This document shows positions 1 through 64,000 of a stretch of DNA of 64,000 nt, in pieces. A model generated the notes under the pieces. It did no database searches, was not told where the DNA came from, and saw only the letters and a program-made list of their open reading frames with translations. The first letter of the stretch is position 1. Each line of letters begins with the position of its first letter. Source of the stretch: Firmicutes bacterium ASF500 (GTDB lineage: Bacteria > Bacillota > Clostridia > Oscillospirales > Oscillospiraceae); assembly GCA_000492175.2 (NCBI GenBank), contig CP097573.1, positions 3,348,001 to 3,412,000 on the forward strand, given 5' to 3'. A program made the position numbers and the translations under genes.

Positions 1-457
1 ACAGCCAGCGGCGGTGCACGCATGCCAGTGGTGGGTCTCGCTGGTGGTCCAATCCTCAGCCCAGGTGTGGGTGTGGGATGGGTCAACGGTCCGGGTGTAG
101 CCGCAGTCGTTACAGGTGTCGTCCTGGTCATCATCATAGGTATGGACACCGTATCCGTCCTTCTGGTCGTCGCCGGTGATGGGACAGTCGGCGGCGGTAC
201 ACGCATGCCAGTGGTGGGTCTCGCTGGGGGTCTTCCTGTACCAAGGTATAGGTGACAGCGGTATCCACCTTTTTGTACCACTGGAAGCCATCGGACATCG
301 GCTGACCCATATAGGTTGCCGTTACAGTGTAATTGTTGTCCGCCGTGGGCTGCTCTTTAATCTCCAACGCGCTGACAGCCCACACTGTGGTGGGCAGAAG
401 GCCCAGCAACAGGCAGAGGGTAAGCAAAACGGAAAGCAGGCGTTTTGTATGTTTCAT
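1..457 (-). CDS. Secreted repeat protein, partial and apparently frameshifted
   Basis: Runs leftwards off the window edge. From ATG 457, behind an AGGAGG ribosome site, it encodes a signal peptide (about residues 1-27, ending PTTVWA) and a short extracellular stretch. Near position 240 the reading frame must move by one base for coding to continue. The second frame then gives two copies of a His/Trp/Cys-rich unit (SETHHWHACTAA, around 226-190 and 42-6) linked by an Asp/Cys-rich segment, a pattern I associate with repetitive surface proteins of gut Clostridia. It lies 15 bp after the anti-sigma gene, so it is probably the third gene of that operon and a likely output of the sigma factor. The shift could be a true mutation, a collapsed repeat or a sequencing error. 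Function unknown. Confidence 0.6.
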
Positions 458-472
458 AGTGATAACCTCCTA

Positions 473-1408
473 TCAAAGCTCGTCTTGGGCGGGAAGGAAC
501 AGTTGGCCGGCCAAGTCCAGCAGGCTCTCCCGGCTGGCTCCGGCGTCCACGCTGAGGCTGTACAGCTGGCCGGGGACCACATCAAACCAGACCACCTTGC
601 CCGCGCCGCCGTCGTTCCAGGCCAGCCGGGCCGGACACCAGCCCACCTCGGCCTCGGCGCGATGGCCGAACTCCTCCTCCACGCCGGAAATGTCGGCGAA
701 GTCGGAGCTTGTGTCGTAGGTGAGGGCAATGCGGTAGACACAGCCCACGCCGTCCAGGGTGAAGGTGGTCTCACCCACCGCCAGGCCGTCCAGGTGGAAG
801 GCGTTGTAGTGTATGTCCCCCGCGCCCTCCGGGGCATTGTTCAGCTGTCCGCCCAAGGTGGAGAAGATGCTGTCCACCGTGTCCAGCAGGTCGGCGGGGG
901 TCATGTCGGACCGGACGGACCACTGGATTTGACCGGAGTACCAGCTGACCTGGGCGGTCTTGTCGTTGGAGCGGAGGGTCAGAGCGGCGCCGCCGGCGCT
1001 CCACTCCACCTGGTCGGTCCAGGCCTCGCTGTAGAAGATGTCCTGGGGCTCATCAGTCTTCCACGCCCGCAGGGTAACGGCGTGGCCGCCCCGGTCAAAT
1101 TCCGCCTGGGCGATGGGGGTCTCGCTGGAGCTGGGCAGCAGGTCGTAGATTACGTTTCGGGCGTCCGCCGGCAGGGGCAGCTCATAGCCGTATCCGGCCA
1201 GATCGGCGGCGGTGACGCCGGCCTCCGGCACGGAGGGGGACTGCCAGAACAGGACGCCAACAACCACGCACAGGCAGGCCGCCGCTGCAGCCAGGCTCCT
1301 CCAAGCGACCGCGCGCCTGTGCTTCGGAACAGCCAGAGCCTCCTCCAGCAGGTCGTTGTCCACGGCGTTCATGAACAACAGAAATCGTTCGTATACGCGT
1401 TCGCTCAT
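473..1408 (-). CDS. Membrane-bound anti-sigma factor-like protein
   Basis: A 311-residue protein whose ATG overlaps the stop of the upstream sigma-factor gene by 4 bp, the usual sigma/anti-sigma arrangement. Residues 1-34 would be the cytoplasmic sigma-binding part, with a short Leu/Glu/Ala-rich region. One transmembrane helix follows at about residues 36-56 (LAAAAACLCVVVGVLFW), and the remaining 250 residues are predicted to be outside the cell. The outside part has alternating Trp/Tyr-rich strands resembling DUF4367-type sensor domains. By analogy it holds the sigma factor inactive until an envelope signal is received; the signal cannot be read from the sequence. The secreted repeat protein gene follows after 15 bp. 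Confidence 0.7.
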   Translation of the reverse strand: MSERVYERFLLFMNAVDNDLLEEALAVPKHRRAVAWRSLAAAAACLCVVVGVLFWQSPSVPEAGVTAADLAGYGYELPLPADARNVIYDLLPSSSETPIAQAEFDRGGHAVTLRAWKTDEPQDIFYSEAWTDQVEWSAGGAALTLRSNDKTAQVSWYSGQIQWSVRSDMTPADLLDTVDSIFSTLGGQLNNAPEGAGDIHYNAFHLDGLAVGETTFTLDGVGCVYRIALTYDTSSDFADISGVEEEFGHRAEAEVGWCPARLAWNDGGAGKVVWFDVVPGQLYSLSVDAGASRESLLDLAGQLFLPAQDEL

Positions 1409-1956
1409 ACATAAATCCCCTCCTCTTCCATAGCCTTGCGGAGCTTACTGCGGGTGCGGAACAGGGCGGACTTGACCTTTTCCTCCCCCACGCCGCACTC
1501 CTGGGCAATCTCCAGGATACTCATACCGTACCAGTACCGCCGGAGGAAGTAACGGCGGTGCTCCTCGCTCTGCCTGCGGAGAAAGCGGTCGAGAAAGTCG
1601 TGGAAGATCACCTTGTCCGCCACCGTGTTCCCGGGTTCCGGCAGGCTGCTGTTCAACTCCTCAAAGGTTTCCACCAGGGTGGAGTCCCGCCTTTGAGCGC
1701 GGTTGTAGGCCAGCCGGTTCAGGGCCAGGTTCCGGGTGATGCGGCCCACAAAACCACCTAAGTAGGCGGGCCGCTGGGGCGGGATCGCGTTCCAGGTCTG
1801 GATCCAGGTGTCGTTTACGCACTCCTCGATATCCTGCTCGTCCCACAGGATGCGCCGGGCAATGGACCAGCACATAGCGCCATATTTTTCCAACAGATGT
1901 GCGATGGCTTCCTCCGCCCGCCGGAAAAACAGCTCGATAATCTGGATATCTGACAT
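1405..1956 (-). CDS. ECF-type RNA polymerase sigma-70 family factor
   Basis: A 183-residue two-domain sigma factor. Residues about 10-80 carry region 2, with the core-binding and -10-melting helices (ECVNDTWIQTWNAIPP, then FVGRITRNLALNRL). Residues about 120-175 carry region 4, whose helix-turn-helix (MSILEIAQECGVGEEKVKSA) would read the -35 element. The length and the lack of regions 1 and 3 fit the ECF group. It heads a leftward operon with an overlapping anti-sigma gene and a secreted protein gene, so it probably controls its own operon and surface functions. The ATG follows a good ribosome site (GGGAGGT, about 7 bp upstream). I did not find a convincing own-type promoter. Confidence 0.85.
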   Translation of the reverse strand: MSDIQIIELFFRRAEEAIAHLLEKYGAMCWSIARRILWDEQDIEECVNDTWIQTWNAIPPQRPAYLGGFVGRITRNLALNRLAYNRAQRRDSTLVETFEELNSSLPEPGNTVADKVIFHDFLDRFLRRQSEEHRRYFLRRYWYGMSILEIAQECGVGEEKVKSALFRTRSKLRKAMEEEGIYV

Positions 1957-2270
1957 CTCTTTACCTCCCTATATATATTTAGACAGATTTTTTACCGCCG
2001 CCGTTGCGCCTGGGCAAACATTATTTCTTTTCGATTCCTTTCATCCCTCATAATACACCGGTTATGAACCTTTGTCACGTCTCTCAGGCCGCTATTATCT
2101 GTCTGCCCCTTTTTCCCTCTTTGATTCCATTTAACTCTGCGTTTGGACACTTTCCTTTTCTACTATTGGTTTCCGCCTTGGGCGGAGCGGCGCAATTTCG
2201 TACTGCTTCGATTCAAAAATTCTTGTGGGTGATAGCGTTCATGAAACATGGAAAAATTTCGGAAAATAAT
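1957..2270. other. Intergenic region between divergent sigma operon and rex
   Basis: About 310 bp without a supported gene. It is T-rich and holds the start signals of the leftward sigma operon (ribosome site at about 1963-1970) and, at its right end, the rex promoter listed separately. Short frames here lack ribosome sites and any family resemblance. I see no clear hairpin or riboswitch. Confidence 0.5.
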
Positions 2271-2299
2271 TTGACACCGGGGGCGAGATGGAGTAAACT
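2271..2299 (+). promoter_or_regulatory. Sigma-A type promoter of rex
   Basis: A perfect -35 box TTGACA (2271-2276), a 17-bp spacer and a -10 box TAAACT (2294-2299). Transcription would begin near 2306, about 25 bp before the rex start codon. The A/T-rich stretch just upstream may act as an UP element. I did not see a clear Rex operator overlapping it. Confidence 0.7.
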
Positions 2300-2331
2300 A
2301 GGCGTACAGCACAAGAAATGGAGAACAAAAT

Positions 2332-2997
2332 ATGAAGCGAAACGCTAAGGTCTCCACAGCGGTCATACGCAGGCTGCCCCGGTACTACCGCCACCTGTCT
2401 GAATTGCAGGAGGACGGTGTGGTGCGCATTTCCTCCAGCGGCTTGGGCAAATCCATGGGGCTGACGGCCTCTCAGATCAGGCAGGATCTCTTCTGCTTCG
2501 GCGGGTTTGGTCAGCAGGGCTATGGCTATAAGGTTGACAGCCTGAAGGAGGAGATCGGCGAGATATTGGGCATCAGCCGGGGGCACACCCTGGTGGTGCT
2601 GGGCACCGGCAACCTGGGCCGGGCCATCATTCAGAATTTCCGTTTTTCCAGCAACGGCTTTCGCCTTCTGGCCGCCTTCGACGTCAACCCGGACATGGTG
2701 GGCACCCGGGTCGCCGGGGTCCCCATCTATCACACGGACGAGATGGAGGACTTCGTGTCCAGCCGGCAGGTGGATGTGGGCCTGCTCACCGTGCCCATCG
2801 CCGCCGCCCAGCAGATGGGGGACCGGCTGGTCCGGGCCGGGGTGAAGGGCATTTGGAATTTTACCAACTATGAGCTGACCTGCGCCCAGCCCGGCGTGGT
2901 GGTGGAGTCGGTCCATTTCTCTGACAGTCTGCTCACCCTGAGCTATCTGATCTCCCAGCAGGAGGTTTTGGAAAAAACGCAGGAGGAACACCCATGA
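2332..2997 (+). CDS. rex: Redox-sensing transcriptional repressor Rex
   Basis: A 221-residue protein matching Rex along its whole length. The N-terminal winged helix (about residues 1-85) contains the typical opening helix (VIRRLPRYYRHLSELQ) and the recognition segment SSSGLGKSMGLTASQIRQDL. The C-terminal Rossmann domain (about 90-210) has the NAD(H)-binding loop VVLGTGNLGRAI and the conserved FDVNPDMVG acidic strand end. Known Rex proteins sense the NADH/NAD+ ratio as dimers and repress fermentative and redox genes when NADH is low. The ATG follows a GGAGAAC ribosome site. Its stop overlaps the start of an SLH protein gene by 4 bp, so the two are translationally coupled, an unusual partner for rex. 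Confidence 0.95.
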   Translation: MKRNAKVSTAVIRRLPRYYRHLSELQEDGVVRISSSGLGKSMGLTASQIRQDLFCFGGFGQQGYGYKVDSLKEEIGEILGISRGHTLVVLGTGNLGRAIIQNFRFSSNGFRLLAAFDVNPDMVGTRVAGVPIYHTDEMEDFVSSRQVDVGLLTVPIAAAQQMGDRLVRAGVKGIWNFTNYELTCAQPGVVVESVHFSDSLLTLSYLISQQEVLEKTQEEHP

Positions 2998-4094
2998 AAA
3001 AGTATATTCGCCCTCTGGGGGCCGCCCTGGTCCTGGCCCTCCTGGCCGCGGGGGCCTATGCCGTCTCCGCTGACGACAGCCTGATCTCCCTCAGCTATCT
3101 GCGGGATACCTTCTTCCCCAAGGCCGTCCAGACTGGCGGACAGTCGGCTGACCAGGCCCTCCAGGGCGTCTACGAGAGCGCTCTGGACGAGCTGGACGCC
3201 ATCCACAGCGCCGCCGTCAACGGCGTAGGAGGGGGCAGCGGGGACGGCTATTACAGCGACACCCTCCAGTCCAGAAGCTGGTCCGACGGCCAGATTATCT
3301 CCCTGCCCACCGGCTCCGGCTTTTTGATGCTGGACGGGGCGGCGATGGTCATCCACAGCGGCGCGGTGGTGGACACCACCGACGGGGCGGAAATGGCCTC
3401 CGGCTCGGTCCTTCGCTACGGACACCGCTACCTGGTGGGGGAGGATACCACCGCCCAGGTGACTGTGTTCTCAGGACAGGCCCGTCTGGGCGTTCAAGGA
3501 GGATACGCCCTGTCCCCGGGCCGGGGGCAGCACACTCCATTCTTCGACGTGAATCAGAACGACTGGTTTTATGCCCCGGTGAACTACGCCTATGAGAGGG
3601 GCCTGTTCTCCGGCATGGACGAGAACCACTTTGACCCCGGCGGCTCTATGAATCGGGCGATGCTCATGTCGGTGCTCCACCGGCTGGCCGGCTCCCCCTC
3701 CGACGGTGGCGCCCTCTCCTTTGCCGACGTGCCCGACGGCCAGTGGTACAGTCAGGCCGTCCGCTGGGGCGCGGCCCAGGGGATTACCTCGGGCACCGGC
3801 GAGGGTATTTTCTCCCCCTTCAACCAGGTCACCCGGGAGCAGACAGTAGTCATGCTCTACAACTACACCACCAAATACCTGAAGCGGGGGACGGGGGCGG
3901 TGGCCAATCTGTCCGACTATCAGGACCTGGACCGGGTCAGCGACTGGGCCCGCCCCGCCATGGCCTGGGCCGTGGGTCAGGGTATTGTCAGCGGGGTGAA
4001 CAACGGCGGCCGCCTCACCCTGGAGCCCCAGCGGGGGGCCACCCGGGCGGAGATGGCGACTATGCTCCAGGCGTTCAGCGAAAAAATTTTGTGA
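2994..4094 (+). CDS. SLH-domain cell-wall anchored protein
   Basis: A 366-residue secreted protein: signal peptide at residues 1-24, a unique region of about 155 residues (glycines and a beta-rich part resembling a FecR-like fold, inference only), then three SLH repeats (about 183-240, 243-302, 308-365) with the usual FxDV...W...AV...G...G pattern. SLH domains bind pyruvylated secondary cell-wall polymers, so it should sit on the outer surface. It starts inside the last codons of rex (ATGA overlap) and probably depends on the rex promoter, linking its synthesis to redox state. No catalytic motif was recognised in the unique region. Confidence 0.85.
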   Translation: MKKYIRPLGAALVLALLAAGAYAVSADDSLISLSYLRDTFFPKAVQTGGQSADQALQGVYESALDELDAIHSAAVNGVGGGSGDGYYSDTLQSRSWSDGQIISLPTGSGFLMLDGAAMVIHSGAVVDTTDGAEMASGSVLRYGHRYLVGEDTTAQVTVFSGQARLGVQGGYALSPGRGQHTPFFDVNQNDWFYAPVNYAYERGLFSGMDENHFDPGGSMNRAMLMSVLHRLAGSPSDGGALSFADVPDGQWYSQAVRWGAAQGITSGTGEGIFSPFNQVTREQTVVMLYNYTTKYLKRGTGAVANLSDYQDLDRVSDWARPAMAWAVGQGIVSGVNNGGRLTLEPQRGATRAEMATMLQAFSEKIL

Positions 4095-4191
4095 TTGGAA
4101 AAGAAGCACCCATTTCCCTCTCCGGCCATATGATAGGATTGAGAGCGGCAGACAGCCCTCTTAATACTTTCATAATCAGGAGGTACTCATT

Positions 4192-4338
4192 ATGGGGTGC
4201 TGCAATAACAACTGGGGCGGCAGCAGCTGCCTGTGGATCATCATCCTCATCATTATCCTGTTCGGCTGCGGCGGCTGGGGCGGTAATGGCTGCGGCTGCA
4301 ATAACAACTGCGGCTGCAACAACGGCTGCGGGTGCTGA
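4192..4338 (+). CDS. 48-residue Cys/Gly/Asn-rich single-TM peptide
   Basis: A short gene with an excellent AGGAGG ribosome site 9 bp before ATG 4192. The peptide opens MGCCNNNWGG, has one hydrophobic helix (CLWIIILIIILFGC, about residues 13-26) and ends in repeated Gly-Cys/Asn-Asn units (NNNCGCNNGCGC), nine cysteines in all. It lies after the SLH gene and is closed by a strong terminator. Similar tiny Cys-rich membrane peptides occur in Clostridia, some linked to spore coats, but I cannot assign a function. Codon choice (GGC, TGC, AAC) is in line with its neighbours. Confidence 0.7.
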   Translation: MGCCNNNWGGSSCLWIIILIIILFGCGGWGGNGCGCNNNCGCNNGCGC

Positions 4339-4350
4339 GCAAAAAACGGA

Positions 4351-4388
4351 CCAGGGCGCGGAGAAAAACTCTCCGCGCCCTGGTTTTT
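4351..4388 (+). terminator. Strong intrinsic terminator
   Basis: A perfect 13-bp stem (CCAGGGCGCGGAG, 4351-4363, pairing with 4371-4383), a 7-nt loop and a run of five T. It closes the rex/SLH/small-peptide unit. The A-rich bases before the stem would also let it stop the oncoming ammonia-lyase transcript. Confidence 0.9.
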
Positions 4389-4461
4389 CATGCTGAGGCC
4401 AAAATCCCCGCCCTGCCCGCCCCACCGTCCCGGACGGCGGGCGGTGCGGGGCCTATGCCTT

Positions 4462-5661
4462 TCAATGTGTAGGATGCTCCCCACCCCAGACGATTTTCCG
4501 ATACCTCTCCGGATCGGTGTCTCCCTCGGTGGAGAACATGAGTACCCGGCTGTTCTGGTCCAGGCCCAGAGCCTCTTTCAGCTCCTTGTAGGTCTCATCC
4601 AGCATCAGGGCGGAGATCACCCCCATGCCCACCGCCCCGGACTCGCCGGAGCACACCGCCGGGTCACCCTTCACCGGAGCGGCCAGCATCCGCATCCCCT
4701 TGGCGCTCACCCAGTCGGGGCAGGAGAGGAACGCGTCCGCATGGTTGCGCAGGATATCCCAGGAGATGGTGTTGGGCTCGCCGCAGGCCAGACCGGCCAT
4801 AATGGTCTGGAGGTCGCCGCCCACGACGCGGGGCTTGCCGTCCCCGGCCACCGCCCCCTGATAGATGCAGTCGGCAATCTGAGCCTCCATGACCACGAAC
4901 TTGGGCGGGTCGTTGGGGTACAGGCTGGCGAAGTAGCCAACCACCGCCCCAGCCAGGGAGCCGACACCCGCCTGAACAAAGACGTGGGTGGGCTTTTCTC
5001 CCAGCTGCTCCGCCGCCTCGCCGGCCATGGTGCCGTAGCCCTGCATAATCCAGGAGGGGATCTCCTCATAGCCCTCCCAGGCGGTGTCCTGGACCACCAC
5101 GCCGTGCTCGACCTGGGCGGCCTCGGCGGCGGCCATCCGGACGCAGTCGTCGTAGTTGACCTCCTCGATGGTCACCTGAGCGCCCTCCCTGGCGATGTTG
5201 TCAAAGCGGCTTTTGGCGCTGCCCTTGGGCATATGGATCACTGCCTTTTGGCCCAGCTTGTTGGCCGCCCAGGCCACTCCCCGGCCGTGGTTGCCGTCGG
5301 TGGCGGTGAAGAAGGTGGCCTGACCGAAGTCCCTGCGGAAATCTGGACTGGTCAGATAGTCGTAGCTCAGCTCCGACACATCCCGGCCCAGCTCCCCGGC
5401 GATGTACCGGGCCATTGCGAAGGAGCCGCCCAGCACCTTGAAAGCGTTGAGGCCGAAGCGGTAGCTCTCATCCTTGACGCTCAGGGAGTTCAGTCCCAGC
5501 CAGGCGGCCATACCGTCCAGCCTGGCTAAGGGGGTGACGGTGTACTGAGGAAAGCTGCGGTGAAAGGTCCGGGCCTTTTCCACATTTCCGGCGGACATGA
5601 TGTCCAGATACCAGTCCTCGCTCCTGGGCATCTTGTTCAGGGCCCATTTGATCATTTCCAT
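4462..5661 (-). CDS. dpaL: Diaminopropionate ammonia-lyase (PLP-dependent)
   Basis: A 399-residue member of the tryptophan-synthase-beta fold (type II) PLP enzymes, matching YgeX/DpaL in length and motifs. The PLP lysine is in NAFKVLGG (about residue 74), the Asn-containing cofactor loop in TATDGNHGRGVAWAA (about 117-131), and the phosphate-binding Gly loop in QAGVGSLAGAV (about 223-233). The known reaction converts 2,3-diaminopropionate to pyruvate and two ammonia in the cytoplasm, as a homodimer. It is a single-gene unit with its own promoter (listed) and a GGAGGA ribosome site. In other bacteria it often sits with purine/carbamoyl catabolic genes; here no such neighbours are visible. Confidence 0.9.
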   Translation of the reverse strand: MEMIKWALNKMPRSEDWYLDIMSAGNVEKARTFHRSFPQYTVTPLARLDGMAAWLGLNSLSVKDESYRFGLNAFKVLGGSFAMARYIAGELGRDVSELSYDYLTSPDFRRDFGQATFFTATDGNHGRGVAWAANKLGQKAVIHMPKGSAKSRFDNIAREGAQVTIEEVNYDDCVRMAAAEAAQVEHGVVVQDTAWEGYEEIPSWIMQGYGTMAGEAAEQLGEKPTHVFVQAGVGSLAGAVVGYFASLYPNDPPKFVVMEAQIADCIYQGAVAGDGKPRVVGGDLQTIMAGLACGEPNTISWDILRNHADAFLSCPDWVSAKGMRMLAAPVKGDPAVCSGESGAVGMGVISALMLDETYKELKEALGLDQNSRVLMFSTEGDTDPERYRKIVWGGEHPTH

Positions 5662-5707
5662 AAAAATTCCTCCGTTTGTCCAACCTTGATAATTAGGGGT
5701 GTTTCCT

Positions 5708-5736
5708 ATTATACAGTCCGCTCCAAGTTTTTACAA
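5708..5736 (-). promoter_or_regulatory. Promoter of the diaminopropionate ammonia-lyase gene
   Basis: Read leftwards: -35 TTGTAA (5736-5731), 17 bp, and a perfect -10 TATAAT (5713-5708). It would give a leader of about 40 nt before ATG 5661. Confidence 0.7.
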
Positions 5737-5788
5737 GCCGTCCCGCCGCCAGGAGGTAGCAGACCGTTCCAATGCCCACGCCGTTCAG

Positions 5789-7504
5789 CTAAGATTTCCA
5801 GATAGATGCGGAAGGATATGACGGTACAACCGATGACCAGATAGACCTTCTTGGCCGGGACGTAAGCGGGATTTCGCCCTTGATGATGACGACAGCACCT
5901 GGGTGAGGGGCAGGTTTGGAAAGCCGGTTTCTGGCGGAAATTGGCCGCAAATAGAGCAAACAAAACGCTCTGCGGGAAATTCCCGCAGAGCACAGCTTGT
6001 CGAAAAATGCCCTGTCTGGCTTCATTACCAGACAGGCCACAACGTTAATGAGGAATAAAATGTAGGAGGAGGGTGTGGAGGAAGGCGGAGCAAAGCGCTT
6101 TCTGGCTTTCCATCTTGCCAACTTTTTGAGGTTCATGGCAGCAAATTTAAGCCTCACCCAGTTGGAAACCTGGGCCAGACCACGGTAAACGGTATAGCGC
6201 ATGGCGTGTTTTTCTTTTGCATCGGCAAAAACTCGCTCAATGGTCTCTTTGCGCCTTGCATAGAGCTGCTTGTACTCCGGGGTGTACCTGGCATCATCGG
6301 CCAGTTCCTCATAGCCCTTCCAGATGTGCCGCAGGACAGTCTTTACGAAGCTTTTGGATTTTGTACATAAATGCCGGGTGGGGCACTGGGCACAAATTGT
6401 CGGATCGCTGCGGTATTCACGGTATCCATCCCGGTTGGTGGTGCGGTAGGACAGGATGTGGTATTCTGGGCAGATCACGCAGTCATAATATTCATCATAG
6501 ACGTAAGACCACCAGGGATGTCCACCCTTCATCGTCGTGGGCCGCTTGTAGGCTGTAGACAATACCCGGCCATCTCGAAATACCTTTTTGCAAATATGCG
6601 GGGTCTTGTAGGCGGCATCTGCCACCACTGTTTCCACCTCTGGAAACGATTGAATCAATTTGTCGTAAACATCGTCAAACGCCACGCTGTCATGGACATT
6701 TCCGGGGGTGACCACTGTTTCCAATACGTAACCGCTCTTGTCACAGGCGGTATGGGCCTCATAAGCAAAGCACCGCTTGTGTTCCCCTTTTTGGAACATT
6801 CCACTCTCCGGGTCTGTGGTGGATACCGTTACTGTTTTCTGCTTTTTCGCCTCTTTCTTCCTCCGGGCCTGCTTCTTTTTTGAGGTGTTGTCCTGTTTCT
6901 TCCCTCCAGCTTTGGGTGGTTCTTCTTCATCATCCAGTGGCTTTTTTCCATGAGCCTCCCGGTCCGCGTTCACTTCCGCCAGCAGTTCTTCCTGGTATCG
7001 TTTTGCCGCTGCCGGTACTTCCTGCTTCATTTTCTTCTTCAGATTTGCGCTGGCTTTGATGTGTGTCCCATCTATAAATACCGCCGCCGGGGTCAGTGCT
7101 CCCGCACTGCCCGCCTCCTCCAATATCCATCGAAATACTGCCTCTATGGTTTCTGAAGTAAACCGGTGCCGGAAGTTGTAACTCACCGTGGAAAAATGGG
7201 GCAGCTCCTCACTCAGCGTGTATCGCAAAAACCACCGGTATGCTATATCTGTCTGGGCTCTGCGCAACGTTCCCCGCAAAGATACATTCCCATCCAGATG
7301 CTGCAGCAATACGATTTTGAATAGCACCACTGGGTCGATGCTCCGCCGGCCCTCTTCTTCGCTGTACAACGCCTCCACGATTTCGTACAATTTCTCGAAA
7401 TCTACCGCTGCATCCACCTGCCGCAATAGATGTTCGGGCGGCACCAGGCTTTCTGTGTCCACCATTTCTATGACCCCTCGCTCATTTTTCCCTCGCTCCA
7501 ACAT
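5789..7504 (-). CDS. IS1182-family transposase
   Basis: DDE transposase of about 570 residues. The N-terminal DUF772 region (about residues 10-110: SIDPVVLFKIVLLQHLDG, then LRRAQTDIAYRWFLRY) is followed by the catalytic part (VFIDGTHIKASAN with the first Asp; ETVVADAAYKTPH with the second; a Cys-X2-Cys-type segment CPTRHLCTKSK; and ETIERVFADAKEKHAMR with the Glu). A Lys-rich insert (about 195-235) is normal in the family. Homology ends near the left inverted repeat, but no stop codon is met inside the element, so translation runs through the repeat into flanking DNA and stops at 5789. ATG 7504 or GTG 7513 may be the start. Confidence 0.85.
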   Translation of the reverse strand: MLERGKNERGVIEMVDTESLVPPEHLLRQVDAAVDFEKLYEIVEALYSEEEGRRSIDPVVLFKIVLLQHLDGNVSLRGTLRRAQTDIAYRWFLRYTLSEELPHFSTVSYNFRHRFTSETIEAVFRWILEEAGSAGALTPAAVFIDGTHIKASANLKKKMKQEVPAAAKRYQEELLAEVNADREAHGKKPLDDEEEPPKAGGKKQDNTSKKKQARRKKEAKKQKTVTVSTTDPESGMFQKGEHKRCFAYEAHTACDKSGYVLETVVTPGNVHDSVAFDDVYDKLIQSFPEVETVVADAAYKTPHICKKVFRDGRVLSTAYKRPTTMKGGHPWWSYVYDEYYDCVICPEYHILSYRTTNRDGYREYRSDPTICAQCPTRHLCTKSKSFVKTVLRHIWKGYEELADDARYTPEYKQLYARRKETIERVFADAKEKHAMRYTVYRGLAQVSNWVRLKFAAMNLKKLARWKARKRFAPPSSTPSSYILFLINVVACLVMKPDRAFFDKLCSAGISRRAFCLLYLRPISARNRLSKPAPHPGAVVIIKGEIPLTSRPRRSIWSSVVPSYPSASIWKS

Positions 7505-7617
7505 TTCCCTCACCCCTTACTCCCTATTTTATCATCTTTACATGAAAAAGTCTACCAAAAGGCAGACTTTTTCGACAGGCTGCGCTCTGCGGGAAATTCC
7601 CGCAGAGCATTTTGTTT
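5958..7617 (-). mobile_element. IS1182-family insertion sequence
   Basis: About 1.66 kb bounded by imperfect inverted repeats of roughly 50 bp. Read inward, each end has AAACAAAA, then a 25-bp palindrome (GCTCTGCGGGAA and its complement), then a TGTCGAAAAA motif. The left end starts near 5958 and the right end near 7617. The palindromes could belong to the IS or be remains of a terminator used as target. The right end lies 24 bp from the stop codon of the polysaccharide lyase gene, where a terminator would be expected. No obvious target-site duplication could be fixed by eye. Confidence 0.8.
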
Positions 7618-7640
7618 CGTCCAAGAACCGGACCGCTTGT

Positions 7641-10600
7641 TTACTTCTGGGTTCGGAAGAGGAAGGACATGATCTGTCCGCGGGTACAGAGGTCGTTGGG
7701 GCTGAAGGTATCCGGGCCTGTACCGAAGGTGATCTCGTTCTCTGCCGCCCATTTGACCGAGGTGGCGTAATAGGCACCGGCGGGCACATCCTGGAAGGAG
7801 CTGCCGCCCGAGACGGCGGGGCTGCCGGCGTAGGAGTGCAGGAAGGTTACGGCCTGTCCGCGGGTCACCGAGTCATCAGGGCTGAATGTCGTGGCGCTGG
7901 TCCCGCTGGTGATGCCCTGTTCCACCGCCCAGCACACGGCGTCGTAGTAGTAAGCGCCGGGTTCCAGATCGGTGAAGGGAGTTTCTTCGCTCTTGGGAGC
8001 GGGGGAACCGGCTGCGTGCCACAGGAAGGTCACCATCTGTCCCCGGGTACAGGAAGCGTTGGGACTGAATGTTGTGGCGCTGGTCCCGCTGGTAATGCCG
8101 TTCTTCACCGCCCAGAGGACCGCTTCGAAGAAGAAATCGTCCTCCGTCACGTCGGTGAAGGGGTTGTTCTCATACCCCACCACATACAGCGACAGATGGT
8201 TGGTGGTGAAGATCACCGTCTTGGTCCGCACGTCATACATGGTCTCGCAGCGGTGAATATTGCCCTCGTTATCCAGGTAGTAGACCACCACGCCGGAGGG
8301 GTTCTGTCCCTCTTTCAGAGTGTAAGGCAGAGAGATGGTGGCGTTGCCCTTGCCAAAGCTGGTAATCGCCTTGCCGCCGCTCTTCATGGTCAGGTCATAG
8401 ACGGGAGCGCCGTCCACGACTTCCTTCTGACGGGCGTTGAGGTCGGAGGCCTTGGCAGGGGCGATGGACAGGGTGATCTGCTTTCCGGAAGCCTGCTCCT
8501 GAACCGCGTCCTGGGCCGCCGCGTCGAAGGAAGCCGCGCCGGTGGACAGCTTGATAGTCAGGCCCTCGGTGTCGTTGCCGCTGTCGTTGGCCGCCTCGGC
8601 GATCTCCTTCACCGCGTTGGCAGGGAGGTTCACGGTGTTGATGGTCTTGTTCAGACCGGTGAAGTCGATCTCCACCATACCGGTGTCCACGTCATTGCCG
8701 GCCACCTCGTTCAGGTGAGCGGTGTCGATCTTCTCCACCGTGGCAGTGCTGCCGGACACCTTGGCGGCTACATCGACGCTGTTCTTATCACCGCTCACCG
8801 GGACGGTGACGCTGGTGGAGCCGCCGGAGGAAGAACCGCCGGAAGAGCCGGAGGAGGAGTTGTCAGAGGAACTGCCGCCGCTGAGCTGAGCGGTGAGGGT
8901 CTCACCGTGCAGGCCACTGACGGAGATGGTCAGTTCCACGCCCGTCTCGGTCTTTGTGCCGGTAACGCCCTTGTCCAGGGTGCCCAGGGACAGGCCCTCG
9001 CCGGTCAGAGTGACCTTGATGGAGCTGCCCTTCTGAGAGGGATCGGAGACGCCCACATAAATCTTGCCGTCCTCTTGATACAGGGTTACGGAGGCCGGAG
9101 CACTGCTGGAGACGGCGGTGATCTTGCCGCCCTCGGGCATCTTGGCCTCGCCGGCCTGCCAGAAGGTGAAGCCGGCGGCGTTGGAGTTCCCGTCAGCCAC
9201 GGCCTGGAGCGCATCCGTATTCGAAAGGATGGTCAGTCCGCTGTTGGCTGCGTAAGACTGGGTCTCAGACTGAGTCAGTCCGGGCAGGAGGACGTAGCTG
9301 TAGGAATCCCCCTCCGCGCCGTCGTGAGGGATGGCGATACTCAGATAGTTGCGGGTCTGCGCCTCCAAATTACTTACCGCGCCGTTGATGTTTGTCCAGT
9401 CGGAGCTCCGGGCCTCCCGAAGCAGATCCAAGTCCGCTTTCTCGGGGAAATAGTAGCCGATGGAGTCGGCGGAGGTGTTGCCCGCCAGCCAGGCCCACTG
9501 CGCGCCCTCCTTGGTGGTGCTGTCGCCCAGAGCACTCACGGCGCTCTCGCCGTCCACCACAAAGGCGTTGTCGCCGTTGATTTTCTTGTTGTCCACAATG
9601 GTCTCAGCGGCGCCGTCCACGCCGGTGATGCCCGCGCCCAGAGCCACCACCTCGCCGTCAAAGACGAACCAGGACTTCTTGGCGGCCAGGTTGGGATTGG
9701 TGGCATCGGTGTAGTTTTTAAAGTCCTGGGCAAGGCTCAGGTAAGGACCGGCCACGGAGCCGCCGTTGAAGTTCCCATTGCCTACATAGTTGCCCCAGTT
9801 CTTAATGGTCCAGTCACTTCCATCTGTAGTAATACCGGCCAGACGGTGGGGGTCGGCGGTGTTCCAATAATTGTCCGCGTACTGCTTGGGGTCGCCGTAG
9901 TAGAGATAGACCGCGCCGTCACTCTGGTGCCAGCCCAGCTTGTTCTCCTCGTTGCCGAACTCAAACCGTCCGGTACGAGAAGAGGCATAGCTGACACCTA
10001 TACTGAACTTTTCGCTGTGGGCCACAGCTTTGTCCATGGAGCCAAACACCTTGGCGTAGCCGGTGTTGGGGTCGGCAGTGACAGAACTGTTGGCAAGAAG
10101 GGCCTGAGAGGCAATCACAGCGGCCACATTGGAGTGATTAAAATACTCCTCCTTGCCCATGGCCTTGACGCCAGCCTCCAGCTGTCCTTTGGCAAAGCTC
10201 TTCAGCTTCCCCTGATACTCGGCGGGGGCGCTGTCGGACAGAAGGACGATGGACCACAGAATGACCCGGCCGGTCTTTACGTCGGCACTGCTGGGCCGGG
10301 CCACGCCGCGGCCATTGGTCATATCAAAGACCGCACCGTCGGCGTAGAGGGGGCGCACGCCGTTCCAGACGAAATTATAAAGGACCTCAACGTCTGCGGG
10401 AGCCACCGCCCACGGGGTACCGGTGCTCAAATAGAGCATCTTTTCCGCACAGCCGAGCAGGGTGGAACCGTAGCCGCCGGTGTACGCCAGATTCGTATGC
10501 TGAATAAAGGAACCGTCGGCGTAGATGCCTTCGCCGCTGGTGACGACCTGCACAATCTGGTCGAAATACTTGGTGCCGTTGGCCACGGCCTCCTGGTCGC

Positions 10601-12893
10601 TGCAAGCCGCGCCCCGCAGCAGAGAGGCCAGACTGGTGTCCGCCAGGTTCGCGCCGGTCATATCCATCTTACCCGCCGCACCTTTGACCTTATAGACATA
10701 GCTGGGGTCCTCGTTAAAGTGTGCCAGAACGGCGGCTTCCTTTTCCAGAAGCTCCGGGCTGATCTCGTCGTACATCAGGATCACGGTGCCGCCCAGGCTC
10801 TGGGGCAGACTGATCCACCAGTGATACCAGTTGCCGAACATGGCCTGGTTGTTCAGCTGGGCGTTATAGACGTGCTTCTCCATCCATTTCAGGGCATAGA
10901 GGATGTCGTCCCTGAGGGCTTCGTTTTTGTAATAGTCACTTCCCTCAGCGGCCCACACCCTGGCCATCGCCTGAATGCGGTCCATCGCGTCAACATAGGG
11001 CTGGCTGTCTGTGGAGGTCGTGCTGGTGCCCTTGTTTGTCAGGTCGGATTGAATGTCCAGCATCAGGTCGGTGAACAGCTGAGTATCGCTGTTCTTCACC
11101 AGCTTGGTCCGGATGTCCGCCATATCCGCCTCCCATCCGGCCAGGGCCTCGGCGCGGGCGGCAGTGCCGGCGTAGGGGTTGCCGGTCAGCCGGTCCACCC
11201 ACTTCTCGCGCATGGAAGCAAAGGTTTTTTCTATCTCGGGATCAGAAATCTGAACCTTGCAGACCACGCTGTGCGTTTCGTCGGTGGACGCCTTAATCTC
11301 CGCCATACCGCTGCCCACAGCGGTAACAAGGCCGTTTTGGTCCACGGTGGCTATACCCTTGTCAGAAGTATTCCAGGTTACCGCCTCTCCCTGGGGCACG
11401 CCGACCACCTCCAACTGGAGCGTTTCCCCAGTAGCCATTTTGACAGATGTTTCGTTCAACGTAAGATGGTAGTCGGGAACAAGCTCGACGGCGTCAATCC
11501 AGAAGTCGCCGGCGAAGCCTTTTTGAGGATAGACCTCAATTTTGACGTTGCCGCTCTTGTCTCCGGATATTTTGCTGTCCGCCAAAGCTTGAAGCCCGGT
11601 CATATCTCCTTCAATCAGCACCCATTCGCCGTTGCTGCTGCCAGTGATTTCCTGATCCCAAGCCGGAGCGTTTCCTTTTTCACCTACTTGGGTGCGAAGC
11701 AGTACTTTTCCAGCGGTGATATCATATTTGACCCACGCACGGAATTTGTAGTCCTGGCTATAGTCCAAAGCACCCGCTATTAACCGATTCGCGTCGCGCT
11801 GAGCTTCGCCGGTACTATGAACACGAACGCTGTGATCTCCATGAAGCTTCTCACTGGAGACCACCTCAAACATATTCTTTTCGGAGTCTTTCATGGGTGT
11901 ACTGGGTGTACCAGTGCCTGCGGGATAAATATCCGTCCAGCCAGAGGGAATCCGGTTATATGCCCAAAAACCTTCCGTTTTTCCGCCAGACGCATTCACA
12001 AGGTCCTCAAAACTCTCAACGACAACAGCGTTCTCAGAGGGATACCCCTCCAACACCGCAGAAGGCCCCTCGGGCTGCTCGGGCTCCCCCTCATCCGGTT
12101 CGGGTTCCGGCTCAGGTTCGGGTTCTGGTTCCGGTTCCGGTTCGGGGTCAGTCCCCGGACCTTCAGGCTCGCCCGTGCAGATCAGCTCAAGGTCGTCGAT
12201 CCAGATTTCGCCTTTGGATGCGTTGCAATCAAACATGATCTGCATACTTCCGGTCTCTTGCCCACCACTGCATACCATCAATCTCTCGGAAGGCAACTCC
12301 AGTTCAACCGACTTCCAATCAAATGTTCCCTCAAAGGCAGTCGTGTAAATCTCCTTATCAGATGAAGTGGTGTTAAAGAATTGAACCAACAGCCGGGGAC
12401 CTTTCCAGCCTGCGGAGGAAGATACACTGTCCTGTGCTTTGATCTTCGCTCTTAAAACATAGTTCTTTGTGCAATCAAAACCATTTCCCGTGTTGGCATT
12501 AAATGCGTACAGCGGGCAAATCCGACCGCTGCCATCACCTGTAACATGAACAGAATAAGGAGCACTCGTGTAATTTACCTCGTCCAGCCCAATTTTCATA
12601 CTTCCAGCGGCGAATCCGCCCAAAGTAAAATCTTTTGGGGCTTGGCCGCCATCCCATTTTGCACTTTCAGTAGCATTATCACTAAGTTCATCAAAACTAT
12701 TGCTCCAAACCACATTCTCGGTTTCCGCAATGGTTACGAGGTCCTGGTCAATGACAATATTGTCATTGACCTCAGTATCCAAGGATACTGAGGCATCCTG
12801 CTCGGGGGCGGCGTAGGCTGGAGCGCACAGACCTGCCAGCATGGACAAAACCAAAAGCAGGCTGCACCAGCGTGTTTTCCAACTTTTACTCAT
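7641..12893 (-). CDS. SLH-anchored polysaccharide lyase family 8 protein
   Basis: A roughly 1750-residue secreted enzyme. The order is: signal peptide (1-29), carbohydrate-binding-like module (about 50-230), Pro-Glu linker, second similar module (about 280-470), bacterial Ig-like Big_2 domain (about 475-560), PL8 alpha/alpha-toroid and beta-sandwich (about 570-1350), Ser/Gly linker, a further domain, and three SLH repeats at the C-terminus. Catalytic-type motifs are NWYHWWISLP, HTNLAYTGGYG (His and Tyr) and NGRGVARP (Arg). PL8 enzymes cleave hyaluronan, chondroitin or xanthan by beta-elimination; host glycosaminoglycans are plausible here but not shown. I chose ATG 12893 (MSKSWKTRW) because AAGGGG precedes it and the signal peptide starts there. 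Confidence 0.88.
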   Translation of the reverse strand: MSKSWKTRWCSLLLVLSMLAGLCAPAYAAPEQDASVSLDTEVNDNIVIDQDLVTIAETENVVWSNSFDELSDNATESAKWDGGQAPKDFTLGGFAAGSMKIGLDEVNYTSAPYSVHVTGDGSGRICPLYAFNANTGNGFDCTKNYVLRAKIKAQDSVSSSAGWKGPRLLVQFFNTTSSDKEIYTTAFEGTFDWKSVELELPSERLMVCSGGQETGSMQIMFDCNASKGEIWIDDLELICTGEPEGPGTDPEPEPEPEPEPEPEPEPDEGEPEQPEGPSAVLEGYPSENAVVVESFEDLVNASGGKTEGFWAYNRIPSGWTDIYPAGTGTPSTPMKDSEKNMFEVVSSEKLHGDHSVRVHSTGEAQRDANRLIAGALDYSQDYKFRAWVKYDITAGKVLLRTQVGEKGNAPAWDQEITGSSNGEWVLIEGDMTGLQALADSKISGDKSGNVKIEVYPQKGFAGDFWIDAVELVPDYHLTLNETSVKMATGETLQLEVVGVPQGEAVTWNTSDKGIATVDQNGLVTAVGSGMAEIKASTDETHSVVCKVQISDPEIEKTFASMREKWVDRLTGNPYAGTAARAEALAGWEADMADIRTKLVKNSDTQLFTDLMLDIQSDLTNKGTSTTSTDSQPYVDAMDRIQAMARVWAAEGSDYYKNEALRDDILYALKWMEKHVYNAQLNNQAMFGNWYHWWISLPQSLGGTVILMYDEISPELLEKEAAVLAHFNEDPSYVYKVKGAAGKMDMTGANLADTSLASLLRGAACSDQEAVANGTKYFDQIVQVVTSGEGIYADGSFIQHTNLAYTGGYGSTLLGCAEKMLYLSTGTPWAVAPADVEVLYNFVWNGVRPLYADGAVFDMTNGRGVARPSSADVKTGRVILWSIVLLSDSAPAEYQGKLKSFAKGQLEAGVKAMGKEEYFNHSNVAAVIASQALLANSSVTADPNTGYAKVFGSMDKAVAHSEKFSIGVSYASSRTGRFEFGNEENKLGWHQSDGAVYLYYGDPKQYADNYWNTADPHRLAGITTDGSDWTIKNWGNYVGNGNFNGGSVAGPYLSLAQDFKNYTDATNPNLAAKKSWFVFDGEVVALGAGITGVDGAAETIVDNKKINGDNAFVVDGESAVSALGDSTTKEGAQWAWLAGNTSADSIGYYFPEKADLDLLREARSSDWTNINGAVSNLEAQTRNYLSIAIPHDGAEGDSYSYVLLPGLTQSETQSYAANSGLTILSNTDALQAVADGNSNAAGFTFWQAGEAKMPEGGKITAVSSSAPASVTLYQEDGKIYVGVSDPSQKGSSIKVTLTGEGLSLGTLDKGVTGTKTETGVELTISVSGLHGETLTAQLSGGSSSDNSSSGSSGGSSSGGSTSVTVPVSGDKNSVDVAAKVSGSTATVEKIDTAHLNEVAGNDVDTGMVEIDFTGLNKTINTVNLPANAVKEIAEAANDSGNDTEGLTIKLSTGAASFDAAAQDAVQEQASGKQITLSIAPAKASDLNARQKEVVDGAPVYDLTMKSGGKAITSFGKGNATISLPYTLKEGQNPSGVVVYYLDNEGNIHRCETMYDVRTKTVIFTTNHLSLYVVGYENNPFTDVTEDDFFFEAVLWAVKNGITSGTSATTFSPNASCTRGQMVTFLWHAAGSPAPKSEETPFTDLEPGAYYYDAVCWAVEQGITSGTSATTFSPDDSVTRGQAVTFLHSYAGSPAVSGGSSFQDVPAGAYYATSVKWAAENEITFGTGPDTFSPNDLCTRGQIMSFLFRTQK

Positions 12894-13155
12894 ACATGTT
12901 TCCCCTTTCGTGTTGTTTTGTTCGTACGGTAGAAAAATCCGCCGCACGACAGGTAAAACGGAGCTTTGGGTGTTTGCGCGCACAAATCAGCATAAAGTGG
13001 CGGGTTTTATGTAAGAAACTGTGCACTATAGCTCGTTTTGACCTTTTCACACAAGATTATATGAAAGCTTTGTCCAAAAGTCTAGCCATTTTTTGCTCTC
13101 TTATTTAGAAATCGTGCTTTTTCATTTTGGCGGGCTTGTACAAAATACCGGATAC
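12894..13155. other. AT-rich intergenic region upstream of the lyase gene
   Basis: About 260 bp without a gene. It must hold the leftward promoter of the lyase gene. One possible -10 (TATAAT, complement of 13057-13062) has only a poor -35 match, so I do not call a promoter. No repeats or hairpins stand out. Confidence 0.4.
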
Positions 13156-13263
13156 CTAGGGCTTGCGCGATATGGCCAGGGGCCGCACGGTATCGGCGTA
13201 GACCTCCATGGGCGCATGGATGCCCAAACGGCGCTGGAGGCGGCTGAAATTGTAGATAGTGTC
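13156..13263 (-). pseudogene. Transposase C-terminal remnant (probable)
   Basis: Read leftwards, one frame gives YNFSRLQRRLGIHAPMEVYA followed by 10-15 further residues and a stop, resembling the YNxxRxxxxLGxxxPMEVY tail of integrase-core transposases. There is no start codon or ribosome site, and upstream coding is lost. It faces the IS3 remnant just to its right. Confidence 0.4.
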
Positions 13264-13327
13264 TGCACAAGGTGAAGTGATTGTGATAGAATAGAAGCAT
13301 CATAAAAGAGGGAGGACAAGGAAATGG

Positions 13328-13579
13328 ATGCATGAGCTAGAGTTACTCTATGGCCAATATGATGTCTACACTCTCTGTGAGGCATTGGACGTTTCTCGCG
13401 GTACATTTTACAATCATATTCTTCGCCAGCAATTCCAGGCGGACAGGCCCAACCAGATTTGGGTAAGCGATGTTACTTGCTTCAAGCTGATTGACGACAT
13501 CGGCCAGCAGGTCTACAAACAGCAAAAGCCTTGTATGGTGCACGTCGTAGTCAGTGAACCGAGAATTCCTCAGCTTTAG
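13328..13579 (+). pseudogene. IS3-family transposase remnant with internal deletion
   Basis: An 83-codon frame. The first 28 residues (LYGQYDVYTLCEALDVSRGT) match the N-terminal helix-turn-helix of an IS3-type OrfB. It then jumps to RPNQIWVSDVTCFKL, which is the start of the DDE core in such proteins. About a hundred residues between them and the rest of the catalytic domain are missing, so it cannot be active. Confidence 0.65.
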
Positions 13580-13591
13580 CCGGATGGAATA

Positions 13592-15102
13592 TCAATCTAC
13601 ATCCCTGATCGGTTCTGACAGTTCTCCGGAACAGACCAGCTCATAGGCCTGACGGATATCCTCAAACACATTTCGCCCTCCGGTCAGGGTGGGAATATGG
13701 CGGCGGATAACATCGTAGGCGAGCCGGGTATATGTTCCAAGCCGGATGCCGGGGCGAAGATCTACAGCCTGTGCGGCGTTCAGTGCCTCCAAGCCACCAA
13801 ATACCGGATATTATCCACAAGCTGAAGTCCTTTAGAGGCGGCCAAAGGCAGATTGCTGGCGTGATCCTCGATGCCGCCCTGCATGTGGTAGAAGTCAACC
13901 GAGGAAGGGTTGATCAGACTGCGGTTCTCCGCGTCCAAGGCAGAGTAGGTGTTTTGAATCGTGGAGTAGCCGTGGGCGCTGCCGTCTCGGGGGGCCAGGA
14001 AGCGGGTCAGGCCAGTGAACTCAGGCATACTCATCTTGATCATCCGGTAGTTGACTGCCCGGGACAAGTGCCCCAGAGCGATGGACAGCATCTCCACTCC
14101 CACTGCCAGAGTGGTGGTCTCAAAATTTGAGTTGACGAACAGATCCTCCTGGTCCAGCAAAATACAGGGGTTGTCAGAGGGGGAATTGATCTGGATGGAC
14201 AGGATGTTCTTAACAAACTCCAGGGCGTCGGTCACCGTTCCGGTAATGGTAAAGCCGCCTCGGAAGGTGAGCGGGTCCTGGAGCGCCCGGTCGGGATGCT
14301 CCTCATAGAGGTAGCTGCCTTCCAGGTATTTCCGGCACCGGGCGGCGCAGGCGATCTGTCCGGGCAGTCCTCTCAGGGCGTTTACACCTTCTCCCAAGGC
14401 CTCAATATTGCCGTTAAAGCCCTCATAATCCAGGCAGTAGATCAGGTCGGAAATTCGGACCAGCTCCTCCGCCTCATAAACCATAGCCGCGGCCATGGCT
14501 TCCCCTTGACAGTTGGAGAGGATGACAGTGTGGGCGTCCTTCAGCTCCATCACATGGGGCTGGAGCCCCTCGGCCTCCATGGCCTGCTTCGTGGGAACCA
14601 CCTGGCCCCGGTAGCTTACCTCGCCCTCTCCGATGAAGGCCAGCCCCATGTGGGAGATGGTAGTAATATCTGCCTCTCCCACGCTGCCCTTTTTCGGAAT
14701 GCAGGGGGTAAGGCCGTGATTCAGAAAGTCCCGGTAAATGTTGGCCAGCCCGTCAGAGGCACAGGAGGCTCCGATGAGCAGGTTGTTCAGCCGGATAGCC
14801 ATCATGGCCCGGACTTCCGCGTCAGTGTTGTACTCCGGGGTACCAAGGCAGTGACTGCGGATAATTTTCCGGTTCTGCTCGGCGAAAAAGCTTTCGTCGA
14901 TGTTCTGATCCTTGTTCCAGCCCACGCCCCGGTTGAAGCCGTAGATGGCCTTCCCTTCCCGGGACAGCCGGGACATAATTTCTCTCCCCTTTGCAAGGCG
15001 GACGTAGGCCTCGGGGGCAATCTCCACCGGCCGGTTCCGATAGGCAACGTCGTAAAGCTCCTCCAGTGTGAAGCCCTGGCCGCTTAAAATGACCGCGTTC
15101 AT
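13592..15102 (-). CDS. HAL-fold ammonia-lyase-like enzyme without Ala-Ser-Gly triad; 3' frameshift
   Basis: A homologue of histidine/aromatic amino-acid lyases, about 505 residues when the frame is repaired. From ATG 15102 (1 bp after the preceding stop) coding runs to a TGA at 13780. The family-conserved tail (EALNAAQAVDLRPGIRLGTY) continues in another frame to 13592, so one base, probably a T near 13790, is missing. Normal members self-process Ala-Ser-Gly within GSVGASGDLAPL to make the MIO electrophile. Here the region reads GSVGEADITTISH, one residue shorter and without the triad. MIO-less relatives exist (ergothionase, which releases trimethylamine), so this may be an elimination enzyme on a different substrate. 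It is the last gene of a sigma-54 controlled operon. Confidence 0.75.
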
Positions 15103-15103
15103 G

Positions 15104-15520
15104 TTACGCTCTCCTCTCCAGCAATGTGATGGTCTGGCTGGCCGCGTCCAGCCGTACCCGGTCTCCGTTTTGAACGGTCCGGTAAAACTCCTCGTCGATT
15201 CGGTCAACCATGGAAACGCCCATAATGATGGCCCCGGACACCAGAACAGTATCCGGCTCCCGGACCAGGAAAGCCAGCGGCGCGGCGGAATGCCGGTCCA
15301 GCTTGTAAAGTCCGTCCATCTGTACAGAGGAGCTGCCCTTGCCCCCGGGGAACACCAGGATCTTATCCTTAACGCTGATCCCCTCCAGGCAGTGGCCCCG
15401 CTCTGTAATCACGCCGGTTGCCGGGTCGGCCCGATAAAAAAGCAGACGGTCCTCAGACAGCAGAACCTCGCCTTCTACTGTGCCGGGGGAAATCTCACGG
15501 CATGCAAAGGTCTTTTTCAT
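15104..15520 (-). CDS. Aconitase X small (swivelling) subunit, DUF126
   Basis: 138 residues from ATG 15520, which shares one base with the stop of the large-subunit gene. The motif string VFPGGKGSSS followed by a Pro/Leu-rich strand and DGDRVRLD-like ending fits the DUF126 swivel domain that closes the aconitase X active site. In characterised cases the pair dehydrates cis-3-hydroxyproline (bacteria) or phosphomevalonate (archaea). It needs the large subunit (next entry) and should work in the cytoplasm. The substrate here is unknown. Confidence 0.85.
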   Translation of the reverse strand: MKKTFACREISPGTVEGEVLLSEDRLLFYRADPATGVITERGHCLEGISVKDKILVFPGGKGSSSVQMDGLYKLDRHSAAPLAFLVREPDTVLVSGAIIMGVSMVDRIDEEFYRTVQNGDRVRLDAASQTITLLERRA

Positions 15521-16722
15521 CAGCAAACCCCTCCTTTCTGCGCCCAACGGATGCAGGTATCTGTATCCCGCACGGCCATGCGGATGCCGGCGGTCTCTGT
15601 GTAGTAGGCCGCCTTGGGGGAGTCGGTGACGCCGGGCTTCCCCGCCAGGTGTCCCCAGCAGCAGGCCTCGTCAATGCAGGTGTCGGCAATCAGCTCGGCC
15701 CCCGCCTCCTGAAGCCGGCGCTCCAGGCCTTGCTCCCCGGCCTGTTTTTTGACCCTGGCGGAGGTGAGGACATACACCGGGACCTTGGCCGGGGACTGGG
15801 ACAGCAGCCGGTCTGCAATCTCCAGCTGCCGGTAGGTATAGTGGGGACAGCCCAAGATGCAGAAGTGAATTTCTCCTGACAGGTCAGGCGAGAAGGCGGC
15901 CAGCGTCTCCTCTAGGTCGGCGCTGGTCAGCCGCAGACGGCGGAGCGGCTCCCGGCCCCCAAAGGGGTCAACCCCCCGGCGGCACTCTGCCGTCACCCCG
16001 GGAATGTGGAACAGATCATAGCTGCCGGAGACGTTCAGCTGGGCGCCCAGGGCAATCAGCGCCTCGGTGCTGATTGTCTCCGGCAGGCCAAGAAACACGG
16101 GGATGCCTTGACCGATCCGTTTGCCTGTCAGTCCTAACACCCCATAGTCGAAGTCGCTGTTCAGCCGGGCGTCCACCTCCACCGCCACGGCTCCCCGGCG
16201 GTTTTCCTCTAGAAGCATCCCATACTCGGGGACAAAACCGGTCACGGCGGCGCACAGGGCGCTGGCCGCGCTCTCACGGTTGGTGCGGGCCCCCAGGACG
16301 GCGTTGACAAAGATCGTAGCGTTGGTTTCAGAAAAGGCGGCCGCCTCGCCATATTCGGGCACGTTGTCCACCAGGTAGGGGGTGCAGCTGTAGGTCAGCC
16401 GGGCGCCCAGGCTCTGGTAGATACGGTGAGTTTCCTCCATATTGGCGATGGCCTCGGGAGTCAGATGTTTGCGGAAATAGTCCAGGGAGTAGCCCGGATT
16501 CACCGTGAGAGCCACGGCGCAGGAGGCGCCCGCCTCCAGCAGCCTGCCCGAAAACCACACGTCGGCCTCCTGCGCGCTCAGGGACACATGTACCTTTTGG
16601 ACGGGGACCATCCGCGGAGCGTCGAAACACTTCCCGATGCCCACCTGTACCCCCATGGCCATAGCTTTGCCCCGGCCAAGGTCCCCGTTCAGCATGGCGC
16701 GCTGTTCGGCAGTCAGTTCCAT
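15520..16722 (-). CDS. Aconitase X catalytic subunit (DUF521)
   Basis: A 400-residue protein matching the large subunit of aconitase X: N-terminal LTAEQRAMLNGDLGRGKAMAM, Cys-containing loops YSCTPYL and LGCPHYTYRQ that are candidates for iron-sulfur or metal ligands, and a C-terminal TCIDEACCWG segment. AcnX enzymes are iron-sulfur hydro-lyases. It overlaps the small-subunit gene by one base (TGATG), so the two are translated together. Within the operon it lies between the dehydrogenase and the HAL-like lyase, suggesting a dehydration step on a hydroxy acid made or used by them; this is inference. Confidence 0.85.
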   Translation of the reverse strand: MELTAEQRAMLNGDLGRGKAMAMGVQVGIGKCFDAPRMVPVQKVHVSLSAQEADVWFSGRLLEAGASCAVALTVNPGYSLDYFRKHLTPEAIANMEETHRIYQSLGARLTYSCTPYLVDNVPEYGEAAAFSETNATIFVNAVLGARTNRESAASALCAAVTGFVPEYGMLLEENRRGAVAVEVDARLNSDFDYGVLGLTGKRIGQGIPVFLGLPETISTEALIALGAQLNVSGSYDLFHIPGVTAECRRGVDPFGGREPLRRLRLTSADLEETLAAFSPDLSGEIHFCILGCPHYTYRQLEIADRLLSQSPAKVPVYVLTSARVKKQAGEQGLERRLQEAGAELIADTCIDEACCWGHLAGKPGVTDSPKAAYYTETAGIRMAVRDTDTCIRWAQKGGVC

Positions 16723-16742
16723 ACCATCAGCCTCCTGAAATT

Positions 16743-17651
16743 TTATTGATGATCCACGGAGAGGTTACCCGCCTCCGGATCATAACCGGTGTAAAAACCG
16801 CTGCCCGACTTCATTCCCAGACAGCCCGCGTCGATCAGCTCCTTCAGCTTGGCGGGGGGCTTGTCCCGCTCGTCCCCGCTGGCGGCGTAGTAAGAATTTT
16901 CGATGTTGTATATCGTCTCCAGACCGATCAGGTCCATCAGCTTAAAGGGGCCGATGTTGGTGTTCCACTCGATCATCCAGCCCCGGTCAAATTCTGCCGG
17001 CTCCACAAAACCGTTGGCCCACAGATACAGGCACTCCCTCTTGACCGCCCGCCAAACCCGATTGATGGAATAGCCCTTGATCTCCCGCTCAGTCACCACC
17101 GGCTCAAAGCCCAAGGTATGGTAGTGGGCCAGCGCAGCCTGCTTGGTCTCCTCGGAGGTGCTGGGATTCCACATCATTTCCAGATAGTTGTTGCGGATGG
17201 GGTCGTCATGGTCCACTGAGAAGGTCATCGCTTTGCGCCGGTCAGAAACGCGGGCGTAGATATCGCTCATCAGCAGGGAGGAGGTGTTGGAGTTCAGCAG
17301 GCAGTGGGGCGGGCAGACCTGATCCAGCTGCTCGAAAACAGCCTGCTTGACTTCAATTTTTTCCGGTACATTTTCCACCACCAAGTCGGCGTTTTGACAG
17401 GCCTCCTCCAGTGTCCGGGCGTAGGAAATGCGGTCCCGAAGGGCGTCTGCCTCGTCCTGGGTCAGGCGGCCCTCCGAGACAAAGTAAGCCAGCCACTTGT
17501 CAATTTTTGCCTTGCAGGTGTCGATGGACGGCTGGGTCCGGCTGTACCCCACTACATTTTTTCCGTGCAGGGCGTTGCGGAAGGCAATCATGGAGCCCTG
17601 AGTTCCGATACCCACAATGGTCACATTTTTGATGTTGTCAATCTCTTTCAT
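16743..17651 (-). CDS. 3-hydroxyacyl-CoA dehydrogenase-family oxidoreductase
   Basis: 302 residues from ATG 17651 (AGAGGTG ribosome site 7 bp upstream). The N-terminal Rossmann domain has GIGTQGSMIA (GxGxxG) and the conserved VVENVPEKIEVKQ and NSNTSSLLMSD segments. The C-terminal helical domain has the closing GSGFYTG motif. In true hydroxyacyl-CoA dehydrogenases a His in HFxNP and a following Glu act in catalysis; here the site reads DHDDPIRNNYLEMM, shifted by one residue, as in relatives acting on non-CoA hydroxy acids (carnitine or gulonate dehydrogenase types). First gene of the sigma-54 operon. The product is probably a soluble NAD-dependent hydroxy-acid dehydrogenase of unknown substrate. 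Confidence 0.8.
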   Translation of the reverse strand: MKEIDNIKNVTIVGIGTQGSMIAFRNALHGKNVVGYSRTQPSIDTCKAKIDKWLAYFVSEGRLTQDEADALRDRISYARTLEEACQNADLVVENVPEKIEVKQAVFEQLDQVCPPHCLLNSNTSSLLMSDIYARVSDRRKAMTFSVDHDDPIRNNYLEMMWNPSTSEETKQAALAHYHTLGFEPVVTEREIKGYSINRVWRAVKRECLYLWANGFVEPAEFDRGWMIEWNTNIGPFKLMDLIGLETIYNIENSYYAASGDERDKPPAKLKELIDAGCLGMKSGSGFYTGYDPEAGNLSVDHQ

Positions 17652-17699
17652 GAAAAACACCTCTAAACATTTATTTGAATTGCTGCTGTATATTACAAA

Positions 17700-17715
17700 A
17701 GCAATTTACATGCCA
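17700..17715 (-). promoter_or_regulatory. Sigma-54 (-24/-12) promoter of the catabolic operon
   Basis: Read leftwards it is TGGCATG, 4 bp, TTGCT: one mismatch from the consensus TGGCACG-N4-TTGCW, with the required GG and GC dinucleotides correctly spaced. The start site would be near 17689, about 38 bp before the dehydrogenase ATG. Its position, facing away from a sigma-54 activator gene, strongly supports it. Confidence 0.85.
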
Positions 17716-17739
17716 ACCTCGTTTGGACACCGGCAAGCG

Positions 17740-17767
17740 TTCTTTTGGTGCAACGGGGCCAAAAGAA
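17740..17767. promoter_or_regulatory. Inverted repeat, candidate activator-binding site (UAS)
   Basis: Perfect 9-bp arms TTCTTTTGG (17740-17748) and CCAAAAGAA (17759-17767) with a 10-bp spacer. It lies 25-50 bp upstream of the -24 element, between operon and activator gene. Dimeric Fis-type activators bind such dyads; binding here is inferred. Confidence 0.6.
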
Positions 17768-17788
17768 GGCCATTAGAACAAAAGGAAA

Positions 17789-17826
17789 GCGCATCAAAAA
17801 AGTTCGGTAAAACTTTTTTGATGCGC
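17789..17826 (-). terminator. Terminator of the sigma-54 activator gene
   Basis: Perfect 16-bp stem (GCGCATCAAAAAAGTT, 17789-17804, with 17811-17826) and a 6-nt loop, 11 bp after the activator stop codon in its reading direction. A T-rich stretch (TTTCCTTTTG) follows. Confidence 0.8.
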
Positions 17827-17837
17827 ATAATTTTAAT

Positions 17838-19262
17838 TCACTTCTCGATGCCCAACCGTTTCATGCGGGCTAAAAGGTTTTGCCGCCCTATCCCCAGGCT
17901 GGCGGCGGCCTGGGTAATATTTCCTTTGCTCTGATTCAGCGCCGTCTGAAGGAGCTGCCGCTGATAGTCCCGGAGCAGTCCGTTCAGGTCCCAACGTCCG
18001 GGGACATTTTCCTCCGGCCCCGGGGGAGCTGCGGTCTGCGTCTGAAGATGCCGGGCATAAGCGGGAATATGGCGCACATCCAGCGCCCATTCGGTCTCCT
18101 CCACCCGGAGCATCATGTTCTGAATGACATTTTGCAGTTCACGGGTATTACCGGGCCAGTGGGCGGATTTGATCCACCCCTCCAGCCTTGGGGACAAGGA
18201 TTTCACGTGCCGGCCGAACTCCCGGTTAAAGCGCTTGACAAACAGCCGGGCCAGCTCTACCGCGTCCTCGCTGCGCTGCCGCAGAGGTGGAATGAACAGA
18301 CAAAATCCGGCGACGCGGTAGAAAAGGTCGCTGCGCATCCGTTTTTCCCGCAGAAGCACCTCCGGGTCCTCGTTGCTGGCACAGATCAAACGGCACCGAA
18401 TGGGATATTCTTTCAGGCTGCCTACCGGGCGCACGCTCATTTCCTGAAGAGCCCGAAGCAGCTTGGCCTGCATAGCGGTGCTGATGGAGTTGATTTCGTC
18501 CAAAAACAGGGTGCCATCCTCCGCCTCCCGAAGCAGGCCGACGCTGTCCACCGCGCCGGTATACGCGCCTTTTGTCGTCCCAAAGAGAACGCCTTCCACC
18601 AGATTCTCCGGGATAGCGGCGCAGTTGATGGCCACAAATTTTTTTTGCTCCCGGCCAAAGTTGTGGATACTCTGGGCCAGGACCTCTTTGCCGGTGCCCG
18701 TCTCTCCGGTAATCAGGATGGGTGTGTTCAGGGGCGCTACCGTCTGGGCTTCCCGAACCAGAGCCTTCATAGCCGGAGAGGAGCCCACCATATCAGAGAA
18801 GGTAAAGTGGGTTCCTTTTGCCATTCCAAGCAGCTCTGCCCGGGGGTCTCCCTCCTGACTGAGCAGACGTTTGTGTTCAATGGTCTCGTAGAGCAGTTCC
18901 CGCAGTATGGTCTCGTTCCGGCTCACTGTATAAACGCCGATTACCTCGCCGTTCCGAGTTACGGGATAAGTGCTGTAGTGGATATAGATGGGGGTCTCGC
19001 CCACATAAGCGTGGGGGCGGTAAGCGTTGAGGATGGGTGCGCCGGAGTCAAACACCTGCCGGTGCTCTGACAGCTCTTTGCTGGAGTGGGAATAGGCATC
19101 CCAGGATATTTTTCCCAGAACCTCCTGAGCATTCATACGCTCCATGCGCTCTTTGGCCGGGTTAAATATTGTGATCTGACAGGCCCGGTCTGTGAGGATG
19201 ACGCCTTCGCTGACATGGGAGACAATCTCACGCAAGCACTGGTTTTCCTCTTCCAAAGTCAT
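17838..19262 (-). CDS. Sigma-54 dependent PAS/AAA+/Fis transcriptional activator
   Basis: 474 residues from ATG 19262 (AGGAGG site). Residues about 10-115 form a PAS sensor domain, and 175-410 the AAA+ domain with Walker A GETGTGKE, the sigma-54 contact loop GAYTGA (the usual GAFTGA with Tyr for Phe), Walker B GTLFLDEIN and arginine-finger region FYRVAGF. Residues about 430-474 are a Fis-type helix-turn-helix (ITQAAASLGIGRQNLLARMK). Such proteins bind upstream dyads and use ATP to open sigma-54 promoters. The adjacent -24/-12 promoter and dyad make the lyase/AcnX/dehydrogenase operon its likely target, with a metabolite sensed by the PAS domain. Confidence 0.92.
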   Translation of the reverse strand: MTLEEENQCLREIVSHVSEGVILTDRACQITIFNPAKERMERMNAQEVLGKISWDAYSHSSKELSEHRQVFDSGAPILNAYRPHAYVGETPIYIHYSTYPVTRNGEVIGVYTVSRNETILRELLYETIEHKRLLSQEGDPRAELLGMAKGTHFTFSDMVGSSPAMKALVREAQTVAPLNTPILITGETGTGKEVLAQSIHNFGREQKKFVAINCAAIPENLVEGVLFGTTKGAYTGAVDSVGLLREAEDGTLFLDEINSISTAMQAKLLRALQEMSVRPVGSLKEYPIRCRLICASNEDPEVLLREKRMRSDLFYRVAGFCLFIPPLRQRSEDAVELARLFVKRFNREFGRHVKSLSPRLEGWIKSAHWPGNTRELQNVIQNMMLRVEETEWALDVRHIPAYARHLQTQTAAPPGPEENVPGRWDLNGLLRDYQRQLLQTALNQSKGNITQAAASLGIGRQNLLARMKRLGIEK

Positions 19263-19439
19263 AGCTGTTCCTCCTATTTCTTTGATACTCCCACCGCTAT
19301 AGCTGGGGGCGTCCTGGATCATCCACCGCCGCCTTCCCATGATAGATCTTATACGGTGTCCCCAAGCGCATCGGTTCAGGAGAAACAGATCTATACGAAA
19401 TCCTTGCATACGAGGCAGCGCCGGCCCAGGGCAGCAACA

Positions 19440-19622
19440 AGCCCTACTACCACTGTCTGGATGTTAAAGCAACTTGCAGGGAAAGAGAATGAGGAGCAGG
19501 CACCCCAGGTAGTCTCACACACTGACCAAGGTTCTGTCTACTCCCCACAGGCTTTCCTCAAAGCTCAAGAGCATTATAACATACTTCGTTTCATGTCGAA
19601 AGTAGCAACTCCAACAGATAAT
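19440..19622 (+). pseudogene. IS3-family transposase fragment
   Basis: A rightward frame containing SHTDQGSVYSPQAF, then a Tyr-Asn-Ile segment and SKVATPTDN, the diagnostic second-Asp block and following loop of IS3-type OrfB. Both ends of the gene are missing. The 585 bp between the activator and the TetR gene otherwise hold only scraps, including a leftward helix-turn-helix-like segment near 19640-19730 interrupted by a stop codon. Confidence 0.6.
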
Positions 19623-19848
19623 CGTTTTCGCCTCTTGTTCCGCCAGCCGATACACGGTTGGAACTGATACCCCATATGCCAGCGCTATCCCTTTGGTGGC
19701 ACGGGGGTCTCATACACTTCTATCAGCGAATTCTGCGCTTCGTTTTGCAGCCTTTTTCTTACCTCGCTTCCATTTTACCATATCTCCTGTTCTATTGTTA
19801 TTTCGGAGAATTGCGCTAGGCGGCGTTCAAGGGTGGTGAATACAGGCC

Positions 19849-20538
19849 CTAAGGCTCCATTATTTCAGGGTGGTCACTGATAATCTGTGCTACTAATTTT
19901 TTTGTCTGACTACAGTAATTATCTGTTTCTTCCTTTGAAACAGACAGCATACCCATTAGTGCCCGAAACGGGATATCAAACATTTCTTCCCCTGGAATCT
20001 CCCCTTTTGCAGACAGCCATGCGGCTAACTCAATGCTGGGCATGAGATAGTGGCTGTAAAACGCGTGAAGTTTCAGAGGAATCTGTGCTTGCCGTTTTAC
20101 AAGAATCAGGTCGCAGGCATTCAATTCGTTCTCATCCGTGAAAAAGAAATCGCGATAAATTCCCTCATCAATACTTTCATGATAAAATTTATAAAGTTTG
20201 GGGGAGCTCATCACACTTTGATACAGGTACACAAAGGAGGAGCAAAACAGTTCCGGATTACTTCGAATATTCACAAAATTTGTGACCAGCGCTTGAAGGG
20301 CCTCCATTTTGTTGCCCAGATAGGCTGCGGCAATCGCTTTTTTTGTTCCAAAATAATAAATAATCAGACTTGTACTCGCACCGCTTTTTTCTGCGATCTG
20401 CTGCAGCGAGGTATTGCAATAGCCCTGTGACAGAAACAGCTTAATCGCTTCCCGCATGATAACCGTCTTTCTGCTTACCGCAGCCTGCATCTCAAAATTT
20501 GTATCCTGCATACCGGTTTCTTTCTTTTTTTTTGGCAT
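19849..20538 (-). CDS. TetR-family transcriptional regulator
   Basis: 229 residues. The N-terminal helix-turn-helix (about residues 24-70: REAIKLFLSQGYCNTSLQQI, then SGASTSLIIYYFGTKKA) is typical TetR; the remaining 150 residues are the variable ligand/dimer domain. It faces the broken transporter gene to its right, which may have been its target before that region was rearranged. The start lies upstream of a Lys-rich run (PKKKKE). No operator could be fixed. Confidence 0.85.
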   Translation of the reverse strand: MPKKKKETGMQDTNFEMQAAVSRKTVIMREAIKLFLSQGYCNTSLQQIAEKSGASTSLIIYYFGTKKAIAAAYLGNKMEALQALVTNFVNIRSNPELFCSSFVYLYQSVMSSPKLYKFYHESIDEGIYRDFFFTDENELNACDLILVKRQAQIPLKLHAFYSHYLMPSIELAAWLSAKGEIPGEEMFDIPFRALMGMLSVSKEETDNYCSQTKKLVAQIISDHPEIMEP

Positions 20539-20646
20539 AATCTGGTTCCTTCTTTACCATATTTTTTTCATTATACCAAACAACAAAAATGCTGTCAATA
20601 TTATACAATAACCGCAAAAAGCCAGAAAATCCAAAGATATCATCCC

Positions 20647-20692
20647 AGCGGTACAGGCCATTTGCAAGTAATCACAAATGGCCTGTACCGCT
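20647..20692. terminator. 18-bp perfect hairpin after a truncated permease gene
   Basis: Arms AGCGGTACAGGCCATTTG (20647-20664) and its complement (20675-20692), 10-nt loop. It begins 3 bp past the stop of the permease remnant, fitting a transcription terminator for that gene, although no T run follows in that direction. In the other direction TTTATT follows. Confidence 0.6.
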
Positions 20693-20695
20693 TTA

Positions 20696-20908
20696 TTAAG
20701 TAATGGAACCGAGTACCAAACGGGGCAGCCAGAGAGAAAATTCCGGAACAAAGGAGACAAGTAAAATCATTGGCAGCCAAATGAACAAAATAATTGAAAA
20801 CGTTGTGGGCATCATTTTTGTGACAGACACGTTTCCAAGCCGGGAAGCCATATACAGCAGCGGAGCACTGGGGGGTGTCACGCATCCCATACCGAAATTT
20901 ACCGCCAG
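20696..20908 (-). pseudogene. 3' end of a TRAP-type (DctM-like) permease gene
   Basis: About 70 residues survive: VNFGMGCVTPPSAPLLYMAS followed by a hydrophobic helix and a final amphipathic tail. The NxGxGxxTPP motif is the conserved last-helix signature of large TRAP permeases. Upstream coding stops abruptly near 20908, where mobC sequence begins on the other strand, so this marks the junction made when the conjugative element entered or was rearranged. Confidence 0.7.
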
Positions 20909-20911
20909 GCA

Positions 20912-21206
20912 TCATGTCCACATCGAACTGACGCCGGCGCAGTACCAGCGGCTGGTGGCCCAGGCCAAGCAGTGCGGCCTCTCCCGGAGGGCCTACCTCG
21001 TCCGGCTTATTGAGGAAGTTCCACTCCCGGTAAAGCCTATCCAAGAGATCAAGGACCTTCGTTGGGAAGTCCACAAAATCGGTGTAAACATCAACCAGAT
21101 CGCCCGCAGTGTCAACGCCGGGATCGCCAGGGCCGAGGACGCCAAGCGGGGGCTATACCTGCTGGATCAGGTCTACGAGCTGATGTACCAGATCGCTAAA
21201 AAATAG
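20912..21206 (+). pseudogene. mobC: MobC-like relaxosome protein, 5' end missing
   Basis: About 98 residues: HHVHIELTPAQYQRLVAQAK, a ribbon-helix-helix-like segment (CGLSRRAYLVRLIEE), and the MobC block EVHKIGVNINQIARSVNAG. MobC proteins help relaxases load at oriT. Its own start is lost: the frame continues upstream only as antisense of the permease remnant, with an in-frame ATG at 20703 that could yield a fusion. Confidence 0.7.
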
Positions 21207-21208
21207 CG

Positions 21209-21622
21209 TTACAGCACCATCAACAGCGTTCCGGCCCCAATCAGGATACAGCCCAAAATGGACTTGGGCGTGAACTGCTCATGCAGAATGACAGCCGCCA
21301 GGATCATGGTAATCACAACACTCAGCTTGTCGATGGGTATCACCTTGGATGCCTCACCAATTTGCAGGGCCTTATAGTAACACAGCCAGGAGGCTCCCGT
21401 GGCAATACCGGACAGGATCAGGAACAGCCAACTCCGCCTGCTGATCTCTGCAATGCCGCCCTGCGTGTTCGTGATGAACACCATCCCCCAGGACATCAGC
21501 AGCACAACAAAGGTGCGGATGGCTGTCGCAAGGTTGGAGTTTACCCCCTCAATGCCGATCTTGGCTAAAATCGAGGTCAGCGCCGCAAATATGGACGATC
21601 CTAACGCAAATAAAAACCACAT
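21209..21622 (-). CDS. Single-domain EamA/DMT-family transporter
   Basis: 137 residues, four to five hydrophobic helices, with the EamA pattern (SGIATGASWLCYYKALQIGE, then PIDKLSVVITMILAAVILHE). This is half the length of standard ten-helix members, so it probably works as a dimer, as known for small EamA proteins. It lies antisense between mobC and the relaxase gene, a position normally occupied by nothing, so it was probably captured. Substrate unknown. Confidence 0.8.
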   Translation of the reverse strand: MWFLFALGSSIFAALTSILAKIGIEGVNSNLATAIRTFVVLLMSWGMVFITNTQGGIAEISRRSWLFLILSGIATGASWLCYYKALQIGEASKVIPIDKLSVVITMILAAVILHEQFTPKSILGCILIGAGTLLMVL

Positions 21623-21672
21623 ATTTTTCTCCTAAAGTTTATTGGGATCATTATACCACAGGAGTCAGGAAC

Positions 21673-23079
21673 ATGGCTATCACGAAGATCCTGGCCCGGA
21701 AGGGCCGCCTGGACGTGGGCATCAGCTACGTCCTCAACGGGGACAAGACCCAGGAGCGCGTCCTCACCGCCCACCTCAACTGCGACCCAGGCCGGGAGTG
21801 CCGCCAGATGCTGGATACCAAGCGGGCCTATGGCAAGGAAGATGGTGTGCAGTATTACCACATCATCCAGTCCTTCAAGCCGGGGGAGGTCACCCCGGAG
21901 CAGGCATTGGAGATCGCCGCAGAGTTTGCGAAGGAGCATCTGCCGGGGTACGAGACGGTGATCGGGGTCCATGTGGACAGGGAGCATATCCACGCCCACC
22001 TGGTCTTCAACTCTGTGAACGCGGACACCGGCGAGAAGTACCACAGCAACACCCAGAGCTACTACCAGCAGATCCGGGCCACCTCGGACCGGCTGTGCCG
22101 GGAGCATGGGCTGTCCATCATCATGGAGGGCAGTTCTGGCAAGGCGGTCAGCTACATCGAATGGCTCCGACAGTCCAGGGGCCAGCCCACCTTCCGCTCC
22201 ATGCTGGAGGCGGACCTGCGGACGGCCATTGAGGACGCCAACGACCTGGGCCACTTCTTTATGCTCATGGAACACATGGGGTGGGAGATCAGCCACGGGA
22301 ATCGCCTGGGCTTCCGGCTGCGGGGACAGGATCGGTTCATGTACCCCGGACGGAAAAATGGGCTGTTCACCGAGGACGGTATCCGGGCGGCCATCCAGAG
22401 CGGCCTGGAGGACATCGAGGCCGGACGCAGGCCCGCCGTCATTTACCGGCCAGCCTACAAGCCCTACAAAAAATATCCGAAATATACCGGAATTATGGCG
22501 CTGTATGTCCACTACCTCTACGTCCTGGGCAAGATCGGGCAGCGGCAGTATCCGCCCCGGATGACGCCCCAGCTTCGGCAGGAGGTGATGAAATCCCAGC
22601 GGTATCGGGAGCAATTTGACTTCCTCCGGGAGAATGGCATTGCCACCCAGGGGGACATGGCGGCATTCCAGTCCCGCACAGAGGACGCGCTGGCCACCCT
22701 GACCAAGCAGCGGACCATCCTCAATGTGCGGAAGAAGAAACGCCGGAAGCTGTACACGGCCCTGGCGGATGTGTCCGCTCTGGCCCAGGCCAAACAACTC
22801 TACGAGGACGGCCTGTCCGGGATGGAGACGGAGTACGCCCGGTACATGGATGCGGTGGCTGTGCTGGAACAGTGCGGCATCCCCAGAGAACGGCTCTCTG
22901 CGGAAAAGGCGGAAATTTACGAACAGGTGGCGGAGGTCAACCGGCAGATTCGTGCGGGACGAAAGAAGCTGGCCCTCTGCCGTGATATTTTAGACAGGCT
23001 GCCCCAGATGGAACATGACATCAATAAAATCGAAGAACACACCAAGGAGGTGGAACGAGATGAACGTAGGAGGCGGTGA
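21673..23079 (+). CDS. Relaxase/mobilization nuclease (first element)
   Basis: 468 residues from ATG 21673 (AGGAGT site). The N-terminal half is a Relaxase (PF03432-like) domain with the metal-binding HUH motif HVDREHIHAHLVFNSVN at about residues 100-116 and a Tyr-rich N-terminus (ISYVLNG) that may hold the nicking tyrosine. The C-terminal half is basic and helical. The enzyme should nick oriT and pilot the strand during transfer. The PcfB-like gene starts 20 bp before its stop. The gene is intact, but the rest of this element is damaged. Confidence 0.88.
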   Translation: MAITKILARKGRLDVGISYVLNGDKTQERVLTAHLNCDPGRECRQMLDTKRAYGKEDGVQYYHIIQSFKPGEVTPEQALEIAAEFAKEHLPGYETVIGVHVDREHIHAHLVFNSVNADTGEKYHSNTQSYYQQIRATSDRLCREHGLSIIMEGSSGKAVSYIEWLRQSRGQPTFRSMLEADLRTAIEDANDLGHFFMLMEHMGWEISHGNRLGFRLRGQDRFMYPGRKNGLFTEDGIRAAIQSGLEDIEAGRRPAVIYRPAYKPYKKYPKYTGIMALYVHYLYVLGKIGQRQYPPRMTPQLRQEVMKSQRYREQFDFLRENGIATQGDMAAFQSRTEDALATLTKQRTILNVRKKKRRKLYTALADVSALAQAKQLYEDGLSGMETEYARYMDAVAVLEQCGIPRERLSAEKAEIYEQVAEVNRQIRAGRKKLALCRDILDRLPQMEHDINKIEEHTKEVERDERRRR

Positions 23080-23914
23080 AGCCGCTGATCAGATGGTGCG
23101 CATGATGCTCTCCGGTACGGAGGTGATGGTGCGGTTGTCCGGCTCGGCCCTGAAGAATATGCTGGCCCTGACCATGGCGCTGGCCAGTAACCGCAAAGTC
23201 CTCTCCGGCAAGGTCAACATGGGCAAGATGCTGCGGGAGACGCGGGATCTGCGCCGGTTCCCCATGACGCCGGAGCAATACAAGCAGTTTAAAAAGCTGG
23301 CAAAAAAACACAAGCTGCTGTTTTCGGTCATCAAGGACAAGGATGACAAGGGCAAGCTGATCGATGTGATCCTGCCGGTGACAGAGCTGGAACGGGCCAA
23401 CGCCATTTTTGAGCGCATCCTCTACACCCTGCCCCCGGAGCCGGAGCGCAAGCCCGCGAAGCCACTGCAGCAGGGACATGAGGTGTTCCAGCCAGAACGC
23501 CAAGTCCAGGAACGGCAGGCCCCGGAGCAGGTGCAGGTCAGGAGGCGGGAGCCACAGTCCCAAGATCAGCAGAAACAGAAGAAGCCGGTTTTGAGGCCCC
23601 AGGAGGCCCCTGTAAGGCCGGAACAGCCCCAGCGGGAGGTGTCCCAGCGGTCGGCAGAGCAGGGCCGCCAAGCGGCCCCTGTGACCCAGCGTCAGGAGAA
23701 CAAGGGAAAAAACGGTTCTCGGTCGGAACGAGACTCGCCCGTTATAAAAATCAGATCCTCTATACTCAAAGAGAGCGGCGCTTCGAGGGGGACGAGTGAG
23801 CGGCCCTCCATTGAGGCGAGGCTCCAGGGGTATCGGGCGCAGGTGAGGAAACCGTCCGCTCCGGCCAGAGAAAAAGCAAAATCTGTTGCAAAAAGCAGGC
23901 CAAAAACGAGATAA
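23060..23914 (+). CDS. PcfB-family (DUF3801) conjugation accessory protein
   Basis: 284 residues from ATG 23060 (AAGGAGG site), overlapping the relaxase gene. Residues about 1-135 form the conserved domain (VRLSGSALKNMLALTMALAS, then FPMTPEQYKQFKKLAKKHK). The remainder is a Gln/Pro/Arg-rich, probably disordered tail. In enterococcal pCF10, PcfB links the relaxosome to the coupling protein PcfC. The coupling-protein gene expected next is missing; IS21 debris follows instead. Confidence 0.8.
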   Translation: MNVGGGEAADQMVRMMLSGTEVMVRLSGSALKNMLALTMALASNRKVLSGKVNMGKMLRETRDLRRFPMTPEQYKQFKKLAKKHKLLFSVIKDKDDKGKLIDVILPVTELERANAIFERILYTLPPEPERKPAKPLQQGHEVFQPERQVQERQAPEQVQVRRREPQSQDQQKQKKPVLRPQEAPVRPEQPQREVSQRSAEQGRQAAPVTQRQENKGKNGSRSERDSPVIKIRSSILKESGASRGTSERPSIEARLQGYRAQVRKPSAPAREKAKSVAKSRPKTR

Positions 23915-23999
23915 ATAAAGATACTCCCCTGTGGTCACAGCACAAGAGGGATCAAAGTCCCAATAAAAACGTGCGTTAGGATCACAGGGAAGTACCGCC

Positions 24000-24540
24000 T
24001 GTCAGCGCCAGTGATAAAATGTAAAAAAACGCCGAGGAAAAAATGTAGTTTTGTGGCGGAGGAGGCGAAAAAAAGATAGACTCCCAATAGGGCGAAAAAG
24101 AGCCCGGAAAGGGAGTCAGAAAATGAAAGGAGCACAGTGGATGGATATCCGAAGCGACAGACAGAAAGGACTTAGCTATGTGGAGCTGGGACGGAAGTAC
24201 CACATGGACCCGCGGACGGCAAAGCGGTACGCGGAATCGCCGCAGAAGCCGGAGTACACATTGAGCGAACCGAAGCCAACAAAGATGGATCCGTACAAGC
24301 AGATCGTGGACGAGTGGCTGGAGGAAGCGCCGTATTCGGCGCTGCGGATCCTGGAGAAGCTGCGGGAAATGGGATTCGACGGAGGCTACAGCATCGTCAA
24401 GGCGTATGTGAGCAGCCGGAAGATGGACTTGAATGAGAAAGCAACAGTGCGGTTTGAGACGATGCCGGGAAAGCAGGGGCAGATGGACTGGGGATTCTTC
24501 GAGGATCACCTGGTGTACGAGGATGGGAAGTGGAAGAACA
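24000..24540 (+). mobile_element. IS21-family element, left-end fragment
   Basis: Begins with the terminal TGTCAGCGCCA (24000) and the internal subrepeats typical of IS21 ends (an ATGTA-A-tract-ACGCCGAGG motif twice). It includes the first part of istA and breaks off near 24540 against an antitoxin gene fragment. The matching right end is absent. Confidence 0.7.
24141..24540 (+). pseudogene. istA: istA transposase, N-terminal fragment
   Basis: About 133 residues from ATG 24141 (AAGGAG site): an N-terminal helix-turn-helix (GLSYVELGRKYHMDPRTAKR), then the start of the DDE core with PGKQGQMDWGFFEDH. It loses homology after GKWKN; the frame continues 30 codons through unrelated antisense DNA to a stop at 24635. 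Confidence 0.75.
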
Positions 24541-24656
24541 ACCATATCGCCAGTGCCGTTGCGAGTGATATAAACTGGCTCACGAGTCTGGCGGCAAAAG
24601 TCGGAAATCTCATTAGCATTATTGCGCAAATCTGAAATAGGACGAATACTTGGCAT
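24541..24656 (-). pseudogene. Phd/YefM-type antitoxin, N-terminal fragment
   Basis: From ATG 24656 (perfect GGAGG site) the product starts MPSIRPISDLRNNANEISDF and reaches NGTGDMVV, the conserved DNA-binding first half of Phd/YefM antitoxins. The next conserved residues are replaced by IS21 sequence. No toxin gene is present. Its promoter (24680-24708) is intact and would transcribe antisense to istA. Confidence 0.75.
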
Positions 24657-24679
24657 CAACGCCACCTCCTTCTGCCAAC

Positions 24680-24708
24680 AGTATAGCAGAATTCGGTGTA
24701 AATATCAA
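24680..24708 (-). promoter_or_regulatory. Promoter of the broken antitoxin gene
   Basis: Read leftwards: TTGATA (24708-24703), 17 bp, TATACT (24685-24680). Near-consensus sigma-A promoter, about 25 bp from the antitoxin start. Confidence 0.75.
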
Positions 24709-24730
24709 CACAAATTCAGAGTGAATCGAG

Positions 24731-25585
24731 GTGATAGAAATAGGAAGCAGAAACTGGATCGTGGACAATCTCAACTCCGCCCTGGGGACCTGGAACGGGA
24801 AACTGGCGGAGATATGGACGCTGCTCTCCACCAGCCCGGAGAACTTCAAGGGCGGCGCCGTCTGGTCTGTCATGCGGGACATCAACGGCGCGCTCCAGGC
24901 CATCGGCTGCGCCCTGCTGGTGCTGTTCTTCGTGATGGGAATTGTAAAGACGTGTTCGAGTTTTACAGAATTGAAGAAGCCGGAAATGGTATTCAAGTGC
25001 TTTATCCGCTTTGTGCTGGCCCAGGCGGCAGTGACCCACGGGATGGAACTGATGACGGCACTCTTCAAGGTGGCACAGGGGATGATCTCCACTATCATGA
25101 CGGCCTCCGGGATGTCGGCGCTCACCGACACCACCCTGCCTGACGAGATGGTCACCATCATCGAGGATGTGGGCTTCCTGGAGAGCATCCCCCTCTGGGC
25201 CATTACCCTGCTGGGGTCGTTGTTCATCTGGGTATTGTCTTTGATTATGATTTTAACCGTCTATTCCCGGTTTTTCAAGCTCTATCTTGCCACCGCCATC
25301 GCTCCCATCCCCATGGCCAGCTTCGCGGGACAGCCCTCCAGCAGTATTGGCGTGGCCTTTCTCAAAAGCTACGCCGCCATCTGTCTGGAGGGCTGCATCA
25401 TCGTGTTAGCCTGTGTGATCTTCTCGGCGTTCGCCTCTACGCCGCCCGCCATCGCGGATGATACCCTGGCGGCGGCCACCATCGTATGGAACTATGTGGG
25501 CGAACTGATCTTCAATATGCTTGTCTTGGTTGGCTGCATCAAAATGAGCGATAGGCTGATCCGGGAACTGATGGGGCTGGGATAA
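24731..25585 (+). CDS. VirB6/TrbL-like inner-membrane conjugation protein
   Basis: 284 residues with six or more transmembrane segments (about 60-80, 95-120, 160-185, 190-210, 225-250, 260-280) and the Clostridia ICE VirB6 pattern (SRFFKLYLATAIAPIPMASF, then FLKSYAAICLEGCIIVLAC). It forms the membrane channel of type IV secretion systems. The start is probably GTG 24731 behind AGGTG. In intact relatives it follows a coupling protein and a small Maff2 protein, both missing here, and precedes PrgI and VirB4, both present. Confidence 0.82.
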   Translation: MIEIGSRNWIVDNLNSALGTWNGKLAEIWTLLSTSPENFKGGAVWSVMRDINGALQAIGCALLVLFFVMGIVKTCSSFTELKKPEMVFKCFIRFVLAQAAVTHGMELMTALFKVAQGMISTIMTASGMSALTDTTLPDEMVTIIEDVGFLESIPLWAITLLGSLFIWVLSLIMILTVYSRFFKLYLATAIAPIPMASFAGQPSSSIGVAFLKSYAAICLEGCIIVLACVIFSAFASTPPAIADDTLAAATIVWNYVGELIFNMLVLVGCIKMSDRLIRELMGLG

Positions 25586-25588
25586 CGG

Positions 25589-25924
25589 TCACCAGAGGCC
25601 CTCGGTATTGATGGCGTACTCGCCAGCGGCCCTGGCCTGCCGGACGCGGTAGGCCAGCAGCTCCGCCATGGCCCGTTCCTCCCGCCAATCCTCCAGCAGT
25701 TCCCAGAGGCGGCGGAGCAGCGTCACCACCCAGGACAGGGCAGTGAGGCCGATCAGGGCGAAAAAGATGCCGTCCGCCAAAGCTGCGTGGGCCTGATACC
25801 AGCCGTGGAACGCTGTGAGCATCAGTGCTGCATAGAGCATGGGGACACCCAGCCGGAGCTTCAGGGCCAGACAGAACAGGATAGGCAGCAACATCAAGCC
25901 AAATCCAAATATAAACAGCGTCAT
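25589..25924 (-). CDS. Small antisense-oriented membrane protein, unknown
   Basis: 111 residues from ATG 25924 (GGGAGGT site). Three hydrophobic helices (about 2-22, 26-45, 48-70) are followed by a basic/acidic amphipathic tail (LLRRLWELLEDWREERAMAE). It lies between virB6 and prgI on the opposite strand, as an inserted accessory gene. Family not recognised; entry exclusion or immunity would be a guess only. Confidence 0.6.
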   Translation of the reverse strand: MTLFIFGFGLMLLPILFCLALKLRLGVPMLYAALMLTAFHGWYQAHAALADGIFFALIGLTALSWVVTLLRRLWELLEDWREERAMAELLAYRVRQARAAGEYAINTEGLW

Positions 25925-26025
25925 GTGACAGACCTCCCTTTTTCTGGTTTGTCGCATCTTACCATAGGCAGGCGGACCTTGCAACGGTCTGTCTGCCGAT
26001 TCTTTCATTCTGGAGGTGATCACCC

Positions 26026-26379
26026 ATAGAAGTCCGCATCAACAAAGAAGTCCGGGACTACCAGGAGAGCCTGTTCTTCGGGCTGTCCCTGCGGCAGTTC
26101 CTGTTCGCCCTGCTGGCTGTGCTGGTGGCGGTGGGGCTGTATTTCGGCCTGCGCAATGTGGTGGGCAGCGGGGAGATCGGCTGGATCTGCGTCCTGGCAG
26201 CGTTCCCCTTCGCCCTCTGCGGCTTTTTTACCTACAACGGCATGACCTTTGAGAAATTTCTCCTCGCCGTCATCCGCTCGGAGTTGCTGTACCCCAGAAA
26301 ACTGGTGTTCCGGGCGGAAAATCTGTATGCCCAGGCGATGGAGCATTCCACTGTAAAGGAGGCACTGAAGATTGATTAA
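26026..26379 (+). CDS. PrgI-family type IV secretion protein with apparent ATA start
   Basis: 117 residues: a short N-terminus (EVRINKEVRDYQESLFFGLS), two transmembrane helices (about 22-40 and 48-65), then a basic cytoplasmic tail, as in PrgI proteins that sit next to VirB4. The frame is closed upstream by a TGA at 26017, and no ATG, GTG or TTG lies between it and the conserved N-terminus. The family start aligns with ATA at 26026, 9 bp after a perfect GGAGG. Either an AUA start is used or the ATG has mutated. The gene overlaps virB4 by 8 bp. Confidence 0.78.
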   Translation: MEVRINKEVRDYQESLFFGLSLRQFLFALLAVLVAVGLYFGLRNVVGSGEIGWICVLAAFPFALCGFFTYNGMTFEKFLLAVIRSELLYPRKLVFRAENLYAQAMEHSTVKEALKID

Positions 26380-28444
26380 AACCTTGCAAAATACGCTGAA
26401 GCAGGATCGGGAGGGCTTCGTCCTTCCCAAGTCCGTGCAGGACGCCATCCCCATCCGCCGCCTCTGGCCGGATGGGATTTTTCAGTTCGGGAGCAAATTC
26501 TCCAAGACCATCCGCTTCTCGGACATCAACTATGCGATTGCCTCTAAGGAGGATAAGACCTCCATGTTTCTGGGCTACTCTGAACTGCTGAACGCTCTGG
26601 ACACCGGCTCCACCACCAAGCTCACCATCAACAATAAGCGGCTCAACCGCCAGGACTTCGAGCAGAAGATCCTCCTGCCCCGGCAGGATGACTATCTGGA
26701 CGGCTACCGGGCGGAGTACAACGCCATGCTCATGGACAAGGTGACCGACTCCTCCAACAGCGTAGTGCAGGAGCGGTACATCACCCTCTCCGTCCACCGC
26801 AAGAGCGTGGAGGAGGCCCGCACTTTCTTCGACCGGGTGACGGCGGACGTGACCACCCGTCTGAGCCATCTGGACGCCCACAGCGAGGAGCTGGACGCAG
26901 TGGAGCGGCTCCGGGTGCTGCATGACTTCTACCGCACTGGCGAGGAAACGGAGTTCCATGTGGATCTGCGGGAGCTTATGCGGAAGGGCCACAGCTTCAA
27001 GGACTCCATCTGCCCGGACAGCCTGGAGTTCAAGAAAGACTACTTCGTCATGGGGAATAAATTTGGCCGGGTGCTGTTCCTGAAGGAGTACGCCAGCTAC
27101 ATCAAGGACAGCATGATCTCTGAACTGACCGCCCTGAACCGCACCATGATGCTGTCCATCGATGTGATCCCCGTCCCCACGGACGAGGCCGTCCGGGAGA
27201 TGCAGAACCGGCTCCTCGGTGTCGAGACGAACGTCACCAACTGGCAGCGGCGGCAGAACAGCAACAACAATTTCTCCGCCGTTGTTCCTTACGATTTGGA
27301 GCAGCAGCGGAAGGAGACCCGTGAGATGCTGGACGATCTCACCACCCGTGACCAGCGGATGATGTTCGCCGTGGTGACCCTGGTGCATCTGGCGGATAGC
27401 AAAGAGGAGTTGGACAGCGACACGGATGCCCTCCAGTCCGCCGCCCGGAAGCACCTGTGCCAGCTCTCCACCCTCAACTGGCAGCAGGCGGACGGGCTGG
27501 TGACCGCCCTGCCCCTGGGTCTGCGGCGGATCGATGCCCTGCGGACGCTGACCACCGAGGCGCTGGCCGTCCTCATGCCCTTCAAGGCCCAGGAGGTGCG
27601 GGATCAGGGCGGGGTGTACTACGGGCAGAACGTGATCTCCAAGAACCTCATCATCGCCAATCGGAAGGAGCTGCTCAACGGCAACGGCTTCGTCCTCGGC
27701 GTGTCTGGCTCCGGCAAGTCCTTCACCGCCAAGCGGGAGATGGTCAATCTGGCCCTCTCTACGGAGGATGACATCATCGTCATAGATCCCGAATCGGAGT
27801 ACCGGCCCCTCATCGAAGGGCTGGGCGGCGAGGTGGTGAACATCTCCGCCACCTCCCCCAACCACATCAACGCCATGGACATGGAGCAGGGGTACGGGGA
27901 CGGCGAGAACCCGGTGGTGCTGAAGTCTGAGTTCCTGCTGTCCCTGTGTGAGCAGCTCATGGGGGACCGGATGCTGTCCGCCAAGGAAAAATCCATCATC
28001 GACCGCTGCACCGCCAATGTCTACCACAGCTACATCAAGGGCGGCTACCAGGGGAAAGCGCCTACCCTCCAGGACTTCCACGCCGAACTGCTCCGCCAGT
28101 CCGAGCCGGAGGCGCGGGACGTGGCCCTGGCGATAGAGCTGTTCACCGAGGGCAGCCTCAACACCTTTGCCAAGCCCACTAATGTGGACACGGACGCCAG
28201 AATCCTGTGCTACGACATCCGGGATCTGGGCAAGCAGCTCCTTCCGGTAGGTATGCTGGTAGTGCTGGACAGCGTGTTCAACCGGGTGATCCGCAACCGG
28301 GCGCTGGGCAGGAATACCTGGGTCTATATCGATGAAATCTACCTTCTTTTCCAGCACGAATACAGCGCAAACTTCCTGTTTACCCTGTGGAAGCGTGTCA
28401 GAAAGTACGGGGCCTGCTGCACCGGGCTAACTCAGAACGTGGAC
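26372..28444 (+). pseudogene. VirB4-type conjugation ATPase, interrupted 5' exon
   Basis: About 690 residues from TTG 26372 (AAAGGAGG site). It has the N-terminal VirB4 domain (1-350) and the ATPase core with Walker A GVSGSGKSF (about 442-450), Walker B WVYIDEIYLLF (about 650) and the following GLTQNVD strand. VirB4 powers pilus assembly and substrate transfer. Right after TQNVD the sequence changes to a group II intron (28445), whose 3' half and the rest of virB4 are missing. The frame continues 11 codons into the intron and stops at 28480. The truncated protein lacks the arginine-finger region and is probably inactive. Confidence 0.85.
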
Positions 28445-28960
28445 GTGCGCCCGGATAGGGTGCTGTGCAAAGCGGTTTAAGGTACCGCCGCATACGGCAG
28501 TGTGCGAAGCAATCCGCCTTACCGACTTGGCCGAAAGGCTATACGGGACTATCGCATGGCGGAGAAGGGGTTAGTCACCAAAGGACTGAACGGTGCGACT
28601 GTACCCCAATGAAAAGGAGATATGAGGATAAGGTTGAGTTTAGCGAATGTGAGGTTCCAGTTCCTGTTTTTTGCAGGTATGGGTAACAGTCTTGAAACCC
28701 ATGTCACAACGCTGGACAGTCTTCGTCAACGACTGTCCAACTGCCAAATTCGTTGTGAAACAGGCGCGAGAGCGCGTCATAACGAACCGAAAGCATATCC
28801 GACAATCTCCATTTACCTATGCACAGCACTAACCGGGGATTGCCTAAGTCCGGCCCATTCGCCGGATATGGCAACGGAGGCTCCGTAGTAGTCCGAGGAC
28901 GTTAATGGCGTCTACATGGCGAAGGGAGCCAGTCAGTCAATTCTAAAATGTAAGAATGGA
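28445..28960 (+). mobile_element. Group II intron, 5' fragment
   Basis: Starts GTGCGCCCGGATAGGGTG exactly at a virB4 codon boundary, the classic bacterial group II 5' end, and continues with the structured domain I region (GTTTAAGGTACCGCCG, GGCCGAAAGGC and related helices). At 28914 the intron-encoded reverse transcriptase/maturase frame opens (MAKGASQSILKCKNGS). It is cut after 16 codons by an IS21 terminal repeat at 28961. Domains IV-VI and the 3' exon are missing, so splicing is impossible in cis. Confidence 0.8.
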
Positions 28961-29310
28961 AGTGTCAACGCCAATATGAAATTGTAAGAAAACGCCGAAG
29001 AAATTTTGTAGTTTTTCGGCGGGGGTGGGTAACAAAATCAGCAGCTGCCTTGCTCAAAAAGAGTGTTCACGATTTGCTGTTTCTGACGCATAAATTCTTT
29101 GCGTTCTTTCAGGCGGTAAGACTCACCCTTGATGTTGATAACGGTGCAGTGATGCAGTACACGATCCAGGATGGCGGAGGCGATGGTGACGTCGGCAAAG
29201 ACCTCGTTCCACTGGGAGAAAGTCTTGTTGGAGGTAAAAACGGTAGACGTTTTTTCATACCGTCTGGCAATGAGCTGGAAAAAGAGATTTGCGCCCTGGA
29301 TATCCATAGG
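28961..29310 (-). mobile_element. istB: IS21-family element, right-end fragment with istB 3' end
   Basis: Begins at the terminal TGTCAACGCCA (28961) with the same subrepeats as the fragment at 24000, but differing at several bases, so it is a different copy or a diverged end. Leftward coding 29307-29038 gives the last 89 residues of IstB, the AAA+ helper: VFTSNKTFSQWNEVF and ADVTIASAILDRVLHH, including the sensor region. It breaks off near 29310 against a recombinase remnant. Confidence 0.75.
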
Positions 29311-29318
29311 GAGATACC

Positions 29319-29453
29319 CTGTTACGGGAGTTTGTGGAGAAAATCGTAATCCACGAATCGGAAGCCCTTGACGGGAAACGCCGGGGGAAGCTCCGCAGAC
29401 AGGAAATCGAAATCTATTACTCTTTTGTCGGCAAGGTAGAATTGCCCGACTAA
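29319..29453 (+). pseudogene. Large serine recombinase, C-terminal fragment
   Basis: 44 residues: LLREFVEKIVIHESEALDGK, then RQEIEIYYSFVGKVELPD and stop. This is the usual ending of TnpX/TndX-like recombinases of Clostridia conjugative elements. It probably marks the original right end of the decayed element that begins near 20.9 kb. A hairpin (GTCCGGC arms, 29470-29490) follows. Confidence 0.75.
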
Positions 29454-29634
29454 AGCCCGACCCGTCCGGCAGTCAGCCGGACAGGGAACGGCAAAATTTT
29501 TTACACTTCTTTTACTTCTTTATCTCACATGAGCAAAGTCCCAGGGCATGAAGCAGTTCATGGCTAATTAAAGGGAACAAAAAGAAAGGAAAAGCACAAT
29601 CCAGACGGTATCAGTGGCAGTCTACAAGAATAAA
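29454..29634. other. Intergenic region after the recombinase remnant
   Basis: About 180 bp. One GC-rich hairpin (29470-29490) follows the recombinase stop; the rest is A/T-rich with no supported gene. The promoter of the next operon begins at 29635. Confidence 0.4.
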
Positions 29635-29663
29635 TTGTGATTACACAAGATTGGTGCTATAAT
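29635..29663 (+). promoter_or_regulatory. Promoter with embedded dyad, upstream of HTH/TnpV genes
   Basis: TTGTGA (29635-29640), 17 bp, TATAAT (29658-29663). The dyad TTGTG-ATTA-CACAA covers the -35 box (29635-29648) and could be the operator of the HTH protein encoded downstream. A GC-rich hairpin (CCGGGGC/GCCCCGG, 29679-29696) lies in the leader. Confidence 0.7.
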
Positions 29664-29726
29664 AAGAGAAAAGTTCCTGCCGGGGCAGCCGCCCCGGTGG
29701 TATGGATAGGAAGGCAGGAAAGCAAT

Positions 29727-29999
29727 ATGCACATCAGCTATAAACCACTTTGGCACACACTGTTAGAGCGTGATATGAGAAAAGAAGATTTAAGGCTTGC
29801 CGCCGGTATGACAACGAATATGATTGCCAACATGAGCAAAGAGGGAAAGCACATCAGCATGGACACATTAGCCCGTATCTGCGAAACGCTGAATTGTAAG
29901 ATTACCGATGTGATTGAGTTAGTACCAGACGAGCCTGCTTCCACAGGAGGTAAGGAACATGAGCGAATTGAAACCAAGAATAACAGAAAACGGAATTGA
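29727..29999 (+). CDS. Small helix-turn-helix (Cro/CI-type) regulator
   Basis: 90 residues from ATG 29727 (AGGAAGGCAGG upstream). The HTH fold covers about residues 5-65 (LRLAAGMTTNMIANMSKEGK with ISMDTLARICETLNCKITDV), as in the HTH_26 group carried by Clostridia transposons. A basic tail follows. It overlaps the TnpV gene by 41 bp and probably controls the shared promoter through the dyad at its -35 box. Confidence 0.8.
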   Translation: MHISYKPLWHTLLERDMRKEDLRLAAGMTTNMIANMSKEGKHISMDTLARICETLNCKITDVIELVPDEPASTGGKEHERIETKNNRKRN

Positions 30000-30336
30000 T
30001 TATATCCTTGTCGGAGATTACTACATCCCAGACCTGAAACTGCCGGAGGAACACTGCCCTATCGGAAAGTACGGACGGATGCACCGGGAATATTTAAGGG
30101 AAGCCCACCCAGCCAGATTGAACACATTGACCTTGACCGGGGAGTTATGGACATATCTTGCAGACCTGAACGAACAGGCACAGGAACGATTAGATACCAT
30201 CATGGAGCAGATGAAAGCTGCCGAGGGCGTGAACGAGAAATTGAAGCGTACTTCTCAAATGGAATGGGTGCAGCATTGCAATAACATTCACAACCGGGCA
30301 GAAGAAATTATTTTGCATGAGATGATTTATGCATAA
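29959..30336 (+). CDS. tnpV: TnpV-family transposon-encoded protein
   Basis: 125 residues with the TnpV pattern: ENGIDYILVGDYYIPDL near the N-terminus, GRMHREYLREAHPARLN, and a C-terminal Trp-Val-Gln-containing helix. TnpV is carried by Tn4451-type elements and many gut conjugative transposons. Its role is not established. It is a marker of the accessory block in which the RIT element sits. Confidence 0.85.
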   Translation: MSELKPRITENGIDYILVGDYYIPDLKLPEEHCPIGKYGRMHREYLREAHPARLNTLTLTGELWTYLADLNEQAQERLDTIMEQMKAAEGVNEKLKRTSQMEWVQHCNNIHNRAEEIILHEMIYA

Positions 30337-30389
30337 CGGTATGGTAGAATGATTATGACAAATTTGAATTTTACGGCGAGGTGAATGAT

Positions 30390-30764
30390 ATGGAAAAATG
30401 GGGAATGTTTGAATTTAATACGCCTTATGTTGGAGAAATTATCGAGAAAATAAATGATGTGGTATTACCAAACGATTACATAGAATTTATGAAAAAACAT
30501 AATGGTGGCCAAGGCAATATTGGTGAAACATGGCTTATATTATATCGGTTAGAAGAATTACAAGAAATAAATGATGATTATGAAATTGAAGTATTTCTGC
30601 CGGGTCACATTATTATTGGTTCAAATGGTGGTGGTGAACTTTATGGAATTGATAATAAGGGAAACTACTTTAATGTACCAGTGCTAATAGATGAAGATGA
30701 TGTTGCTGTGCTTGGGACAGAAATAGAATTATTGCCAGATAAAATAAATGCACTTTGGGAATAG
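30390..30764 (+). CDS. SMI1/KNR4-family protein (immunity-like)
   Basis: 124 residues, acidic. The conserved SMI1/KNR4 features are present: LPNDYIEFMKKHNGGQG early, and the core PGHIIIGSNGGGELYGID. In bacteria this family often neutralises contact-dependent or polymorphic toxins. No toxin gene is adjacent, so it could be an orphan immunity gene. AT-rich codon use differs from the GC-rich host. ATG 30390 is chosen over GTG 30381 because of spacing from the GAGG site. Confidence 0.8.
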   Translation: MEKWGMFEFNTPYVGEIIEKINDVVLPNDYIEFMKKHNGGQGNIGETWLILYRLEELQEINDDYEIEVFLPGHIIIGSNGGGELYGIDNKGNYFNVPVLIDEDDVAVLGTEIELLPDKINALWE

Positions 30765-30822
30765 ATTCTTTTGTTAGTTATATGACGAACAGTACATAAG
30801 CCTTGAGGTTTAAGGAGACAGA

Positions 30823-31506
30823 ATGGTATATTGTGATTTCAGTAATAGTTTATATAAATATTTGGATATTTATCATAACGGGTTAAAAAAACTTGCAAAC
30901 AAAGAAATGCAAGCAATCGTTGGTCATCTAAGAGAAATGTCAGACGAAAATCAAGATGAAATATTAACACAATTTCTTTCGGATTATTGTGATAGTGATG
31001 TATGGGATACTTTGAAAGACCGGGGAAATGGAGATATTCCATACGAATTAAAAGAGTATATCCTAATGTGGATTACACCACGTTGCGAAGAGAAGAAAAT
31101 GCCAGAATGCAGATGGTATTATGAGTTGTTCAGAAATCATAAGCAGGGATATCAAGCGGCAGTAAAATACCTTGAGATTGCTTATTTAAGTATGAAGTGT
31201 GACCAGAAAACAATTGATTTGCTGTTTGATTCATACTTGGATATTTTAGGTTGGGGGGCACATCATTTTCCAGATGGATGCATAATTGAAGATAATACAA
31301 TAGTTGATTGTTTTCAAAAATGTGAGGATATATTAAAAGAAAAAACGGTTAGTGAGAGATTGATAAATCAACTGAACTATTATAGAATCCTGTACGAATG
31401 CTATAATAGATATGTAGATGATGGAAGAAAAAGAAAATTTGAAGATTATCTAAATGAAGCTAATATACATTTTTTGTATAGCAGAGCATTTTACTATGAG
31501 AAATAA
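30823..31506 (+). CDS. AT-rich hypothetical protein, possible immunity partner
   Basis: 227 residues, all-helical in character, rich in Asp/Glu/Tyr/Lys, no signal peptide. No family recognised. Helices such as QGYQAAVKYLEIAYLSMKCD resemble short TPR-like or immunity-protein folds, but this is weak. It follows the SMI1/KNR4 gene in the same direction after 58 bp, has the same AT-rich style and a GGAGA ribosome site, so the two probably arrived together. Confidence 0.6.
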   Translation: MVYCDFSNSLYKYLDIYHNGLKKLANKEMQAIVGHLREMSDENQDEILTQFLSDYCDSDVWDTLKDRGNGDIPYELKEYILMWITPRCEEKKMPECRWYYELFRNHKQGYQAAVKYLEIAYLSMKCDQKTIDLLFDSYLDILGWGAHHFPDGCIIEDNTIVDCFQKCEDILKEKTVSERLINQLNYYRILYECYNRYVDDGRKRKFEDYLNEANIHFLYSRAFYYEK

Positions 31507-31569
31507 ACTAAGTCATAGAGGTGAAACTTTCAGCTTGTCGTTCTAAAAATTCAACTGAATAATCCCAGC

Positions 31570-31618
31570 AAAAACCGCTGCTACATGGAAGCCAACAAAC
31601 CATGCAACAGCGGTTTTT
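31570..31618. terminator. Bidirectional terminator between convergent genes
   Basis: Outer 11-bp stem AAAAACCGCTG (31570-31580) with 31608-31618, extended inside by CATGG/CCATG. T runs follow on both strands. It separates the rightward SMI1 block from the leftward gene at 31621. Confidence 0.85.
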
Positions 31619-31620
31619 CT

Positions 31621-32010
31621 TTATCGTTTTTTCCTCTGGCTGATAGGCGTTCCCATTTTCTTTGATTTTTTGAGAATCCGAATCAGCCAGCGAAATTCTT
31701 CATCTGACAGATTTTTATAGTTGATACCAAGCTGCTTACAGTAAAGGACAACCAGCTTTTCATCACGGCTGCCCTTGAAATTTTCAACCGCTTCCAGATT
31801 TTCTTTCAGTTCATCGGCAACGGTGGTCTGAGGTGCACTCTCGCTGTCCTTTTTATGGGCTTCCCGAATATCCCGGATAATCAGGTTGAGGTCATCCCGT
31901 ACCATGTGACTGAAATATTCATCATCACTGATATGCTGGAAAGTTTTCTGCAAGAGCCGGAACGTCTGACAGATGATGATGTCATGGTGTTGCTCAAAAT
32001 CATTTTTCAC
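31621..32010 (-). CDS. Hypothetical mobile-element protein
   Basis: 129 residues, strongly charged and helical (SHMVRDDLNLIIRDIREAHK and similar), ending in a basic tail. No known domain recognised. It lies just outside the RIT left terminus (73 bp away) and ends at the bidirectional terminator. A rightward frame on the other strand (31855-32073) also looks protein-like over its last 40 codons, so I am not fully sure which strand is used. Confidence 0.5.
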   Translation of the reverse strand: MKNDFEQHHDIIICQTFRLLQKTFQHISDDEYFSHMVRDDLNLIIRDIREAHKKDSESAPQTTVADELKENLEAVENFKGSRDEKLVVLYCKQLGINYKNLSDEEFRWLIRILKKSKKMGTPISQRKKR

Positions 32011-32082
32011 AGGCAGGACACGCAGGAATTATTGAAAAAACTGCTGGAACGGAAGAAGCCAGAAACCCCTTAGTTTACTAAG

Positions 32083-32173
32083 GGCGCATTATCCGAGGAG
32101 AAAAATAATCCGAGAAGAGGAGCGAAAAGCCAGTAAAATCAAGGCTTTCAGCAAAAACTTCTCGGATTATTTT
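32083..32173 (+). repeat. RIT left terminal inverted repeat (91 bp, intact)
   Basis: Starts GGCGCATTATCCGAGGAG and contains two facing copies of AATAATCCGAGAAG, so it is itself partly symmetrical. Its reverse complement equals, base for base, 35185-35218 joined to 62075-62131. It therefore preserves the uninterrupted sequence of the other terminus. Confidence 0.95.
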
Positions 32174-32183
32174 CAAGCGCAAT

Positions 32184-33206
32184 TCATTTCAAAAAATCTG
32201 TGGGAGAGGTCTGCCGCTTTGAATCATCGGCTGGATCAGCATCCCAAAACCATCTCCGGTTCCATTCCCGGATATGCTTGTCGGTAGTAGTTTGGGAGAG
32301 CTCGGCATACCGTTCTGTCGTAGCAACAGAGACATGGCCCAGGAAGTTTTTAATCGCCATCAGGGGAACACCAGCTTCCAGCATATGTGTGGCGGTGGTA
32401 TGGCGCATAGTGTGTGGCGTATATTTGGACTGCAAAAACATTCTTGGATGCTGTTCTCTGGCCTCGGCAACATGCTTTTTGTAGATTTCCTCAATACAGG
32501 AAACGGTCATATGTTCATGAGTCTGGCTGGAAAAGATATAGCGGTTCAGGTCACGGGAGATGCCCCGCCAATCCAGGTAGTGCTTGAGCATACCGGCGCA
32601 GGATTTCGCAATTACGATCCGCCTAACCTTGTTTCCTTTTCCGGTGAGGGTCAGCCGTGTCAGATTCTTTTGGAATTGCACATCCCGCACACGCAGATCA
32701 CAAATTTCCTGCGCCCGCGCTCCGCTGGCGTACATCAGATTCAAAATCATTTGGTTCCGCCGCCCAATGTCGGTGGAGGTATCCGGAAGCCGGAGCAGGA
32801 GAGCGACTTCTTCCATCGTAAAGATCGTCCGGGGCTTGGATTGGGTGCGTTTGGCGGGGATTTTTTGTATGCTGTTCATAAAAACAGAGGCGGCGTCAAA
32901 ATCCCGGTTCTGTGCGTATGCGGCGAACGCGGCCAGGATCGTCAGTCGCTGGTTACGGGTCGAAACGGAGCATTTTCTGGTCTGCTCAAGCCAATCCATA
33001 AACCCGGTCAGCGTGTCATAGTCCAACTCCGCAAAGGCAACCTTATGGGGCTTTATGCCCTTTTCCTCTTGAAGATAGGCCAGCAGCAGCCGGAATGTAT
33101 CTTTGTAAGACCGGATCGTGTTGCCGCTCAATCCGGCAGCATAGGGCATATACTCGGTAACATAGGACTCCAATATGTCCAGAAAACGGTTCTTTTTACG
33201 TCTCAT
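32184..33206 (-). CDS. RIT tyrosine recombinase, third gene
   Basis: 340 residues from ATG 33206 (GGAGG site), overlapping the second gene by 11 bp. SAM-like DNA-binding N-domain (about 15-110), catalytic domain (about 130-320) with the Arg in SGARAQEICDLRV, the HxxR box HTMRHTTATHML, the Gly-His segment FLGHVSVATTERYAEL giving the nucleophilic Tyr. The catalytic residues look complete. Together with the other two proteins it should recombine the terminal repeats. Confidence 0.88.
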   Translation of the reverse strand: MRRKKNRFLDILESYVTEYMPYAAGLSGNTIRSYKDTFRLLLAYLQEEKGIKPHKVAFAELDYDTLTGFMDWLEQTRKCSVSTRNQRLTILAAFAAYAQNRDFDAASVFMNSIQKIPAKRTQSKPRTIFTMEEVALLLRLPDTSTDIGRRNQMILNLMYASGARAQEICDLRVRDVQFQKNLTRLTLTGKGNKVRRIVIAKSCAGMLKHYLDWRGISRDLNRYIFSSQTHEHMTVSCIEEIYKKHVAEAREQHPRMFLQSKYTPHTMRHTTATHMLEAGVPLMAIKNFLGHVSVATTERYAELSQTTTDKHIREWNRRWFWDADPADDSKRQTSPTDFLK

Positions 33207-34185
33207 AGGCCACCTCCGGGAACACGCTGGCGGCATAGTCCTCAAACAGAGCCGTATATTCCGGGAACATATCGCTGCTGAACTTCAAGTATTTTTCCGT
33301 TCCGTCCATATCATAGTGTCCAAGAAATACGGACAAATAGGGGATGGAGTTTTCCGCAGAGCGTCCCGCCTGTTCCGCTTGGGCAAAAGACTTTATGGCA
33401 AACAGGTGCCGGAGGTTATGCAGGCATTGCCCCCTTGTGTGGGGTTGGGGTTCCTGGTAGATCCCCGTTGCTTTCAGGATCGCCATGAAGCATTGCGATA
33501 CGGCGCTATGTGTCAGATGCTGACCTGGAAGCCGGCCTGGAAAAAGGAAAGTATCGCAGTTCTGCGTTAGCTCCATGGCTGTGCAGTATTGGCAGAGCAT
33601 AGACGAAAGAGAATCGTGCATAGGGACAAGCCGCTGCTTTTTATTTTTGGTATTCTTCAGCAACACTGTGCCTCGCTCAAAATCAATGTCACCAACGCGA
33701 ACCTGGAGCAGCTCTCCAATCCGAAAACCGCAGCCGTAAAGCATCCGCAGGATCATAGGAAATTTCACCTGAAACAAAACATTGGCGTTTGGCGCTTTTG
33801 GCAGGGGAAGCGTGTCAGCAGCGGCGAATATCCGCTCTATTTCATCCTCGGAGAAGATATACGGGATGTAGGATTCCGCCACTTTGGGAACCCGTGGGAT
33901 AAATACCGGAACGCCGCAGTATTGCAGATATTTCAGAAAATTCCGCAGGTATCCCACCTTGTCGGCAACAGTTTTCCTTGCGTTGGAGGCAAACAGGCTT
34001 TGAATCCAGGCGTTCACTACATCCTCTGAAACAGATTTTTCCATACAGCCATATGCGGTGAAGAACCGGTCAAAGGAACCCAGGATTCTGCAATCACCAG
34101 CGTAGGTTTCCGCCCCCACGGTCTTTTTCCGCATCGCAAGAAAATCCGTCAGTTCTTCCTGAAACGGACTGAGAAATTCTTTCAA
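33196..34185 (-). CDS. RIT tyrosine recombinase, second gene
   Basis: 329 residues, ATG overlapping the first gene's stop by 4 bp. N-terminal core-binding domain, then Arg in GCGFRIGELLQVRVGDID, HxxR in HNLRHLFAIKSF and the C-terminal FLGHYDMDGTEKYLKF with Tyr. A Cys-containing insertion (MLCQYCTAMELTQNCDTFLF) separates the blocks, as is usual in the second RIT protein. Acts with its two neighbours; individual roles of RIT proteins are not settled. Confidence 0.88.
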   Translation of the reverse strand: MKEFLSPFQEELTDFLAMRKKTVGAETYAGDCRILGSFDRFFTAYGCMEKSVSEDVVNAWIQSLFASNARKTVADKVGYLRNFLKYLQYCGVPVFIPRVPKVAESYIPYIFSEDEIERIFAAADTLPLPKAPNANVLFQVKFPMILRMLYGCGFRIGELLQVRVGDIDFERGTVLLKNTKNKKQRLVPMHDSLSSMLCQYCTAMELTQNCDTFLFPGRLPGQHLTHSAVSQCFMAILKATGIYQEPQPHTRGQCLHNLRHLFAIKSFAQAEQAGRSAENSIPYLSVFLGHYDMDGTEKYLKFSSDMFPEYTALFEDYAASVFPEVAYET

Positions 34186-35123
34186 GCGTTCTCCCTCCCG
34201 CCAGAAAGGAATTTTGCGAAATATCCGGTCGTCTCCGGAACCGCAAGCGCATAGACGCGGAGCCGTTCTACATCCAGCTTTGCATAGCTCTTGATTGCGT
34301 TTACATCGGTATGCCCCAGGGTGTTTCTCACGACCTCATATGGAACATCGTCATTTACCATGGAACTGGCCAGCGATGCCCGAAATGCGTGGGGGCCGCA
34401 TTTGCGTCCGCCCGGTACGATACCGGCAGAACGGATGGCGGCAGCTGTCAGTTTCCCCAAAAGCTGCACCGAGATATGGGAGAATGGGGGCTTCAAGCTG
34501 AGAAAAACGTATTCACTGTCACTGGAGGCTCGTTCATGCTCAAGATAATCCAAAAGCGCCGCCTTGATTTCCGGCAGCATGGGCAAAGACAATGGAGCAG
34601 CGGTTTTCTGCTGTGTCAGGCAGATCGTGTTTCTTTTGAAATCCAATTCCTCAAACGTCAGGGTGGCAATGTCACCGCCCCGAATCCCCAAACGGGTCGC
34701 CAGCAGCAGCGCGGCATAATCCCTCTTTCCGTGTGGCCCTTGCCTGTCCACTGCCGCCTCAATCCGCCGGATCTCTGCTTCCGAATATACCGGGGGCATG
34801 GGCTGGGGCCGTTTGAAAAGCGGCACGATGCAGGAATAATCGCGCTGGGTATATCCTTCCTCCGCGAGAAACCGCAGAAATGTATGGATAGCGGACAGAT
34901 AGTAGTTGCTTTTCAAAGCGAGGCAAGCACAGGAAACCTCATGCGGCCCAATATCCGCAGCTCCTGTCACCCCTGCATCCTCTAACCCTTTCAGAAAACG
35001 CTGGGCCAATTTCCAATAGAGCTGCACACTACCTTCCCGAAGCCCATTCCTTCTGCAATGATCCGCATAAGCTTCCAGGAGCCTTCCCAGCGAGGTTTCC
35101 AGAATGATGTCCTCTCGCCGCAT
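34182..35123 (-). CDS. RIT tyrosine recombinase, first gene
   Basis: 313 residues from ATG 35123, 7 bp after an AAGGAGG site. N-domain (about 10-110), Arg in RLGIRGGDIATLTFEELD, HxxR box HAFRASLASSMV, and LGHTDVNAIKSYAKLD with Tyr. The first of three coupled genes; its leader contains the inner part of the split right terminal repeat and lies only about 60 bp from the junction with the inserted element. Confidence 0.88.
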   Translation of the reverse strand: MRREDIILETSLGRLLEAYADHCRRNGLREGSVQLYWKLAQRFLKGLEDAGVTGAADIGPHEVSCACLALKSNYYLSAIHTFLRFLAEEGYTQRDYSCIVPLFKRPQPMPPVYSEAEIRRIEAAVDRQGPHGKRDYAALLLATRLGIRGGDIATLTFEELDFKRNTICLTQQKTAAPLSLPMLPEIKAALLDYLEHERASSDSEYVFLSLKPPFSHISVQLLGKLTAAAIRSAGIVPGGRKCGPHAFRASLASSMVNDDVPYEVVRNTLGHTDVNAIKSYAKLDVERLRVYALAVPETTGYFAKFLSGGRENA

Positions 35124-35184
35124 TTTCACATCCTCCTTATAATGTTGATTCAGCTCACCGCTGTACAGACATTATAAAGCACAA

Positions 35185-35218
35185 AAAATAATCCGAGAAG
35201 TTTTTGCTGAAAGCCTTG
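35185..35218 (-). repeat. RIT right terminal repeat, inner part
   Basis: 34 bp identical to the complement of 32140-32173. It ends with the 10-bp core GAAAGCCTTG; sequence to the right belongs to the inserted element. Confidence 0.93.
35209..35218 (+). other. attL: Left attachment core of the mobilizable element
   Basis: GAAAGCCTTG, directly repeated at 62065-62074. The empty site preserved in the left RIT terminus has one copy, so this 10-bp identity delimits the insertion. Strand exchange by the large serine recombinase must lie within it. Confidence 0.88.
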
Positions 35219-35310
35219 GATTTACACTCGTAAAGAACCATTTATAAAACGACAATATTTACGAGCAGTCACCAAAAAACTAATCCTTTGTGACAAAATC
35301 GAACATCCAG

Positions 35311-35342
35311 AAAAAAACACGATTTGACAATCGTGTTTTTTT
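35311..35342 (+). terminator. Leader terminator before repA
   Basis: Perfect 14-bp stem (AAAAAAACACGATT with its complement), 4-nt loop TGAC, ending in seven T, only about 8 bp before the repA ribosome site. It can stop transcription from outside the element or act as an attenuator for the whole operon. No peptide or tRNA-sensing leader was recognised. Confidence 0.85.
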
Positions 35343-35366
35343 CATGCCCAAAAGGAGGCAGCAACT

Positions 35367-36308
35367 ATGCCGGATATGAAATTACCAAGCTATTTTTACG
35401 GCGATGAGGCGATGCAGTTTACCTATTTCCGTATCCCCTGCCAGCTTATCACCCACCCCCGGTTTAAGCACCTCTCCACAGACTCCAAGCTGCTCTATGG
35501 GATGCTGCTTGACCGCATGAGCCTGTCCATCAAAAACGAATGGTACGACGATACCGGGCGCGTCTACATTTACTACACTGTAGACGAGGTATGCAGCAAT
35601 CTGAACTGCGGGCGGGACAAGGCCATGAGGCTGCTGGCCGAGCTGGACACCGGCAAGGGCGTCGGTCTGATCGAGCGGAAGAAGCAGGGCCAGGGCAAGC
35701 CCACCCGGATATATGTCAAGCGTTTCACCACACAGGAGATACCTCCCCAGCCTGAGAAGAAGCCGGAGCCTCCCGCGCCACCTCCTGGCGTCGAGTTTGC
35801 CGACGTGCAGAAGTCGGATTTTCCGACCTCAAGACGCCGCAAAAATCCACCTCAAGAAGTCGAGGAAACCGACCCTAATCAAACTAAAAGAAATCAACTT
35901 GATTTTATCCAGCCTGATCCATCCATCTATCCCCCAGCCCCCAGCGGGTGGCAAATGGGGATTGATCGATGCGAGGTGAGAGAGGAAGTCAAAGAAAATA
36001 TCGAATATGAGCATTTACGGCAGGAGCTTCCCTACGACGATGTGGAGAGCCTTTTGGAGCTGATTGTGGACGTGTTGAGCAGCACGGCCTCCACCATACG
36101 GATTGGCGGTGAAGTCTTACCTGTGGATGCTGTCAGGCGGCGCTTTCGCCAGCTTGACAGCGAACATATCAAGTACATCATCGACTCCATGAGCCAGACA
36201 ACCACAAAAATCAATAACATCCGGGCCTATCTGCTGACGGCGCTTTACAACGCGCCTATCACGATAGGCCCTTACTATTCCGCCGCCGTCCGGCACGATT
36301 TTGGTTAA
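35367..36308 (+). CDS. repA: RepA-type replication initiator
   Basis: 313 residues. The N-terminal RepA_N domain (about 10-120: FYGDEAMQFTYFRIPCQLIT, then YYTVDEVCSNLNCGRDKAMR winged helix) is followed by a Pro/Glu-rich linker and a C-terminal helical domain (about 220-310), probably DUF6017, with QTTTKINNIRAYLLTALYNA. Such proteins start autonomous replication of the circular intermediate of Clostridia elements. ATG 35367 has an AAAGGAGG site. The stop codon lies in the first palindrome. Confidence 0.85.
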   Translation: MPDMKLPSYFYGDEAMQFTYFRIPCQLITHPRFKHLSTDSKLLYGMLLDRMSLSIKNEWYDDTGRVYIYYTVDEVCSNLNCGRDKAMRLLAELDTGKGVGLIERKKQGQGKPTRIYVKRFTTQEIPPQPEKKPEPPAPPPGVEFADVQKSDFPTSRRRKNPPQEVEETDPNQTKRNQLDFIQPDPSIYPPAPSGWQMGIDRCEVREEVKENIEYEHLRQELPYDDVESLLELIVDVLSSTASTIRIGGEVLPVDAVRRRFRQLDSEHIKYIIDSMSQTTTKINNIRAYLLTALYNAPITIGPYYSAAVRHDFG

Positions 36309-36331
36309 TGCGTCTCACCGTGAGACGCATT
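36307..36331 (+). repeat. 25-bp palindrome, copy 1
   Basis: Perfect arms AATGCGTCTCA and complement around CCG, followed by a T run and then the GGAGGG ribosome site of the next gene. Contains the last bases of the repA stop codon. Confidence 0.92.
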
Positions 36332-36348
36332 TTTTGGAGGGAAAGAAG

Positions 36349-36663
36349 ATGCCCGAACACACGATAACGACAGATTGCGTCTGGAGAAATTGGCTGGGCG
36401 GGACTGTGGACAGCCTGCCCTTTGCCGCGAAAATCTGCGACATCAATTCCCCGGACGGCATCGACAATGGGCGCGTCCTCAAATTGTTTCTGTACACGGA
36501 GGACGGCGAACAGGAACTCGCCGCCTATGAGCGCGGCTGGTCAATCTATCCGACTGGCAAACAAGAGGCCAGCATGGATGCCCTGATCGCCTACTGCGCC
36601 ACGCTCCCCCCTGCGGATAACTGGCATTTCCGGGCAGGCGGGGAAAACCCAACCTTGTGTTAA
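36349..36663 (+). CDS. Conserved hypothetical element protein
   Basis: 104 residues, start MPEHTITTDCVWRNWLGG, mixed alpha/beta with an Asp-Gly-Ile-Asp-Asn turn and a Cys-containing end. Small proteins of this type regularly sit between repA and parB-like genes of Tn1549-like elements; function unknown. GGAGGG site 8 bp before ATG, immediately after palindrome 1; palindrome 2 follows the stop. Confidence 0.7.
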   Translation: MPEHTITTDCVWRNWLGGTVDSLPFAAKICDINSPDGIDNGRVLKLFLYTEDGEQELAAYERGWSIYPTGKQEASMDALIAYCATLPPADNWHFRAGGENPTLC

Positions 36664-36665
36664 GA

Positions 36666-36690
36666 AATGCGTCTCACCATGAGACGTATT
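36666..36690 (+). repeat. 25-bp palindrome, copy 2 (variant)
   Basis: Right arm reads TGAGACGTATT, and the centre is CCA. As plus-strand RNA the changed outer position is a G-U pair, so the hairpin survives. A T run follows, then the parB-like ribosome site 24 bp on. Confidence 0.85.
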
Positions 36691-36724
36691 TTTTAGCAAA
36701 TATTTTTAATCAGGAGGACTATAA

Positions 36725-38857
36725 ATGGCAAATGAAAACAGCAAAACCCCGACCCAGGCGAAGCCCCAGGTGATCCCGCTGTCCAAAATCCATGACCTGC
36801 CCAACGTGTTCATCGCAAAGCCCCAGGACAAATCGCTGGGCAGTATGGTACTCAGCATTGAGAGCAGCGGCATCAAGGAGCCTGTCATTCTGCGCCAGCG
36901 GGACGACGGCGAGTATCAGCTCTTGTCCGGCTACCGCCGCCGCAGGGCCAGTGAGCTGGCGAAGAAGCCGGACATCCCCGCCCATGTCTATGAGATGACC
37001 ATGCAGGAGGCCATCGCCTACCGCAAGGCGGTGAAGAACAACCCCAACGCTCCCATCCCCGGCAAGCTCCTTGAGCCTGTCCCCGATAAGGATATGACCA
37101 AGAGTGCAGAGGCCCCCGCCGCCCCTGGCGATAAGACCAAGGAGGACAAAAGCCCTGCCGCCCCCGGTGAGAAGCCCAAGGAGGACAAGGCCCCTGCCGC
37201 TCCCGGCGATACGACCAAGGACGACAAGACCCCCGCCGTCCCTGGCGATAAGACCAAGAACGACAAGACCCCTGCCGCCCCCGGCGATACGCCCAAGGAG
37301 GACAAGGCCCCTGCCGCCCCCGGCGAGAAACCCAAGGAGGACAAGGCCCCCGCCGCTCCCGGCGAGAAGCCCAAGGAGGACAAGACCCCCGCCGCTCCCG
37401 GCGAGAAGCCCAAGGAGGACAAGACCCCTGCCGCCCCCGGTGAAAAGGATACACCTACCGTTGCCGAGCTGGAAGCCCAAGCGAAGTCCGGCCAACCCAT
37501 TTCCCTGACTGACCTCGCCAATGCTGACAAAGCGGAGCGAGAGGCCCAAAAAGGCGGTACGGTAGAGACAGACCCTCCCGGTCAGGATAAGGGCGAAGCC
37601 CTGACCGCCGCCAAGGAGGGACCTGCCGGGACTGCTATCACGCAGATTTTTGAGAAGCGCCTCACGGCCCCTGACGAGGCGGCGCGGAAAACTCTGCCCA
37701 CCCCGAAAGAGGGCGAGTCCTATTTCATCACCCTCCACCCGGCCTATCTGGAGAAATCCAGCTACAACAATTTTTCCGTGGATGTTGAAAGCGAGAACTT
37801 CAAGGAGCTTTTGAAATCCATTGAATTGGTGGGCATCAAAGACCCGGTGCTGGCCCGGTTCAACGAAAAGGGCGGGCTGGAAATCCTGTCCGGCCAGCGC
37901 CGCCATATTGCTGCCACCATGCTCAATCAGGCCGTTCCCACCATTATCCAGAAAATTGGCGACGCGGACGCCAAGATCATTGTGGCGGACGGCAACCTGC
38001 ACCGGGACAAAATTTCCAGCTATGACCTGTCCCGCGCCCTGCGGATGAAGATGGAGGGCATGAAGCAGAAGGCGGGCCGCAGAAAGAAAGGCTTTTCCGC
38101 AAATGAGCTGCAAAGCGACGCGAAGCTGGCGCAGGAAATGGGCATGACCGTCTCCAAGCTCAACCGCCTGATCCGTATGTCGGAGGCAATCAAGGGCGTG
38201 TGCGACCTGGTTGACGAGGGCAAGCTCTCCATTTCCACCGCAGCCGAAATGTCCGCGCTGAAGCCCAAGACGCAGGAATCCGTTCTGCACCTGCTTGACC
38301 TGGGCTATAAGACCACCACTGACCGCATTATCCGCATGAAAAAAGCCGAGGGCGAGGGCAAGAAGCTGGACGAAATGGAATTGCGGAAGATTTTGGACGA
38401 TAAGGACATCGCGCCCAAGCAGCCGGAGCCGGTACAGCAGCCGGAGGCCCCCACGACCGGCGCGGCCCCGGAACCCGCTGGCGAACCGGCTCCCCAGCCG
38501 CCTATCCCTGCCTCTCCCGATGTTCCCCAGACCCCGGACACGCCCCCCGCCGCAGACATTCCCCCGTGGGAGGAGCCGGAAAAAGCTCCCGCCCCGGAGC
38601 AGGGCGCTGAACCGCCCGCCCATGATGCTCCCACCCTGGAGAGGGATGACGACCCGTTCAAGGGGACGCAGGAGCGGCCCGAAGTGACCAAGGTGATTTT
38701 GACCGGGGACCGCCTCCGCAAGTATTTCCCCGATGTGTCCATGCCCCCCCGTGAGATTGAGGAAAGCGTGTACTCGGCGCTGGAGGAACGCCGCCAGCGG
38801 CAGATGAAAGAGCAGCAGAAAGCGGCGATTTTCAAGAAAAGCGGTCCGACCCGGTGA
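36725..38857 (+). CDS. Large ParB/KorB-like protein with two ParB boxes
   Basis: 710 residues, about twice a normal ParB. A first ParB-type domain (about 15-105) carries the LLSGYRRRRASEL box. Then come nine 13-residue Ala/Pro/Lys/Glu/Asp repeats (about 131-245), a second ParB-type domain (about 330-430) with the LSGQRRHIAAT box, a helix-turn-helix region (about 455-500: AKLAQEMGMTVSKLNRLIRM), a Pro-rich linker (about 560-630) and a basic C-terminus. ParB proteins bind palindromic centromere or operator sites. No ParA partner gene is visible. It may stabilise the circular form or act as a KorB-like regulator; the dispersed palindromes are possible targets (inference). Confidence 0.82.
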   Translation: MANENSKTPTQAKPQVIPLSKIHDLPNVFIAKPQDKSLGSMVLSIESSGIKEPVILRQRDDGEYQLLSGYRRRRASELAKKPDIPAHVYEMTMQEAIAYRKAVKNNPNAPIPGKLLEPVPDKDMTKSAEAPAAPGDKTKEDKSPAAPGEKPKEDKAPAAPGDTTKDDKTPAVPGDKTKNDKTPAAPGDTPKEDKAPAAPGEKPKEDKAPAAPGEKPKEDKTPAAPGEKPKEDKTPAAPGEKDTPTVAELEAQAKSGQPISLTDLANADKAEREAQKGGTVETDPPGQDKGEALTAAKEGPAGTAITQIFEKRLTAPDEAARKTLPTPKEGESYFITLHPAYLEKSSYNNFSVDVESENFKELLKSIELVGIKDPVLARFNEKGGLEILSGQRRHIAATMLNQAVPTIIQKIGDADAKIIVADGNLHRDKISSYDLSRALRMKMEGMKQKAGRRKKGFSANELQSDAKLAQEMGMTVSKLNRLIRMSEAIKGVCDLVDEGKLSISTAAEMSALKPKTQESVLHLLDLGYKTTTDRIIRMKKAEGEGKKLDEMELRKILDDKDIAPKQPEPVQQPEAPTTGAAPEPAGEPAPQPPIPASPDVPQTPDTPPAADIPPWEEPEKAPAPEQGAEPPAHDAPTLERDDDPFKGTQERPEVTKVILTGDRLRKYFPDVSMPPREIEESVYSALEERRQRQMKEQQKAAIFKKSGPTR
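37115..37455 (+). repeat. Nine tandem 39-bp repeats inside the ParB-like gene
   Basis: Units encode AAPGEKPKEDK plus AP or TP with small changes (D/E, T/P, N/E). The DNA copies are near-identical, so number may vary between strains by slippage or recombination. They make a charged, flexible linker between the two ParB domains. Confidence 0.9.
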
Positions 38858-38943
38858 TGATCAGCCCGGCCAGCAGCCGGATCGTCCCCGCAACGTGCGC
38901 CCAAAGGAGCGCTTTTTTTCTGCCCGAAAGCAGGTGACGGCCC

Positions 38944-39876
38944 GTAGCTGACAAATACTACCACGCCGTCTCCTGCTCAGGGGGCAAGGACTCGACGGCC
39001 ATGCTCCTGCTTATGCTGGAGGCCGGGATGCCCATTGACTGCGTTCTCACGGCGGACACAGGCATGGAATTTCCCGAAATGTACCGCCATTGGGATAAGA
39101 TCGACCAGGTATTGTATCAGGAACGGGGCATCCACCTGACGATCCTGCGCCACTCCAAGGGTTTTGAATGGCTTATGTTCGACCAGCCGAAAGAAAAACC
39201 GAAAACACTTGAAAACCGGGCGAAGCTGGGTGTACCGCCCTATGGGAACGGCTGGCCGGGTATTCGTGTGCGCTGGTGTACCGGCCAGCTCAAGACCCAT
39301 CTGATCGCCAAAGAGGTCAACCGGCTGAAAAAGGAAAAGAACGCCCTGCACTATGTTGGCATAGCGGCAGATGAACCGGCCCGCATAAAGGATGAGATTT
39401 ACCCCCTTGTTGAATGGGGCATCACCGAGGCCCAGGCATTGAAAATCTGCTATGACCGGGGCTTTGACTGGAACGGCCTCTATGAGATTTATCACCGCTG
39501 TTCCTGCTGGTGCTGTCCGTTTCAGCGAATAGGCGAACTAAAAAATCTGCGCTGTTATCACCCGGAGTTGTGGGCCAGACTGCGTGAACTGGACAAGCGG
39601 GCTTTAGACCAATTCGGACACAGCGCATTAGGCCGTTTCAAGGATAACTGGAATGTGGAGCAGTTGGAACATCGTTTTGCCGCTGAGGATGCTGCAAGAA
39701 AGGAGGCCGAGATGGAACAGGATAAGTCCAAGGAAATCCGCGATATGCTCAAGGACGTACCGCCCAAAAATGTGATTATCGCCGTTGACGATCTGCCGCC
39801 CAAAACGCTGGAGCAGCACTTGAAAGACCGTCAGAAAGGGCAGAAAAAGCCTCAAAAGCGGAAGAAAGGCCGCTGA
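38944..39876 (+). CDS. PAPS-reductase-family (PP-loop) protein without usual start codon
   Basis: About 310 residues. The ATP-binding PP-loop SCSGGKDSTAMLLLM is coded at 38968-39012, upstream of the first ATG (39001), so the gene must start earlier. The frame is closed by a TGA at 38935, and the only place for a start after an AGGTGA site is GTA 38944 (or another near-cognate codon). Later motifs: DTGMEFPEMYRH, IRVRWCTGQLK, and CSCWCCPFQR, a Cys cluster typical of the mobile-element branch. These enzymes belong with sulfotransferase/adenylation chemistry and in elements may modify DNA or nucleotides; role unproved. Confidence 0.78.
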   Translation, partial: VADKYYHAVSCSGGKDSTAMLLLMLEAGMPIDCVLTADTGMEFPEMYRHWDKIDQVLYQERGIHLTILRHSKGFEWLMFDQPKEKPKTLENRAKLGVPPYGNGWPGIRVRWCTGQLKTHLIAKEVNRLKKEKNALHYVGIAADEPARIKDEIYPLVEWGITEAQALKICYDRGFDWNGLYEIYHRCSCWCCPFQRIGELKNLRCYHPELWARLRELDKRALDQFGHSALGRFKDNWNVEQLEHRFAAEDAARKEAEMEQDKSKEIRDMLKDVPPKNVIIAVDDLPPKTLEQHLKDRQKGQKKPQKRKKGR

Positions 39877-39893
39877 TTATAAGACAGGGTGGA

Positions 39894-39918
39894 AATGCGT
39901 CTCACCGTGAGACGCATT
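39894..39918 (+). repeat. 25-bp palindrome, copy 3
   Basis: Perfect, centre CCG. It lies between the PAPS-reductase-like and DUF3560 genes; TTTCCATCTTT follows rather than a pure T run. Confidence 0.92.
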
Positions 39919-39956
39919 TCCATCTTTCATGCCGGACTATCAGAGAGGATGATTTT

Positions 39957-40781
39957 TTGAACGACTACGAGCAAAGAAAGCAAGATCGCATTGACCGCCT
40001 CCGCGAAAGGGCGGACAAGGCCCGCGCCCAAAGTGATGCGCTGTCCAGGCAATCCTGGGATATGATTAGCGCAATTCCATCAGGCCAGCCGGTTATGGGC
40101 GCGGCAGACGCACGCTACCGCGAAAGGGCAGGCAATAAAATGCGCCAGTCCGTCGCGGCATCCGATAAAGCCGACTATTATGAGCGCAGGGCGCAGGCGG
40201 CAGAGAATAACACCGCCATTTCCTCCGATGATCCGGAGGCCATCGCCAAGCTGACGGAAAAGCTGGAGGAACTGAAACAGACCCAGGAATTTATGAAAGC
40301 GGTCAATGCCTATTACAAGAAGAACGGCACCTGCCAGGGCTTTCCCGGCCTGTCCGATGAAGAAGCGGCCAAGCTGGAGGGCGGTATGGAGTACCACCCC
40401 TGGGATAAAAAGCCGTTCGCCTCTTTTGCGTTAAGCAACAATAATCAGAATATCCGCACCACGGAAAAGCGCATCCAGAAACTTACTCAGGCAAAGGAGC
40501 TGGGCTACACCGGCTGGACGTTTGAGGGCGGCAGAGTGGAGGCCAACCAAGACAAAAACCGGCTGCAAATCTTTTTCGATGAAATTCCCAGCGAGGATGT
40601 ACGGCAGGAACTGAAAAGCCGGGGCTTTCGCTGGGCGCGGAGCGAGGGCGCGTGGCAGCGGCAGTTGAGCGATAATGCCATTTACGCCGCCAGCCGGATC
40701 AAGGCCATCCAGCCCACAGACGGAACCAATCCTATAAAAATCCAGCCGAAGCGGAAGAACCAGTCCGGCCCGACACGATAG
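39957..40781 (+). CDS. DUF3560 protein
   Basis: 274 residues from TTG 39957 (GAGAGGA site). N-terminal coiled-coil (about 5-60, RLRERADKARAQSD) and the DUF3560 signature (ARYRERAGNKMRQSVAASDK), then a C-terminal segment with Phe-Asp-Glu-Ile and the Trp-rich RGFRWARSEGAWQRQLS, found in many phage and plasmid anti-host or maintenance proteins. Function not established. Constant neighbour of PAPS-like and DUF3846 genes in this element family. Confidence 0.82.
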   Translation: MNDYEQRKQDRIDRLRERADKARAQSDALSRQSWDMISAIPSGQPVMGAADARYRERAGNKMRQSVAASDKADYYERRAQAAENNTAISSDDPEAIAKLTEKLEELKQTQEFMKAVNAYYKKNGTCQGFPGLSDEEAAKLEGGMEYHPWDKKPFASFALSNNNQNIRTTEKRIQKLTQAKELGYTGWTFEGGRVEANQDKNRLQIFFDEIPSEDVRQELKSRGFRWARSEGAWQRQLSDNAIYAASRIKAIQPTDGTNPIKIQPKRKNQSGPTR

Positions 40782-40792
40782 GAGGCGCATCA

Positions 40793-41203
40793 ATGAATGT
40801 TTTAGTTGTGGAACCCGGCTTTCTTCCCTATGAGAAAGAAATCAATGGCCTTGCCGAAATGCAAAAAACTGTCGGTGGACTTATTCAGGCAATTTACCCA
40901 TTCCAGGAGGAAGTTGCCCTTGTATGTAATGAGAACGGCATATTTGAGGGCTTAGAGTTTAACCGCTCCATCCCGGAACGCAGTTACGGCGGCGTGTTTG
41001 GCACTTTTTTTGTGTGCGGCCTGGGCGAAGAAAATTTTATCTCCCTCACCCCGGAGCAGGTAAAGACCTATAAGGAGCGTTTCAAAAAAGCAGAGGTATT
41101 GATTGCTATGAACGGGGATAAGCCGTTCACGATCAAGGTGGACGCAGACCCCAAATATCCATCGGAACGACCGAGGCAGCCGCGCAAGCCTCCCATAAGG
41201 TAA
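40793..41203 (+). CDS. DUF3846 protein
   Basis: 136 residues opening MNVLVVEPGFLPYEKEINGL, then VGGLIQAIYPFQEEVALVCN, the DUF3846 hallmark, and a basic Pro/Arg tail. AGGAGG site before ATG 40793. Common accessory protein of Clostridia elements and phages, function unknown. Confidence 0.82.
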   Translation: MNVLVVEPGFLPYEKEINGLAEMQKTVGGLIQAIYPFQEEVALVCNENGIFEGLEFNRSIPERSYGGVFGTFFVCGLGEENFISLTPEQVKTYKERFKKAEVLIAMNGDKPFTIKVDADPKYPSERPRQPRKPPIR

Positions 41204-41209
41204 CGTGCC

Positions 41210-42163
41210 ATGCCCTATGAGACTGACGAGCGCGTGGCCGAGTTGACGGAGCGGCTGGAAAACGGCGTCAGGGAGCTGTACGCCAGCGACAGCTATGCTC
41301 AATACATCACCGCTATGGCAAAATTTCATCATTACAGTTTTGGAAATGCCCTGCTGATCCTCTTTCAGTGCCCCCACGCCACCAATGTTGCCGGGTATAA
41401 CACCTGGACACAGTTGGGCCGTCAGGTGAAGAAAGGGGAAAAGGGCATCCAGATTTTAGCGCCTTGTAACTTCCGGGCCACGCTGGAACGGGAGAAGATC
41501 GACCCATTGTCCGGGCAGACGATTTACGGGCCGGACGGAAAACCGCTTACGGAAAAAGTGAAAATTGCCCCGAACCGCTTTAAGATCGCCCATGTTTTCG
41601 ATCTGAGCCAGACCGAGGGGCGGGAGCTGCCACAAATCGGCGTTTCCGAATTGAGCGGCGATGTGGCGGGCTATACCGGCATCTATGACCGGCTGACCGC
41701 CCTATCCCCTCTGCCGGTTATGCAGGAGGCTTTTGAGCGGAGCGCAAAGGGCTACACCAGCTTTATGGAGAACAGAATCGTTATCAAGCCCGGAATGAGC
41801 CAGGTACAGACAATCAAAACCCTGGTGCATGAGATTGCCCACGCGAAGCTGCACCAGCCGCAGGATCTGTTGGCAGTACCAACACCAGCGGAAAAGCGGC
41901 GAAAAGAAGTGGAGGCCGAAAGCATCGCCTATGTTGTGTGCCAGCATTTTGGCATTGACACCACAGACTACTCCCTCGCCTATGTTGCCAGCTGGAGCAA
42001 GGGCACGGAGCTTGCCGAGCTGAAAGCCTCGCTCAATGTAATCCATTCCACAGCCGGGGAAATCATTGACGCTATCTCCCCGCCCCCGCCGAAGCTGGAG
42101 CGGACGCAGGAACAGCGCCCCCGCCAGAAAGGAAACCGCCGCGCACAAAAAACACGAAGATAG
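41210..42163 (+). CDS. ArdC-type antirestriction protein with zincin domain
   Basis: 317 residues. The N-terminal ArdC ssDNA-binding domain (about 5-140: MAKFHHYSFGNALLILFQCP, then WTQLGRQVKKGEKGIQILAP) precedes a metallopeptidase domain (about 150-290) with HEIAHAKLH and the downstream Glu in EVEAESIAYVVC, so both metal-binding and catalytic residues are present. ArdC proteins protect incoming single-stranded DNA from restriction. Compare with the degenerate relative at 50526. Confidence 0.88.
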   Translation: MPYETDERVAELTERLENGVRELYASDSYAQYITAMAKFHHYSFGNALLILFQCPHATNVAGYNTWTQLGRQVKKGEKGIQILAPCNFRATLEREKIDPLSGQTIYGPDGKPLTEKVKIAPNRFKIAHVFDLSQTEGRELPQIGVSELSGDVAGYTGIYDRLTALSPLPVMQEAFERSAKGYTSFMENRIVIKPGMSQVQTIKTLVHEIAHAKLHQPQDLLAVPTPAEKRRKEVEAESIAYVVCQHFGIDTTDYSLAYVASWSKGTELAELKASLNVIHSTAGEIIDAISPPPPKLERTQEQRPRQKGNRRAQKTRR

Positions 42164-42174
42164 GAGTTGACCCT

Positions 42175-42507
42175 ATGGAAAAATTGACCGGGCAGACGCC
42201 CCTGCGGGAAATTGAGATTTTCGGTATTCCCGCCCTGTTCACGGATCAGGACATCCCACCCGACGAGCAAAGCCCTGATATGTTCTACTATGAGCTGGTG
42301 AGCGCCGATGGCAGCGCGGCCCTTTTGGGGACGGTACTGACCTTGATCCCTGTGGAAATCCCGGAGAGCGGCGAACGGGATGTTTACGACAGCGACCTTA
42401 TGCTGGACACGGCGGGGGAGCTGCTGACCCCGGAGGAATTTGGGGAGAAGTACCTCTCCCCGGTGAATGGCCCTAATCTGGACGAACGCTATGGAAAAGA
42501 TGATTGA
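42175..42507 (+). CDS. LPD28-like element protein
   Basis: 110 residues, acidic: GIPALFTDQDIPPDEQSPDM and YYELVSADGSAALLG resemble the LPD28 domain of large polyvalent proteins; ends near FGEKYLSPVNG. Unknown function. AGGAG site; overlaps the next gene by 17 bp. Confidence 0.7.
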   Translation: MEKLTGQTPLREIEIFGIPALFTDQDIPPDEQSPDMFYYELVSADGSAALLGTVLTLIPVEIPESGERDVYDSDLMLDTAGELLTPEEFGEKYLSPVNGPNLDERYGKDD

Positions 42508-43084
42508 TATTATCCCGTTTTTGCAGGGAATCGTGGAGGAAAACACCCAGCACTATCAATCGGACTTTGCCCACGATGAAGCGCGGCTGACCGCCGCCAT
42601 GCTGGAAATCAGCCGGGAAAAGCGTACATTTCTGTGGTTGAGCCGTCCCTGCGGGACACTATGCGTCCCAGAACGGGAGGCGTTTATCAAGGAAAGCACA
42701 GCACACATCACCTGGACGCATTACGACTATGACGCGGAGCATATCAAGGCGTACCGCGTCATCGTTGAACCTGGACGGGAGGGCGCTTTTGTGCTGGGCC
42801 AAGTTAAGCCCCTGCGCTATGGGGAGCAGGTAGAGCGTGTGAAGCAGAACGCTATTCACGCTGAAATGGTAGAACTGACCTTTGCGGACGGCACAGAGCT
42901 TGAACTGCCCTATGCAGCATATTCTGGGCACTTTCACAGTCTGATTAACGACCACGGGCGTATTGAACGCATCCACTATAAACCCGGAAATGAGCTGGAG
43001 CTGGACTGTGTTCTCCAGAAAGAGCGCATCGCCTCTGCCGTCAGAAAGAGGACGCCCCGTAAGAAGAAACCGGCTGTAAGGTAG
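42491..43084 (+). CDS. Hypothetical element protein
   Basis: 197 residues from ATG 42491 (42500 is possible). No family recognised. Contains a central beta-rich part (TWTHYDYDAEHIKAYRVIVE) and a basic tail (KRTPRKKKPAVR) suggesting nucleic-acid contact. Last gene before the IS4-family insertion; hairpins follow the stop. Confidence 0.6.
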   Translation: MEKMIDIIPFLQGIVEENTQHYQSDFAHDEARLTAAMLEISREKRTFLWLSRPCGTLCVPEREAFIKESTAHITWTHYDYDAEHIKAYRVIVEPGREGAFVLGQVKPLRYGEQVERVKQNAIHAEMVELTFADGTELELPYAAYSGHFHSLINDHGRIERIHYKPGNELELDCVLQKERIASAVRKRTPRKKKPAVR

Positions 43085-43090
43085 CACCCA

Positions 43091-43192
43091 CAGCGGACAG
43101 CGCCGCCGAAAGGCGGTGCTGTCCGAGCAAGTATGTCATTTGTTAAACACAAATGACCCTTGTTAGGGGGCGCAGCCCCCTTAAAACCCCTA
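43091..43192 (+). other. Cluster of three hairpins before the IS insertion
   Basis: GGACAGCGCCGCC with a GAAA loop (about 43096-43124), CATTTGT with ACAAATG (about 43137-43155), and GGGGGCGCAGCCCCC (about 43166-43180). The first looks like a terminator without a T run. Together they may end the left operon or form a structured 3' RNA. Confidence 0.6.
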
Positions 43193-43202
43193 GCCTACGG
43201 AA

Positions 43203-43220
43203 AATACGTCTCACCGTGAG
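43203..43220 (+). repeat. Palindrome copy 4, left part (split by IS)
   Basis: AATACGTCTCACCGTGAG. With ACGTATT from 44717-44723 it rebuilds a 25-bp palindrome in which both arms carry a matching G-to-A/C-to-T change (ATAC/GTAT), i.e. a compensated variant. Confidence 0.9.
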
Positions 43221-44705
43221 CAATGCCATTAAGTTAACCAGATATTCCCAAGTAAAGCGCAAAAAAGCACTTGACAAAAATGAAAAAATGTGCGGCAAGG
43301 CCCTGAAAACGAGATTGATTTTCAGGGGGGCGCACAAATGAAGAACACGGGCGGAGCGTTGAAGGAAAGACTGTTATCCATAATCGGAGCAATGGGGGAG
43401 CACCCGGAGCGGTATGCAAAGAACCCGGGCAAGGACTTTACCCGGCGGCGGTCGCTGACGTTGCCCACGCTGATCAGCCTCATCCTGACCATGGACGAAA
43501 AAAGTATGTGGAAGGGGCTGCTGGGATATTTTCAGAACGGGATCGGCACTCCATCGGCGTCCGCATTTGTTCAGCAGCGGAAAAAGCTGCTGCCTCAGGC
43601 GTTTGAGGACTTGTTCCACCGTTTTACCGACTCCCTGACCGCCGGGAAAAAGTTCCAGGGCTACCGCTTGCTGGCCGTTGACGGCACCTCCCTAAAGTCC
43701 ATGTCGTATCCCGAAGATTCAGATGCCTACCGGCCCGGCACACAGCGGCAGCATGGCTGGAATCTGTATCATCTCAACGCGCTGTTCGACCTGGAAAACG
43801 GGATTTATACCGATGTACTGGTGCAGAAGGAGCACACCAAAAGCGAGGACGCGGCTTTGTGTGAAATGGCGGAGCGTTCTGCGGGATCGGAGCCTGTGAT
43901 CCTGCTGGCTGACCGGGGTTATGAGGCGTACAACAATTTCGCCCATTTGGAGCAAGCCGGCTGGAAGTACCTGATCCGCCTCAAGGATCGGAACCGGACA
44001 TACGCTTACGGGGTCACGCTGCCCGACCAGCCCGAATTCGACCTGCCGGTGCATATCACCTTGGGACGGCTGACCCGGCGGCAGTTGGAGCAGCGGGGCA
44101 TCCCCATACCGGAAGCGTACTGCCGTCTCCCCAACAATGTGCCCTTTGATTATTTGGAACCTGGCAGTGCCGGTTTCTATCTGTTTTCTGCCAGAATTGT
44201 GCGTTTGAGGCTGAAAGACGGAAGTATGGAGACATTCATCACTAATTTGAACCAGACCCAATTCTCTCTGGCGACGCTTCGGCGTCTTTATGCCAGGCGC
44301 TGGGGAATTGAAACATCTTTCCGGCAGTTAAAGTATACTGTGGGCATGGTTCACCTCCATTCCAAGCGGCCCGAACTGATCCTTCAAGAGATATTTTCCG
44401 CCTTTATCATCTTCAACTTTACAAAGGCCGCTGCCTGGGAAGTGGATACCGCATGGGGCAGCTCCAAATATAAACGCTGCGTCAATTTTTCTGATGCGGT
44501 TTATCTCTGTTGCCAAACTTTGCGGGGCTGGTTCCTTGACATGCTGCCTCTCTTGGAACGAAAACTCCTGCCCTGCCGACCAGACCGCAACTTCCCACGT
44601 CCCATCATTGCCGATAACCGCATTTCCCCCATGTATGTCCCCTCTCGATAACCTTCCTCCCATATCGCTGCTATTTGGTTATTTCTGGTTAACTTAATGG
44701 CATTG
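43221..44705 (+). mobile_element. IS4-family insertion sequence in a palindrome
   Basis: 1485 bp with perfect 22-bp terminal inverted repeats starting CAATGCCATTAAGTTAACC at both ends, holding one transposase gene. Flanked by 11-bp near-duplications CTCACCGTGAG (43210-43220) and CTCACGGTGAG (44706-44716). They differ only in the central base and are reverse complements of each other. 11 bp is in the IS4-family range. Confidence 0.92.
43338..44651 (+). CDS. IS4-family DDE transposase
   Basis: 437 residues from ATG 43338. Catalytic motifs: first Asp in LLAVDGTSLKS, second in ILLADRGYEAYN, and the IS4 signature YARRWGIETSFRQLKY holding the Glu (Y-R-E-K block). Fits the length and order of family transposases, apparently intact. 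A TTGACA box lies about 65 bp upstream within the element. Confidence 0.9.
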   Translation: MKNTGGALKERLLSIIGAMGEHPERYAKNPGKDFTRRRSLTLPTLISLILTMDEKSMWKGLLGYFQNGIGTPSASAFVQQRKKLLPQAFEDLFHRFTDSLTAGKKFQGYRLLAVDGTSLKSMSYPEDSDAYRPGTQRQHGWNLYHLNALFDLENGIYTDVLVQKEHTKSEDAALCEMAERSAGSEPVILLADRGYEAYNNFAHLEQAGWKYLIRLKDRNRTYAYGVTLPDQPEFDLPVHITLGRLTRRQLEQRGIPIPEAYCRLPNNVPFDYLEPGSAGFYLFSARIVRLRLKDGSMETFITNLNQTQFSLATLRRLYARRWGIETSFRQLKYTVGMVHLHSKRPELILQEIFSAFIIFNFTKAAAWEVDTAWGSSKYKRCVNFSDAVYLCCQTLRGWFLDMLPLLERKLLPCRPDRNFPRPIIADNRISPMYVPSR

Positions 44706-44723
44706 CTCACGGTGAGACGTATT
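44706..44723 (+). repeat. Palindrome copy 4, right part
   Basis: CTCACGGTGAGACGTATT, directly abutting the right inverted repeat of the insertion sequence. A T/C stretch follows. Confidence 0.9.
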
Positions 44724-44726
44724 TCG

Positions 44727-45019
44727 TATTTCAATCAAAAAAGCATATTTTGAGTAACTTTTCAATTAACAGGAGGGTTACAACCTTATTTTTCAAACTG
44801 GAATATTTCATCAAAAGGTAGCTCATTTATGTCCAACAAACAATTATAGGAAATTGCAGGAGGGCTGTCCCTAAAAGCAGTCCTCCCCAATAATTTCACT
44901 TTCTATAATATCTCTCGGTATGAACTACTAATAATTTATAACAATATGTCTATTGTAATCGATATGTCACGTTAATGGCCTTACAGTCTCTTTGTATTAT
45001 ATGCACAAAAAATGAATTA
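44727..45019. other. AT-rich intergenic region before cargo operon
   Basis: About 290 bp of low-GC DNA with no supported gene. It marks the switch from GC-rich element backbone to AT-rich cargo. A GAGGGCTGTCCC...AGTCCTCC imperfect dyad near 44858-44886 could be a terminator remnant. Confidence 0.4.
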
Positions 45020-45049
45020 TTGACCTTTACATTAATGCTATTTTATAGT
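45020..45049 (+). promoter_or_regulatory. Promoter of the AT-rich cargo operon
   Basis: TTGACC (45020-45025), 18 bp, TATAGT (45044-45049). It would give a leader of about 65 nt before the first gene. Confidence 0.6.
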
Positions 45050-45122
45050 AAAATGACAAACGACTAATATTCTATATTTTTTCAGGCCTTTACTCAGCAA
45101 CATAGATAAATGGAGGATGTCT

Positions 45123-45665
45123 ATGATCTATAAAAATATTGTTTTTATGAAATATGGAACACATGCAGGTGATTTACCCGAAACTATTATTAGTAATAAA
45201 ATTAACGAAGTATCTTTGTTGGGTCATACATTTTGGGGATACGGTGGAACCACATGTCATCCTACTAACCAGATACAACCATTTTTATCTGCAAATAATA
45301 GTAGTGGAGAAAAAACCTACCTTTTGCTTTCCCGCATTAATTCTGTTTGGACTGGGAATAGTAGTCGCGCAATGTTCTATTCCAATAATCAAATTGAATG
45401 GCTTCCTATTCCAGAGGATAACGTTGTGACCGGCTCAAAATTTGCATTGATATGTACATCCTTTGAATCCTGTGAATTTGAGCTGGATTTGTCCCAGTAC
45501 CAAGTACCTATAGGAAAATCTAAGGGACAATTACTATCAAATTATATTTGCGGGCATACTACAAAAGGTTGTGGTGTATTGTCAGAGTTTCCAATGATAC
45601 AATCAAAACGGACAGTCCATATTTCAGCAATAGCTACAATTAAAACTGCTGTGTTTCTTCGGTGA
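45123..45665 (+). CDS. Cargo operon gene 1: unknown soluble protein
   Basis: 180 residues from ATG 45123 (GGAGG site; ATG 45117 is closer to it and less likely). Opens IYKNIVFMKYGTHAGDLPET, followed by a conserved-looking LLGHTFWGYGGTTCHPTNQI and a later SQYQVPIGKSKGQLLSNYI. Conserved-looking His/Cys/Gly stretches hint at an enzyme or nucleotide-binding role, but I recognise no named family. First of four same-strand, tightly spaced AT-rich genes. Confidence 0.65.
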   Translation: MIYKNIVFMKYGTHAGDLPETIISNKINEVSLLGHTFWGYGGTTCHPTNQIQPFLSANNSSGEKTYLLLSRINSVWTGNSSRAMFYSNNQIEWLPIPEDNVVTGSKFALICTSFESCEFELDLSQYQVPIGKSKGQLLSNYICGHTTKGCGVLSEFPMIQSKRTVHISAIATIKTAVFLR

Positions 45666-45680
45666 AGGGAGAAATAAAAT

Positions 45681-46541
45681 ATGTTATTAGATAATGCCTT
45701 GGAAATTGTCAAGAATATTCCAGAAATTGTTGATTACGTTGATTTGTTGCTTTATCATAGACCTGTTCCGCATCGTGAGTATGACCAAATATATATGAAA
45801 GCACGATATATGTTGCAACAGGTTGGCGATGTCTGGCCTGCATTGTCTGGTAAGAATGTGGTTTTTCTTGGTGATGGCGATGGAATGAGCCTATTATTTA
45901 CTTTGTTGTCTACGAAATATTCTATAGGTATAAAGAGTATGTCAATATTAGATTTTGATGAACGCATTCTTCATTCGCTTAAAGAAATAGAAGTATCTCA
46001 GAATCTAACCTGCTCAATATCTTACTATTTATATAATATAATTAATCCTGTGAATTATACTCTACAGGGGAAATACAATTATTTCTATATTAACCCACCC
46101 TATGGATCTAAGAATAATGGCCTAAGTTGTATCATGTGGCTTCACCGTTGCATGGATTTATGCTCTAGCAATGCAGAGGGGTGCATTATTGTTCCTTTTG
46201 ATGATATGTTTCCTTGGACAATAAAAAGCACTACAGCTATTATTGAATTTTTGAATCTTTCCGGTTTTGAAATTACTAACATAAAGAGGAATGTGCATCA
46301 GTATCACTTGGGAGATAATCCATCTTTAAAATCATCCATGATCCAGGTTAAGCGGATAAAGCCTCACCAGTCTGAATATCATGCACAAAAGTTCCCATTG
46401 AATATGTGCTTAAACTTATATGGTTCTCCCCGTGCAATACCGCAATATATTTATATTGACAAAGGGAATCCTCTCGGTAACGCTGATTTTAATTGGGAGT
46501 ATGGCGACATTTCAAACTTCTTATCAGGAAAACCTCTTTGA
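45681..46541 (+). CDS. Cargo operon gene 2: BpsA-like aminopropyl/methyltransferase-fold protein
   Basis: 286 residues. A Rossmann-type fold with GKNVVFLGDGDGMSLLF (cofactor-binding loop), the acidic strand end SILDFDERIL and the motif YFYINPPYGSKNNG. The order matches N4-bis(aminopropyl)spermidine synthase-like proteins (GDDD...DIDER...DPPYT) and, through NPPY, amino-methyltransferases. It could modify a small amine, a nucleotide or DNA. AGGGAGA site, 15 bp after gene 1. Confidence 0.6.
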   Translation: MLLDNALEIVKNIPEIVDYVDLLLYHRPVPHREYDQIYMKARYMLQQVGDVWPALSGKNVVFLGDGDGMSLLFTLLSTKYSIGIKSMSILDFDERILHSLKEIEVSQNLTCSISYYLYNIINPVNYTLQGKYNYFYINPPYGSKNNGLSCIMWLHRCMDLCSSNAEGCIIVPFDDMFPWTIKSTTAIIEFLNLSGFEITNIKRNVHQYHLGDNPSLKSSMIQVKRIKPHQSEYHAQKFPLNMCLNLYGSPRAIPQYIYIDKGNPLGNADFNWEYGDISNFLSGKPL

Positions 46542-46556
46542 ATGGGGGGATCAGCA

Positions 46557-47510
46557 ATGACCGCTTTAAAAATATTAGGAAATTTTCTAAAGAGTTATTT
46601 TTTAGAAATAATTATTGGTGTTTTTGGTGTAGCTCTGTCTATAACAGTTGCTTGTTTTACTGCAAATTATTCATGGCTAATAGGAATTGGTGAGACTTTT
46701 TTCGTGGAGTTAGCTTTATTTTCCATTAAGAAAGAGATAAAACTTTCTTTTGACAAGTATATCAACGACGAAATGCTTCATACCATAGATGAATTAAGGC
46801 TCACACAAGCGGAACTAAAAGCAGTATCATTAACACCACTTCTTGCAAAAAAGGAGAATCAAGTTGCTATACAAAAGGAGTTTGATCGAATCCAAGAAAC
46901 ATTATTGGAATTGCAGAACGGCAAACGACGGATTTATGAAAATAGCAGTTTATACAAAGAGCAGCAACAAATAGTCATGAAGTCCTCAAAAAGTATTTTA
47001 GCTATCCATGTTGTTACAAGGTTAGACGATCTTCGCCGCTGGGACCCAAAAACAATGATTAAGGAGTCCCAATTCTATACAGTATTGTATTCCACATTTG
47101 CAAAAAAGAAAAAGAACACATTCAAAAAGCAACGAATAGTTATTCTTCCTAAGTGGAAAATCTCAGAAATTAAAGATAAACATAGCGAATTAGTTAAGGA
47201 AAATCTGCTAGATTTGGATAAACTAAGCGGTGACGATAGGCAGCTTGAAGAATACTATCAGATTATAGAGCGTGTAGTAGCAGACCAAAAGGATCTTGGT
47301 TTCCAAGTGCGGTTTATAACCGCTAATGAAGTTCTTGCTGCAAAATTTTCTCATGTATATGATTGCTTAATTGGTGACGCTAAATATGGATTTGAATTTT
47401 CGAAATCGGCGTCTGCTGATGTGCGTGCATATGCCATTAATAGCAACGATTACATAGCGCAACAAATAAAAACATTTGAAGAATTATGGAATATTTCCAA
47501 GGAGTGGTGA
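46557..47510 (+). CDS. Cargo operon gene 3: two-TM protein with cytoplasmic domain
   Basis: 317 residues from ATG 46557 (GGGGGG site; 46542 is an in-frame alternative). Two hydrophobic helices (about 14-33 and 37-55), a long charged helical stretch (about 65-150), then an alpha/beta domain ending DVRAYAINSNDYIAQQIKTF and FEELWNIS. Membrane anchoring beside possible enzymes is common in abortive-infection systems, but nothing proves that here. Family not recognised. Confidence 0.6.
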   Translation: MTALKILGNFLKSYFLEIIIGVFGVALSITVACFTANYSWLIGIGETFFVELALFSIKKEIKLSFDKYINDEMLHTIDELRLTQAELKAVSLTPLLAKKENQVAIQKEFDRIQETLLELQNGKRRIYENSSLYKEQQQIVMKSSKSILAIHVVTRLDDLRRWDPKTMIKESQFYTVLYSTFAKKKKNTFKKQRIVILPKWKISEIKDKHSELVKENLLDLDKLSGDDRQLEEYYQIIERVVADQKDLGFQVRFITANEVLAAKFSHVYDCLIGDAKYGFEFSKSASADVRAYAINSNDYIAQQIKTFEELWNISKEW

Positions 47511-47515
47511 TAATA

Positions 47516-48091
47516 TTGAAATTACTTTACTTAACTGGATCTCCAGCAACGGGTAAAAGTACTATAACAAATGCCATATTCCAAATGGAACCATCTATCC
47601 AAATTATTAGATACTCTGATGAAATAAAAAACTTCTATGCAGAATCCAAACGAGGACAGTTTACGACATCACAACTTAGAATGGAATCTTCAAAAATTAT
47701 TTCCCATAATGATATAAGCAATATTGATCAATATATTTTAAAAAAAATTCAAACTAGCACGGCAAATTATATTATTCTGGAGTCACATGCTATTACTGTG
47801 GAGTCATATGGCTTCCGTGCAACCCCATTTTCAGTTCAATTGCTTGGAATGGTAGCTCCAAACCTGATAGTCTGCTTATATTCCGAAGCAGATCTCATAT
47901 TTGAAAGAATTAAAAATAATCCCCAGGGCCGACTACTGCAAAGCACGGAGAACATACATGTTGGTCAGTTTTTACAAATGTCTCTTGCTTTGCAGTATGG
48001 TATTCTAACTAATGCAGAAATCCATTTCATTAATACTCAACATGAGCCCCAAGTTGTGGCACAGCAACTTGTCCATATGCTAATTGCATAA
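47516..48091 (+). CDS. Cargo operon gene 4: P-loop kinase-like NTPase
   Basis: 191 residues from TTG 47516 (AAGGAG site); ATG 47486 inside the previous gene is an alternative. Walker A is LTGSPATGKSTI at the N-terminus, followed by a small-molecule-kinase layout: substrate strand IIRYSDEIKNFYAE, Walker-B-like YIILESHAITVES, and a lid-like RIKNNPQGRLLQS. Resembles adenylate-kinase or AAA_33-type kinases. Overlaps or abuts gene 3, closing the operon. Confidence 0.7.
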   Translation: MKLLYLTGSPATGKSTITNAIFQMEPSIQIIRYSDEIKNFYAESKRGQFTTSQLRMESSKIISHNDISNIDQYILKKIQTSTANYIILESHAITVESYGFRATPFSVQLLGMVAPNLIVCLYSEADLIFERIKNNPQGRLLQSTENIHVGQFLQMSLALQYGILTNAEIHFINTQHEPQVVAQQLVHMLIA

Positions 48092-48205
48092 AATTTCGAT
48101 TGAAGCGAGAAGTAAAACTATGTGGGAAGAGTGCTTTTTAAGTAAATTCCTCGTACACAGCAAAGTTGCGATGTCAACCAGCCCCATCAATTTAAATATT
48201 GTAAA

Positions 48206-48230
48206 AATGCGTCTCACGGTGAGACGCATT
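48206..48230 (+). repeat. 25-bp palindrome, copy 5
   Basis: Perfect arms, centre CGG, preceded by AAA and followed by a T run; the mobC ribosome site begins 19 bp on. Confidence 0.92.
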
Positions 48231-48258
48231 TTTTATTGCCCGAAGAAAGGAGGATGCC

Positions 48259-48567
48259 ATGCGGAAACGCGAAAAATTCATCGGCCTGTGGCTGAGCGAT
48301 GCCGAGTACCGGCACCTGCTGAAACAATGCACCCTGTCCGGCCTCAACTCCAGCGCCCTGCTCCGGCACAGCATTATGGGTGTCAATATCCAGCCCCGCC
48401 CACCTGACACCTACGCCGCCCTGCTCCGGGAATTGTCGGCCATCGGCAATAATGTGAACCAGATCGCGTATTGGGCCAACGCTACCAAGGGCATCGGTGA
48501 AGCGGAGATCGCTGAGGCCGCTGCGTTAGTCCGGCAAGCGTGGCGCATGGTAAAGGATGCGCTGTAA
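48259..48567 (+). CDS. mobC: MobC-family relaxosome protein
   Basis: 102 residues from ATG 48259 (AGGAGG site). N-terminal ribbon-helix-helix-like part (LWLSDAEYRHLLKQCTLSGL) and the MobC core IGNNVNQIAYWANATKG. It should bind near oriT and aid the relaxase. Its stop shares one base with the relaxase start (TAATG). Confidence 0.85.
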   Translation: MRKREKFIGLWLSDAEYRHLLKQCTLSGLNSSALLRHSIMGVNIQPRPPDTYAALLRELSAIGNNVNQIAYWANATKGIGEAEIAEAAALVRQAWRMVKDAL

Positions 48568-49943
48568 TGGCTTACGACAAAATCATTACCCTGCGGGGGC
48601 GTATGGATCACTGTATCGACTATGTGCTGAACGAGGAAAAGACCGGCCTCGCCACCGCGCTGGCCTATGTGGAGAATCCCGCCAAGACACACCAGCTTGT
48701 CACGGGCATCAACTGCGACCCGGACACCGCGCTGTCAGATATGCGCGCTACCAAGAGACGCTGGGACAAAAAGGGCGGCGTCCTGGGCTACCACATCATC
48801 CACTCCTACGCCCCCGGCGAGGTAACGCCGGACGAAGCCCACGCCGCCGGGGTGGAATTTGCCCAGCGTCTGCTGGGAGACAAGTATGAGGTTGTTGTGG
48901 CGACCCACGTTGACCGGGCGCACCTCCACTGCCACATCGTTTTCAATTCTGTTTCCTTTGTGGACGGGAAAAAATACCGCAGCGACTTCCAAAGCTATTT
49001 TGGGGACTTGCGCGGCACCTCTAACGAGGTGAGCCGGAAGCGCGGCCTATCCGTCATTGAGCCAGAGGGCCACGGAAAGCATTATACCGAGTGGACAGCG
49101 GAAAAACAAGGGCGAAAAATCGTGATGGCCGGGGTCATGCAGGATATTGACGCCGCCATCGGGGAGAGCTTTACCTTTGACTCCTTCCTCGCCGCCCTGC
49201 GGCGGCAGGGCTATACCATTAAATATGACTCGAATGTGAAGCATACCGCCGTCCAGCCCCCAGGCGGGGACTATGTATTCCGGCTGGACAGCCTGGGCGA
49301 CGGTTACACCGAAGCCCACATTCGGGAACGGCTGGCGGCGGCGCGGCGGGGCGAACCCTACGAGCTGCCCCTGCCGCCGTCTGCGCCGCCCATACCGCTG
49401 GTACGCCCCATTCCCCAGGTAAAAAAACGTTATACCGTTCGAGGGGGCGCTGTCCCCCGTCAGCCGCGCCGGAAAGTGCGCGGCTTTCGTGCGCTCTATC
49501 TGCGCTACTTATATTTACTCAACCGCTGCCGCCGCCCCCGGCGCACCCCGCCGCCCTCGGCTGTCCGCAGGGAAGTGGCAAAGCTCCAACGCTATCAAAA
49601 ACAATTCTGTTTTCTACTGCAATACCGCATAGAGACGGACAGCCAGCTTGCCATGCTGGGCGACGCCCTGCAAGGCCAGATTGACCTGCTGGTGGACTAT
49701 CGCCAGGAATTGTACGGGGCGCGGCGCGAGGGCCGGGACATAGGGACCGAGTTGGAGACTGTCAATGGCAAGCTGCGCTCTACCCGCCGCGAGCTGACGA
49801 TCTGCCGAAAAATTACGGAGGATATTCCGAAAATCAGGGATCGGGAGCAGCTCATGCGGCAGGAAGAACGGAGCAGCCATAAGGCCGTCCGGGATCGAAC
49901 GGACGAGCAAGTAAGAAAGGAGAAGAAAGGCAAATGGATGTAA
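48567..49943 (+). CDS. Relaxase of the mobilizable element
   Basis: 458 residues. Relaxase domain in the first 270 residues, with HUH metal motif THVDRAHLHCHIVFNSV at about 112-128 and an N-terminal Tyr (CIDYVLNEE) that may be the nucleophile. Basic and helical C-terminal half (LYLRYLYLLNRCRRPRRTPP and coiled-coil). Same family and layout as the relaxase at 21673, but clearly diverged. Coupled to mobC and pcfB. oriT is expected in the flanks of mobC but was not identified by eye. Confidence 0.9.
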   Translation: MAYDKIITLRGRMDHCIDYVLNEEKTGLATALAYVENPAKTHQLVTGINCDPDTALSDMRATKRRWDKKGGVLGYHIIHSYAPGEVTPDEAHAAGVEFAQRLLGDKYEVVVATHVDRAHLHCHIVFNSVSFVDGKKYRSDFQSYFGDLRGTSNEVSRKRGLSVIEPEGHGKHYTEWTAEKQGRKIVMAGVMQDIDAAIGESFTFDSFLAALRRQGYTIKYDSNVKHTAVQPPGGDYVFRLDSLGDGYTEAHIRERLAAARRGEPYELPLPPSAPPIPLVRPIPQVKKRYTVRGGAVPRQPRRKVRGFRALYLRYLYLLNRCRRPRRTPPPSAVRREVAKLQRYQKQFCFLLQYRIETDSQLAMLGDALQGQIDLLVDYRQELYGARREGRDIGTELETVNGKLRSTRRELTICRKITEDIPKIRDREQLMRQEERSSHKAVRDRTDEQVRKEKKGKWM

Positions 49944-50521
49944 GTGCTGAAGCTGCCGACGTTGTAGTGCGGGAGAGCTTACAGGCGACTGAGGCGGCGG
50001 CGAAGCTGACCCTGGAGGGCGTGAAGAATGTCGCCGCCCTTCTGCTGGCGATTGCCAAGCAGGACATGAAGGTGGTGGGCCAGACCACGGCCAAGCGGCT
50101 GGCCCGCGACCCTGCCCCCGCCGTGGTCATCCCCATCAAGGCCGAGGACAAGGCCAAATTCCAGAAGCTGGCCAAGGAGTTTGGAGTCCTCTATTTTTTC
50201 GCTCAGAAAAAGGGAAATGACAACGGGATGCTTAATGTGGTTTCCAATGAGAACTACGCCGCCCTGCTCAACGCCATCATGCAGCAGCTGGGCTACCCCA
50301 TTCCCCAAAAGGAACAGGAGGAGGACGCGCAAAAAAAAGCGAAGTCCCGCGCTCCACAAAAGAAATCCTCGCCAGAGCGCGGGAGTGGCTTGAAACCGTC
50401 TCAGACGACTGCGGCGGCTGTTGAACCGGACTCCCCCACCAAGAAGAAGCTGGATCAGTTACAGCGGCTGGCGGCACAGTCCCGCCCTGGGCCGGAAAAA
50501 ACGAACAGAAAGGTAAGGTAA
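49934..50521 (+). CDS. PcfB-family (DUF3801) accessory protein
   Basis: 195 residues from ATG 49934 (AAGAAAGG site), overlapping the relaxase gene by 10 bp. Conserved domain about 10-130 (LQATEAAAKLTLEGVKNVAA, then FQKLAKEFGVLYFFAQKKGN), then a Lys/Ser/Pro-rich tail. In complete elements the coupling ATPase gene comes next; here an ArdC-like gene does instead. Confidence 0.8.
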   Translation: MDVSAEAADVVVRESLQATEAAAKLTLEGVKNVAALLLAIAKQDMKVVGQTTAKRLARDPAPAVVIPIKAEDKAKFQKLAKEFGVLYFFAQKKGNDNGMLNVVSNENYAALLNAIMQQLGYPIPQKEQEEDAQKKAKSRAPQKKSSPERGSGLKPSQTTAAAVEPDSPTKKKLDQLQRLAAQSRPGPEKTNRKVR

Positions 50522-50525
50522 CTAT

Positions 50526-51419
50526 ATGGCAAGTTTGAGTGAAATCCTTAACTCCAAGGCTGAGAGCAAGCAGCAGCGCACCGAGAACCGCAGGGCCGAA
50601 CGTAATCAGTTGTCCCAAACACGGGACGGGGCGCTGATGGCCATTACAGCCAACCCCGATCTCTACACACGCTTCCTTATTTTGCAGGCGGACAACATCG
50701 GCCTGAGCGCCGGGAATATCGCCCTGACCCTATCGCAGATGGCAGACCCCACCAAGATCGGCACCACCGATTTTTGGCATAAACAGGGCCGGTATGTGAT
50801 GGACGAGGAAATGAGCAAGGGCGCGGCGGTTTTCGTCCCGTCCCGCAACCCCAATTTCCGGGGCTACCTTATGGGCAGCTATTACGATGTAAGCCAGACC
50901 ACTGGCAAGCCCATGAGAGAACCTGATCCGCTGACCGAGGGCAGCGAGAGACTGAACGCGGCGTTTGCCGCCCTGTTGGATACCGCCCCTGTGGGCTTCA
51001 TCGAAAACACAGGGCTGGAAGTGCCCGTGCGCTACAATGAGCGCGAATGTATTCTGGAGATCAACACGGGGTACAGCACCCTGGAAGTGTTCGCCGCCCT
51101 CGCCACCGAGATCAGCTTTGCCCGCCTCCATGACCGGGGCATGAACCGGGACTATGACCGGGGCGCGTTCCAGTTGAACGCCGAGAGCGTCGGCTTCATG
51201 GTGTGCCGCCGTTTCGGGGTGGACTGCCCCGTGCCGGACGCGGCGGGCGTACAGCAGTTTTACAGCTACTATTCGCCGGATGACCGCGGAAAGTCCCTGG
51301 ACTTCATGCGGCAGACCGCCCGGAATATGGGCGACACCGTGGAGCGTGGCATCCAGCCCCGCCAGCAGGAGCATACCGCCAGCCGGGGCAGCAATAACCG
51401 GCAATACGGCAGGCGGTAA
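50526..51419 (+). CDS. ArdC-like protein with degenerate metallopeptidase motif
   Basis: 297 residues. The N-terminal part (about 30-110) and the later segment AESVGFMVCRRFGVD align with the ArdC/IrrE-type zincin layout of the gene at 41210. Where that protein has HEIAHAKLH this one has TEISFARLH: the first His is Thr and the second His is Phe, so zinc cannot be held in the normal way. It may be a non-catalytic DNA-binding or decoy version. Lies where the coupling-protein gene stands in related elements. Confidence 0.7.
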   Translation: MASLSEILNSKAESKQQRTENRRAERNQLSQTRDGALMAITANPDLYTRFLILQADNIGLSAGNIALTLSQMADPTKIGTTDFWHKQGRYVMDEEMSKGAAVFVPSRNPNFRGYLMGSYYDVSQTTGKPMREPDPLTEGSERLNAAFAALLDTAPVGFIENTGLEVPVRYNERECILEINTGYSTLEVFAALATEISFARLHDRGMNRDYDRGAFQLNAESVGFMVCRRFGVDCPVPDAAGVQQFYSYYSPDDRGKSLDFMRQTARNMGDTVERGIQPRQQEHTASRGSNNRQYGRR

Positions 51420-51435
51420 TCAGGCGGCACGATCC

Positions 51436-51606
51436 GGGGTATGCCCCCAGCCCCGCGGATTTTACACCACCGGCCTTTGTCCGTCAAGGCCAAGACAAGC
51501 CGCGCCGCCCGCTGGGGCGGTCGGCGCGGGCCTTGACTGCCAAAGTCCGCCGGTGCTTTTGGTAATCAAGGGGGGCATACCCCAAAAACCGGCTTGCGCC
51601 GGTTTT
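51436..51606 (+). other. Highly structured noncoding region (candidate ncRNA or oriT/sso)
   Basis: Nested complementarity over about 150 bp. The outer GGGGTATGCCCC (51436-51447) pairs with GGGGCATACCCC (51572-51583). Inside, CCACCGGC pairs with GCCGGTG, and GTCAAGGCC (51483-51491) with GGCCTTGAC (51529-51537), which encloses CGCGCCG/CGGCGCG. A terminator hairpin (AAAAACCGGC-TTGC-GCCGGTTTTT, 51584-51607) follows at once. No coding frame fits. Confidence 0.65.
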
Positions 51607-51699
51607 TGCTACTATGGGGAGACGGGCGCGTTTCCCGGAAAGTCCGGCGGTTATCGCTGGCGGGGGCGGCGGGCGCGTCCGCGCCCCGGAACCGGCAAA

Positions 51700-51724
51700 A
51701 ATGCGTTTCACGGTGAGACGCATT
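51700..51724 (+). repeat. 25-bp palindrome, copy 6 (variant)
   Basis: Left arm AATGCGTTTCA (one T for C), right arm consensus, centre CGG. In plus-strand RNA the change gives a U-G pair. A-run before, T-run after, then the AAGGAGGGG site of the methyltransferase gene. Confidence 0.88.
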
Positions 51725-51758
51725 TTTTATTTCACCGAGAAAGGAGGGGACCAGCCGC

Positions 51759-52373
51759 ATTAACATAGCGTATCACATGGACTGTACAGATATTTTGTGG
51801 GAGCTGCCGGAAAACGCCTTTGACCTGGCTGTTGTTGATCCCCCATACGGCCTCAACATCCGGGGCGATATGGGGCGGCGCAAGGGTAAGCCCCGCAAAT
51901 ACAAACCCGTATTCTGGGACGCCAAGCCGCCTCCCCCGGAGTATTTCCGGGAGCTGCGGCGCGTGTCCAGGCACCAAGTCATATGGGGGGCCAACCACTT
52001 CATCAGTATGCTCCCCGCCGCCGACAGCCACTGCTGGCTGTGCTGGGACAAAAAGTATTCCCCGGAAGTCTCCTTTGCTTCCTTTGAATTGGCCTGGACG
52101 AATTTTGACCTGACCTGCAAGCGGATCGCCCTGTCCCCGGTACAGCCGGGCCGCATCCACCCCACACAGAAGCCCATCGCACTCTATGCCTGGATATACG
52201 CCCTGTTCGCCAAACCGGGCGACAAAATCCTGGACACCCATTTAGGCAGCGGGAGCAGCCGGATCGCCGCCTATGACGCTGGGCTGGACTTCACCGGCTA
52301 TGAGATCGACGGCGACTATTTTCAAGCGCAGGAACGGCGCTTTGCCGCCTATGTACGAGAACACCCACATTAA
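51759..52373 (+). CDS. DNA adenine methyltransferase with unusual start
   Basis: About 204 residues with class beta N6-adenine/N4-cytosine methylase motifs: DLAVVDPPYGLNI (motif IV) near the N-terminus, then the target-recognition part, HPTQKPIALYAWIYALF and DTHLGSGSSRIAAYDAG (motif I, SAM binding) at the C-terminus. The first ATG is 51777, 29 bp past the AGGAGG site. Family members usually have a few residues more (NIAYHMDCTD), which would begin at ATT 51759, 11 bp from that site. A solitary methylase on an element usually guards against restriction. Confidence 0.82.
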   Translation: MNIAYHMDCTDILWELPENAFDLAVVDPPYGLNIRGDMGRRKGKPRKYKPVFWDAKPPPPEYFRELRRVSRHQVIWGANHFISMLPAADSHCWLCWDKKYSPEVSFASFELAWTNFDLTCKRIALSPVQPGRIHPTQKPIALYAWIYALFAKPGDKILDTHLGSGSSRIAAYDAGLDFTGYEIDGDYFQAQERRFAAYVREHPH

Positions 52374-52391
52374 GAAACAGGAGGTTTTTCC

Positions 52392-53369
52392 ATGAAGAAA
52401 CACCACAGGCTGGTTTCTCTGGCCTCTGCGCTCCTGCTGGCCCTGGCCGCTTTGCCCTGCACGGCGCTGGCGGCGGAGACAGAGGGAACGGAACCGGCCC
52501 AGGGAGCGCCGCCCCCTGCGGTCCTTTACCCCGCAGAGGTACGGACGAGCGAGGAAAACGGCATGATCCGGCTGGAAAAGGTTTATTACCTCTCCACCCG
52601 TGACGATCCCGCCGCCATCCCCACCGGGGACTTTGACCGGGAGGGCCGTCACTACACGTTGCTGGACGTGCTGAAGAACGATCTGAGCGAGACGGACGCC
52701 AGGGACTACATCGAGGTTGTCACGATGGACAGCGGCACCAAGGATATGGCCGAGATTATCAAGATGCTGGAGCCGGAGCGTGAGATCGCCACCGAGGACG
52801 GCTACACCGGCATTTTGAAGCCCGACTATACCAAAATTACCGTGGAGGCCGCTGGCTATAAGAACAACAGCTGGACAGTATCGGCATCCCGCACTTACCC
52901 CAACCTGTCCGACGCCGACGCCTCCCTCATCCCCAAGACCATCACAGACAGCGGACGGACACTGACGCTGGCGGGCGTGGACTGGCAGGAGGCGGGGGAG
53001 TTTTACAACGCCATCGCCAGCTACACCGGCACCGCCAGCGGGCGAAGCGTCACCGGGTACACCGTCACTGTGGAATACAGCGGCGAAGTCACCAAGACCA
53101 GCCGGGACACGGTGATTTATACCGCTGTGTTTTCCGCTGAAAATGCGTCTCACGGTGAGACGCATTTAGACCTGGACCCCACCGCCACCCCGGAGGGCGG
53201 CGAATCCCAGCAGACCCAGCCCCCGGAACCGGCCCAGGAGGGCGGCGGGAGCGTCGCCGGGAAAATCGTAGTCACAGCCCTGGCCGGGATCGCCGCCCTC
53301 GCCATCATCGGCTACGGCGGCTGGCGGGGCTACAAATTTATCCGAGATAAGAAACGGGGGTATGTCTGA
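52392..53369 (+). CDS. Secreted, membrane-anchored protein containing a palindrome in frame
   Basis: 325 residues: signal peptide (1-29, ending TALAA), an extracellular beta-rich region (about 40-250), a linker, and a C-terminal TM helix (about 297-317, VVTALAGIAALAIIGYGGW) with a basic tail. This is the layout of accessory surface proteins encoded beside sortases in Clostridia conjugative elements; role unknown. Palindrome copy 7 is read in frame at 53142-53166, adding NASHGETHL between the domain and the Pro/Glu-rich linker. The stop directly abuts the sortase ATG. Confidence 0.75.
   Translation: MKKHHRLVSLASALLLALAALPCTALAAETEGTEPAQGAPPPAVLYPAEVRTSEENGMIRLEKVYYLSTRDDPAAIPTGDFDREGRHYTLLDVLKNDLSETDARDYIEVVTMDSGTKDMAEIIKMLEPEREIATEDGYTGILKPDYTKITVEAAGYKNNSWTVSASRTYPNLSDADASLIPKTITDSGRTLTLAGVDWQEAGEFYNAIASYTGTASGRSVTGYTVTVEYSGEVTKTSRDTVIYTAVFSAENASHGETHLDLDPTATPEGGESQQTQPPEPAQEGGGSVAGKIVVTALAGIAALAIIGYGGWRGYKFIRDKKRGYV
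53142..53166 (+). repeat. 25-bp palindrome, copy 7, inside a coding region
   Basis: Perfect arms, centre CGG. Read in frame as ENASHGETHL within the surface-protein gene. No stop codon or shift results. Confidence 0.93.
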
Positions 53370-54185
53370 ATGAAAAAGTATCTTTCCACCCTGCTGGCCG
53401 TCTGCCTTGTGCTGACGGCGCTTTCCATGCCCGCCTCCGCGTTGGAATACACCTTTGACAACCCGCCCACCGGGGATTTTGGTACGCCTACCAGCACGGA
53501 GGACATCATCCAGACCGGGGCCGAACCCGCCAACAAGGACAGGAGCAAGAGCAGCGCCCTCATTCCTCCCGGTTTTGGGACACCCACCAGCTACTTGCCC
53601 AACTCCGGGGAGTACCTGACCCCGAACCTTGCGGCGGACGGCCCCCTGAGCGGGAAGTACACCCTCACCGTGACTGGCGGCACAGGCGGCGGCGCACCGG
53701 CCCTCCCCGGCGCGGTTGACAGCTCCGCGCCCACCAACCCGGCCTATCCCACCACCAGCGGCCCCGTCACCGCCTTTACCGATGTAACCTCCGACCTCTA
53801 TTACAGCAACGGCAGTTTGGGCACACTGGAAATCCCGTCCATCGGCCTGAGTGTCAATATCTATCAGGGGACGGACAGCGCCGCTCTGAAAAAGGGGGCG
53901 GGCCACTTCACCAACACCAGCATCTGGAATGGAAATGTTGCGTTGGCTGGGCACAACCGGGGGGTAAATAATCATTTTGGCAAAATCCATACACTTGACA
54001 CGGGCAATACCATCACCCTTACCACCGCCCTGGGGACCCGCACCTATACCGTTACCAGTGTGGCAAAGGTTGACGTGATGGACAACACCATGCTGGAGGC
54101 CACCAGCGACAACTGCATCACGCTTTTTACCTGCGTGATGAACCAGCCCAGCTACCGCTGGTGTGTCCGGGCAGTCGAGGCTTGA
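53370..54185 (+). CDS. Sortase, class D-like
   Basis: 271 residues: signal peptide/anchor (1-24), a long Pro/Gly/Thr-rich spacer (about 30-140), then the sortase beta-barrel (about 150-270). Catalytic residues are visible: His in ALAGHNRGVN, Cys in ITLFTCVMN, Arg in YRWCVRAVE. Strands LGTLEIPSIGLSVNIYQGTD and KIHTLDTGNTITLTT are typical. Sortases join surface proteins to the cell wall, but the adjacent adhesin ends in SLH repeats, not an LPxTG signal, so its substrate is elsewhere or unusual. Confidence 0.88.
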   Translation: MKKYLSTLLAVCLVLTALSMPASALEYTFDNPPTGDFGTPTSTEDIIQTGAEPANKDRSKSSALIPPGFGTPTSYLPNSGEYLTPNLAADGPLSGKYTLTVTGGTGGGAPALPGAVDSSAPTNPAYPTTSGPVTAFTDVTSDLYYSNGSLGTLEIPSIGLSVNIYQGTDSAALKKGAGHFTNTSIWNGNVALAGHNRGVNNHFGKIHTLDTGNTITLTTALGTRTYTVTSVAKVDVMDNTMLEATSDNCITLFTCVMNQPSYRWCVRAVEA

Positions 54186-54195
54186 CACGCCATTT

Positions 54196-54225
54196 TTGGA
54201 CAATTTCCCCCAAATGTAGTATAAT
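54196..54225 (+). promoter_or_regulatory. Promoter of the SLH adhesin gene
   Basis: TTGGAC (54196-54201), 18 bp, TATAAT (54220-54225), about 49 bp before the start codon. Confidence 0.65.
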
Positions 54226-54273
54226 AATGATAGAGAAACCCAACTAAAACTACATTACAGGAGGAAAACGACC

Positions 54274-57200
54274 ATGAAAAAAGCAAAATTGACTACCCGG
54301 CTCACCGCCGCCATTCTGGCCCTCTCCCTGCTCACCGTTCCGGCCATAGCCGCAGATCCCCCGGCAAGTGCTGTCCGGGTAAACAGCTACAAGGGCAATA
54401 CCCTGGCAGTCGGAGAACGGAGCGGCCTCATGATCGGCCCCAGCGGGACGGAGTACACCGTTACCTCCAGCGACCCGGACACAGTAGCGGTGGAGCAGAT
54501 CACAGGCTTTTGGGTAGCTGTCGCCAAATCGGAGGGAACCGCAAACATCACCGCTGCCAACCGTGCCGGAGAGCGCGGAACCCTGACGCTCACCGTTGGC
54601 TCCGGCGCTCCAGCGGCCCCCGCCGTCGTGGACGGCCCCAGCCCCACGGAGGAACCGGATGTACGGCAGGAATTGGTACGGCTTATCAATCAGACCCGCA
54701 AGGCCAACGGCGTGGCGGAGCTTCCGGTCAGCGAGGCCCTGATGACCGCCGCCCAAACCCTCTCGGATCAGCGGTACACCTGGCATCACACAAAAGAGGA
54801 ATGTGAGGCCGTGATCGCCAGCGGCTACCCCTACGGTTTCGGCATAAACCTTACGGTATTCACCGGCGTCGCCACGGAGGACGCCGCCCAGCACGCCCAC
54901 GACAACTGGCTTAATTCTCCCGGACACTTTGAAACGATGATTAACCGTATCACGTTGGATACCATCGAAAACGCGGAGTACAAGAGGGACGAAGGCGAAT
55001 GGCAGACCAGTCCCGTATTTACCGGCCTTGATCCAAACCATGAATACACCTTCTATGTCCGGCTGAAGGAGGATAAAAACCACAACGCCTCCCCCAGCAG
55101 CGCGGGAGCGGCCATCACCACAAAGAAAACCATGCTGGACGGCGCAACTGTGACCGTCAGCGGCAGCTATACCTATACCGGGGCGGCGGTTGTCCCGGCA
55201 GCGGGAAATGTGACGGTAGAACTGAACGGAGTGACGATTGACGCCAGCCAGTACACCATCAGCGCCACGAACAACGTCAACGTAGGTACGTCCACGCTGA
55301 CCGTCACCGCCACAGCGGATGGGAATTATTCCGGCTCCGCCAGTACGACCTTTACCATCAGTCCGGCCACGCTGACCATCAAGGCCAGCGACCAGACCAT
55401 CACCTACGGCCAGAGCATCACAGAGGGAACAGGGCAGGTAACTGCCACCGGGCTTTGCGCTGGTGATAGTTTAAGCGGCATTACCCTCGCCGCCAGCACC
55501 AGGAATGTACCCGGCGGCACCATCGAACTCTCCGCCGCTCAAATCAAGAACAGCAGCGGCGGGGATGTAACAGCGAATTACAATATCACCTATGAAGCGG
55601 GAACGCTGACCATTAACAAGGCGCAAGCCACCGTCACCGGCGATCCTACGGCCAATACGCTGACCTACACAGGAGCGGCCCAGGCCCTTGTCACGGCGGG
55701 AACCGCCAGTATTGGCGAAGTGGTGTATTCCCTGACAGAAATGGGAACCTATTCCACAACCATCCCCACCGGCACCAACGCGGGCACCTATAAAGTTTGG
55801 TACAAGGTAGAGGGCACCACCAATTATGAGGGGACCGCCCCTGTGAAAGTGGATGTGACCATCGGCAAGGCAAATTACACCGGCCTAATGACCGCCAGCA
55901 CCTCCTGCAAATACGGTAGAGACAAGACCTATGATATGAGCGACCTGCTCCCGGAGGGCTATGTGCTGGGGACAATTACCATTACGGATACCAACAGCAT
56001 CTTTGAGGGCACTCCCACGGTGAGCGGAGCCATGCTGACCTACAAACTGGTGAATGACAGCCAGAAGGTGAACAGCACCGGTACGATCACCATTCCCGTG
56101 ACGGAATCCACCAATTACAACCCGTTTGACCTGACGATCACCGTCACCGTGACAAACGTGCGAATCCCCAATCTGAACGTCAATCCCATTTCCGTAATCT
56201 ACACCGGCAATCCGGTGAACAGCAACCAGATCACCGGCACTGCCACGGTGGACGGGATTGCAATCGATGGAACATGGAGTTTTGTCAGCGGTCAGGCTAT
56301 TACCAATGTAGCGGACAGCGGCGTGAAGCGAGTTACGTTCACTCCGAATAATACCGACCTTTATGGTGCCAGCACCGGCACCGTGGTCGTGACCATCCGC
56401 AAGGCCACCCCCGGCCTGACCCTCACCCCGTCCCCGGCCACCCTGCCCAACGGCGGCATGGTGACACTGACCCTCTCCGGTCTGCCCGACCGCAGTTCGG
56501 CCACCGTAACCTGTTCGGATGAAAACATCACCGTGACAAAGGGGAGCGGCAACACCTGGACGGCGGAGCTGCCTGCTGGCGGCGCGTCCTACACCTTCGC
56601 CGCCTCCTACGCCGGGGACGGCAACCACAACGGCGCGACAGCAAATTGCACCGTCAGGGTGGAGAAGATTACGCCGGTGCTGTCCCTGACAGCCTCCCCC
56701 GCGTCCCCGCTAATCGGCGGCGGCACGGTAACGCTGACCCTCTCCGGCCTGCCTGCTGGCGGAACGGCTTCCGTGACCTGCTCTGGCGGCATCACCGTGA
56801 CGGCGGGAGCGGGCAATACTTGGACGGCGAAACTGCCCAACAGCACCGCAGACTATATCTTCACGGCCTCCTACGCAGGAAACGATAGCTACCACGGTGC
56901 AAATACAACCTGCACCGTGGAGACAAAGGAAGTGGTGATCCTGCCGAATCCGCCCGCTGATGATGGCAGCACAAAATTCCAGTTGGTCATGAAGGACGGC
57001 ATTTCCAAGGTCCCTGCCGGATTGCAGAACATTGAGGCGCTGAACACTCCCGAAAAGCTGGAAACCGCCATGAAAACCGCTATTACACAGGCCAATTCCG
57101 GCGTTCCCCAGGCCAACACCGCCGTCTATGATGTGGAGCTGCAAATCAGCACCAACGGCGGCGCAACCTGGACCCCGGCCACGAAAGACAACTTCCCCGC

Positions 57201-58287
57201 AAACGGCCTGGCCGTCACCCTGCCCTATCCGGCGGGAACAAACAGCAGCTATACCTTCACTGTGGTGCATATGTTCACCACCAGCGATTTTGGCAAAACG
57301 CCCGGAGATATTGAAACGCCCCGCGTCACCAACACGGCCAGCGGCCTCCAGTTTACTGTTACCGGCCTGTCCCCGGTCTCCGTGGGATGGACGGCTCCCG
57401 CAACCATGCCGGATACTCCCTCCGGCGGCAATCATGGCGGCGGAGGAGGCGGGAGCGTCAGCACCTACGCCATTACTGTGGAGAAGTCGGAGCATGGCAA
57501 AGTGACCTCCAACCGCACCAATGCCAGCAATGGCAGCACTGTCACCCTGACTGTCACCCCGGACAGCGGCTATGTGCTGGATGTCCTGACCGTCACCGAC
57601 AGCCGGGGGAACGAGATCAAGCTGACCGCCCAGAGTGGCGGGAAGTACACCTTCACCATGCCAAGCAGGGCCGTAACGGTAAAAGCGTCCTTTGTTCCTC
57701 TGCCGGACGATACGCAAAAGCCCTGCGACGGCGGCGCGGACTGCCCCTCCCGCAGCTTCACTGACCTGGGGAGCGTGGGGACGTGGTATCACGAGGCCGT
57801 GGACTATGTTCTGCGGAATGGTCTGATGGGCGGCTATGGAAACGGAACATTCGGCCCCAACAACAACCTGACCCGCGCCCAATTTGCCCAAATCCTCTTT
57901 AACAAGGAGGGCAGGCCGGCGGTCAATTACCTGCTGCAATACGGCGATGTGGCGGAGGGCGCATGGTACACCGAGGCCATCCGCTGGGCCACCAGCCAGG
58001 GCATTGTGGGCGGTTATGGCAACGGGATGTTCGGCCCCAACGACAACATCACCCGTGAGCAGTTGGCGGTCATGCTCTGGCGGTACGCCGGAAGCCCCGC
58101 CGCTACGGATAAGGAGCTGCATTTCACCGATGCGGATCAGGCCAGCGGCTACGCGTTGGAGGCCCTGCGCTGGGCGGTAGAGAACGGCATCATCAGCGGC
58201 TACGGCAACGGACAGTTGGCACCCCAAGGCTTGGCAACTCGCGGACAGGTGGCGCAGATGCTTATGAATTTCTTGAAAAACAGATAA
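54274..58287 (+). CDS. Large CAP/Ig-like/SLH surface adhesin-like protein
   Basis: 1337 residues. Signal peptide (1-26), a Big-like region (about 30-115), a CAP (SCP/PR-1) domain (about 130-228) ending at NWLNSPGHFETMIN and lacking its last strands, several MBG/YDG-type repeats (about 270-700), two Ig-like repeats with PGLTLTPSPATLPNGG-type starts (about 710-885), a further domain, a bacterial repeat (about 1070-1145) and three SLH repeats (about 1165-1337). It should be exported and bound to cell-wall polymer. The abrupt CAP-to-MBG joint suggests recombination of modules. AGGAGG site before ATG. Confidence 0.85.
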   Translation: MKKAKLTTRLTAAILALSLLTVPAIAADPPASAVRVNSYKGNTLAVGERSGLMIGPSGTEYTVTSSDPDTVAVEQITGFWVAVAKSEGTANITAANRAGERGTLTLTVGSGAPAAPAVVDGPSPTEEPDVRQELVRLINQTRKANGVAELPVSEALMTAAQTLSDQRYTWHHTKEECEAVIASGYPYGFGINLTVFTGVATEDAAQHAHDNWLNSPGHFETMINRITLDTIENAEYKRDEGEWQTSPVFTGLDPNHEYTFYVRLKEDKNHNASPSSAGAAITTKKTMLDGATVTVSGSYTYTGAAVVPAAGNVTVELNGVTIDASQYTISATNNVNVGTSTLTVTATADGNYSGSASTTFTISPATLTIKASDQTITYGQSITEGTGQVTATGLCAGDSLSGITLAASTRNVPGGTIELSAAQIKNSSGGDVTANYNITYEAGTLTINKAQATVTGDPTANTLTYTGAAQALVTAGTASIGEVVYSLTEMGTYSTTIPTGTNAGTYKVWYKVEGTTNYEGTAPVKVDVTIGKANYTGLMTASTSCKYGRDKTYDMSDLLPEGYVLGTITITDTNSIFEGTPTVSGAMLTYKLVNDSQKVNSTGTITIPVTESTNYNPFDLTITVTVTNVRIPNLNVNPISVIYTGNPVNSNQITGTATVDGIAIDGTWSFVSGQAITNVADSGVKRVTFTPNNTDLYGASTGTVVVTIRKATPGLTLTPSPATLPNGGMVTLTLSGLPDRSSATVTCSDENITVTKGSGNTWTAELPAGGASYTFAASYAGDGNHNGATANCTVRVEKITPVLSLTASPASPLIGGGTVTLTLSGLPAGGTASVTCSGGITVTAGAGNTWTAKLPNSTADYIFTASYAGNDSYHGANTTCTVETKEVVILPNPPADDGSTKFQLVMKDGISKVPAGLQNIEALNTPEKLETAMKTAITQANSGVPQANTAVYDVELQISTNGGATWTPATKDNFPANGLAVTLPYPAGTNSSYTFTVVHMFTTSDFGKTPGDIETPRVTNTASGLQFTVTGLSPVSVGWTAPATMPDTPSGGNHGGGGGGSVSTYAITVEKSEHGKVTSNRTNASNGSTVTLTVTPDSGYVLDVLTVTDSRGNEIKLTAQSGGKYTFTMPSRAVTVKASFVPLPDDTQKPCDGGADCPSRSFTDLGSVGTWYHEAVDYVLRNGLMGGYGNGTFGPNNNLTRAQFAQILFNKEGRPAVNYLLQYGDVAEGAWYTEAIRWATSQGIVGGYGNGMFGPNDNITREQLAVMLWRYAGSPAATDKELHFTDADQASGYALEALRWAVENGIISGYGNGQLAPQGLATRGQVAQMLMNFLKNR

Positions 58288-58296
58288 AACCTTATA

Positions 58297-58329
58297 AGAG
58301 CGGGACGGTTCTTGCCGTCCCGCTCTTTG
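58297..58329 (+). terminator. Intrinsic terminator of the adhesin gene
   Basis: Perfect 12-bp stem AGAGCGGGACGG (58297-58308) with 58315-58326, 6-nt loop, then TTTG. Ten bases after the stop codon. Confidence 0.88.
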
Positions 58330-58359
58330 TATAACAGATTGTGCGGAATTTGTCGATAA

Positions 58360-58384
58360 AATGCGTCTCACCGTGAGACGCATT
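58360..58384 (+). repeat. 25-bp palindrome, copy 8
   Basis: Perfect arms, centre CCG, preceded by AAA. It lies about 30 bp after the adhesin terminator and 120 bp before the sigma-factor gene. Confidence 0.92.
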
Positions 58385-58504
58385 TAACAAAAGCTGTCGT
58401 TTTTTATAACCTTTTAGGAAGTTTTGGGTGTTCCTGCGGATAATGAGCAAAAAGCAATTTCCAGGGATATTAAGGAGTAGAGGGACAAATTAGGAGTTTT
58501 GCTT

Positions 58505-58930
58505 ATGAAAAGATTTGAACGATTTAACGAGATAATATTTGAATCCTACTGTATGAAATCTGTCCTCAACGCCATCAAAAAGGAACGAAATCGGAAAGAC
58601 GCGCGGGGAGAAGTGGAGCAGTCCCTGTCCACACTGACAGATGCGATATTGTACGCCTTGTCAACAGAGGATGATGAGATGATTCAGGCAGAGAAGCCGC
58701 ATCAAATTTTTTGCGTTCATGGAGGAAACATCCCTATTTATGATCCAAAGCTGTCCTGTGCTTTGTCCCACCTGATGCCCGCAGACCGGGAGATCGTATT
58801 GCTTTACTTTTTTAGAGAGCTGACAGACGAAAAAATTGCGCCGCTGGTACATATGAGCCGCCCAACCGTCTCCCGCCGGCGAAAAGCCGCTACACGGCGG
58901 CTGCGTGAATTGATGGAGGACACATCATGA
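58505..58930 (+). CDS. Element-encoded sigma-70-like factor
   Basis: 141 residues from ATG 58505. The C-terminal part (about 85-138) is a sigma region-4-like helix-turn-helix (MPADREIVLLYFFRELTDEK, IAPLVHMSRPTVSRRRKAA). The N-terminal part is helical and less clear. Such small factors sit next to recombination genes in Tn916- and Tn1549-like elements, and probably control excision. Overlaps the next gene by 4 bp (ATGA). Confidence 0.8.
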   Translation: MKRFERFNEIIFESYCMKSVLNAIKKERNRKDARGEVEQSLSTLTDAILYALSTEDDEMIQAEKPHQIFCVHGGNIPIYDPKLSCALSHLMPADREIVLLYFFRELTDEKIAPLVHMSRPTVSRRRKAATRRLRELMEDTS

Positions 58931-59169
58931 AATTAGTCCCTTTTGCCGTTATCCAAGAAGCCAAAAAATTTGACACCGAGGCTGTCGAATTTGTGTTCCG
59001 GCATTTTGCGGGCTTTATTGCCAGCAAATGCCAGAGGCACTACACGGACGAATACGGAAAAGAACGCTCTTATGTGGATGATGACCTCCGCTATCAGGCA
59101 GAAATCGCACTGTTCAGAGCTATCGCCGGTTTCCAATTCAGAGAACCGCCCGATGATTTTATGCCATAA
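58927..59169 (+). CDS. Conjugative-transposon helix-turn-helix protein
   Basis: 80 residues with the HTH_16-like pattern VIQEAKKFDTEAVEFVFRHF and DLRYQAEIALFRAIAGFQF, as in the small partner of the element sigma factor in many Clostridia elements. Both are probably made together as one split regulator of the recombinase region. Confidence 0.78.
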   Translation: MKLVPFAVIQEAKKFDTEAVEFVFRHFAGFIASKCQRHYTDEYGKERSYVDDDLRYQAEIALFRAIAGFQFREPPDDFMP

Positions 59170-59584
59170 CATTTCCGTTTGGCAGGAGTGCGCCGTGCGC
59201 GGCAGGACGCATCCCTGCGGGCCGGAAATGGCCTGTACCACTACAACTGAATAGGGCAATCAGATACATTCTGTATGCGCGGAGCCGGGCGGCGGGTACG
59301 CAGGGAGACTCCCCCGTGAAAGGAGGCAGGACATCGGGAGGACGGAGCGAACAAGGCCAGCGCCGCAAAGCAGCTATGGCACAGCAGCGGGCCACGAACC
59401 GCATACAGGCATGATGATACTTGCGTCGGCTATGCGTCACAGCGTAGGACGCCCCGCCACGGGAATGGGGGGAGGCACGAAAATTCCTATGGAGCGGCTT
59501 TGCCAGCCGCCGTCTGAACCTGCCTTTGCTTTATATCGTGAACAACTGAATACAGCACCGCCCGACGGTGCGAAATTTGTCGAT
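59170..59584. other. Long noncoding region between regulators and tnpW
   Basis: About 415 bp with no supported gene although GC-rich. It shows short local dyads (e.g. GCGGCTTTGCCAGCCGC near 59501) and purine-rich AGGAGGCAGGAC-type stretches. It could hold promoters for excision, recombinase accessory sites or an RNA. I could not assign it. Confidence 0.45.
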
Positions 59585-59609
59585 AATGCGTCTCACCGTG
59601 AGACGCATT
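59585..59609 (+). repeat. 25-bp palindrome, copy 9
   Basis: Perfect arms, centre CCG, T run after it; only 10 bp from copy 10. Confidence 0.92.
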
Positions 59610-59619
59610 TTTCATTGGA

Positions 59620-59644
59620 AATACGTCTCACGGTGGGACACATT
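59620..59644 (+). repeat. 25-bp palindrome, copy 10 (degenerate)
   Basis: AATACGTCTCA, centre CGG, right arm TGGGACACATT: two outer mismatches and one U-G-type pair. It lies 8 bp before the AGGAG site of tnpW. Confidence 0.8.
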
Positions 59645-59667
59645 TCACAAAGGAGTGTGCTTGACAA

Positions 59668-59829
59668 ATGGCAAATGCAATCCGAACGGCACAGCCGGGA
59701 ATAAAGACGGAGATTAAGATCGGCAATACGACCTACATAGTAGGCGGGTATTTTGCCCCCCAGGGTGTCACCGTTTCAGAAAAAATAAAGCGTTTACTTG
59801 ACAAGGAAACAAAGAAAACTGTTGTCTGA
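59668..59829 (+). CDS. tnpW: TnpW-family small transposon protein
   Basis: 53 residues: MANAIRTAQPGIKTEIKIGN, then TTYIVGGYFAPQG and a basic VSEKIKRLLDKE end, the TnpW pattern of Tn4451-type and Tn1549-like elements. AGGAG site before ATG 59668. Function unknown; always found just upstream of the serine recombinase genes. Confidence 0.85.
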   Translation: MANAIRTAQPGIKTEIKIGNTTYIVGGYFAPQGVTVSEKIKRLLDKETKKTVV

Positions 59830-59841
59830 AAGTGACAAAAT

Positions 59842-59870
59842 TTGCACTTTCTCTTGACATTTGATATAAT
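59842..59870 (+). promoter_or_regulatory. Promoter of the serine recombinase genes
   Basis: TTGCAC (59842-59847), 17 bp, TATAAT (59865-59870). Flanked by GTGACA and TGTCAC half-sites (about 59832 and 59876) that may serve a regulator. Confidence 0.7.
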
Positions 59871-59918
59871 ATACTTGTCACAAGGAATGAAACGGTGACT
59901 GCCGGATAGGAGGCTATG

Positions 59919-60362
59919 ATGGATAGGCAGTCAAACAAAATCACAGCGGTATATTGCCGCCTCGCCCATTATGATGATGATATGGACAGGGCCACCGCCT
60001 GGAATCAAATGGATCAGCTAACCCGGTATGTTTCGGAACAGGAACTGGCAACCCCAGAACTGTTTTGTGATTGGGGCTTTAGTGGCCTTAATGACAAACG
60101 CCCGCAGTACCAACGCATGATCCGGGCGATAGAGGCCGGAACGGTTTCTGACCTCGTTGTGCAAGACTATTCCCGCCTGGGGCGCAACACTCAGATGTGC
60201 AGTAAATTTGTTGAGATTTTTCTGCCTCGGCATGGCGTCACATTCCATGCAGTTAAAGACAGCATCATTTACACTCCACAGGCGTTGAATGAGCTTGCGG
60301 CCCAGCGTGAAGCCATCTATGCTCTTTTCCAGCAGATGCGGCGGGAAAGGGGACGGCGATAA
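59919..60362 (+). CDS. Small serine-recombinase-like protein with Ser-to-Ala change
   Basis: 147 residues (ATG 59919; 59916 possible), covering only the resolvase N-terminal domain: VYCRLAHYDDDMDR, GFSGLNDKRPQYQRMIRAIE, DLVVQDYSRLGRNTQMCSKF. The nucleophilic serine sits in the YxRLS motif of this family; here it is Ala (RLA). It thus probably cannot cut DNA, and may act as a directionality or assembly partner of the large recombinase, whose gene starts on its stop codon (TAATG). Confidence 0.78.
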   Translation: MDRQSNKITAVYCRLAHYDDDMDRATAWNQMDQLTRYVSEQELATPELFCDWGFSGLNDKRPQYQRMIRAIEAGTVSDLVVQDYSRLGRNTQMCSKFVEIFLPRHGVTFHAVKDSIIYTPQALNELAAQREAIYALFQQMRRERGRR

Positions 60363-61990
60363 TGGCGGCATACACAAAAAACCTTGCAGAAAAATGGACG
60401 GCCCTTTATGTCCGTCTCTCCCGCGACGATGAGAACGAGGGGGACAGCAACAGCATTGCCCACCAAATTGAAATCCTCACCAAATATTGCAAAGACCACG
60501 GGATAACCCGGCACAAGATTTACAAAGATGACGGATTTTCCGGCACGAATTTTAACCGACCCGGATTTAAGGAAATGCTTTCCGATATTGAGGCCGGACT
60601 GGTGGGGGCAGTCATTGTTAAGGATATGTCCCGGTTTGGCCGCAACTATCTGGAGGTGGGGCTATATACGGAAATCCGCTTTCCAGAATTGGGCGTTCGC
60701 TTTATCGCCGTCAATGACGGAGTGGACAGCGACGATCAGATGGGCAATGACTTTACCCCGTTCCGTAATATCATAAATGAGTGGTATGCAAAAGATACCA
60801 GCAAAAAGGTACGGGCGGTTTTCCGCAATAAAGGTATGTCTGGCCAGCGGCTGGGCGGCATTGTTCCGTATGGGTATATCAAAGACGAGACTGGACAACT
60901 CGTAATTGATGAGGAAACCGCCCCCATAGTCAAGTTAATTTTCCAGCTTTGTGTTGAGGGCAATGGCACCGGGAAGATTGCGAGAATACTCAAGGAACGT
61001 GAGATACCCACTCCTGGTACTATCATCTTCCAGAGGACAGGCCGGGCAGGGAGATACCACCCCGATAATCCTTGTTTATGGCGTGGTGAGACTATATCGG
61101 GCATTTTAGCGCAGGACGCCTATTTAGGACAGACAACGAATTTCAAGTATTCCAAGCCCTCATTCAAGAGCAAAAAAATCGCCCGTAATCCTCCCGAAAA
61201 ACGTATGCTCTTTGAAAATACACATCCAGCAATTATTGACCCTGATACCTGGGAAATCGCGCAAAAAAACAGAGAGCAACGGAAACGGCCCATGAAGCAG
61301 GACGAGATCGGATTGTTTTCTGGATTGGTTATCTGCTCTGATTGTGGAAAGCGGTTATATCATAGTCGTGGAATTTCCACAGCGCATGAACGGGAGAATT
61401 ACACTTGCGGTACTTACCGCCGCTTTAGCAACCGATGCACCGCACACTATATCCGCGTAGTAGTTTTAGAAGAACTTGTATTGCAAAACTTACAGCGGGT
61501 TGTGGCCTATGCGCGGGAGGACGAAGATGAGTTTGTCCGGCGCGTGATAGAAAACAAATTGGCTGTTCAGCGCACGGAACAGGAGCAATCCAAAAGAAAG
61601 CTGGAGAAGCAAAGGCGGCGTATTACGGAATTGGACGCAATTATACAGAGACTTTATGAGGACAATGTGACAGGTAAGCTGACAGACGAACGATTTGCCA
61701 AACTGTCCGCAGCCTATGAAGCGGAGCAGGCAGAATTGAAACAGTCCGTTGAAAGTCTGAGCGTCATTGTAGAGGCATCCGAAGCGCAGGCTGTCAATGT
61801 CAGAAGTTTTCTGAAAATTGTAAAGAAGTACACCGAGCCGACAGCGTTGACTCCCCAACTCCTGCATGAATTTGTGGACAAGATCGTTGTCCACGAAGCC
61901 GACAAGTCCAGCGGCCACCGCATCCAGCGGATTGACGTACACTACAACTTTATCGGGGAGGTTGATTTTTCCCCGGAATTTCGCAGGTAA
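60362..61990 (+). CDS. Large serine recombinase (TnpX/TndX-like integrase)
   Basis: 542 residues. Resolvase domain (about 10-160) with nucleophile in LYVRLSRDDE and the active-site arginines in DMSRFGRNYLEVG; recombinase domain (about 180-290); zinc-ribbon (LFSGLVICSDCGKRLYHSRG with a second Cys pair in CGTYRRFSNRC); coiled coil (about 390-470); and a DUF4368-like C-terminus (QLLHEFVDKIVVHEADK). It should integrate and excise the 26.9-kb element through the GAAAGCCTTG cores. It lies 75 bp from the right end. Confidence 0.93.
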   Translation: MAAYTKNLAEKWTALYVRLSRDDENEGDSNSIAHQIEILTKYCKDHGITRHKIYKDDGFSGTNFNRPGFKEMLSDIEAGLVGAVIVKDMSRFGRNYLEVGLYTEIRFPELGVRFIAVNDGVDSDDQMGNDFTPFRNIINEWYAKDTSKKVRAVFRNKGMSGQRLGGIVPYGYIKDETGQLVIDEETAPIVKLIFQLCVEGNGTGKIARILKEREIPTPGTIIFQRTGRAGRYHPDNPCLWRGETISGILAQDAYLGQTTNFKYSKPSFKSKKIARNPPEKRMLFENTHPAIIDPDTWEIAQKNREQRKRPMKQDEIGLFSGLVICSDCGKRLYHSRGISTAHERENYTCGTYRRFSNRCTAHYIRVVVLEELVLQNLQRVVAYAREDEDEFVRRVIENKLAVQRTEQEQSKRKLEKQRRRITELDAIIQRLYEDNVTGKLTDERFAKLSAAYEAEQAELKQSVESLSVIVEASEAQAVNVRSFLKIVKKYTEPTALTPQLLHEFVDKIVVHEADKSSGHRIQRIDVHYNFIGEVDFSPEFRR

Positions 61991-62064
61991 AAGAAGTAAC
62001 AGCATGGCGCCGTTGCACCAAACTGTTACTTCCCTCCGAAATATCAAAATGTTCTTTATGCGTG

Positions 62065-62074
62065 GAAAGCCTTG
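62065..62074 (+). other. attR: Right attachment core of the mobilizable element
   Basis: GAAAGCCTTG, direct copy of 35209-35218. Everything to its right up to 62131 is RIT terminal repeat. Confidence 0.88.
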
Positions 62075-62131
62075 ATTTTACTGGCTTTTCGCTCCTCTTC
62101 TCGGATTATTTTTCTCCTCGGATAATGCGCC
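62075..62131 (-). repeat. RIT right terminal repeat, outer part
   Basis: 57 bp equal to the complement of 32083-32139, the displaced outer part of the RIT right terminus. Confidence 0.93.
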
Positions 62132-62438
62132 TTATCCGAGATCTCAGATAAGGCGCAATTATACACCACCCAGAGGTTGGTGCATTGCGTTCTCCGAAGG
62201 CTCCTCGCCGGAGGGCTGTGATTTTCCGCAGTCATAGTCTGCTCCAAATCATACAGGGGACGCTACGCTTCCCCTGCGCTGGCTGCCGCCAGCTACCCTT
62301 TTGTGGACTTGCCCTCTGGGGACACCTTGCGCTGCAAGCTGTTCCCAGCCGACAAGTTTCATAAAATATGCTATCTTTTCGATAGGCGATGAAGTATAAT
62401 GAAGATGACAACAAATTAGAAATTGTAGAGGTTAATTT
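62132..62438. other. Intergenic region right of the RIT terminus
   Basis: About 300 bp with no supported gene. Holds a dyad GCGCCTTATC/GATAAGGCGC (62128-62157) and GC-rich sequence common in Clostridia mobile elements. A -10-like TATAAT (62396-62401) before the hydrolase gene lacks a clear -35 box. Confidence 0.45.
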
Positions 62439-63233
62439 ATGAAAATCATATCATTGGTAGAAAATAGAACGAAATCAGATTGTATGGTAAAACATGGACT
62501 ATCACTTTATATCGAAACAAGGACACATAAAATTTTATTTGATTTAGGTCCAGACAATACATTGTTTGACAATGCAGTTAGAAGAAATATTGATATTTCA
62601 AAGGTGGATACGGTTATTGTTTCACATGGGCACTTTGACCATGGAGGTGCTTTGAAAAAGTTTTTAGAGGTCAATTCTTTAGCTAATATTTATGTACAGA
62701 AAGAAGCTTTTGAACCACATTACAGCAAAATTTTATTTTTTAAAATACCTGTTGGAATTGATAGTAAACTCAAGTCAAATAGACAGGTGATACTGTTGGA
62801 TGGCGATTATAAAATTGATGATGAATTATCATTGTTTACAGTGAGTAAAACAAATAAATTTTATTCTCCTGCTAATAATGCTCTTTATGGTGAAAATGGA
62901 AAAGATAATTTTAGACACGAGCAAAATTTGATTATTTCAGAAAATCAAGTAGTACTTATTATGGGGTGTGGACATACTGGTGTTGTCAATATAATGGAAG
63001 AAGCAGAAAAGTATAAACCTGATTTTTGCGTTGGAGGTTTCCATTTATTCAATCCGCTCACAAAGAAAACAGTGTCAAAAGAATTGTTAAATGGCATTGT
63101 AACGGAACTTCAGAAATATAAAGATACTGAGTTTTATACTTGTCATTGTACAGGGAAGAAAGCATTTGACTATTTATCTCATCAAATGAGTAATATGCAC
63201 CATATGTCTTGTGGTGAAAGTGTTGAAATTTAA
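62439..63233 (+). CDS. Metallo-beta-lactamase-fold hydrolase
   Basis: 264 residues, AT-rich. The zinc site motif is VSHGHFDHGG (about 64-73), followed by IMGCGHTGVVNI (His) and CVGGFHLFNP, then a late HCTGKKAF, an order seen in the dihydropteridine-synthase-like/MBL group conserved in Clostridia and archaea. Cytoplasmic, substrate unknown. It lies outside the RIT and next to a relaxase gene, so may be cargo of a third element. Confidence 0.82.
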   Translation: MKIISLVENRTKSDCMVKHGLSLYIETRTHKILFDLGPDNTLFDNAVRRNIDISKVDTVIVSHGHFDHGGALKKFLEVNSLANIYVQKEAFEPHYSKILFFKIPVGIDSKLKSNRQVILLDGDYKIDDELSLFTVSKTNKFYSPANNALYGENGKDNFRHEQNLIISENQVVLIMGCGHTGVVNIMEEAEKYKPDFCVGGFHLFNPLTKKTVSKELLNGIVTELQKYKDTEFYTCHCTGKKAFDYLSHQMSNMHHMSCGESVEI

Positions 63234-63513
63234 TATTTTAGAAAGTTAAATTCTAATTTTTATCATTCTTTCACCGCCCATCTTCTTGCCCTTCGGACAA
63301 GAAGCATCCCTCGCTTTCAGCTCGGTCAATTCAAGTTTGTTATTCCACACACATCGGGTCAACTTGCCCCGAACTTTTATAACTAAATACCCGCCGCCCA
63401 CACAGCGGCACACCGAGCAGGAAATCTGAAAAAGGTCTCCTGCTTTTTTTCTGCCCAAAATGAGGTGGTAAAACGCCACCCCATCCACCAATTACCGAAA
63501 GGAGGGACACGAA
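63234..63513. other. Intergenic region before the third relaxase
   Basis: About 280 bp, no gene supported. Contains short dyads (e.g. CTTCTTGCCCTTCGGACAAGAAG around 63283) and a T-run (63443-63450). Being directly upstream of a MobQ-type relaxase it is a candidate oriT region. Confidence 0.45.
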
Positions 63514-64000
63514 ATGCCCTGTCCACACAACGAAATCACGATTGTGCAGCGCAGCCAGCGGCAGTCTGCGGTTGCTGCCGCTGCTTACCAAAGCGGCGAA
63601 AAGCTGTTCTGTGAATACGACCAGCAAGTGAAGCACTACCCGGAAAAGCGTGGTATCGTCCACAATGAAATCCTGCTCCCGGCAAATGCCCTGCCAGAGT
63701 ATGCAGACCGCAATACCTTATGGAACGCTGCCGAAGCGGTTGAGAAGCAATGGAACTCCCAGCTTGCAAGGCGGTGGGTGCTTACCATCCCCAGAGAGAT
63801 ACCGCCTGACCAGTACGCTGTCCTTGTCCGGGAGTTTTGTAAGCAGCAGTTTGTTTCCAAAGGCATAATCGTTGACTTTGCCATCCATGACCCCCATCCG
63901 CCGGGACACAATCCCCACGCCCATGTCCTGCTGACTATGAGGGCAATGGACGAACATGGGAAATGGCTTCCCAAGAGCCGCAAGGTTTATGACCTTGATG
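63514..64000 (+). CDS. MobA/MobL (MobQ-type) relaxase, partial
   Basis: First 162 residues, running off the window. AAGGAGG site before ATG 63514. Starts MPCPHNEITIVQRSQRQSAV with the AAAAYQSGEKL block holding the likely nicking tyrosine; the HUH-type histidines are in HDPHPPGHNPHAHVLLT. This family differs from the two relaxases at 21.7 and 48.6 kb, so a third, independent mobilizable element begins here. Confidence 0.9.
   Translation, partial: MPCPHNEITIVQRSQRQSAVAAAAYQSGEKLFCEYDQQVKHYPEKRGIVHNEILLPANALPEYADRNTLWNAAEAVEKQWNSQLARRWVLTIPREIPPDQYAVLVREFCKQQFVSKGIIVDFAIHDPHPPGHNPHAHVLLTMRAMDEHGKWLPKSRKVYDLD

Follow-up and report, generated by a model that had tools for sequence, protein, structure and literature searches.

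The palindromic operators of KorB, about a dozen in number, are dispersed over plasmid RK2, Noc has dispersed chromosomal sites, and in Bacillus subtilis a parS site lies within spo0J. According to passages of PMC11790492, KorB silences genes as a CTP clamp able to slide as far as 1.5 kb, and the distance between its operators and the promoter can range from 45 to more than 1,000 bp. Noc is counted as an orphan ParB in passages of PMC12704722, which also report that ParB-like proteins outside parAB operons are widespread, often on mobile elements. Among the titles and abstract beginnings of openly licensed PMC papers, we found none on dispersed ParB sites of clostridial elements or on a clade-varying palindrome within parB.

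We analysed a window of 64,000 nucleotides from Firmicutes bacterium ASF500 (contig CP097573.1), for which an earlier note had described ten 25-bp palindromes on one mobile element. If at most 3 mismatches are allowed, the pattern AATGCGTCTCA-SSS-TGAGACGCATT occurs at nine places in the window and at none in 100 shuffles; together with one copy split by an insertion sequence (IS), these make the ten-copy family real. When as many as 6 substitutions are allowed, the scan turns up just one further, weak look-alike, at 42660, so the note was right that copies lie nowhere else in the window. The features are as follows.

36307..36331, no strand, palindrome copy 1: CCG centre, shares 2 bases with the end of the RepA_N ORF, 17 bp 5′ of the next ATG.
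36666..36690, no strand, palindrome copy 2: 34 bp 5′ of the parB-like gene.
36725..38857, + strand, ParB-like gene, the proposed palindrome binder: 710 aa, ParB_N in two stretches, GQRR and NLHR signatures, HTH region EMGMTVSKLNRLIRM.
39894..39918, no strand, palindrome copy 3.
43203..43219, no strand, palindrome copy 4, left part: cut by the IS, with TCACCGTGA adjoining the IS end.
43220..44706, + strand, IS that interrupts palindrome copy 4: DDE_Tnp_1 transposase, inverted ends GCAATGCCATTAAGTTAACCAGA.
44707..44723, no strand, palindrome copy 4, right part: TCACGGTGAGACGTATT.
48206..48230, no strand, palindrome copy 5: 5′ of mobC-like and relaxase genes.
51700..51724, no strand, palindrome copy 6: one-sided change.
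53142..53166, no strand, palindrome copy 7: within ORF 52392-53369, in frame, and kept in relatives.
58360..58384, no strand, palindrome copy 8.
59585..59609, no strand, palindrome copy 9.
59620..59644, no strand, palindrome copy 10: degenerate, 3 mismatches.

Copy 4 is split by the IS as the note had said. The IS is flanked by TCACCGTGA to its left and by TCACGGTGA to its right, which form a 9-base repeat that differs at the centre base alone. The host genome holds this one IS only (both ends), and one of 59 other genomes has one end at a contig edge, so there is no pattern of an IS that targets palindromes. The counterpart of copy 7 in a relative (L066; L numbers denote loci) has both arms changed, AATTCG..CGAATT.

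The palindrome had been thought confined to one mobile element, which proved wrong. The host chromosome carries 50 copies (up to 3 mismatches, the window's nine counted) in about seven clusters, near 1.01, 1.28-1.32, 2.05, 2.40-2.42, 3.38-3.41, 3.51 and 3.52-3.53 Mb, and other Oscillospiraceae have the motif as well. Matches occur in 12 of the 99 genomes searched as relatives, the host genome among the 12 and all of one genus; a genome collection yielded at least 119 motif-bearing stretches, most of which carry Oscillospiraceae, Clostridia or one of the group's genera in their titles, and viral contigs gave no motif matches. We pooled 129 loci (the window, stretches of the host genome and named genome contigs, with 18 overlapping loci, L010-L027, left out), which hold 321 copies with up to 5 substitutions. 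For flank comparison, 312 copies with up to 4 substitutions and enough flank were reduced to 182 unique sites by removing those with similar flanks. The flanks drift to roughly 75-85% identity, yet the palindromes hold matching positions.

By the calls of a simple custom gene caller (78% coding), 180 of the 182 unique sites are intergenic and two lie inside genes. The intergenic sites fall between same-direction pairs (64 and 42), convergent genes (24) or divergent genes (21), or have a called gene to one side alone (29). Placement a few bases before the ribosome site of the next gene, as first described, holds for most window copies, with copy 7 at 53142 as an in-frame exception, and fails elsewhere at the convergent and divergent sites. 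In the window element and a close relative at 1.277-1.3215 Mb, two elements that are not independent, 31 gene gaps measure 48 bp or more and 24 of them contain a palindrome, against none of the 22 shorter gaps. The relative has 21 sites at spacings of 35 to 6,965 bp, and 78% of this stretch is no more than 1.5 kb away from a site. It also carries T4SS-DNA-transfer and TraG-like genes, and is therefore a fuller conjugative element than that of the window, where no such genes were identified among the ORFs scanned (part of all ORFs). A promoter-operator reading was set aside, as the excess of promoter-like sites near 127 palindromes over shuffles was not clear (19 vs 13 at 9 or more of 12 positions; 3 vs 0 at 10 or more).

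The gene next to copy 2 encodes a protein that matches ParB_N (PF02195, E = 3.7e-19) in two stretches; the note had placed a ParB/KorB-like protein here. ParB_N is its sole Pfam match at E ≤ 0.001, with no KorB-specific domains; HTH_ParB gave no match at this threshold, while a short relative did match it. The predicted nucleotide-binding signatures GxRR and NxxR (G66, R68, R69, N100 and R103) are invariant in 10 sequences, and the closest PDB sequence match is a Noc (7ol9, E = 1e-8).

The DNA surrounding ParB homologues was collected from the order, where 91 of 295 genomes match, and from the class, where 57 of 245 do. Set against ParB HTH clade, motif type is almost block-diagonal, and the clades own distinct 25-bp odd-centred palindromes. 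ParBs in loci of the CAC-centred type are 57-100% identical to the window protein, except that of L132 (33%), and four loci of the CAA-centred type carry another ParB, 29-34% identical to it. Two observations speak against a ParB binder: two ParB types that share only about 30% identity accompany sites with the same arms, and some motif-bearing stretches (L001, L006 and L007) are without a ParB homologue. Long ParBs (434-788 aa) are accompanied by dispersed palindromes of their own.

GCGTCCCAASTTGGGACGC, long-ParB palindrome: loci L181 and L247.
GTGGCTCAAWTTGAGACAC, long-ParB palindrome: locus L182.
TTTGGGACAANTTGTCCCAAA, long-ParB palindrome: seven loci, one to five copies each.
CTTCGGGCCAASTTGGCCCGAAG, long-ParB palindrome: ten copies in L237, three to five in L234, L243, L245 and L241.
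CTCTGGACACCGTGTCCAGAG, long-ParB palindrome: L232, three copies.

The clade-motif counts tolerate 3 substitutions, and since types A and E are two letters apart, A and E counts overlap; L132 also has type A copies in this count, and L240 and L245 each have a single stray copy of type C. A search for palindrome families of three or more found none at L230, L233, L236, L238-L241, L244, L248 and L249; other repeats in this search were of another kind (L235), no larger than their shuffles (L246), or different and even-centred (L242). In the clade-motif count, which is looser, L230, L236, L239, L240, L241 and L244 have one to three type B or C copies, and L233 and L238 have none.

In short parB genes, a palindrome lies in the coding sequence itself, just 5′ of the recognition-helix codons. 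It is present in 20 of the 21 short ORFs of a first set, all but L057, whose CAA-type ORF is truncated by the locus end, and in 52 of 56 in a second set that overlaps the first. The full set comprises 157 distinct ORFs, 132 of them full short ones; in 122 of these 132 the linker shows 10 or more of the 12 pairs, against a background of 9 of 511 random windows elsewhere in the same ORFs. Among the remainder, four score 9 pairs, L161 was missed by the anchor, though it scores 12 in the second set, and L280, L292, L311, L305 and L314 lack the linker palindrome. Under a stricter automatic rule, the linker palindrome is the best palindrome of the entire ORF in 115 of 132. Its arms vary strongly between genes but pair: in 20 genes chosen for having the palindrome (20 of the 21 short ORFs then in hand), offsets 4, 5, 7 and 8 are paired in 20/20, against a mean of 7-10 and a maximum of 14-17 after arm shuffling. 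With 200 synonymous-codon shuffles per gene, the real score was never reached in 18 of the 20 genes. The intermediate long-ParB clade (GGGCC) has the same palindrome within parB and dispersed outside it (one and nine, respectively, in L237; parB likewise contains one in L234, L243 and L245), and links the in-gene and dispersed arrangements.

The half-site covaries with the protein. Across 73 non-redundant short ParBs, we calculated with kinship ignored how much information each protein column shares with the half-site bases; this mutual information peaks at two places outside the palindrome codons (z = 21 and 20; the next 11). Many weaker couplings (z = 6-9), in statistics that ignore kinship, fall outside the HTH. 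The residue before PAVE goes with half-site position 2 (R with C in 19/19; N, T, S, V and L with A; N with G twice), and the second recognition-helix residue with position 4 (N with C in 17/17, D with G in 18/18, T with C in 6/6, A with T in 4/4; R mixed). When we tried the helix-residue rule on 25 long ParBs, it was right in 14 and wrong in 11, and right in 7/7 for residues with at least four training examples. The window protein is among those missed, with a residue (S) that has one training example, C, and a site of its own that has T at position 4. The position-2 rule was right in 20/20 long ParBs whose residue was known, five having residues not in the table; this agreement supports the rule weakly because every long-ParB site has the common letter A. 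In passages of Jalal et al. (PMC7383237), Noc residue R201 prefers C at position 6, and ParB has G201. Our R-to-C rule agrees with this preference when column and position are equated by our own motif alignment.

We therefore read the palindromes as double-stranded DNA binding sites, parS- or operator-like, of the element's own ParB-family protein (36725-38857), with a probability of roughly 0.9; binding itself is strongly inferred from these sequence patterns. The best reading is that they are loading sites of an orphan, KorB/Noc-like ParB clamp. A KorB/ParB-like DNA-bound regulator had been the alternative in the earlier note, and it is strongly supported by a motif that follows ParB type, a site within parB, and covariation of half-site and residue. 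Judging by the family, the window ParB would dimerise on each 25-bp site, contact it by way of the HTH, take up CTP, close as a clamp and slide off the site outward. Clamps loaded in most gaps (24 of the 31 of at least 48 bp) could reach most of the element. The output may be element-wide control of gene expression, as KorB-like silencing or coordination, rather than segregation; this is a guess, towards which we lean slightly because the ParB gene has no ParA adjacent. The missing ParA and the many sites over a mobile element, which resemble KorB and Noc, together favour element-wide regulation by clamp loading over segregation or marking.

With the same binder, the sites could also form a ParB centromere array that segregates an excised or plasmid-like form of the element, which we consider unlikely. 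Such an array would suit the RepA_N gene on the element and the short-ParB relatives, which have a site in parB and often an adjacent parA (50 of 75 rows). However, parA adjoins none of the 25 long-ParB rows, the window row among them (duplicate loci are counted in both classes, and 6 of the 25 lie too close to the locus end to judge), and none was found beside the window ParB-like gene. None of six ParA-type hits in the host genome lies near its two window-type parB genes, one adjoining the genome's own short parB, and the sites are spread across the element without clustering. The ParA-binding motif LG[RK]GL is missing from the window protein and from all 157 relatives, short ones too, and so does not separate the two classes.

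That another protein of the element is the binder seems very improbable. Genes for RepA_N, HTH_16, sigma-like and methylase proteins are present on it, and the occurrence of same-arm site types with ParBs only about 30% alike would be in keeping with such a protein; against this, the short-ParB palindrome sits within parB and covaries with ParB residues, and every long-ParB clade has its own motif.

A transcribed RNA hairpin (attenuator, terminator, processing site or translation switch), the kind of explanation that the earlier note preferred, deserves hardly any credence. Many copies do lie 14-40 bp 5′ of a start codon, and a few have paired flanks of 7 bp (five sites) or 10 bp (one site). 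The T run after and A run before the copies, on which the note had remarked, turned out to be minority features, with TTTT directly 3′ in 17 and AAAA directly 5′ in 4 of 106 same-direction sites, an imbalance that a hairpin would suit. RNA pairing under selection should favour G-U over A-C in the transcribed strand; the one-sided arm changes of the 106 same-direction unique sites comprise 17 G-U, 17 A-C and 10 other mismatches, and those of all 187 same-direction copies 29 G-U vs 35 A-C. Twelve two-sided changes among the 106 sites keep pairing. Flank pairing outside the core was not significant against shuffles (all z below 2), 45 of the 182 sites lie between convergent or divergent genes, and the palindrome has no match in Rfam. 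We reject the hairpin on the strand test, the mixed gene orientations and the flanks without significant pairing. Equal G-U and A-C counts, flanks not significantly paired and positions kept despite diverging flanks thus fit recognition of double-stranded DNA, and of the earlier interpretation the DNA-bound alternative is well supported and the preferred hairpin is not.

We dismiss a MITE or REP-like nature, in which a small palindrome would itself be mobile and multiply in the elements, since, for all its many dispersed, nearly all intergenic copies and some adjacent doublets, matching positions are kept while flanks diverge, motif type follows ParB type, a joined-flank search returned rearranged or diverged flanks with no clean 25-bp empty site among the matches listed, and the clearest absences (L105, L146 and L060 vs L072, about 86-90% identical) miss neighbouring bases too.

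Beyond the window, we find it somewhat more plausible than otherwise that clostridial mobile elements carry a large family of orthogonal ParB-site pairs in which parB encodes its cognate palindrome of about 25 bp, and that a ParA-less long-ParB branch placed copies of the site in most intergenic gaps, so that what had been a centromere became a clamp coat over the whole element, which would control or mark it. A parB that encodes its own cognate palindrome 5′ of the recognition helix would have protein and target inherited together. Since most short parB genes bring their own candidate target, over a hundred protein-site pairs can be read from sequence alone, which, if the pairs are true, provides a natural data set for a ParB-DNA recognition code. 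Related Clostridia elements carry matching pairs, and part of the code is readable: in the emerging scheme (N to C, D to G, A to T; R to C), one position matches published Noc biochemistry, and the evolution of DNA-binding specificity becomes directly testable. For mobile elements of gut Clostridia, the pattern further suggests whole-element control by a KorB-like clamp system, of the kind that passages on plasmid RK2 describe.

Several described systems come close. The window protein resembles orphan proteins with the ParB-CTPase fold in lying outside a parAB operon and on a mobile element (passages of PMC12704722); those passages describe no binding sites, and 'palindrom' occurs 0 times in the main text. 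As for ParABS systems, the half-site end TCAC of the palindromes matches parS TGTTTCAC (passages of PMC7383237), and the short relatives include parA-parB pairs with an in-gene site; unlike ParABS, the sites here are 25 bp, odd-centred and have clade-specific arms, and the long-ParB elements have dispersed copies without an adjacent parA. Noc and its NBS in Bacillus are likewise of the ParB family, and a Noc (7ol9) is the best PDB match; however, the window-type site is odd-centred rather than even-centred, the protein is element-borne, and at the column that we equate with 201 it has S, not R, with A at that place in its site, as in parS. From KorB and OB of plasmid RK2 (IncP), the system differs in a site of 25 bp with other letters (OB is 16 bp), in having only ParB_N by Pfam and no adjacent ParA, and in being carried by integrated clostridial elements; in common with KorB-OB, it has a ParB-family protein on a mobile element and multiple operator-like sites, 10 on the window element and 21 on its relative.

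This genome carries two window-type ParB genes, whose open frames are of unequal length:

window 36725-38857: ParB-like gene, 710 aa
G000:C1 (the same genome, in a relative of the element), near 1278468: second window-type ParB gene, 788 aa

The DNA-binding half of the two proteins (233 aa) shows no differences, and a PAAPGEKPKEDK-like stretch occurs repeatedly in the window ParB.

Among the pooled loci that hold palindrome copies, L074 (3126/3173) and L114 (4933/4980) each present a related palindrome, AATGTGTYGCACSGTGCRACACATT, 47 bp from an ordinary copy of the main 25-bp family. These related palindromes are possibly sites of another ParB. Doublets with 47-bp spacing are also found in L002 (13959/14006), L079 (3521/3568 and 4131/4178), L088 (6655/6702) and L108 (5741/5788), each pairing one ATACG-arm palindrome with one ATGCG-arm palindrome.

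Within the element, one palindrome is interrupted by an insertion sequence, and a surface protein is carried as cargo:

window 43220-44706: IS with a DDE_Tnp_1 transposase
window 54274-58287: large surface protein with S-layer-homology and CAP domains; sortase gene adjoining

The 9-base repeats at the IS mismatch at their centre base and the window DNA to its right is unlike that of the relative L002, so the left and right flanks may derive from different insertions.

A short way to the left of the element are recombinase genes:

window 32184-35129, minus strand: three consecutive, overlapping tyrosine recombinases, each with a Phage_integrase domain

We take this trio to resemble a recombinase-in-trio (RIT) unit.
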